Shown here: piece after piece, positions 1 to 23,356 of the stretch
Position numbering within the stretch: position 1 is the first letter of the stretch
Layout: each line of letters opens with the position of its first letter
Source: a virus
Length of the DNA: 23,356 nucleotides
IMG/VR virus record: IMGVR_UViG_3300046314_000579
Span: 1-23,356 of that record
Reading direction: 5' to 3' (one strand)
Notes under the pieces: model-generated
Databases searched by the model: none
What the model was told of the DNA's origin: nothing
What the model saw: the letters and a program-made list of their open reading frames with translations, nothing else
Translations under genes and position numbers: made by a program

Positions 1-2
1 TA

Positions 3-272
3 ATAAAAGATGCAACAGAAGCTTCGAAGATAATGGGAGAGATAAACTTACACATGGCTCGTGATATAAAGCAGAGGCAAATACAATGAGATGAGTGAGC
101 AGATGGGATGAAGCCTACTACAGATGAAATCCGCACACTTAATACTACAGTAGACTCAGCATTCAAGCGCGCACAACTAATATCAGGAAAACCTACAGAG
201 CGTATAGCAATAGAAGATCTATCATCATTGAGTCCAAAACAATTAGAAGAAGAGAGAAATAAACTCTTGTAA
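3..272 (+). CDS. C-terminal part of an unrecognised phage gene (5' end outside window)
   Basis: The frame is open from the window edge to a TAA at 270-272, with two TGA codons read as Gly (87 and 96). The visible 89 residues are charged and probably helical, and end in an acidic tail (LEEERNKLL). The segment AFKRAQLISGKPTERIAIED looks like the C-terminal region of some small terminase subunits or DNA-binding packaging proteins, but this is only an impression. ATG codons at 33 and 54 exist, but the coding character continues upstream of them, so the gene probably starts outside the window. A weak terminator-like repeat overlaps its stop. Function is not assigned. Confidence 0.6.
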
Positions 273-342
273 CACAACATATAGTAAATAGCCTCAATTT
301 TCAAGGGGGTATAAGAATCAAAAGACTACATATTGTGTTTTT
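271..342 (+). terminator. Possible intrinsic terminator after the first gene
   Basis: AACACAA (271-277) can pair with TTGTGTT (333-339), and the 3' arm runs into a T-rich tract (338-342). The loop is long, about 55 bases, and contains a smaller CCTC/GGGG pairing near 287-310. It lies between the end of the first gene and promoter P1, where a terminator is expected. The long loop keeps confidence low. Confidence 0.3.
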
Positions 343-351
343 ATTATAAGT

Positions 352-378
352 TTGATTTTCTGAAAATATCCATATACT
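352..378 (+). promoter_or_regulatory. Promoter P1 (TTGATT-N15-TATACT)
   Basis: TTGATT at 352-357, a 15-base spacer beginning TTCTGAAAA, and TATACT at 373-378. The same boxes with identical spacing occur at 4481, 16919 and 19075. CCCCC follows at 392, exactly 14 bases after the end of the -10 box, as at P2 and P3. It precedes the tail-fibre gene at 423. Confidence 0.75.
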
Positions 379-388
379 AATATTAACA

Positions 389-412
389 AATCCCCCATAT
401 TTCTAGGGGATT
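389..412 (+). promoter_or_regulatory. 5'-leader hairpin with C-tract
   Basis: AATCCCC (389-395) pairs perfectly with GGGGATT (406-412) around a 10-base loop, followed by ATTTTATA. It would form at the very 5' end of the P1 transcript, starting a few bases from the predicted start site and ending about 10 bases before the start codon at 423. It resembles a terminator, but its position just after a promoter favours a 5'-end stability or translation-control hairpin. P2 has a similar structure. Confidence 0.5.
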
Positions 413-422
413 ATTTTATATA

Positions 423-2108
423 ATGGCAAACTGACCAAGCAAACAAGTCATTCAAGTCGGAGGAAGTGCAAACGATAAGTGATATTTTGCTGACCTCACA
501 GCACTACAGATAGCATATCCAACAGGACAAAACGGATGGTATGCAATTCTTGGCTCTACTGACACAGTTTGGGTATGGGATAGCGGAACAAGTGCTTGGG
601 TGGATAGTGGATGATCTAGTACATGAACTAACCTATCATATACAGCAAGTGCTAGTAATGGAATAGTAGTAAGCGATACAGGAACAGATGCAACTATCCC
701 TCTTGCGAATGGTACAAATGCAGGACTCTCACTTAACGATTATACAACAGCCGAGAAAACAAAACTATCAGGAATAGCAACAGGTGCAGAGGTAAATGTA
801 AACGCAGACTGGAATTCAGTATCATGAGACTCGCAAATACTCAATAAGCCTACTATATCAGGCTCAAACACTGGTGACCAGACAAGTATCGTAGGAATAA
901 CAGGTACAAAAGCCCAATTTGACACAGCAGTGACCGATGGGAATTTTATGTATATCGGTGATGCTCCAACAGCTCACACGCATCTCCTAGCCAATATCAC
1001 CGATGTCACAATGACAGTGGCGAATCTCAACTCTCTCGACGATGGTGTAAATAGTACGCTTCACTTCCACGATTCGGATAGGGCAAGAGCAAATCATACA
1101 GGTACTCAGCTTGCTTCTACTATCTCAGACTTCACAGAAGCCTCTCAGGATGCTACAGGTTCGATGGTGGATACTTCTCTCGTCTATGTAGATGCGACAC
1201 CGCTATTGACTCGTGCAGCACTCACAGGAGCTATCACAGCTCCACAAGGAAGCAATGCAACCTCTCTCGGTTCGTTCACTACTGCCCAGCTCAACACTGC
1301 TCTCTCGGATAACGATGTAGCAACAGGAGGAGGAACAGCCACAGGGACAAATACAGGCGATAATGCAGTAAATACACTCTACTCAGGACTCGTATCTAAT
1401 GCTACACATACAGGAGATGCAACAGGTGCAACCGCCCTAACTCTTGCTACAGTCAACTCGAATGTAGGAAGTTTTGGACTCGCAGGCTCAGTAGCTCAGT
1501 TCGTAGTCAATGCAAAGGGACTCATAACAAGTGCAGTGAATGTCGCGATATCTATAGCAAGTACCGCAATCTCAGACTTTGCATCCGCTTCTCGTGCACA
1601 AACAGAAGCAGAACTCGTAGCAGGTGCTAACATAACGATAACTCCTTCAGGAGCTGGCGCAACTCGACAACTAACTATCGCAAGTACTGGATGATGAGGA
1701 ACACTCACAGTCCAAGATGAGTGAAGTACACAATCGACAACAGTAACAACTCTCAACTTCACAGGTGCAGGAGTCACGGCAAGTGGAAGTGGTGCAACGG
1801 CTACAATAAATATATCAGGAGGAGGCGGATGAAGTAGTACAAAGGGTATCGCAGAGGTAGACTTCTGAGTAATCGGGCAAGAATCTGACATAGCGGTTGT
1901 AACTGTAACAGATGCGAGCATAACGACAACCTCGTATCCATCAGCAACAATGTACAGTCTAGCCACTACAGACCACGACCCTGACGATTATATGGCAGAG
2001 TGACTAACTCCGTATGTAACAAATATAGTCAACTGAGTATGATTCGATATAGCCGTCAGGGCTCCGAATCTCACTTGGTGAAAATACAAAGTCACTTATC
2101 TCTACTAA
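423..2108 (+). CDS. Tail fibre / receptor-binding protein
   Basis: Reads as 561 residues with about 14 TGA-Gly codons. In the standard code only the middle (from 930) appears as a long frame. The N-terminus has a collar-like repeat (GWYAILGSTDTVWVWDSG) seen in phage fibre and collagen-like proteins. Residues about 114-145 carry the common fibre signature KLSGIATGAEVNVNADW followed by ILNKPTI. The rest is low-complexity Thr/Ala/Ser/Gly with HTGTQL-type motifs typical of trimeric fibre shafts, then a GGGGG stretch before a compact C-terminal head. It should sit on the virion tail and contact the host envelope. It is the first gene after promoter P1, with no Shine-Dalgarno sequence before the ATG. 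Stop is TAA. Confidence 0.8.
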
Positions 2109-2118
2109 CTTATAAAAT

Positions 2119-3603
2119 ATGTCTATCAAAATCGTCGGTAATGCCTCAGGCAATGTAGCCGAAGTAACATCAGCAAACGCCGTAAAGGTTCACCTCGAAA
2201 GTGACGCCTATACAGACCCAATGCTTGTCGGTTCAATCCGTGCAATGGGTGAGGTCGATGGGGGATTCATCACAAATACACCTATCCTTCGTCCTCTCGA
2301 ACTCGACGCTGACTATCGTGCTCGTTTCTCTCAAGACTGTCTATATGATGAAGAGGTATTCAACTACCTTGCACAGAACACAGGTAAACACAACCATCTC
2401 GCAACTACAATGGCGTCTACATGGACGGCAGGTCAGTTCACTACAAACTCTGCTTCTATCACAACAACAACAACAGGTGTACAACTCTCTACTTATGCGT
2501 TCTTCCCTTGTACAGGGACTACAACTCTCTCTCTCGATGCAGAGATAGCCTTCTCGGAACAACCAAAGACAAATACATTCGTAGAATGGGGAGTAGGACA
2601 GGCAGGTACTCAGCTCATCGCTCCAACAGATGGTGTATTCTTCCGCCTCAATTCAGCAGGTCTACAAGGTATATGTTCGTACAACGGTACAGAAACTAGC
2701 ACTGGCGTATTCCCACTCTCAGGAGGAACTGGAACTTGGGTATACACAGATAACAAGCGCTACCAGTATATCGTATACCAGTCAATGGTCGAGGCTATGT
2801 TCTGGGTGAATGATGGAACAGGTGCAGTATTGCTCGGTCGTATACCTCTCCCTACCGCTCAGCCTCGTATGAGTATGGGTGCAGGAGGACAAGTGTTCTT
2901 CAAGCATCGTATCGTAGGTGGTGCGGCGTCAGGTGCACTCCAAGCATATCTCGGTGCATACAATGTCCGTCAGGGTGGTGTCAATTTTACATCTACTCCG
3001 TCAACATCAGGTTCTCGAACTCTCGGTGCATATCAGGGTCTATCAGGTGGAACAATGGGAAGTCTCGCTCTCTACCCAAATAGTGCGAATCCTACTGCTG
3101 CAGTCCCTACCAATACAACAGCGGCTCTCGGCTCAGGTCTCGGTGGTCAGTTCTGGGAAACTGCTACTCTCGCAGTCAATACAGACGGAGTCATCCAGAG
3201 TTACCAAGTCCCAGTCGCATCAGTCAATATCCCTGGACGAAGACTCGTAATTCGAGGTGTTGGACTAATGAGTTACATACAAACAGTTATCGCAGGATGA
3301 CCATTCGTAGCCCAGTGGTCACTCGCATTCGGACATACAGCAGTGTCTCTCGCAACAGCAGAGGCGGCAACAACCAAGGCTCCTCGCCGACAAGCTCTAC
3401 CAGCATTCACACAAGTAGTCACTGCAGCACAAGCCGTCAGTACAATGGTAGCTCAGCCAGGTGGTTCATTTATTGATTTCGGTGATGCTCCTATATTCGT
3501 TAATCCAGGTGAGTTCTTCCAACTCGTGACGAAACATGTTGGAACAGTCGCTACAGCAGGAACTATCGCCCATGTCGTCAGCTTCGTATATGGTTGGGAA
3601 TAA
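2119..3603 (+). CDS. Probable virion structural protein, beta-rich
   Basis: Reads as 494 residues with a single TGA-Gly, at 3298, which joins two frames (2119-3300 and the rest to a TAA at 3601). The N-terminus (MSIKIVGNASGNVAEV) resembles the opening of many phage surface or decoration proteins. The middle (residues about 100-260) alternates short strands and Gly/Thr turns, like a concanavalin/laminin-G type fold. The C-terminus (residues about 395-494) is Ala/Val rich. The gene is 10 bases after the fibre gene and so is probably co-transcribed from P1. Its sparing use of UGA suggests it is made in quantity. I do not recognise the family; a tail or head surface role is inferred from context. 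Confidence 0.65.
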
Positions 3604-3615
3604 TAACTAAATAAT

Positions 3616-4479
3616 ATGGCTCAAATCGATCGATTATTCACATCTATATGGCATAATACAACGACCTGACCAGGAACTCCACTGACAGGTCTTTCTGCCA
3701 CGATAACTATCCGAGACAAGAGTACGAATACAATTGTCGTCAATAATCAAGCGATGACAGAGATCGGACTCGGTGAGTATGACTATACATTTGCTACTAT
3801 GGATGCGACAAAGCCATACTCGTATATAATGAATCCAAATAGTACACTTGCGTATGTAGTCACAGGCTTTGTAGATCCTCGTCTCGCTTACGTGGATAAA
3901 TCCGTATCTGAGATAGCGGTATGATGGAATCCCTATATAACTGGAATAGGCGGAATACAGAAGTGAATACAGAGGGTAGTAGATAAAATAGAAGAAAAAT
4001 GAAACGAGATCATAAAAGAGATCGAAGAGTCAGAAGATGAAGTTATTAAGGCATTCCCTGAATATAAGGAGGCAGTAATGAATGTAACGACTGAAAAGCT
4101 CGATACAAAAGAATTCCTGACTGCTATTCGTGAGATTAAGCCTAATGTAACGACTGAAAAGGTAGTTATAGACATGAAACCTGTAATTGATGCAGTAAGA
4201 TCAGTATGAAAGATAACTGATATACAGTTCCCAGAGCAAAAAGAGACTGATCTATCAGAGATAAAAGAGTCTCTTACAAGTATCGTGAACTCTATCGAGT
4301 GAGTGCGAGAAGATATAGAGAAAACGAGTGAATCGAAGAAAAGAGTATCAGAATGAGCGCTTGAACTTATCGAAGAGATAATGAGTAAGAATGAAAGAGA
4401 GAAAAAAGAAGAAAAAGATACAGAAGAAGAGAACATGAGACGACCTCTCCCTAGTTCATTCACTGCGACACTAAATTAG
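3616..4479 (+). CDS. Structural protein: beta N-domain plus charged coiled coil
   Basis: Reads as 287 residues with about seven TGA-Gly codons, ending in TAG. Residues 1 to about 100 look like the small beta-sandwich domain found in many phage structural proteins (PLTGLSATITIRDKS, then GLGEYDYTF). After a Gly-rich hinge the remainder is highly charged Glu/Lys helix, probably a long coiled coil (about residues 120-275). An 18-base direct repeat encodes NVTTEK twice. It is the last gene of the P1 group; the -35 box of P2 starts two bases after its stop. A minus-strand frame over 3933-4463 is a shadow of this coiled coil. A fibre-attachment or neck role is possible but not shown. Confidence 0.65.
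4081..4098 (+). repeat. 18-bp direct repeat, copy 1
   Basis: AATGTAACGACTGAAAAG occurs here and again at 4144-4161, in the same reading frame, encoding NVTTEK twice inside the coiled-coil gene. It looks like a remnant of a local internal duplication. Confidence 0.7.
4144..4161 (+). repeat. 18-bp direct repeat, copy 2
   Basis: Identical to 4081-4098, 63 bases downstream and therefore in frame. Confidence 0.7.
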
Positions 4480-4480
4480 T

Positions 4481-4507
4481 TTGATTTTCTAACAAAATCT
4501 ATATAAT
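4481..4507 (+). promoter_or_regulatory. Promoter P2 (TTGATT-N15-TATAAT)
   Basis: TTGATT at 4481-4486, a 15-base spacer, TATAAT at 4502-4507, with CCCCC starting 14 bases after the -10 box (4521). Same architecture as P1 and P3. It precedes the head-tail adaptor gene and is the only clear plus-strand promoter before the terminase, so it may drive about 11.5 kb. Confidence 0.8.
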
Positions 4508-4521
4508 AGATATAACTAATC

Positions 4522-4547
4522 CCCCGAGTATTTTTCGGGGTATTTTT
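4522..4547 (+). promoter_or_regulatory. 5'-leader hairpin with U-tract after P2
   Basis: CCCCGA (4522-4527) pairs with TCGGGG (4535-4540) around a 7-base loop, followed by TATTTTT (4541-4547). By shape this is an intrinsic terminator, yet it begins about 8 bases into the predicted P2 transcript and 31 bases before the start codon at 4553. It may stop read-through from the P1 group, act as an attenuator, or protect the 5' end. Confidence 0.55.
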
Positions 4548-4552
4548 CAAAT

Positions 4553-5449
4553 ATGACAACACTACAAGAACTCCGAGACATATCGTACGCAGTCCTCAGA
4601 GAGGAAGAGGATGTTACTGCATACCCGCTTGTTCTACTTGATATGATGCTAAACTCAGCACAGAATCGTATATGCAATGGAACAGTTGTGAATCCTCTGA
4701 ATCAGCAAGTAATCCGAAAAGGAAAACTAGATTTTCTCGATACTAGTGTATTCTACTCGAATGTAGCAATGACAAGCCTATCTATAGATGCTACAATAGG
4801 TGATACTACACTATCCGCAGACACAACAGACTATCCAAGTACAGGAGCGCTCTATATCAACGGAAATATCGTAACCTATACTGGGAAGACTGCTACTACC
4901 TTCACAGGGTGTACTGGAGTATCATTTGCACACCTTGCAGGATCACAAGTATCTATTATATTCGCTCTTCCTACAGACTTCGGATCGATGACTAATATAA
5001 CATACGCTAATAGCTTCAAGCTATCACCGAAGCTCTATGATGATATATGGGAAGATCTCAACTGAAACAAGTGACAGTTTAGAACTGATGTACAAGGATA
5101 CAGAAGTCAGTCACTTGATCCATTCTATACGATTATAGGGGAATACTTCCTTATATTCAACAGAAACAACGCAGGTGATCAAATCCATGTACGATATGAG
5201 AAGAAAGCAACGAAAATGATCACTATAGGTAGTACAACAACTATCCCAGAAGACTATGCAGAAAGTACCATCCCATATCTTGCAATAGGGGAACTCCTTT
5301 ATAACAGAGGGGAAGAGTCACGAGCTGGTGAACTCCTTAACTTCGCTCTCGGACAGGTTCGAGAAATGTACGCACACTATAATAATAGATCTTTCGAGAA
5401 TATCAGCGGTACACAGTACAAAATAGGAAAATCTAAACTCAATATCTAA
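4553..5449 (+). CDS. Head-tail adaptor / connector protein
   Basis: Reads as 298 residues with two TGA-Gly codons (5063, 5072) that join two frames. The N-terminal helix (TLQELRDISYAVLREEEDV followed by LLDMMLNSAQNRI) matches the opening of phage head-tail adaptors of the P22 gp4 / tail-tubular-A kind. Residues about 75-140 form a beta insertion ending GSQVSIIFALP. The C-terminal helices (IPEDYAESTIPYLAIGELL, then a Glu/Arg-rich helix) match the four-helix core of that family. The role would be to dock under the portal and receive the tail hub. It is the first gene after P2, and its stop overlaps the next start in TAATG. Recognition rests on fold pattern and order. Confidence 0.6.
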
Positions 5450-7119
5450 TGTCTTACAGAACAGCAAAACCAATATCCCCTGAACATGCGTTTGCATGAG
5501 GTTTTGTCGATAACTCTCAGAATCTCTTTCTTAAAGACCAGTATAGCCCATATCTTCGTAATTGTCGCCTAGAGTGACAGTCAATCGTAATCCGTCCGTG
5601 ACACTCACTATTCGCTACTCTCACCACAGGGAGCTATCCAAAGGGCATAGGGAGCTATCTTAGGGCAGTATCTGCAAATGATGTACTCGTAGTTCGCCAT
5701 AATAAGAGTGGTACGGAAAAGCTCGTCACTATAACAGAGGCAGGAGTAGTAACTAATATAACAACAGGAGCGAATATTGCGAGTGATAACCGAATGTTCT
5801 TTCAGAATGTAGGTGATGTTATCTATTGTATGAATTGATCAGATAACTTTGGGAAACTCTCAGGAACTACATATACAGTTCCAAGTACAGGAATAGCGAG
5901 CTTTGCACCTGCATTTTCAGTGGTATTTAGTGGTTCACATTGGGCAAGTGGATGGGCAACAAATAGCAACAAGGTATATAAGAGTGTCGCAGATAACTAT
6001 GAAGACTTTGCAAGCACAGGATCAGACTCTTTCACTTTTGGAGAACAGATAGTCGGACTCTCAGCTAATCTCCAGTCATTATTCTATTTTACGAAGAATA
6101 CAATAAGCGTTACAGGAGTCGGAGATATTACAGACACAGCAGGAACACTGACATTTAATACTCGTGCACTGAATGTGAAGGAAGGTGCAGTCAATAACGC
6201 ATCTATAGTAGAGGTAGGAGATGCAACATATTTTCTCTCTAGCTCTAACGCTATATCTAAAATAGCTCGTGGTACAAGTATCAATGGATTCGAAGTAATC
6301 GACCTATCATCTCGTAAGTATGCGGGTATCGATGTTATCATGGGATCATTAGATAAAAACCAAGAGTCATCTTTTGGAGTCTACTTGCCAGATGTTGGGA
6401 TCATAAAATGGTATCTAAAGTCTCTCGGTGCAAGTTTTAACGATATATGTATCGTGTATGACACAATAAAAGATGCTTTTCTCGTAGACTCAGGAAAACC
6501 TTTCTTTGACTCGGTGTACTTCAAGGGATACACATACGCAGTATCTATGCTAGAGCCTAAAGTATATCAAGATGAGGTAAACCAAGATGACGAAGATGCA
6601 GGAATAGAGTTTGAATACTGGACAAAAGAGTTCTATCTATCCGATCCAACATATAAGAAGATACTATGGGAATCTCGTACACTCCTCGATATAAATGAAC
6701 TCGTAGAGATGACACAAGAGATATGGATAGATGGATGACTCGTAGATACTAAAATTATCTATGGAAATACTAAATTTATTTCGTATACTTGGTGAAACGC
6801 TCCATGAAACTGGTGAGATGTAACCGATACATGGACAACATATTGAAGGTATATCCCATGAGCGTATCTTCTCAATACATGATGAATTGGAGTAGATCCA
6901 ATAGGATGACACTCAATAGGACTATCTAACGAATCCATCTCATGAAATGATGAATACCAAGAGATCACTATTCTCAGAACAAAGTGAAATCTCAACGTAA
7001 AATGAAAAAAAATACAATTCAGGTTCTACAACTCGTCACTTGCGGGTAAAGTACGACTCAAAAACCTCGCTATGCTTGTCGAAGTATTGCCAGGTTTATC
7101 TAATAATCTTACGATCTAA
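5449..7119 (+). CDS. Tail hub / tail-stabilisation protein (P22 gp10 or tail-tubular-B like)
   Basis: Reads as 556 residues with about 16 TGA-Gly codons. The start is the ATG overlapping the previous stop (TAATG), which implies coupled translation. The N-terminal two-thirds is a beta-propeller-like chain of short repeats (VFSGSHWASGWATNSNKVY, then SLFYFTKNTISVTG), as in gp10-type hub proteins that open with a 'LRNCRLE.QSIVIRPG' type segment. The C-terminus QFRFYNSSLAGKVRLKNL (residues 523-540) is the usual final beta-sandwich of this group. Between 6736 and 7006, 12 of about 16 glycines are TGA, the densest UGA stretch in the window. It should assemble below the adaptor as the short tail tube or needle collar. 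Confidence 0.6.
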
Positions 7120-7121
7120 CT

Positions 7122-8843
7122 ATGGCTTTCGAAACTTGATACTTAAGCACACTTAGTGCTAAACTCTCACCATCAGATACTACTGTTACTGTCGCTACAG
7201 CGCCAACAGCTACTTCAGGGCGTATGCACATATACAAAGGTGCTACACACGCATGGATAGCGTATACATGAGTAACTGGAAGCACTCTTACAGGTGTTAC
7301 TTTTGTCTCGCAGACTGCCGATCCTGCAACTACAGTAACTGGAAAGACTTTTCCTGCTGGAACAGCTATCGAACTCGTCGAAATGCACGATCAGATGCTC
7401 GATAAGCAGAACTGAGGTACTATTGGATGACCTGTTACCTTTACTAATGATGTAGTCTTTACAGATACCGTAAGAGATCCAGTATATCTTAATGCTACAG
7501 CTCGTAATATTGCTATCCCATCTCCTTCCAATGGAATGACTGTTTATCTCACTACAGAAGGATATTTTACAGATTACCAAAGTGGTTCATGGCAACAGCG
7601 TGCGAATGGTGCTACTCCTAATGCAGATACTGCAACAGCGGGTAAAGTACAGATCGCTACACAAGCAGAGTTCGATGCAGGTACGGATATCGGAGGTACA
7701 GGCGCTACTCTTGTTGCACCACCGAGTGTTGTGAATAGTCTTAATACTATACAGTATGTAGCATGAGAAGCACTCACTCAGAACAATTTTGTTACTTATG
7801 AGGAACAGACTGCATTTGCAAATATTGCATTCTCTGGCCTTACCACAGATATAGTAGTATGAGATGCAGCAGCACGTACCAGACAATCAATAAGAGTAAT
7901 AGGGAATTGAGTATCTATTAGTACAATAAAATTATCTCTATTAAAAACAGGCGCACCTACAGATAATGTCACAGTAAGAATAGAGACTGATTCAGGATGA
8001 CTTCCTAGTGGAACATTGGTGAATGCCAATGCTACTGCAACTGTCGCAGGGACTGGACTTACTACATCACAAGTAGATACTACGATCACATTCGCTGGAG
8101 CCTTTACTCGTACTGCATGAGTTCCATATCATATAGTCGTATCGAGAAGTGCATGATCTGATGCCGTAAACTACTATAGAATTGGAGGAATAACAAAAAA
8201 TACTCGTGGATTCTCACAGTCTATTCATAATTGAACATCGTGGGCAGTATGAGCAAATACTATATTCTTATATACAAATGATCTTGGTTCCTATAATCTA
8301 CTTTGCGTAAAAACAAATGCATCATTTGCTGATAGTGTAGATTTTATTGGAGTATGCGCAAATACTGTTGCAATCGGATCTACAGCCACTATCCTACAGA
8401 AAGAGATTGTAAATAACTTCTCAGGGTTATCTTCTACTAGTAATACATTATACTTCTTATCGAATACTCCATGAGCAATATCTACTACTGCAGGTACTGA
8501 ATATTGCCCAGTAGGTAAAAATATTAGCACAACGAGTCTGTATATGAATCTATTAGTAAAACTAAATAGAAAAAAGAATATTGTTGTTAGCACAAATAAT
8601 TCCAATATAATCTCATCATCAGTACGTGTTAACAATACAGTTCTAAGTATTACACTTACAAATACTTCATGATCAGGAACTGCGATATATGCTACATCAC
8701 CAGATAATAATACATGGACTACAGTATATTCAAGTGCAGCTATTACAGGATATAGTTTTCAGGTTTTATCATGATCATTATTCCATAGGGTGCAAGTTAT
8801 AGGCGATGCATCAGGAACTGTTTATGCGTATATAACCTACTAA
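7122..8843 (+). CDS. Tail fibre / tailspike-like protein
   Basis: Reads as 573 residues with about 15 TGA-Gly codons. The N-terminal ~140 residues form a beta-rich virion-attachment type domain (MAFETGYLSTLSAKLSPSDT at the start). Residues 174-190 hold GKVQIATQAEFDAGTD followed by a Val-Ala-Pro-Pro segment, the classical phage fibre motif of the 'G-x-V-x-L-A-T-xx-E-xx-A-G-T-D' type. The rest is Ser/Thr/Asn-rich with several aromatic strands and ends in a compact jelly-roll-like tail. It follows the hub gene by two bases. It is the second of three fibre-like genes in the window, so host contact is probably shared among several proteins. Confidence 0.75.
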
Positions 8844-8848
8844 ACTCT

Positions 8849-8968
8849 ATGTTCATCTCATTCTTTCCAACATCATATGAAACTGGTATCGACTACTCAT
8901 CTCACCCTGATTGTATTGGGGTATATGAAGTAGACTTCGATACTACTACTCAGATCGCTCCCTCGTAG
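8849..8968 (+). CDS. 5' part of a gene split between two frames
   Basis: An ATG five bases after the previous stop opens 39 residues beginning MFISFFPTSYETGIDYSS and ending DTTTQIAPS before TAG at 8966. The composition is that of a real protein, not a shadow. The following bases in the -1 frame continue as LVDGEVIIEKP and run 104 residues to 9276 with no ATG near the junction. Joining the two at the CCC of codon 38 would give a 142-residue protein (QIAP-LVDGEVII). Either one C is missing from the CCC run, or there is a -1 frameshift, or these are two genes. No canonical slippery heptamer is seen. Product unknown; the context is tail/virion genes. Confidence 0.5.
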   Translation: MFISFFPTSYETGIDYSSHPDCIGVYEVDFDTTTQIAPS

Positions 8969-9276
8969 ACTGAGAAGTGATCATAATAGAGAAACCTATA
9001 CAGCCTCCACCTCCTGAAACTGCACAACAGAAGAGGGATCGTGTGTATAATTCTCTCGTAACAGATGATCTCGATACAGTGGATCTCGAAGTCTGAGAAG
9101 ATTTCTCCTTCGAGATAGGCGAACTCATAACAGCTCGTGTCTTCGGTGGTAATCCTCACGCTGAGAAGGCTATCACGAATAAGATCCTCGCTATCACTCT
9201 ATCACTCCTACAGGGGGTCGAGATGACTGAGTGAATGGCCAGCAAGATAGCAGAGGCAACAGCGAAGAAGGCATAA
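8962..9276 (+). CDS. 3' part of the split gene, unknown virion-region protein
   Basis: This frame carries LVDGEVIIEKPIQPPPPE, then a charged mixed domain and a helical C-terminus rich in Ala/Glu/Lys ending at TAA 9274-9276. It contains TGA-Gly at 8971, about 9085 and about 9232. No in-frame ATG occurs before about 9220; the only alternative start near its beginning is GTG at 8977, whereas the other plus-strand genes here start with ATG. It is therefore more likely the continuation of the frame opened at 8849. The family is not recognised. Confidence 0.5.
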
Positions 9277-9320
9277 GTCGATGCAGTACGAAATCTTTTT
9301 AATCTTGGCGATCTATAATT

Positions 9321-12008
9321 ATGGCAAACACTTCTCTACAAAATCAGCTCGGACTTGGACTTGCGGTAAAACAGAATACGGCACCTGCGCCTATTGCAGT
9401 ATTTCCAGTTACAACAAGTGCACCAACACGCCTACAGCAAATACGCTCTGTAAATAAGGCTAGTCAAGATATAGGAGCTCTAGCAACTGGGCTATGAGCA
9501 GATATAATGGCAGTAGAATCATGAGATCCAAATGCTAAAATATCATCTATAGGAGCATGAGGAACATGAGATACTACAGTATGAGAGCTATGACAGAGAT
9601 TGTCTAGTTTTTCATCATCTCCAACTGGTGTTGCTTCAACTACCCCATGAGTTATCTGAAAGATGGGATCTATTGCATGAGTACCAAATAAAAAGAAGAC
9701 AAATATTGCAGAGACTACAGGACAGATAGCACCTACAGGACAGATAGCACCTCTTGGATCACCTGTATCTCCTGATATGTCAGGACTACAGGGTATAAAT
9801 TCGGATGAAAACAGACTTGCACGTCTGCAAGCAAATGGTGGTAGTGCAACAGCTATTGCAAATCTTAAAGCAAAGATGACTCCTGCTCCAGTAACAATAG
9901 ATCCTACAGGGCTATCAGGTGCGGAACTACAGGCATATAACATGCTCAATCCACAGGAGCAAGCACAGTATAAGGCTCTGGCTACTCAGTGACTCAAAGC
10001 ACAGACAGACTATCTCACAAAGTCTAAGGCAAATATGGAGTTCGAGAAGGAACAAGAGTTAAAAAGAGTAGAGATGGAAGACAACTCAGATGCTATCGCT
10101 GAGATAAATAGCCAACGTACAATCGAAGAAGCACAAAAGCAGGTGGCGAACCTTAAACAGAATATTGGGTATCTTGGTACAGGTGGACAGCCTGGTATAT
10201 CTAATCAAAAGCTCGATGCAGTATCTAATCAAGTCTCTCTCGCTGATCGTACACTTAAAAACATAATCGAGGTAGAACGTCTCCAAAAAGAAAACAGAGA
10301 AGTCGGACAGCAAAAGAATGCTGAGATATTCACTCGTCAACTCAAAATCCTACAGGATGATCTCGATGGAAAGGTTAACAAGAAGGTACAAGGCGCACTT
10401 AATGAGTTTACAAGTGCAGAACTCGCATGAAAACTTGATACAATCCCTGAGATCGAGGCTTTTCAACAGCAACTCTATTCACAGCTCGATGGTGACCTCT
10501 CATCTATAATGGATACAAATATAGAAGCTCGAAAGTTCCTTATAGAACGCTATGACAAGCTCGCAGAGAGTCAGAAGGCACAGATGGCGAATGCTCAAAA
10601 GGCAAAAGCGGAGTATCAGAAGAACGCAAATACACTAAATAAGGACATGAGTAATGCGCTTGGATATTTTGTGAACGATAACGGAGAACCACTTGTAGAT
10701 AAAACAACAGGGCAGAATATCGTTGTACCTCCTGAAACAACAACAAACTACGATGCAAGTACAGGACAGATGATGTTAGTAACAAAGAATCGTGATGGAA
10801 CTTACTGAATTAAAACGATACAAGCTTGAACTTGAAAAGCACCTCAAACTACTACTATAGAGAATCCAGACGGAACAAAGTCTACTCTACAATGGAATGG
10901 TAGCCAATGGACGCCAATACAAGGGGGACAGTCAAGTGGTACAAGTCTAACTCCTACAGGAACTCTCGCAACTGCTACAGTAAACGGAAAAAATATACAG
11001 CTTGATTCAATCGCTTCACAATCTCTTAATTCAGTAGCTCCACTTCTTGGAAATGGCGTAATACTAGGTGAATGACATAGAACTAGAGAAAGACAGACAC
11101 AGCTCTATGAGGCATATAAGAATGGCACAGGATGACTCGCTGCACCTCCTGGACAATCTAAGCATGAAAGTGGTATGGCTATAGATATATACAGCGGTAA
11201 AGACAAGAATGGAAAACTCCTTGCGCTTACTCCAGAGCAAGTAAAGGTAATGAATGCAAACGGATGGGTACAGAATGCATGAGCTGATGATATGGGGCAT
11301 TTTGAGTATGTAGGTACACAAGGAACAGGAACACAAAGTACAGACCAAAAAGCAGAAGCAATGGCACTTGTACAGGGATTATGAGGTACAGAGTGAGAAA
11401 GAGCATCATACGCAAAAAATATAATTGATAGAGCTAATAAAAAGTGATTATCTCTTATAGATGCAAAGAAAGAACTTGGATATAAAACTGCAGATGATAA
11501 GAATTTTGAAGAAACACGAAAACAGCAATATACTGATATTAGGAAATGATATTCTGAAAGCACAGGTAATGCGAAAACAGCACTCACACTATTAAATGAG
11601 CCACAGACCGCAATAGGGGATGTAGCGAGTATTGTATGATTCTTAAAAACTATCGACCCAGCCTCAGTAGCTCGTGAATCGGAAGTTGACAGCGTACAAA
11701 ATGCAAGATGAGTGGTTGATTCATTATTGAATACATTTTCTAAACTGAAAGAGGGGACAAAACTTACAGATACTCAGAGGGAACAACTTAAATGAGCTAT
11801 ACAGACCATAGTTACAGCTCAAGATAATAAATTCTATGAAACGGTATATGAAATGAAAAAAGATTTTAATGATAGATGACTTGATCCAAGTGTATATATT
11901 CCTAAAACATTTATTGAAAAAGCTGATAAATTGTATTGAAAAGTAGAAACAGCAAAAAAGAAGCTCGGATGATTCTCACTCTCAGATATTCTCTCTAAAC
12001 TCCCTTAA
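9321..12008 (+). CDS. Large ejection/internal virion protein with M15 peptidase domain
   Basis: Reads as 895 residues with well over 20 TGA-Gly codons; the standard code shows only fragments. After a Gly/Ser/Pro-rich N-terminus comes a long charged coiled coil (about residues 220-430). Residues about 560-668 form a VanY/M15-type peptidase: HRT at 586-588, GLAAPPGQSKHESGMAID with zinc-site S613-x-H615-x6-D622, and GHFEYVG with H660, matching the family's SxHxxGxAxD and final HxxYVG pattern. M15 enzymes cut D-Ala-D-Ala or L-Ala-D-Glu links in peptidoglycan. The C-terminal ~200 residues are helical and include DPASVARESEVDSVQNARG, a segment typical of phage virion proteins. It lies just before another giant gene, as in podovirus ejection modules. 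A host-wall-penetrating virion enzyme is inferred. Confidence 0.8.
9717..9752 (+). repeat. Tandem 18-bp duplication inside the peptidase-bearing gene
   Basis: ACAGGACAGATAGCACCT is present twice in perfect tandem (9717-9734 and 9735-9752), in frame, encoding TGQIAP twice in the low-complexity N-terminal part of the protein. Confidence 0.9.
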
Positions 12009-12010
12009 AT

Positions 12011-14482
12011 ATGGAAATCAAAAATCTATTCACTCCAGAAGCTCAAAAATGATTCTCAACAGCGTATGAGGGGATTAAAAAAAGAGTAAAGCCACTTACA
12101 GACTTTTGACAACAAGTATGAGAAGACGTAAGTGCTAAAATTGCACCTGAACTATCGAAAGTTTGAGGTGCTTTAGGGAACATAACTCAGCCAATAGTAA
12201 AGCCTATTCAACAAGCGAGACAAAAAAGCAAAGTAATATGAGAGGTAAACTCATTTTTTACTGATGCAGGAATCACAATGGATGATATTAAGGCGCTTGC
12301 AGAGGATGAATGAGTAGATTTTAATGAGGTACTTACAAAGTTCAAAAATAATGGAATCAAAGTACAGTGAATGGATGAGATAGTAGCAAAGGAACAGGAA
12401 GTAAAGAAAATCCAAACAGAACAGCCTACTGATTTTTCAGGACGTGGACTTGCAATAAATCCAGAGTATGACGAAGTAAGCGCACTCGGGAATCTCACTG
12501 CAAATATTCCTAAATTTCAATCAGAAGAAGACGATAGTCTTATTACTTCAATAGGAAAGACTATCGGTAATATTCCGTCAAATGCAGTACAAGTATGAGC
12601 ATGAGTTTGAGATATATGATTATCTTACTTGCGAAACATAGATCAGTGACCTTTTGATGCACTTACTGAAACAGCAAAGGCAAAAATAATAAATCCAACA
12701 TATCAACAAGCACTCGGAGTTGCTGATATAGCAAAGAAAGGATATGAGAAATGATTAGAAACATCATATAGCTGGGCGGAGGGTGGAGAGGCAAAAAAGA
12801 GAGGAGTATTCTGAGGTATACTATGAGCCACTGATGCTCTTACTAAAAAAGGTACTGAATTTGTAGTAGAAAATCCAGTTGCTACACTTGGTATGGTTCA
12901 GTGAGTAAAGAACGTGTGACGAGGCGCTGAGGCACTAAAAACAGCAGGTTCTGAGGTAATGAAAGGCAATATAGGAAAAGCTACAGCATGACTTGCAAAG
13001 AGTACAGCTATAGGTGCGAAGGAGATTATATACGACCCTGTAAAAATGTGAGTTACTGCACCAATAAAACTAGCATGAGCAATTACAAAAAAAGTATTAC
13101 CAAATAATATATCTAATAAAATGGCAGAGCAAATGCTTGCCTCCCAATGGAAACTCACGAAACCAGTTAGAAGAGAATTAGAATGAAAGATAGGGCAATC
13201 TTGACCTAAATTTGCTCTTGAAAACGACCTGATAGGAAAAGATATAGAAGCCACAGCAGATAATGCTTGAGTATTTAAGATTGAGAAAATAAAAGAAAAA
13301 ATTGATGCGGTAAAGAAATTTTGAGAAACAGAAACACCTAGCGTAGCAAAAAATGTTGCGCAGGTATTAAAGACAGATATCGAAGATTCGGTAAGAAAAT
13401 CATATTGAGAATGAAATACTAGAGCCATACTTGAGGAGAATCATCCAGAGCTTGCACGTGTATTTAATCTTGCAGATGAGATTATTAGTTCTGATAAAGT
13501 TGACTATGTAAAACTTGAACAATTAAAAGAACTCCATGACTATCTTAACCCTGAAAATATCCAGTATGACATAAGCGGGAAGCCTATTAGTGAGACTCGA
13601 AATATATTAAGCGCAGGTAAACGACAAAAACTACAACAGATGCTAGAGGATGAGGGGAATAATAGAGGAATTGATATTAAAAAAATCAATAGAGATATAC
13701 AAGGGGCGTACACTTTAGAAAAATGACTGAATGATACAGTTGGCAGAATAGCAAATTTGAATATACTATGACTTGGCGATACTCAGATGGCAGTAATATC
13801 ATCTATTCTATGATGAGCACCTGGAGCGGTATGATGAATACTCCTAAAGAAGTGACTTACAAGCGAAGGATTCGTATGAGGACTCGCAAAAAAACTCTAT
13901 AACAAACAAAAAAATGTTAATCCCAACAATAGCAATCGTAGTGGGGCTAGTAATCCTCCTGTCACTCGGATGGGCAGGATTATGAATTATAATAGTGACA
14001 CTCCTATTGCTAAAATAACACAGGATAGTAAACCAATAGAACAATCTAATATCCCTTGATCTAAAAAAACAAGGATAGAAGTTCCTAGTAATCCGAAAGG
14101 GAATGAATCTAAAGTCCTTGCTAAAAAACAGGGAGTAATGGTAAAATGAAAAGAGGAACAAAAGTTATTACCTAGTGGGCAACGTATGCGCGATAAAGAA
14201 CTAGCTAATCTAGCTTACGATATTGCAAGTAATACAAAGGCGGCAAGGTATGGATGAACAGGAAATACAAGAGCTGAAACTAGCATAAATTGAGCACTCG
14301 CTAGATGACAAATAACTCGCCAAGAAGCAATAAAAATAGCAGAAGAGATCCTAGAAAATAAGTGAGGTAGATTCTCATATATAAATAAAAGTGATATGGA
14401 AAAATATATAGATATGCTTTATTCAAATAAAAAGATTGAAACATTCGATGATGTATTATGATGAATCCCTAAGAAAAAATAA
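12011..14482 (+). CDS. Very large internal virion / DNA-ejection-like protein
   Basis: Reads as 823 residues with several tens of TGA-Gly codons, starting two bases after the previous stop. Acidic and basic amphipathic helices dominate, with Gly/Ala-rich stretches (residues about 265-380). A hydrophobic Gly/Ala segment MAVISSILGGAPGAVGGILL lies at about residues 593-612, then a basic stretch and an Asn/Ser linker, then a helical basic C-terminal domain ending GGIPKKK. Size, membrane-active segments and position after the peptidase protein and before the terminase suggest a podovirus-type ejection protein that helps DNA cross the envelope. No enzyme motif was found. A short hydrophobic frame overlaps the linker at 13914-14018. 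Confidence 0.55.
13914..14018 (+). CDS. Possible overlapping small transmembrane protein
   Basis: In the +1 frame within the large ejection-like gene, an ATG at 13914 opens 34 codons (one TGA-Gly) ending in TAA. The product starts MLIPTIAIVVGLVILLSLGW and is almost entirely hydrophobic, enough for one long or two short membrane helices, with a single Lys at the end. The main frame here encodes an Asn/Ser-rich linker. The ATG follows a run of seven A (13908-13914), so slippage there could also fuse the upstream protein to this hydrophobic tail. It could be a holin-like or membrane-anchoring peptide, or chance, since Asn/Ser codons tend to give hydrophobic codons when shifted. Confidence 0.3.
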
Positions 14483-14496
14483 TCCCCCTTCCCCCT

Positions 14497-16101
14497 ATGG
14501 AACTCAAACAACGTGTAGAACTCCTTGCTAAAGCTAAGAAAGAGCCTAAGTTACAGGCAATAGAGATAGAGATGTGCAAAAGAGATCCAATATACTTTTT
14601 CAACACCTATCTTAATACTGATAAGAACAAGACTCTTTTTAGTGACGATACACCTGATGTACTTCCTTTTATCCTTTTTCCTTTTCAGGAAGAGTATGTA
14701 ACAGAGGTATGGAGAAGTATAACACAGGCAAATATTCCAGTAGAGGAAAGAGATATTGACGAACTAACAAATGTATTTGTAGAGAAATCCCGCCAAATGG
14801 GCTTGAGTTGGCTTACTTGTGGTCTTTTTCTGTATGGATTCATATTCCATCACCATAAGTACACTATAATCTCTCGAACTGCTGACGAGGTAGACAAGCT
14901 CGGAGATATGGACTCTATGTTCGAGAAAATTCGCTTTATGATACGCAACTTGCCAACATGGATGCTTCCTAAGTGATTTTCTCGTGAGATGAGTAAGGAT
15001 AGGACAAATGCGTACATGAATATCAGTGATCCGAACACACAAGCAAGTATCACAGGGAAAACCGCAAATCCTGACGCTGGACGTGGTGGAACTCGAAATG
15101 CTATCTTTATGGATGAGATGGCTTTTATGCAACACGCAAGTGCTATAAATAAGGCTGCAACCTCGAATACCTCTTGTGTTATCTATAACAGCACACCAAA
15201 TGGCGAAGGTAATGAGTTCTACAGAATGCGTAAGCTCACTATGGAAAGACGAACGGCAGACTGAAAGATCCTCAAGCCTGAGATCAAGTGACTCCGCTAT
15301 CACTGGACAGAACATCCAATGTATGATCAGAACTGGTACGAGAATAAGATTAAAGGAAAGAGTAAAGAGACCATAGCACAGGAGTACGAAATCGACTACA
15401 ACACCGCTATCGTATGACGTGTATACGAGTGATTCCCTAAAGATCCTATGGTACTCGTCTATGATCCGAATAAGCCTCTCTATATAGCAATGGACAATAG
15501 TCACGGAGGAAAAGATCCGTTCGCTATTATTGTTGCACAGCCTGATGGTGCATACTGGAATATAATTGACTACCTAGAAATGAATGCTACTCCTGAAAAT
15601 ATGGCATCATTTTTGACTTGCAATCCAAAGTGAATACTAGAAACGCATCATCATAACTTCCTCGAACGATATAGAAACTATAACTGGCAGAGAGCAACAT
15701 TTATAAGTGATCCGTATGATACAAAATCTGCAATGGGGAATAGTACGATTCTCGAAGACTTCCGAAAATTAGGGATAAATCTCATGCTTCCACAAGAACG
15801 AGACAAAATAGAACAAATACTAACTACTCGAACAAACATATATCGTATTAGATATAATGATAACTGTCTCGATTTTGCATCTGCTATAATGAATGCTCGC
15901 TATCCTGAAAGAAGTGAAACAAGCCAGTCTACAAGTGTACAGAATAAGCCGATTCATGATTGGACGAGCCATGCTAGAACTGCACTAGAATATCTATTCC
16001 AGTATACAAAAGAAAACCCTCTCATAAATAAGGAAAGAGTTGTACAAGATACTCGCCCAACTCGTAACTATTTGACTGGGGAACTCGTGTATCCTAAATA
16101 G
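14497..16101 (+). CDS. terL: Terminase large subunit (packaging ATPase-nuclease)
   Basis: Reads as 534 residues with six TGA-Gly codons. ATPase motifs: deviant Walker A KSRQMGLSW (97-105), Walker B AIFMDEM with D206-E207, and C-motif NSTPNG (231-236). Nuclease motifs: D333 in IAMDNSHGG, D405 in FISDPYDT, and HDWTSHARTALEYL (487-500). TGA falls at positions where the family has Gly, for example residue 160 (LPK-G-F) and the I-V-G-R-V-Y-E-G-F stretch. It cuts concatemers and pumps DNA into the procapsid through the portal. It starts 14 bases after the previous gene behind a C-rich leader (AATCCCCCTTCCCCCT), and its TAG stop overlaps the end of a convergent minus-strand gene by 8 bases. The portal gene follows only after the minus cassette. 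Confidence 0.95.
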
Positions 16102-16345
16102 GAAGTTTTCTATTTACTCGTGTTCAATCTTTCTGAATCTCTACGTAATCTATAAACCTCTTCGCAGGAATAAAGGTACGTTGTCATGTATATTTTCAAT
16201 CTCAATTAAAATATAAATAATCATATCAAAGAAGCTCATCTATTATATAAATAAATTGTTGGTCATCATAACAATTTATATCGTATTTTTTATATATACG
16301 CATTACTAGCTTTCTTGTAATGTATAGAAGTAGTTTATCAATCAT
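16094..16345 (-). CDS. Small unknown protein, third gene of minus-strand cassette
   Basis: Reading TGA as Gly gives an 83-residue protein from ATG at 16345 to TAG at 16094-16096, with five TGA codons. It begins MIDKLLLYITRKLVMRIYKK and has a Tyr/Asp/Gly-rich middle (YFNGDGKYTGQRTF) and a basic end. It is invisible in the standard code. It starts 12 bases after the stop of the gene before it, and its 3' end overlaps the terminase end by 8 bases tail-to-tail. The family is not recognised. Base content is far more AT-rich than the virion genes (9-10 G+C in the 60-base lines at 16201 and 16321), which suggests later acquisition. Confidence 0.7.
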
Positions 16346-16357
16346 ATATAAAAAAGG

Positions 16358-16528
16358 TTATTTAGATAAAATTATATTTTCAAAATCTATATCGTATGAA
16401 ATAGTAAATTCCTCATATATTTCTCATGGGTGTTCTTTAAAATGCTGAATAAATACAGTATCTAATCTTTCCAGATCAGATTTTAGTATATATACTTTCT
16501 TCTGAGTTAATTGCGGATTTATATACAT
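16358..16528 (-). CDS. Small unknown protein, second gene of minus-strand cassette
   Basis: ATG at 16528 opens 56 residues (MYINPQLTQKKVYILKSDLE at the start), acidic overall, with one TGA-Gly in EHPGEIYEE, and ends at TAA 16358-16360. It starts 11 bases after the stop of the zinc-ribbon gene and 12 bases before the next, so the three look like one operon. The first third is a probable helix, the rest a mixed charged segment ending DIDFENIILSK. No family is recognised. Confidence 0.65.
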
Positions 16529-16539
16529 ATATAACAAGA

Positions 16540-16797
16540 TTATTTAATTCAAACCAATAGATATAATACAGTAAATCAACATTTCTCACAAAAATCTATA
16601 TTATACGTAGGCTTATTTAATTCATTGTAAACATTTTCATTGTACTGTTTTATTCGTTTTTCTAAATCTTGTCATTGTGGCGTATTTCATGCAAATGGGA
16701 ATAAAGCACTTATAATAATATGCTCATAATCCTTTTTTTCTCCAATTTTTTCATATTTGAGTTTTCAGCAACATTGGCACTTATAGACTTTTTGCAT
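16540..16797 (-). CDS. Small zinc-ribbon protein, first gene of minus-strand cassette
   Basis: ATG at 16797 opens 85 residues ending in TAA at 16540-16542. Two CxxCG knuckles lie at residues 7-11 (CQCCG) and 70-74 (CEKCG), so a zinc ribbon with a helical insertion (about residues 40-62) is likely. The Gly after each second Cys is encoded by TGA, which is strong local support for UGA = Gly. Zinc ribbons of this size often bind nucleic acid or act as protein adaptors; no specific role can be given. It is the promoter-proximal gene of the cassette, with a leader of about 75-80 bases. A competing frame at 16710-16931 needs a GTG start lying in P3 and is less convincing. Confidence 0.75.
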
Positions 16798-16832
16798 ATA
16801 TAAAAATTATCCCTCTTTTCTACCCTCCTGAT

Positions 16833-16884
16833 GCTTAAGTCTGGAGTGCAGAAAACAAAGATAATTAGTGACTTAAGCTTTTTT
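16833..16884. promoter_or_regulatory. Perfect 9-bp inverted repeat in the divergent control region
   Basis: GCTTAAGTC (16833-16841) and GACTTAAGC (16870-16878) are perfect complements 28 bases apart. On the plus strand the second arm is followed by six T (16879-16884), so it could end transcripts entering from the terminase side. On the minus strand it lies right at the start of the cassette transcript and could be a leader hairpin or a two-site operator. It sits between the minus-strand promoter and the zinc-ribbon gene. Confidence 0.5.
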
Positions 16885-16912
16885 ATTATATTCATATCTT
16901 CTCGTATTGCAA
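16885..16912 (-). promoter_or_regulatory. Minus-strand promoter for the three-gene cassette
   Basis: On the minus strand TTGCAA (16912-16907) and TATAAT (16890-16885) are separated by 16 bases. This differs from the P1-P4 consensus in its -35 box and spacer and has no C-tract after it, so the cassette may follow the host's ordinary control and not the phage program. It is back to back with P3. Confidence 0.5.
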
Positions 16913-16918
16913 ATAATT

Positions 16919-16945
16919 TTGATTTTCTCACAATTCGTATATAAT
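16919..16945 (+). promoter_or_regulatory. Promoter P3 (TTGATT-N15-TATAAT)
   Basis: TTGATT at 16919-16924, a 15-base spacer and TATAAT at 16940-16945, with CCCCC at 16959-16963 exactly 14 bases after the -10 box. Unlike P1 and P2 the C-tract has no downstream G-tract to pair with before the start codon at 16984. It drives the portal gene. Confidence 0.8.
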
Positions 16946-16983
16946 AAAAACAAGTAATCCCCCGACTCTCTAACTATCACACT

Positions 16984-18807
16984 ATGCTAAAAGTCGAGGC
17001 ATTCGAACAAAAGAAAAAGTATCCAAATTATGTTCCAACAAAAGATGAGATGACAAAAGTAGGATATGTTGCTACTCGTTTTACTGACATGAAAAATGCT
17101 CGTACTGTAGTAGATAAAGACTGGGATACATACCAGACTATGATCGATGCGGTATTTGCTCCATATCCTGACGGACGTAGCTCTTCTACTGTTCCTCTCT
17201 CTTCTGCTATGATCGAGCTATATGTAGCCGAAGCACTCAAGATCCCTACTGATTTTCAATTCCGTAGTGAAACAAGTGAACACGCAACCAACGCTAAGGC
17301 ACTAGAGTACGTATGGAAGTATGACTGGAGAACAAAAAAGAGAAAGAAGGTAATGACTGATGAGGAATATATCTGTGGTGCTTTTGGTACTTCTATTAAA
17401 TATACAGGATTTGAGAGTTCTATCTCAAAACAAAGTGATTATACTATCTGAGAAGATCTCAAGCCAGTTTGGAAAGAGACTGAATTTAAGGATGAAGAAA
17501 TAATCGTGAAGAATATAGATATTCGAGACTTTTATATCGACAATACTGTAAAGGATTCTATCGATGATGCTAGTGACTGTATACTTATCCAGTGGATGAG
17601 TTATGAGAAGTTCCAAGAGCTAAAATCAAACACATTCTATAAAAATGTAGATAAAGTAGCTCCTCGCAATTGGTCTATGGAAGACAAGCCTTTTTCTACT
17701 ATAGAGGAGGAAATAAAAACAGGAGAATATGTACGCCTCACTCATTATTGGAATGTAGAAAAGGACGCATATATGGTAATCGCTAACGAGTCTATGATAG
17801 TACGAGAGCATCCTATGATCTCTACTATGAATGGTCGCAAAGCACTTCCTTTTACTATCCGTGTACTCGGAAAGAAGAACTACTCTATATATGGTCGTGG
17901 ACTCTGTGAGGGGCTTATGATGTTCAATAGTGAAGTCAATAACCTCCGTGAAATACTCATGGATGCTATAAAGAGAAGCAATATGCAGACTCTTGCTATA
18001 GGTAATGGACTGAGTTTCAACGGACGTTCTTTTTCTTATGATAATGAGATTATAACCTTCGATGGAAACCTTGCTAATAACTTTCAACAGCTATCAGGAA
18101 ACCCACCAAATCAAGCTATATTTAGCTATATGACTCAGCTCTATAAGGATATTGCTATCTATATCGGTATAGACATACAGAACATAATCGGACAACCACA
18201 ACAGACAGCATTCCAAACAGAGGTACAGCGTGAAGCAAGCCAAAAACGTGTCAACGTATGGCTGACGAACAGAGACCTCGCTAACGAGCGATTCGCTGAT
18301 CTCTACAAAGACCTCTTGCAAAAATACTTCCCACGAAAAAACGCAGAGTGACTCTATCCAACAGTCGAGATCGAAGGGGAACAGATGGTAAACTGAAAGT
18401 TCCGAAAGAAAAAGTGAAAGTCTATATTCGAGGTAACCCCTGAAATACTCCGTGGAGATATAAGTATAGATGTATTCACGAACACAACAGCGCCAACAAT
18501 AAATGCAGTAGATAGACAGCAGAAGCTCGATCTTCTCAATGCAGTATGAGGAATAGCAAATGGGTATGCTATGGCGAAACAATCAGGAGTCGACATAGAA
18601 ACTATCCTCCCTCTCAAAAAGACTCTCCGTGATCTCGCTAGTGACTACAACCTAGAAGTCGAAAGCAACACAGATCAAGAAGACGTACAGGAGGCTAAAA
18701 TGAAGCTGATGAATGATCTCAAGGCAAAAGCAGGATGACTTACTCCTATGACTGAACTAGTACCACCAACAGAACAACCCCCTACACAATGAATTTTACC
18801 ACAATAG
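16984..18807 (+). CDS. Portal protein (podovirus/P22-like)
   Basis: Reads as 607 residues with seven TGA-Gly codons, ending in TAG. The N-terminal part has the usual helical portal start followed by a beta domain (residues about 170-300). The central stem region contains NNLREILMDAIKRSNMQTLA (from about residue 319) and a FDGN loop. The segment TAFQTEVQREASQKRVN at 408-424 is typical of portal proteins, where it forms the helix before the wing/crown. The C-terminus is acidic and Gln/Pro rich (crown or barrel tail). Twelve copies should form the DNA channel contacted by the terminase and the adaptor. It is the first gene after P3 and overlaps the next gene by 19 bases. Confidence 0.85.
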
Positions 18808-19070
18808 AAGACAACGAAATCAGGAAAGGAGAAATAATCCTTTCCTGAGATGAGGTCGCTGAAATGGTCGCCATAAAGACTATTCTTTTTAAGTTTCTAA
18901 AGAAGTCTAAGTTATCTTTTCAAATCTCTCTCGGTATGTGAAATCACCGATGAAAAGAAAGTGAAGTGTATGCAAAAATAGAAGTAATGGACGAACTCAT
19001 CCAGTCGATAGACTCGATGGAAGAATCACTCAATACCTATACAAAAAATATGAATAGTGAGAAAAAATAA
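18789..19070 (+). CDS. Small unknown protein overlapping the portal end
   Basis: ATG at 18789 opens 93 residues to TAA at 19068-19070, with three TGA-Gly codons. It shares 19 bases with the portal gene in another frame. The product (start MNFTTIEDNEIRKGEIIL) is mostly helical and charged, with a basic Lys/Phe patch near residue 35 and a C-terminal Asp/Glu/Ser helix that could form a coiled coil. A frame this long, tightly coupled to the portal, is likely real, but no family is recognised. An assembly helper or portal-bound small protein is one guess from position only. Promoter P4 begins four bases after its stop. Confidence 0.65.
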
Positions 19071-19074
19071 ATAT

Positions 19075-19101
19075 TTGATTTTCCAATAATATCTGTATAC
19101 T
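19075..19101 (+). promoter_or_regulatory. Promoter P4 (TTGATT-N15-TATACT)
   Basis: TTGATT at 19075-19080, a 15-base spacer and TATACT at 19096-19101. The CCCCC tract is also present (19123-19127) but 22 bases after the -10 box, 8 more than at P1-P3. It drives the scaffold-capsid block through a long structured leader. Confidence 0.75.
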
Positions 19102-19107
19102 AGAATT

Positions 19108-19225
19108 GTTCCTTTAACATTTCCCCCATTATTGCTTGCTTTTTGTGAGTTGTGGTCGGGGGATCATAGCTCGCAGAAAGCAGACAGTAATGTTTGCTTT
19201 TTTACTTTTATCACCCCTTACCTAT
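19108..19225 (+). ncRNA. Structured 5' leader with two mutually exclusive folds
   Basis: The predicted leader is about 118 bases. Fold A: the 13-base arm 19137-19149 pairs with 19170-19182 (11 Watson-Crick pairs and two G-U). Its loop carries GGGGG (19158-19162), which can pair with CCCCC (19123-19127) upstream, giving a pseudoknot. Fold B: 19177-19185 pairs with 19192-19200 and is followed by T residues, forming a terminator. The arms share 19177-19182, so A and B cannot coexist. This is the layout of an attenuator or riboswitch, placed before the capsid assembly genes. The ligand or trigger is unknown; no known riboswitch class was recognised. Confidence 0.5.
19177..19203 (+). terminator. 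Conditional terminator in the P4 leader
   Basis: AAAGCAGAC (19177-19185) pairs with GTTTGCTTT (19192-19200) with one G-U and a 6-base loop, followed by more T (to 19203). It would stop transcription before the scaffold gene unless its 5' arm is held by the upstream stem. Confidence 0.55.
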
Positions 19226-19870
19226 ATGGAAGACAACGTGAATGGAGTACCAACAGAGGCTCCGAAAACGGATAACCCTCCTGAAAATCCTGAACTTGCA
19301 AAGCGTCACGCTGAACAAATGGCAGGTTCTATGGCTGAGGTCGCAAGACTTCGTGAAATCGCTGTAGATAGTGTCGCCAAAGCATCTGAAAAAGATGCAA
19401 GTGCATTTTTAGAGGTTCACTCTAAAGACCCAAAGCTTGCAAACGAGGTAGCTAAAAAACTCGGTTATTCCAGTGCTGATGAAGTGCTTAATCAAATCAA
19501 TAAGAAACCTGAAAAGGCAGAAGATGACTTTGAAACTAAGTACGCTCAAAAGCGTTCTGAAGAAAAACATGAGGAAGCTATCACAAAGGCTCAAAAGATT
19601 CTTGGAAAACTCCCTGAAGATCTCAGAGAAGAAGCGCAAGCATACTTCGATGATATAACAGAAGGAAAGAGACTTGATGAAGATAAGGCTCAAAAATTTG
19701 CAGAAATGGCAACTCTTTATGTGAATAAAGACAACCTTCGCGCTGGACTTCTCGATGACTCCCTTGCTATGCTTGGAAGTACATGAGTAGGAAAGTCGAA
19801 GAAAGTAACCGAAAAGGAACCACAATATGTAGTTCGTGACGGTAAAATGATCTTACTCTCTAATAATTAA
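19226..19870 (+). CDS. Capsid scaffolding protein (candidate)
   Basis: Reads as 214 residues with one TGA-Gly near the C-terminus (about 19784), ending in TAA. The start chosen is ATG at 19226 (MEDNVNGV), because the open frame upstream lies in the structured leader. It is highly charged, Ala/Glu/Lys rich and almost all helix, with a Pro-rich start (TDNPPENPELAKRH) and a basic C-terminus (GKSKKV, VVRDGK) that could contact the coat protein. Size, composition and position between portal and coat genes are those of a scaffolding protein. It acts inside the procapsid and leaves or is degraded later. No protease motif is seen. Confidence 0.65.
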
Positions 19871-19875
19871 ACTAT

Positions 19876-20343
19876 ATGGCTAAAATGGAACCAACGCCTG
19901 AACAGGCAACTCCTAATGTGGATTTAACATCTGTACTAGAAAGACTCGACTCACTTGAAGCAGAGAATAAACAACTCAAAGCACAAGTGAATCCAGAAAA
20001 TAAGTTTGCGAAAGCTAAGGATAAGTATCAGTGACCTTGGAACTATAGCTATAAGCTATGGGGAGATCTCCCTGTATTATCGTATAAGAGTATCAAAAAG
20101 GACAAGACAAAAGACTTTACCTATAAGAATCACCTCGGTGTTCTTGTGAATAATCATTTTCTCGACCTTACTCTTGCTGATGATAGTAAAATCGAAGTAG
20201 ATATGCTTGAATTTAACCTGAATTGTAAACAATCAGATAAGCTCCCTGCGGAGCAGATCTTCGATGGTGTAACAGTAACATGATACAAGTTCAATGTCAA
20301 ACCTTACGGAGAATTTATTGTATCAAAATCCCTTATCAACTAA
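19876..20343 (+). CDS. Unknown capsid-module protein
   Basis: Reads as 155 residues with two TGA-Gly codons, ending in TAA. Residues about 13-38 form a short coiled coil (VLERLDSLEAENKQLKAQ), followed by a mixed domain (FAKAKDKYQGPWNYSYKLWG) and beta strands to the end. It starts five bases after the scaffold candidate. Its neighbours suggest a head-assembly or virion role, but the family is not recognised. Confidence 0.65.
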
Positions 20344-20353
20344 CTCACTTACT

Positions 20354-20710
20354 ATGTCTTATATCTGAGAAAAAGAAATCCAGACTATAGAGGGTACTAA
20401 AGTAACTTTTGTAGATGGTACAGAAAAAGTCTTCACTCCAAAGCAAATAGAATATGTTGTTACTGATGAAATGAAAGATGCAACACAGTTCCATGATCTC
20501 GTAACTTTTAATATTGCCGAGGAACTCCTATGAGTCCTTAAAACGCATAATATGAGAAAATGAGACCTTGATACTGTACTTAACCTTATCGTATCATCAT
20601 TCAATAATAAGTTTCTTATCGCTATTGGTAAAAAATTTGGTACTTTTGAAGAAGGGAAGCATGCTTCTTACTTCGAAGAAAATATCACTATGTCGGATTT
20701 ATTTAACTAA
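20354..20710 (+). CDS. Unknown small capsid-module protein
   Basis: Reads as 118 residues with three TGA-Gly codons, ending in TAA. A short beta hairpin at the N-terminus (IQTIEGTKVTFVDGTEKVF) is followed by helices with a hydrophobic face (LDTVLNLIVSSFNNKFLIAI) and an acidic C-terminal tail. It starts ten bases after the previous gene and ends twelve before the candidate decoration gene. The function is unknown. Confidence 0.65.
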
Positions 20711-20722
20711 CTTTTTACTCCT

Positions 20723-21211
20723 ATGGGAAAAGCTATCACGGCGGTAAACTCGCCAAACAAGACTAGCAACTTCTACCCTGCAGATGACAAATGGGAAATG
20801 ATTATGTTTCCTATTAAGGCTTCAACTGCTATGGAAGAAGGAACTCTTCTTTCTCCTGAGATCGTCACAAATGACGTAACAGGATACCTCACTAAGATGG
20901 GGGTCGAAAATGTTGTCGGTTCTGATTTTATTGGAATCCTCGCTGAACCTATCGTTGCAACTGACTCTGACTATGCTACAGCTGGAAAGCTCAAGGGTGT
21001 ATGGATTCCTAAGTCTATCAACGCCTCTGCATACTTCACTGTTGGTGCTGGTACATTCACTGCTTCCGATGTATTCCGAACTGTCGAGGCTCACTCAGAT
21101 TCTAAGTCTCTCGCTGTAGATACAAAGGGTAAGGGTGCACGTATCGTAGAATTTATCTCTTCCACTCGTGGACGATGTACATTCTCACTTCCTCAGACTG
21201 AAACCGCTTAA
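20723..21211 (+). CDS. Candidate head decoration protein
   Basis: A 162-residue frame with no TGA codon, from ATG at 20723 to TAA. It is beta-rich with a compact middle (PIKASTAMEEGTLLSPEIV, then GILAEPIVATDSD) and ends RGRCTFSLPQTETA. The order small beta protein then coat protein, 19 bases apart, is that of decoration or cement proteins. The complete absence of TGA at about 13 Gly positions fits high expression. No specific family signature was identified, so a different head role is possible. Confidence 0.5.
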   Translation: MGKAITAVNSPNKTSNFYPADDKWEMIMFPIKASTAMEEGTLLSPEIVTNDVTGYLTKMGVENVVGSDFIGILAEPIVATDSDYATAGKLKGVWIPKSINASAYFTVGAGTFTASDVFRTVEAHSDSKSLAVDTKGKGARIVEFISSTRGRCTFSLPQTETA

Positions 21212-21230
21212 TTTTTAACACTACTCAAAT

Positions 21231-22229
21231 ATGGCTATTCAAGTAAGCTCATATGAGCTGTCACAGATGACCGATCTCGTAGATCGCAGTTTTCTTGATG
21301 GACTCAAAACATTGCCTATGGTAATGAAAAATTCTGGAGTTGTTATTTTGGATACAATGCCAAAGAATTCTGGAGACTCTAAGCTTTTCGCTGAACGAGT
21401 CACAACTGACCAATACGCCTCTGTTCGTGATGAAGGTGCTGTAGCTGATGCTGGAGTTGTTCAGTACGGATATGAGAAGGTTGCTCAGGTATACACGATT
21501 GCTAAGACTATCGGTATCACTAAGCGTATGCGTGTAGCTGGTAAGGATCGCGCTATTCTTGACGAGATTACAAACCTCTCTGAAGTTTGTCCTAATACTC
21601 AGGAGCTCGACCTCTCTCACCGCCTCACTTTTGCATGGTCTACTTCATACAATTATAAGGGAACAACTCGTGATCTTACAACTGGTGACAACAAGGCTCT
21701 TATTGCAAATGATCATACCCTCACTGGTTCTGCTACTACTTACTCTAATCAGGTAACTGGTAACCCTGCATTCTCTAAGGGTGCACTCGAAATTGCTGAA
21801 AAGTCATTCGTAGAAGGATCATTCGACAATCTCGGTGTAAAAATCTCTGTAACTCCTTCAGTTCTCGTAACTACTGATGACCCAAATACAGTAAATGAGG
21901 TTCGCCAGCTTCTCAACGCTACTGCAGATGTAAACTCTGCTAACTCTGGTACGTCTAACGTATACAAGTCTAAGTACAAGCATGTTGCTAATCCACGTAT
22001 TGCTACTGACTCAAACGGAGGTGTTGATGCTACTAAGGCAAAATACTGGTTCCTCGCTTCTGAGCGTGCTTCTGACTTCTACATGTGTGAACTCGAAACT
22101 CCATATACAGAACTCATCAAGAGCAACGATTCAAGTGAAAACTGGAATTATCTTGCAGCTGCTACTTACCTTATCTCTATCGTAACTGGACGTTGGGTTC
22201 GCGGATCAAAGGGTGATGGCTCAGTTTAA
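21231..22229 (+). CDS. Major capsid protein
   Basis: A 332-residue frame with no TGA codon and all 22 Gly as GGN, the most conventional codon use in the window. Size, lack of low complexity and placement after portal, scaffold and decoration candidates fit an HK97-fold coat protein. The early helix (SQMTDLVDRSFLDGLKTL), the E-loop-like segment with RVTTDQYASVRDEG, the basic helix (IGITKRMRVAGKDRAILDE) and the C-terminal NYLAAATYLISIVTGRWVRG resemble Mu-type or related coat proteins. Function is inferred from context and fold pattern. It is expressed from P4. Confidence 0.75.
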   Translation: MAIQVSSYELSQMTDLVDRSFLDGLKTLPMVMKNSGVVILDTMPKNSGDSKLFAERVTTDQYASVRDEGAVADAGVVQYGYEKVAQVYTIAKTIGITKRMRVAGKDRAILDEITNLSEVCPNTQELDLSHRLTFAWSTSYNYKGTTRDLTTGDNKALIANDHTLTGSATTYSNQVTGNPAFSKGALEIAEKSFVEGSFDNLGVKISVTPSVLVTTDDPNTVNEVRQLLNATADVNSANSGTSNVYKSKYKHVANPRIATDSNGGVDATKAKYWFLASERASDFYMCELETPYTELIKSNDSSENWNYLAAATYLISIVTGRWVRGSKGDGSV

Positions 22230-22247
22230 TATCTAATCTCTCAACTT

Positions 22248-22658
22248 ATGGCTAACCAGACATTTGTAAACAACATGGGTACAACCTATGTACAGAGAGA
22301 TGTAGTATCATCTACTATCACAACTTCGGATGTAAACATTTTCGAGACAATCGGAAATGGGGTACTTATCGAAAGTGTGACAGTAACTACTGATGCTACA
22401 GGTCTAGCAGGAAGTACCGCTCTTGTCCTAAAGGCAAACGGCGTTACTTTCTTCCAGACTGCTGTTTCAGGACTCGGAGCTAACGCAGTAAAGGACATTA
22501 AGAATGCCTCTGTTACTGGCTCTACAGTCACTGTTCCCGCTGGTACTAAGTATGTAACTGTCGCAGGTACTGTGGCAGTTGGTACTGGTGCTGGCAAGGC
22601 TTCAATTACTCTCGGAGTAAAGAAGCTCGATAGCAACTCTTCTGTAAATCCTCTCTAG
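22248..22658 (+). CDS. Small beta-rich virion protein
   Basis: A 136-residue frame with no TGA, ending in TAG, rich in Val/Thr/Gly/Ala and predicted to be a beta sandwich (segment VTVPAGTKYVTVAGTVAVG). It lies 18 bases after the coat gene and uses the same conservative codons, so it is probably made in quantity. It could be a second decoration protein or a head fibre. A strong hairpin begins just after its stop. Confidence 0.6.
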   Translation: MANQTFVNNMGTTYVQRDVVSSTITTSDVNIFETIGNGVLIESVTVTTDATGLAGSTALVLKANGVTFFQTAVSGLGANAVKDIKNASVTGSTVTVPAGTKYVTVAGTVAVGTGAGKASITLGVKKLDSNSSVNPL

Positions 22659-22659
22659 T

Positions 22660-22698
22660 AGGATTGCTCTATCTCTCTCGGGAGATAGGCACAATCTT
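22660..22698 (+). promoter_or_regulatory. Long intercistronic stem-loop
   Basis: AGGATTG (22660-22666) pairs with CAATCTT (22692-22698, one G-U), and CTATCTC (22669-22675) with GAGATAG (22682-22688), separated by a small internal loop. There is no T-run after it, so it is less likely a terminator than an RNA-processing or mRNA-stability site between two capsid-module genes. It would block an alternative upstream start (22664) of the next gene. Confidence 0.5.
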
Positions 22699-22714
22699 AT
22701 TAACCAACCTATCT

Positions 22715-23005
22715 ATGCAAACTATCGCACAAAACATCACAACTGGATCTGTAGCTGTCGGAACCTCTGCGGTTCAGGTATCGACAGAAACATCATCTAT
22801 AAAAGTCATAATCAAGGCGGCTCTCGCTAATACTGGAATCCTTTATATAGGTAAACTTGGAGTTACTGCAAACTCTGCACCTGCAACTGATGGTTATGAG
22901 CTGACAGCTGGTACATCTATCGAGATCGAAATAGGGAATCCTGCAATTCTCTATGTTATAGCAAGTGCTATCACTCAAAAAGCATTCTTTACTATTTTAA
23001 AATAA
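22715..23005 (+). CDS. Small unknown beta-rich virion protein
   Basis: A 96-residue protein from ATG at 22715 (start MQTIAQNITTGSVAVG) to TAA. An upstream TTG at 22664 would add residues encoded by the hairpin and is rejected. Strands such as VQVSTETSSIKVIIKA and ILYIGKLGVTA suggest a small beta-barrel or sandwich like phage head or tail surface proteins. There is no TGA, as in its neighbours. Confidence 0.65.
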   Translation: MQTIAQNITTGSVAVGTSAVQVSTETSSIKVIIKAALANTGILYIGKLGVTANSAPATDGYELTAGTSIEIEIGNPAILYVIASAITQKAFFTILK

Positions 23006-23011
23006 TCATAT

Positions 23012-23356
23012 ATGGCTACTGTATACCCACTCTTGCCGAATGATCCTATTAGTACAACGTATACAAATATAAATGATAGTATCAATAATCTAAACACTGA
23101 CAAGGAGGAAATAGCAAACAAATCCACCTCAGTCACTACAGACCAAGCTAGCAATACTAAATACCCTAGTGTAAAATCAGTATACGATTGGGCAACTACT
23201 ACTCTCTCAAAATACCTCGGTGATGCTGACTTCTACCAATACTCTATAGTCCGTACAGTCTCAGGAGGTAATCTCACAGTAGCTCTCAAGAACTACGAAG
23301 GCAATGACCCTACTCCCTCTGTGCCAGTTAAGATAATGATAGGAGTAGTAGTGAGG
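23012..23356 (+). CDS. Tail-fibre-like protein, 3' end outside window
   Basis: ATG at 23012 opens a frame to the end of the window (115 codons seen, no TGA). The N-terminal region has the fibre signature EIANKSTSVTTDQASNTKYP followed by SVKSVYDWATTTL, common in phage tail fibre and appendage proteins. It is the third fibre-like gene in the window and the last visible in the P4 group. Confidence 0.65.
   Translation, partial: MATVYPLLPNDPISTTYTNINDSINNLNTDKEEIANKSTSVTTDQASNTKYPSVKSVYDWATTTLSKYLGDADFYQYSIVRTVSGGNLTVALKNYEGNDPTPSVPVKIMIGVVVR

Follow-up and report, generated by a model that had tools for sequence, protein, structure and literature searches.

UGA is read as glycine in a few tiny uncultured bacteria. 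Phages that use this code (code 25) have already been published (PMC10746230), and the Discussion of that paper suggests that UGA aids translation in code-25 hosts. Alternative codes have also been proposed, in an excerpt of PMC8629427, as an escape from viruses. The window, i.e., the whole 23.4-kb stretch of DNA analysed here, is an IMG/VR fragment from a tailed phage and, judging by the contigs of relatives, covers about half of a genome of this kind. We conclude, with a probability of roughly 0.88, that it is read with UGA as glycine, CGA as arginine and UAA and UAG as stops, and that it derives from a host-tRNA-dependent, HK97-type tailed phage whose capsid family holds three codes.

Open reading frames and gene content

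Stop-to-stop frames of at least 100 codons (greedy cover) occupy 69.4% of the window under the standard code, 95.5% with TGA open, 75.7% with TAG open and 77.1% with TAA open. This comparison of the three openings is non-circular. Seven frames of the first greedy set were judged antisense or spurious and removed before the counts. The 21 chosen genes (7,308 codons) contain 161 in-frame TGA and end in TAA (16) or TAG (five); the absence of TAA and TAG inside them is circular because the frames were selected on that basis. Genes with in-frame TGA and with only TAA and TAG as stops, as described in the first-pass annotation, are thus supported by the open-frame cover. The accompanying statement that almost every gene is broken by TGA holds for the 17 of 21 genes with at least one TGA, but four genes within 20723-23005, that of the major capsid protein among them, are TGA-free.

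All genes are on the forward strand except where stated. The window encodes a fibre-like protein (423..2108, 14 TGA), so named from its sequence character and with glycine runs partly written as TGA, and a 494-codon probable virion protein assigned by position (2119..3603), with a single TGA versus 56 GGN codons; neither has a Pfam or PHROG match. These are followed by genes for a hypothetical protein with a homologue in L015 (3616..4479, seven TGA), a tail-region protein with partial PHROG matches to baseplate and unknown-function families (4553..5449, two TGA), a virion structural protein (5449..7119, 16 TGA; phrog_3287, E 2e-4), a protein that from its position is probably a fibre or tail component (7122..8843, 15 TGA) and a small hypothetical protein with a TTG start (8911..9276, four TGA). 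Next are a large protein with an M15 peptidase (VanY) domain (9321..12008, 27 TGA), a large hypothetical protein with the sole CGG in a credible frame (12011..14482, 42 TGA) and the terminase large subunit, identified by phrog_5989 (E 2e-24) and alignments (14497..16101, six TGA). Two genes lie on the reverse strand, encoding a small protein with five TGA and no GGN (16094..16345) and a zinc-ribbon-like protein (16540..16797).

Relatives of the portal protein (16984..18807, seven TGA; phrog_332 and phrog_156) were found by alignment-based search, and none by single-sequence search. Downstream are a small conserved protein (18735..19070, four TGA), a probable scaffold assigned by position only (19136..19870, one TGA) and two conserved head-region proteins (19876..20343 and 20294..20710, with two and three TGA). 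The TGA-free genes encode a conserved 162-codon head-region protein (20723..21211), the major capsid protein (21231..22229), a small protein 3' of the capsid gene (22248..22658) and a further small protein (22664..23005). The true starts of the probable scaffold and of this last gene are probably later ATG codons. The HK97-type fold of the capsid protein is predicted from a Foldseek match to the HK97 head (E 2.6e-7) with a low-confidence model (pLDDT 59.7); with it, the tailed-phage set in the window comprises terminase, portal and capsid protein.

Meaning of UGA

The meaning of UGA was judged from unambiguous codons in relatives at aligned sites. Most of the relatives on which the Gly and Arg/Trp assignments rest are recoded phages too, and the tallies for Gly and for CGA/CGG sites vary with the comparison set. 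Glycine is the commonest residue at 35 of the 56 window TGA sites that can be aligned with relatives, and at 33 of 54 when standard relatives were added and some pieces removed. One window TGA was paired with a Trp in an initial, uncleaned count that took in antisense frames. Across the capsid family, each of the 16 UGA-open records has Gly as the commonest residue where its TGA codons align. TGA departs strongly in an all-codon scan of 13 records (13/13) and is the only codon that stands out in the window; together with CGA as Arg, this makes table 25 fit the window as far as tested.

Several motifs in which TGA had been placed at conserved glycines were inspected. Both TGA codons of the terminase stretch are present (15415 and 15430); the first encodes a glycine shared by all 11 aligned terminases, but the glycine at the second is not conserved. 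In the zinc-ribbon protein, TGA does encode the Gly in each of the two cysteine motifs, and TGA is also present in E-G-H-R-T and T-G-G-L-A of the M15 domain. Among the three fibre-gene runs of at least three Gly, those at 1689-1700 and 1818-1832 include TGA, but the run at 1326 is all GGA.

Five translations of two window proteins, with TGA as G, W, R, C or S, were scored against outside profiles (PHROG and Pfam), and no overall preference for Gly emerged. Among the six profiles matched under at least four of these readings, Gly was the top reading in three and Ser or Cys in the other three. A further endolysin profile, phrog_13118, appeared under two readings only, Trp and Cys.

Meaning of CGA and CGG

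Duplicate loci of the same contigs, the distant terminases L011-L014 and L016, and L009 (terminase and portal identical to those of L008) were dropped before the counts. The 24 sorted records of the capsid family, window included, comprise eight that are standard-coded and 16 with UGA as Gly. CGA is Arg in eight of these 16 (the window among them), Trp in five and uncallable in three. In the window, Arg is the commonest residue at 18 of 29 aligned CGA sites and Trp, the Absconditabacteria-type reading, occurs in no relative (0/29). None of the three window CGG codons is at an aligned site, and two lie upstream of a likelier start.

Among the 142 CGA sites of the Arg-type records (window, L015, L002, L004, L010), 67 have Arg as the commonest residue and two have Trp in any relative; of their 13 CGG sites, six have Arg commonest and none has Trp. 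The Trp-type records (L003, L005, L006, L007, L019) have 50 CGA sites, with Trp commonest at 27 and Arg at two, and 18 CGG sites, with Trp commonest at 11; the CGA tallies retain both L003 and L005, whose terminases are nearly identical. The all-codon scan shows a strong departure of CGA or CGG in these five records. A column-wise check (five genes, 11 records) gave 13 columns in which a Trp-type record has CGA or CGG and two or more of the other records have TGG; CGA or CGG never occurs in both types within one column. The exceptions were one Arg-type CGA with Trp commonest and one Trp-type CGA with Arg. Some calls are weaker. The Arg call for L047 is based on one of five CGA and two of three CGG sites. 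The Trp call for L019 comes only from the tally above (4/8 CGA and 3/3 CGG sites), because with standard relatives added Trp is found at 1/3 and 0/1. In that set Trp is the commonest residue at none of the CGG sites of L003. A preference for AGR over CGY seemed at first to mark the host; it followed the Trp code in the first 13 records but failed in the enlarged set (e.g., 0.88 in L047 and L056, both with CGA as Arg).

The capsid family thus spans three codes, a finding new in this analysis: the standard code, UGA as Gly with CGA as Arg, and UGA as Gly with CGA and CGG as Trp.

tRNA supply and host

A search found no tRNA gene in the window, as the first-pass annotation had noted. A UCA tRNA was found neither in the window, itself a fragment, nor in the relatives' contigs scanned, of which seven were covered over all or nearly all of their length. 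This is consistent with the proposed use of host tRNA-Gly(UCA), on which translation would rely, in a host that would lack release factor 2 and is most likely of the Gracilibacteria type. Gracilibacteria and Absconditabacteria had both been put forward as hosts; CGA as Arg argues against the Absconditabacteria code and would therefore narrow the host to the Gracilibacteria type. One genome scan for a host link returned only the probably misbinned contig of L015, the nearest relative, and a distant match.

Open TGA frames by themselves cannot separate Gly from Trp, the reading of mycoplasma-type phages (code 4). Trp at UGA is, however, ruled out by alignment: it occurs in no relative at any of the 56 aligned window sites, window TGG codons align mostly with TGG (in some relatives with CGA or CGG), a Gly-repeat protein of one relative contains 130 TGA amid GG repeats, and Trp is the lowest or an unlisted reading in all six outside profiles. 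We therefore give code 4 negligible weight. Some phages switch code late in infection by means of their own suppressor tRNA, and such a phage would have a standard-coded host. The binning of L015 in a MAG labelled Dependentiae could be taken this way, as in-frame stops occur in none of the 18 ABC transporter matches of that MAG (0/18), i.e., code-25 genes were not found among them. Yet the whole 43.7-kb L015 contig has no tRNA, the seven contigs covered over all or nearly all of their length carry one tRNA in total (anticodon TTG), and TGA is dense in DnaB-type helicase genes of relatives, which are not late genes (30 in L032 5962-7797, 19 in L033 8618-9871). Misbinning of L015 is the simpler reading, and a suppressor-tRNA switch seems very improbable to us. 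We favour dependence on the glycine tRNA of the host. Because the capsid family holds three codes, its members would have moved between hosts that differ in a stop codon and a sense codon.

UGA use in capsid genes and possible history of the CGA switch

UGA makes up 17 of 251 Gly codons in major capsid genes versus 79.7 expected, and among five gene families compared it is least used in capsid and head genes. The simplest explanation may be that decoding of UGA is slower or less dependable than that of GGU or GGA.

The concatenated tree was rooted by standard-coded capsid relatives, which fill only 14-34% of columns; L061, with too few columns, was left out. The window falls inside a fully supported clade together with CGA=Trp readers. 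The tree requires two changes of CGA meaning, and a single change is moderately rejected (four Trp rows versus eight Arg rows; AU p=0.017). The terminase tree joins L006 instead of L002 to the window and L015 (98/99; 92/90), and when rooted on five standard phages it leaves the inside of the family without resolution. We tentatively suggest, at a little short of even odds, that the window lineage came from phages with CGA and CGG as Trp and returned to CGA=Arg hosts, with Trp and Arg codons recoded en route. If so, one capsid family crossed a stop-codon boundary and, separately, a sense-codon boundary, which it would have passed two or more times.

Both inferences have competitors. The paucity of UGA in capsid genes could have a non-translational cause, e.g., recent exchange with standard-coded phages, with which the capsid gene is shared. 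UGA-open records are nevertheless separate from standard-coded ones in the tree (83/77), and the raised GGT share of capsid genes (0.49 versus 0.23-0.26 in terminase and portal) and lowered GGG share (0.06 versus 0.10-0.13) form a pattern of codon preference. We regard a non-translational cause as unlikely. For CGA, the Trp reading might have arisen once without reversion, the nesting of the window being a tree artefact or a product of recombination between phages. Rejection of a single change is just moderate (a smaller set gave p values of 0.037, 0.039 and 0.023), the fork that places L003 and L007 outside has support of 91/96, the 12-row and portal trees leave the order within the clade open, and recombination could explain the conflict over L006 and L002. 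Against this, the group of window, L015 and L002 and the nine-row clade have support of 100/100 in both larger concatenated trees, and the terminase arrangement likewise mixes both CGA readings. A single origin is a doubtful though credible account.

Comparison with known systems

The terminase with the top bit score in a list of 30 out of 675 phage records is that of Pseudoalteromonas phage TW1 (32% identity across 59% of the protein), but TW1 uses the standard code, and the comparison is for the terminase alone. The Absconditabacteria code, with UGA as Gly and CGA and CGG as Trp (Shulgina and Eddy, 2021, PMC8629427), is the reading seen in L003, L005, L006, L007 and L019; in the excerpted text it is reported for bacterial genomes, and the window differs in having CGA as Arg. 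The same excerpts describe phages with AGG as Met (two assemblies), which are likewise adapted to a sense-codon reassignment of the host without a tRNA of their own; codon and host are different, and switching inside one phage family is not described there. The titles and abstract beginnings listed from openly licensed PMC literature yielded no report of CGA or CGG as Trp in phages or of a sense-codon switch in a phage. The difference between Arg and Trp at CGA in the window and L006, whose terminases are 65% identical, would show that a sense-codon change does not exclude viruses for long, and the capsid family provides a genome set in which the path of code change is readable codon by codon.

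With the code-25 phages and prophages of Gracilibacteria and Absconditabacteria (Liu et al., 2023, PMC10746230), the window shares dense in-frame TGA, high code-25 coding density and dependence on the host code. Those phages differ in having host links via spacers. The words CGA and CGG were not found in the main text of that paper, so the split between Arg and Trp seems untreated there. The avoidance of UGA in capsid genes bears on the suggestion made in the same paper that UGA aids translation.

The meaning of UGA

The window spans the entire IMG/VR record (23,356 bases), which is classed as linear and is therefore probably a fragment; contigs of its relatives in the same capsid family (records and loci numbered with the prefix L) reach 43-48 kb. 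A greedy choice of stop-to-stop frames, each 100 codons or longer, covers 69.4% of the window under the standard code, 75.7% with TAG open, 77.1% with TAA open and 95.5% with TGA open. Its 21 genes contain 161 in-frame TGA in 7,308 codons.

With TGA, CGA and CGG masked, every frame of the window was aligned with those of its relatives, and each site was scored by the residue that relatives encode there with an unambiguous codon. Gly was the commonest residue at 35 of 56 comparable TGA sites in the window, followed by Asp (5), and Trp occurred in no relative at any of the 56. This bears out the first-pass annotation, which read UGA as Gly. The TGA positions it named as conserved Gly are correct in the window, although the alignment shows that Gly at 15430 is not conserved. 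Gly is also the commonest residue at TGA in all 16 records with UGA open (in L005, for instance, at 9 of 26 sites, and in L021 at 94 of 140). Two window proteins were compared with outside profiles, with TGA read in turn as G, W, R, C and S. Six profiles were matched under four or more of these readings, and they did not single out Gly: it scored best in three, Ser or Cys did in the other three, and in every one Trp was lowest or unlisted.

UGA reaches its highest share of Gly codons in L008 (59-60%), where CGA and CGG are nearly absent. The record of L019 encodes a 471-codon protein of GG repeats with 130 in-frame TGA (L030 4930-6342), which we take to resemble a polyglycine-type adhesin. Between the terminase and portal genes of the window, two small genes on the minus strand (16094-16797), one of them zinc-ribbon-like, together have 10 TGA and one GGN. 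An M15 (VanY) peptidase domain lies within an 895-codon protein encoded among the virion genes (9321-12008), possibly a wall enzyme carried on the virion.

Three codes in one capsid family

Some relatives show Arg letters in conserved Trp columns of the terminase and capsid alignments. The code described for Absconditabacteria combines UGA as Gly with CGA and CGG as Trp, and CGG is reported as Trp in some Gracilibacteria and Arg in others (PMC8629427). The window, L015, L002, L004 and L010 have 142 CGA sites; Arg is the commonest aligned residue at 67 of them, and at 2 some relative has Trp. In L003, L005, L006, L007 and L019, the most frequent residue at CGA is Trp at 27 of 50 sites and Arg at 2; at CGG it is Trp at 11 of 18 sites and Arg at none.

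In alignments of five genes from 11 records, there are 13 columns in which CGA or CGG of a Trp-type record stands opposite TGG in at least two others, and no column holds CGA or CGG in both types. The exceptions, by commonest residue, are one Arg-type CGA on Trp and one Trp-type CGA on Arg. When all codons were scanned in 13 records, TGA departed in every one; the five Trp-type records departed at CGA or CGG as well. Other departures, with small counts or near ties, were CTG to Ile (L015, L004), TTA to Phe (L004), AGG and TCC to Lys (L010) and GTA to Ile (L005).

A search with the capsid alignment added 11 records. UGA is Gly in L047, L049 and L056; CGA is clearly Arg in L049 (21 of 49 sites), and Arg is indicated on few sites in L056 (CGA 4 of 8) and L047 (CGA 1 of 5, CGG 2 of 3). 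The remaining eight (L050-L055, L060, L061) use the standard code, with capsids 35-41% identical to that of the window (partial protein only for L060 and L061). The capsid family holds three codes: the standard code, UGA as Gly with CGA as Arg, and UGA as Gly with CGA and CGG as Trp.

Changes in the meaning of CGA

The tree of seven concatenated genes has 22 rows (L061 was dropped by the program), of which the standard-coded rows fill just 14-34% of the columns. A single change splits UGA-open from standard rows (support 83/77). One UGA-open clade reads CGA entirely as Arg (L004, L010, L049, L047, L056). A second (100/100) contains Trp readers (L003, L007, L006, L019), Arg readers (the window, L015 and L002, which group together, 100/100), and L018 and L021, which have too few CGA sites to call.

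The three code states require at least three changes on this tree, and the 15 UGA-open rows require two changes of CGA. A single clade of Trp readers is disfavoured for these 15 rows (AU p 0.017) and in a 12-row set (p 0.037, 0.039, 0.023); p is 3e-6 if records with too few CGA are counted as Trp-type, a treatment that rested on a codon preference since dropped. The 12-row and portal trees leave the order within the mixed clade open. The terminase tree joins L006, not L002, to the window and L015 (98/99; 92/90), which may reflect recombination. At least one change in CGA meaning within the family is well supported; at least two, with the window lineage reverting, are likely but not settled.

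UGA use in capsid genes

Relative to the number expected from each record's own mean, UGA is scarce among the Gly codons of the major capsid gene (17 of 251 vs 79.7 expected; z -8.9, 11 records) and of the adjoining head gene (12 of 154 vs 44.2; z -5.9, 10 records). Little deviation is seen in terminase (93 of 298 vs 94.3) or the probable scaffold gene (48 of 139 vs 40.7), and portal falls slightly below expectation (111 of 409 vs 128.5). Comparing capsid and head genes with terminase and portal record by record (capsid gene alone for L008), depletion is found at p<0.05 in 8 of 11, but not in L003, L018 and L019. In the capsid genes, GGT is favoured instead. We read these codon counts as suggesting that translational selection disfavours UGA in the proteins made in greatest abundance. 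The major capsid protein was recognised through a low-confidence model (pLDDT 59.7), which matches HK97-type capsids with a best E of 2.6e-7 and query TM of 0.34-0.42 among the 50 matches listed.

tRNAs and host

The window, itself a fragment, yielded no tRNA with ARAGORN. Contigs of seven relatives (L015, L018, L019, L021, L006, L008, L004), scanned whole or nearly whole in pieces, yielded a single tRNA, which has the anticodon TTG and lies in the L018 record (L026 8046-8132). ARAGORN calls it tRNA-Gln, and Rfam, at the gathering threshold over eight sources, matches it and nothing else; its anticodon stem looks odd by eye. Eleven further loci yielded two tRNA-Met and one tRNA-Thr. Because no tRNA reading UGA was identified in the window, these contigs or the further loci, we infer that it is most likely the host's, as the first-pass annotation proposed.

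CGA as Arg with UGA as Gly fits Gracilibacteria better than Absconditabacteria. The nearest relative of the window, L015 (capsid 95%, terminase 82-84%), is a UGA-recoded phage contig (G001:C75) assigned to a MAG that carries the label Candidatus Dependentiae. This contig is probably misbinned, since the 18 ABC transporter matches of the MAG have no in-frame stop and it encodes two RF-1-family proteins.

Comparison with known phages

Among the titles and openings of abstracts listed by searches of openly licensed PMC papers, we found no report of phages that decode CGA or CGG as Trp, and none of a phage family in which a sense codon has switched meaning. A metagenome phage study tried codes 11, 15 and 4 only, so Gly at UGA would escape it (PMC9875498). 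Phages with code 25 are already known (PMC10746230), in a paper in whose main text neither CGA nor CGG was found. The same paper suggests UGA use as a form of codon optimisation, and the avoidance of UGA in capsid genes bears on that suggestion.

Follow-up and report, generated by a model that had tools for sequence, protein, structure and literature searches.

A candidate transcription attenuator upstream of the putative scaffold gene in a phage read with genetic code 25

Transcription attenuators of the trp and pyr type are placed before the first gene of an operon. An early hairpin frees a terminator, and an alternative antiterminator uses the 5' arm of that terminator. In phage lambda, the nut/Q systems use short repeated sites near the starts of phage transcripts, with terminators behind them. 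A candidate structured RNA, the Mu-gpT-DE motif, has been proposed before phage head-protein genes. The putRNA of phage HK022, which is about 70 nt long and consists of two adjacent stem-loops with related sequences, suppresses terminators up to 10 kb away (PMC9378689).

The leader described here (leader 4) shares with the trp/pyr-type attenuators the early hairpin, the antiterminator built on the terminator's 5' arm and the position before an operon's first gene. Like putRNA, it would be a phage RNA close behind its promoter that affects termination, and the role proposed below for its 5' tag resembles that of the lambda sites. Judged by its predicted folds and their retention in relatives, leader 4 probably acts in cis to attenuate transcription of the scaffold/coat operon.

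The record and its four leaders

In this study, IMG/VR record IMGVR_UViG_3300046314_000579 was analysed over its whole length of 23,356 bases (the window). Its long open reading frames are open only if TGA encodes a residue (genetic code 25), and the TGA codons of the terminase align with positions occupied by glycine in every relative (G160, G307). The terminase and the portal were identified by profile matches. The best explanation is that the window represents a phage of code-25 hosts of the Gracilibacteria/Absconditabacteria type. The first gene 3' of leader 4 (19226-19870, plus strand) is a code-25 ORF of 214 amino acids, with TGA read as Gly. It encodes a scaffold-like protein, and relatives with 36-44% identity are found at the equivalent place. 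Downstream, on the same strand as the leader, a coat-like gene (21231-22229, plus strand; 332 amino acids) has relatives in 38 viral loci. Neither protein matched PHROGs or Pfam; the coat was therefore named by position and conservation, and the putative scaffold takes its name from its conservation and its place before the coat gene. Small ORFs were also seen on the minus strand between the terminase and portal genes (16094-16797), one with a CxxC pattern (MQKVYKCQCCGK...); the two that were tested had no Pfam match.

A promoter of the form TTTGATTTTC ... TATAMT occurs in four copies in the window (351, 4480, 16918 and 19074), each followed by a C5 tract. The copy preceding leader 4 (19074-19101, plus strand) comprises TTTGATTTTC at 19074-19083 and a -10 box, TATACT, at 19096-19101, and its spacing suggests a transcription start at about 19108. 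Leader 4 then extends over 19108-19225, up to the scaffold gene. It is the only one of the four leaders with a long-hairpin insertion, in agreement with the earlier note: leaders 1 and 2 each form a simple C5/G4 hairpin followed by a T-rich tail, and leader 3 contains its C5 tract but no hairpin. All four leaders are retained in a circular relative, contig C75. The TCCCC/GGGG hairpins of leaders 1 and 2 (384-420 and 4513-4546), with T-rich tails, lie between promoter and gene, with equivalents in C75 at 19355 and 23789; they may be either terminator-like or 5' stabilising.

Alternative folds of leader 4 and their retention in relatives

Three structures were found in leader 4, all on the plus strand. 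P1, the proposed antiterminator (19127-19192), is a hairpin of 30 pairs, arranged as 8 + 22 around one 1x1 mismatch. Its energy is -41.4 kcal/mol (z -6.65), a value that 200 shuffles never reached, and it ranks first among the 9316 windows of 70 nt on both strands of the whole record, the runner-up being at -32.5. The outer part of the P1 3' arm is also the 5' arm of T, an intrinsic-terminator-like hairpin (19175-19202) with 12 pairs, a 4-nt loop and a T-tract at 19197-19202. The earlier note had described a 13-pair stem and a 9-pair terminator sharing 19177-19182; both hairpins and their exclusiveness hold, but both are longer than described and the shared segment is 19175-19186. The third structure, P0 (19122-19163; -20.3 kcal/mol, z -4.8), was found by folding the RNA as it emerges, which gave -21.1 kcal/mol. 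Here the 5' tag TCCCCC (19122-19127) closes on the anti-tag GGGGGA (19158-19163), and the 5' arm of P1 is folded back and trapped inside. The C5 (19123-19127) and G5 (19158-19162) tracts, the stem and the T-tract all lie where they had been placed previously. The complementarity of C5 and G5 is kept in relatives; the proposed pseudoknot between loop and upstream tract, however, is unnecessary, because the same pairing closes a nested alternative hairpin, P0, that excludes the stem.

According to the energy models, P1 is incompatible with both P0 and T, and P0 and T are compatible with each other. The combination of P0 and T (OFF) has an energy of -34.3 kcal/mol in the window, compared with -41.4 kcal/mol for P1 (ON), and the barrier from P0 to P1 was computed, by an approximate path method, to be about 17 kcal/mol. 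The terminator hairpin with its T-tract sits between the promoter (19074-19101) and the gene (19226). Promoter, hairpins and T-tract in this order are also what a stand-alone short RNA of about 95 nt would need, with scaffold expression resulting from read-through, and the OFF state would yield such an RNA. Yet a constitutive terminator would be poorly designed if its 5' arm were also claimed by a 30-pair hairpin. In addition, all relatives that possess the element carry it immediately 5' of the same gene, which indicates action in cis. We regard a stand-alone RNA as quite unlikely and an attenuator as the better reading.

Relatives were sought in IMG/VR and in genome contigs with the coat, portal, terminase, scaffold and decoration-like proteins. 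The genome contigs yielded a single relative, L018 (contig C75 of G001), with a portal 83% identical to that of the window. C75 carries a 92-base terminal repeat and therefore most likely represents the whole sequence of a circular phage, about 43.6 kb long. This contig (RXKB01000065.1), a circular code-25 phage, is deposited within a MAG named Candidatus Dependentiae; its placement in that genome is most likely a binning error. A phage collection gave neither a DNA relative nor a coat match, and the terminase matches there were distant.

Nearly all close relatives have a structured leader before the scaffold gene; the element is absent from L068 and L078, the leaders of L111 and L112 look different, and that of L110 is a long stem without a terminator. 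Two types were distinguished. Type A leaders (window, L018, L006, L007, L092 and L065) contain a tag, P1, an anti-tag in or adjoining the P1 loop, T and a T-tract. The five related phages of this type retain P0, P1 and T, four of them with largely different letters, and L018 also keeps the order of promoter, terminator hairpin and gene. The exclusive antiterminator that uses the terminator's 5' arm is likewise retained in relatives. Since the folds are kept despite such changes, it is very likely that the exclusive folds before the capsid genes are a real on/off switch. OFF and ON energies were -35.6 and -39.9 kcal/mol in L018, -25.0 and -29.3 in L006, -32.0 and -46.5 in L007, -23.1 and -29.7 in L092, and -28.1 and -35.6 in L065. 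The computed barriers from P0 to P1 across type A leaders were 14.5-20.9 kcal/mol. The P0 and T segments outscore shuffles in nearly every leader, with P0 cut at its pairing ends, which inflates its z-scores.

Type B leaders (L008/L012, L009, L010, L011, L101, L102 and L108) begin right after the upstream stop codon and have P1 and T without an upstream tag. When the P1 loop was compared with both flanks, type A loops were complementary to the upstream flank and that of L009 to the downstream flank; when L009 and L010 are folded, their G-rich strand pairs with a C-rich stretch immediately 5' of the ATG. A C-rich, G-poor stretch (such as ACCnAACCC or GACCCTATG) was observed directly before the scaffold ATG in L006-L012, L101, L102, L108 and L111, and it recurs where no Shine-Dalgarno sequence is seen.

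The position of the type B leaders bears on ribosome-mediated attenuation, in which a ribosome on a leader ORF or at the end of the upstream gene would block the P1 5' arm. In L008-L011, P1 starts a few bases from the upstream stop codon, within a ribosome footprint, and the terminator loop contains an ATG that shares the scaffold reading frame in the window (19190), L018, L006 and L008. The window RNA, however, has no ATG from 19108 to 19189 (counting ATG starts only), which speaks against the translation signal that the earlier note had considered as one possible input, at least by way of a leader peptide. The in-frame extension is missing in L007, L009 and L011, and two of its codons change amino acids between the window and L018. 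Attenuation by a ribosome is very doubtful as the general explanation and may be limited to the subtype to which the window does not belong. Translation from the loop ATG (window 19190-19225; L006 4048; L008 8214; L018 7194) would lengthen the protein by 11-14 residues, most of them hydrophobic (MFAFLLLSPLTY in the window); the ATG was rejected as a leader-peptide start because it is absent from some relatives.

Leaders with other features were observed among the more distant coat relatives, most of which use TGA as a stop. tRNA-like pieces occur in the leader before the decoration-like gene in L069 (4343-4489), L073 (3200-3396), L076 (3642-3893), L080 (4323-4567), L081 (4375-4540) and L082 (4337-4539). 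Some have CTCATAA at the anticodon place and some only an acceptor and T-arm, with GCAGAGAAGCGTAATCTCG-like hairpins and GTTAAAAA/GTTAACAA repeats behind them.

Compensatory changes among relatives, on which the earlier note had made its case depend, were found. Between the window and L018, four paired bases differ and no pair of P1 or T is broken. In P1, 19134 G>A is matched by 19185 C>T in a double compensatory change from G-C to A-U, and 19152 G>A turns G.U into A-U. In T, both differences (19185 C>T and 19194 T>C) are consistent. By comparison, a chance prediction of a helix in the upstream part of this leader had four of its ten pairs broken between the same two phages. When the changes were placed at random, all P1 pairs were kept and a compensatory pair arose with p 0.067, which makes this comparison weak when taken by itself. 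L101 and L102 differ in P1 by three double compensatory and two consistent changes with one broken pair (p about 0.002), and in T by one compensatory pair.

These changes also help in weighing a further reading, namely that P1, lying between portal and scaffold, serves RNase III-type processing or mRNA stabilisation and that the T-tract is incidental. In many relatives, P1 forms a nearly perfect helix of about 20-30 pairs, and duplexes like this are the kind that RNase III cuts in other phages; moreover, the leaders of L008-L011, directly 3' of a stop codon, have no obvious promoter of their own. Such a role would leave unexplained why P0 is retained, why T is built from the 3' arm of P1 and why the changes between the window and L018 preserve both P1 and T. 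We therefore consider it unlikely.

In a three-part search of 1.04 Mb on both strands, we required T, a P1 of at least 15 pairs sharing an arm with it, and a tag:anti-tag pairing of at least 6 pairs. The scaffold leaders of the window, C75, L006, L007 and L092 were matched (22-30 P1 pairs), as were four weaker places elsewhere; L065 was missed because its T-tract is poor. Leader 4 was the sole match within the window, and shuffled sequence gave no match. In a composition-preserving test, the complementarity of tag and loop had a combined p of 4e-4; for the window alone the value was 0.13, which is not significant. The compensatory changes and this search support the earlier description of leader 4 as an attenuator-like element that has two exclusive folds and precedes the capsid assembly genes.

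The same logic of an exclusive terminator and antiterminator would suit a metabolite riboswitch, in which a small molecule chooses between P1 and T, and ligand dependence had been suggested for this leader. A ligand pocket would need a conserved sequence core, and none is present across the leaders; nor did any Rfam family reach its gathering score in the window or its relatives. In view of the missing core, a metabolite riboswitch is highly improbable. The matches obtained at a relaxed Rfam threshold were microRNA and ctRNA look-alikes only and were rejected as generic hairpin matches.

The shared tag and a proposed mechanism

The 5' tag of leader 4 (19122-19127, plus strand) is a C-rich strand common to other leaders of the phage as AATCCCCC. 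The plus strand of the window contains this sequence four times, where 0.09 copies are expected, and C75 contains it five times, where 0.17 are expected; as read in leader 4, the tag is TTTCCCCC in the window and AATCCCCC in C75. L092 has AAACCCACTA as the tag of its scaffold leader and of its portal leader. The loop of the scaffold leader contains the complementary TAGTGGGT; in the portal leader the tag lies just 3' of the -10 box without a matching strand, as in leader 3 of the window. Two more copies are present in the L092 record, each between a -10-like box and an ATG. Five different tag:anti-tag pairs were found among type A leaders (TCCCCC:GGGGGA, GTCTCCC:GGGAGAC, ACCCCC:GGGGGT, ACCCACTA:TAGTGGGT and AACCCGCTA:TAGCGGGTT). 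The tag is thus a property of the leader set of a phage, differing between phages as a set. Such a tag common to several leaders is unusual. Because it is common to the leaders of one phage and different between phages, a factor that reads the tag is proposed, although the tag might instead be a DNA element of the promoter.

In the proposed mechanism, a polymerase starting at about 19108 would make the tag first, then the P1 5' arm and then the anti-tag, and in this order P0 can form before P1. The computed barrier of about 17 kcal/mol is high relative to the roughly one second that the polymerase needs to reach the T-tract, which suggests that P0 acts as a trap. With P0 in place, the 3' arm of P1 would pair with 19191-19202, T would form and transcription would stop in the T-tract near 19200; we infer that this OFF state is the default. 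If the tag is occupied or P0 fails, the P1 arms would pair, T would be blocked and scaffold and coat would be transcribed. A trans-acting, tag-binding factor would open P0 and would likewise melt the terminator-like hairpin that tag and anti-tag form in leaders 1 and 2. P1 has the lowest energy of all folds, and equilibration of the RNA before the polymerase reaches the T-tract would make ON the default state. The leaders without an upstream tag (L008-L011, L101, L102 and L108) count against this explanation, as do L068 and L078, in which the element is absent.

A broader and more tentative possibility is a regulon, in which the transcripts of several operons carry the same 5' tag, the capsid leader adds an anti-tag that closes a kinetic folding trap, and a tag-reading phage or host factor opens all of them. 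Tag, anti-tag and factor specificity would then change together. An antiterminator was sought with Pfam in 24 early proteins from the circular relative and three proteins from the window (27 in all). No clear RNA-binding regulator was recognised among them; the matches were to HNH nucleases, Sak, RusA, methylase, amidase and HTH/LacI-like DNA-binding domains.

Comparison with known systems

The lambda nut/Q systems resemble the proposed tag in being short repeated sites, but no N- or Q-like gene was recognised by Pfam among the proteins searched, and we know of no counterpart there of the internal anti-tag. Leader 4 does not fall under HK022 putRNA either: it is one 66-nt hairpin with alternative folds, it would compete with a terminator of the same leader, and its letters are not conserved. 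It differs from the Mu-gpT-DE motif in preceding a scaffold gene and in having no Rfam match at the gathering score.

Literature on phage capsid-gene attenuation and on RNase III leaders contained nothing matching. The principle of the switch is known, and no description of this switch in code-25 phages was found in the literature. If the proposal is true, leader 4 would be the first described head-gene attenuator in phages of code-25 CPR bacteria, among the literature found. Because its folding logic persists although most letters change, such elements escape ordinary RNA searches based on sequence. The common tag offers a concrete handle on a trans-acting regulator in these uncultivable phages.

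The trp/pyr-type attenuators remain the closest in logic. Compared with them, leader 4 has an antiterminator of 20-30 pairs, would control phage head genes and, in the window, lacks the short leader ORF overlapping the first hairpin that marks the trp type (no ATG in 19108-19189); its early hairpin is closed by a tag common to several leaders, and its letters are not conserved between relatives.

Follow-up and report, generated by a model that had tools for sequence, protein, structure and literature searches.

Stop-codon recoding is said, after Borges et al. 2022 (cited in PMC10746230 and PMC13059738), to time the expression of late phage genes, the recoded codons reportedly lying in late structural and lytic genes. 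The phages considered here share with that system an uneven density of the recoded codon among their genes and depart from it in that the coat gene, itself a late gene, is emptied of UGA, whereas other virion genes keep theirs. Closest in kind are the code-25 phages of Gracilibacteria and Absconditabacteria, with their dense in-frame TGA (Liu et al. 2023, PMC10746230), which by the description in that paper are of the same kind as the phage analysed below; according to a passage there, genes dense in TGA might enjoy more efficient translation, whereas our coat data point the opposite way. More generally, Lucks et al. (2008, PMC2266997) describe, with GC3 accounted for, a stronger bias toward host-preferred codons in phage head and tail genes than in the rest of the phage's genes. 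The likeness is one of codon adaptation in structural genes, and the abstract of that paper mentions no reassigned stop. Unlike the situation described there, UGA-Gly is among the two most avoided codons in the code-25 phages, and the coat and decoration genes stand apart from the portal and ejection genes. Finally, the available texts on Blastocrithidia (PMC12153298) and a ciliate (PMC10553269) report that highly expressed genes make less use of reassigned stops, and propose a translational burden. Those are eukaryotic nuclear codes for which expression or protein abundance was measured; the present case concerns a bacterial UGA=Gly code and is replicated in diverged phages, with abundance only deduced from gene identity. 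Among the partial texts of the literature searched, we found no earlier report of such avoidance for UGA-Gly or for code-25 phages. What appears to be new is the avoidance of UGA-Gly in code-25 phage coats, while phage codon adaptation and the avoidance of reassigned stops in eukaryotes were known.

The window, by which we mean the whole stretch of DNA analysed, is the 23,356-base virus record IMGVR_UViG_3300046314_000579, a phage record in which TGA is read as glycine. The reassignment of UGA to sense in these phages is backed by coding density, which in the window is 0.97 with TGA as sense versus 0.67 otherwise, and by glycine alignment columns: among TGA codons facing a majority residue in other phages, 160 align to Gly and 14 to the runner-up Ser, and in the window alone 6 of 8 align to Gly. 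No tRNA genes were found in the window. Its terminase and portal (Table 1) were identified with PHROGs profiles. By its structure model (pLDDT 84.4; top PDB match a phage capsid, E 2.1e-11; HK97, E 5.6e-11), the 332-aa gene is an HK97-fold major capsid protein, here called the coat. The 162-aa gene is tentatively assigned as a decoration or capsid-stabilising protein, because the best PDB matches of its model (pLDDT 80.2), which are phage capsid chains, have E values of 1.1e-3 or weaker; they include the TW1 capsid stabilising protein. Among the named-phage terminase matches listed, the best is to Pseudoalteromonas phage TW1 (32%), the same phage to a chain of whose capsid entry the decoration candidate is matched. 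Against named phages the coat gave no match and the terminase matches are all below 60% identity; the portal found no match as a lone query. Between terminase and portal sit two small AT-rich (GC 0.26) minus-strand frames, 16094-16345 and 16540-16797, in which TGA accounts for 5/5 and 5/6 of the Gly codons; c75, a near-copy, has minus-strand frames at the same terminase-portal site.

Table 1. Features of the window and the share of TGA among their glycine codons
Feature	Position	Strand	TGA / Gly codons	Remarks
494-aa gene	2119..3603	+	1 / 57	GC 0.49
Virion protein, 556 aa	5449..7119	+	16 / 54	12 of 16 Gly codons at 6736-7006 are TGA
Ejection-like protein, 895 aa	9321..12008	+	27 / 86	VanY-type domain
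Ejection-like protein, 823 aa	12011..14482	+	42 / 85	
Terminase large subunit	14497..16101	+	6 / 23	comparison gene
Portal protein	16984..18807	+	7 / 31	comparison gene
Scaffold-like protein, 244 aa	19136..19870	+	1 / 12	by position
Decoration / capsid-stabilising protein candidate, 162 aa	20723..21211	+	0 / 13	
Major capsid protein (coat), 332 aa	21231..22229	+	0 / 22	HK97 fold model
Gene directly 3' of coat, 136 aa	22248..22658	+	0 / 15	
Small gene, 113 aa	22664..23005	+	0 / 9	longest frame
Gene extending past window end	23012..23356	+	0 / 5	

The initial annotation had claimed from hand counts that the genes of the capsid block lack TGA in about 60 glycine codons. The recount bears this out: the block at 20723-23356 has none in 64, against 163/613 in all window genes (hypergeometric P 7e-10, post hoc). 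The longest TGA-free run comprises 67 Gly codons (20627-23342), as compared with a permutation maximum of 39 (n=5000), a test that takes into account how the region was picked. Another stretch free of TGA, 48 Gly codons long (2137-3295) and likewise above all 5000 permutations, lies in the 494-aa gene, in which a single TGA had been correctly reported. Across 23 genes, the heterogeneity of the TGA share reaches a chi of 106 versus a maximum of 60 in 20000 shuffles. The dozens of TGA codons noted for the two ejection-like genes are likewise present. As for the dense patch at 6736-7006, the count given for it was right, but the patch is only modestly unusual, since 67 of 5000 permutations reach at least 12 TGA in some 16 consecutive Gly codons.

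Relatives were gathered through coat, terminase and alignment searches, and their code-25 status was called by coding density. The first set of 12 phages omits the near-copies c75 and L016, the duplicate L009 (of L008) and re-fetched stretches of the same contigs; L005 is without a coat gene, and L028 (GC 0.52, ambiguous code, coat frame 5/35) and L154 (code 11) fall outside the code-25 set. A later scan yielded seven new phages, six of them code-25, which served as an out-of-sample test, and the 18-phage comparison consists of these six and the first 12, all of one related family. With TGA/(TGA+GGN) counted per gene in these relatives, as the initial annotation had proposed, the TGA share of the coat is lower than that of its own terminase and that of its own portal in 18/18 code-25 phages with a coat gene. 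Pooled over the 18 phages, the counts are 45/443 for the coat, 237/529 for the terminase and 265/703 for the portal (MH OR 0.11 for coat versus terminase and 0.14 for coat versus portal). Measured against the remaining genes, the coats of the 12 phages have 32/295 TGA versus 2042/5232 (OR 0.14). All six out-of-sample phages repeat the depletion (13/148 versus 1108/1995 elsewhere, OR 0.07), most strongly L150, whose coat has 0/29 against 154/204 (~75%) elsewhere. When randomly distributed UGA or TGA-rich coats were sought in the relatives, the coats of L018 (6/22) and L030 (14/32) were found still to lie below the rest of their genomes. The median pairwise identity of the coats is 45%, with the closest pair at 94%. 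Avoidance of UGA in the coat is a rule of the family and not a quirk of the window genome. It holds in phages with CGA=Arg (coat 4/125 versus 559/2048) and in those with CGA=Trp (8/94 versus 726/1802). Since the latter matches the Absconditabacteria code, reported with CGA=Trp in the available text of PMC8629427, the depletion probably spans two host groups.

The decoration genes are depleted as well (25/182 TGA versus 2020/5013, OR 0.19; lower in 11 of 12 phages), with TGA-rich versions existing in L018 (7/15) and L030 (10/14). The gene right after the coat has an OR of 0.19-0.23 in the first set; homologues of the window's 136-aa version have 0/15 in c75 and 0/16 in L043, and the exceptions are L030 (27/35) and L008 (9/16). 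In the first set, with abundances judged from gene identity, the coat and decoration genes are depleted and the portal mildly so (OR 0.67), while the terminase (OR 0.83, n.s.) and the scaffold-like gene are not. The last has 62/166 TGA versus 1958/4847 across the family (OR 1.0) and, being expected to be abundant, counts against a pure abundance rule.

The coat's codon usage is distinctive beyond glycine. In the coats of the 12 phages, ATA, AGT, TTA, AGG, TTT, TAT and AAT are down while GGT, TCT, ACT, GCT, ATC, TTC, TAC and AAC are up, with ORs of 0.13 for ATA, 0.14 for TGA, 2.7 for GGT and 3.3 for both ATC and TTC. No comparable shift of a codon set was found in the terminase and portal controls, and the coats of 26 code-11 relatives have the same core pattern (ATA, GGT) without TGA. 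A shift of this kind is what selection for speed or accuracy of translation typically leaves behind, and within it UGA-Gly stands beside AUA as one of the worst codons. A coat-like codon score that ignores Gly predicts low TGA across 184 genes (0/5000 within-phage permutations) and is still predictive once the coat and decoration genes are removed (160 genes, 0/5000 permutations). The window genes with the highest scores are the coat, the decoration candidate, the 136-aa gene and, in fourth place, the 494-aa gene, which jointly have 1 TGA in 107 Gly codons. By its codon usage the 494-aa gene is a candidate for an abundant virion protein; no homologue of it was found among the phage relatives.

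We put at roughly 0.85 the probability that UGA-Gly is a poor codon which selection has cleared from the proteins made in the largest amounts, with abundance read from gene identity. The near-absence of UGA from the coat suggests that the reassigned codon is still costly to translate. UGA would need a separate host tRNA-Gly(UCA), which could be scarcer, slower or more error-prone than the GGN-reading tRNAs. Each capsid is built with coat and decoration subunits in the hundreds, whereas roughly a dozen portals and a few terminases suffice; at such numbers the burden of a poor codon would be heaviest in the coat. GGA would keep mutating to TGA in every gene, the change being tolerated in low-copy genes and removed in the coat. 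Accuracy may be a second component: were UGA sometimes misread, it would be expected to be shunned at conserved glycines, as it is, with no corresponding avoidance of AUA at conserved isoleucines. The proposal of the initial annotation, that abundant proteins are under selection against UGA, has strong support, the depletion being found in 18/18 phages, independent of composition and part of a codon-optimality signature.

The same annotation had considered that the capsid block might come from a genome with fewer UGA codons. A block captured from a standard-code or otherwise UGA-poor phage would have its UGA codons yet to gain, and related coats do occur in 26 standard-code phages, the aligned ones being about 35-43% identical to the window coat. 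In the coat tree, however, a branch (100/97) separates 13/13 code-25 coats from the other coats, and the branches among them are long. Moreover, between the window and c75 (coat 95% identical), the block has 13 GGN-GGN changes and one GGN-TGA change, versus 65 and 86 elsewhere (Fisher p 3.6e-4); with only the syntenic terminase-to-138aa genes of this pair as comparison, the latter figures are 18 and 13 (p 0.034). The UGA-free coat of L150, in a genome otherwise so rich in the codon, also speaks against capture; the other close pair, L015/L016, differs at too few places in the block to be informative. Because the code-25 coats are one clan, and GGN-GGN changes accumulate in the block while switches to TGA do not, acquisition is refuted for the period covered, and we consider it very improbable as the explanation. 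Equally improbable is an origin in base composition or strand bias, by which a GC-richer block would hold fewer TGA. The block genes have a GC of 0.40-0.45 versus 0.36-0.40 in the two ejection genes, and GC3 has some effect on the TGA share; yet the coat OR is 0.14 with or without GC4, T/(T+G), A4 and GC3 in a regression on 187 genes with phage effects and overdispersion allowed (p 9e-9; residual per-gene overdispersion about 2.6). This set includes the L010 coat, which the earlier tiled set lacks, and leaves out three overlapping frames. Furthermore, coat GC4 is below that of the median gene in 12/12 phages, and AT-richer fourfold sites should favour TGA; the comparison genes also share the coat's strand. 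Gly-rich repeats were separately rejected as a cause, the coat OR still being 0.15 when only isolated Gly are counted and Gly-rich genes omitted.

A release factor that still competes at UGA, causing premature termination, would purge the codon where drop-off costs most and yield the same gene ranking; avoidance at conserved glycines would also fit the cost of failed decoding. However, the base following TGA and GGA is nearly alike (A.37/.40, C.13/.14, G.32/.27, T.19/.20; p 0.011), so small a difference that it lends little support to such competition, the TGA share has no clear trend along genes, and AUA, which is read by no release factor, is equally avoided. The available text of PMC8629427 further reports that the two Gracilibacteria in which UGA is not reassigned possess RF2 but not the tRNA; this suggests to us, as a point unstated in that text, that RF2 was lost in reassigned hosts. 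Competition by a release factor is in our estimate quite unlikely; of the two mechanisms named in the initial annotation, a limiting tRNA-Gly(UCA) fits better, the cause of UGA's inferiority being one that we infer. Somewhat different in kind is the possibility that UGA density is tuned to set protein ratios within one late operon, low in the coat and high in ejection and fibre genes, in addition to the codon being purged where it is costly. One co-directional cluster indeed spans 0% to 50% TGA (genes with at least 20 Gly codons), and the gene family preceding the ejection genes is enriched in TGA (267/588, OR 1.35 versus the rest). Yet this enrichment is slight compared with the depletion, a high TGA share can arise without selection from AT mutation and Gly-rich repeats, and the scaffold-like gene does not fit; we regard tuning as unlikely. 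Timing of late genes by stop recoding was rejected, as the coat is emptied of UGA and a suppressor tRNA was found neither in the window nor in 8 contigs of 36-45 kb, which may be incomplete.

Under translational selection against UGA, the reason for the codon's poor quality can be approached through several hints from its placement, none of them decisive. Adjacent UGA-UGA pairs number 186 versus 222 expected, with 0/1000 permutations as low, while GGA-GGA pairs are not avoided and GGT-GGT is enriched; such avoidance is as would be expected for a slow codon. Conserved glycines are encoded by TGA in 94/489 cases versus 236/791 at variable ones (OR 0.53, p 1e-4), with an OR of 0.99 for ATA at conserved versus variable Ile, and this shunning of UGA is as would be expected for an error-prone codon. 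Most of this effect at conserved sites stems from the portal; inside the coat, conserved and variable glycines do not differ (11/116 versus 21/179). The following base, treated above, is a third hint of this sort. In proteomics of a BD1-5 bacterium, the available text of PMC4032931 gives, with filtering at its strictest, 40 peptides with Gly at UGA and one with Trp, so that misreading may be real but low. The 8 longest code-25 contigs, of 36-45 kb and perhaps incomplete, were examined and yielded no tRNA-Gly(UCA) gene; hence, the phages seem to depend on the host for its supply. Across viral contigs, a first DNA pattern for this tRNA gave 0 matches, and a second gave 49 viral stretches, 2 of them with a tRNA of anticodon tca, neither being code-25-like by coding density.

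A wider reading, which we offer tentatively and hold to be rather doubtful, is that UGA never became an equal glycine codon in code-25 bacteria. Compared with GGN it would be decoded at a lower rate and with more errors, perhaps by insertion of Trp, so that phages of two host groups would bar it from their coats even where it reaches ~75% elsewhere, and virion stoichiometry would be partly written as UGA density. In any case, an uncultured recoded lineage now lends itself to testing how good a codon a reassigned stop can become, and the UGA share offers a simple sequence marker of abundant proteins in code-25 phages. The coat data are also evidence against the suggestion, made in PMC10746230, that efficient translation may belong to the UGA-dense phage genes. 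The phage RSA-ATP1 carries its own tRNA-Gly(UCA) according to the available text of PMC13059738, and the prediction is that coat depletion will be weaker in such phages.

As regards the hosts, CGA aligns with Trp in L003, L006, L007 and L018 (4, 5, 4 and 1 columns, respectively) and mainly with Arg in the window, L002, L004, L010, L043, L136 and L148 (and c75). In the coat tree the CGA=Trp and CGA=Arg phages are not separated but form one family with related coats, and from this intermixing the phages seem to have crossed between hosts of different codes. A scan of genome contigs turned up just one locus, a code-25 phage contig of 43.7 kb (L050 / G001:C75, RXKB01000065.1) that is 83% identical to window positions 16885-23006 and is filed in a Dependentiae MAG. 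The EF-Tu and L2 families sought in that MAG gave 7 and 1 matches, none with an internal stop, and the contig is most likely misbinned there. The densest TGA in these phages is carried by Gly-rich (GGGG) proteins, as in L016:14677-16269 (129/158), L018:14775-15599 (80/97) and G001:C75:42228-43001 (49/90), which are perhaps tail adhesins; the one in L018 has up to 5 consecutive TGA codons.
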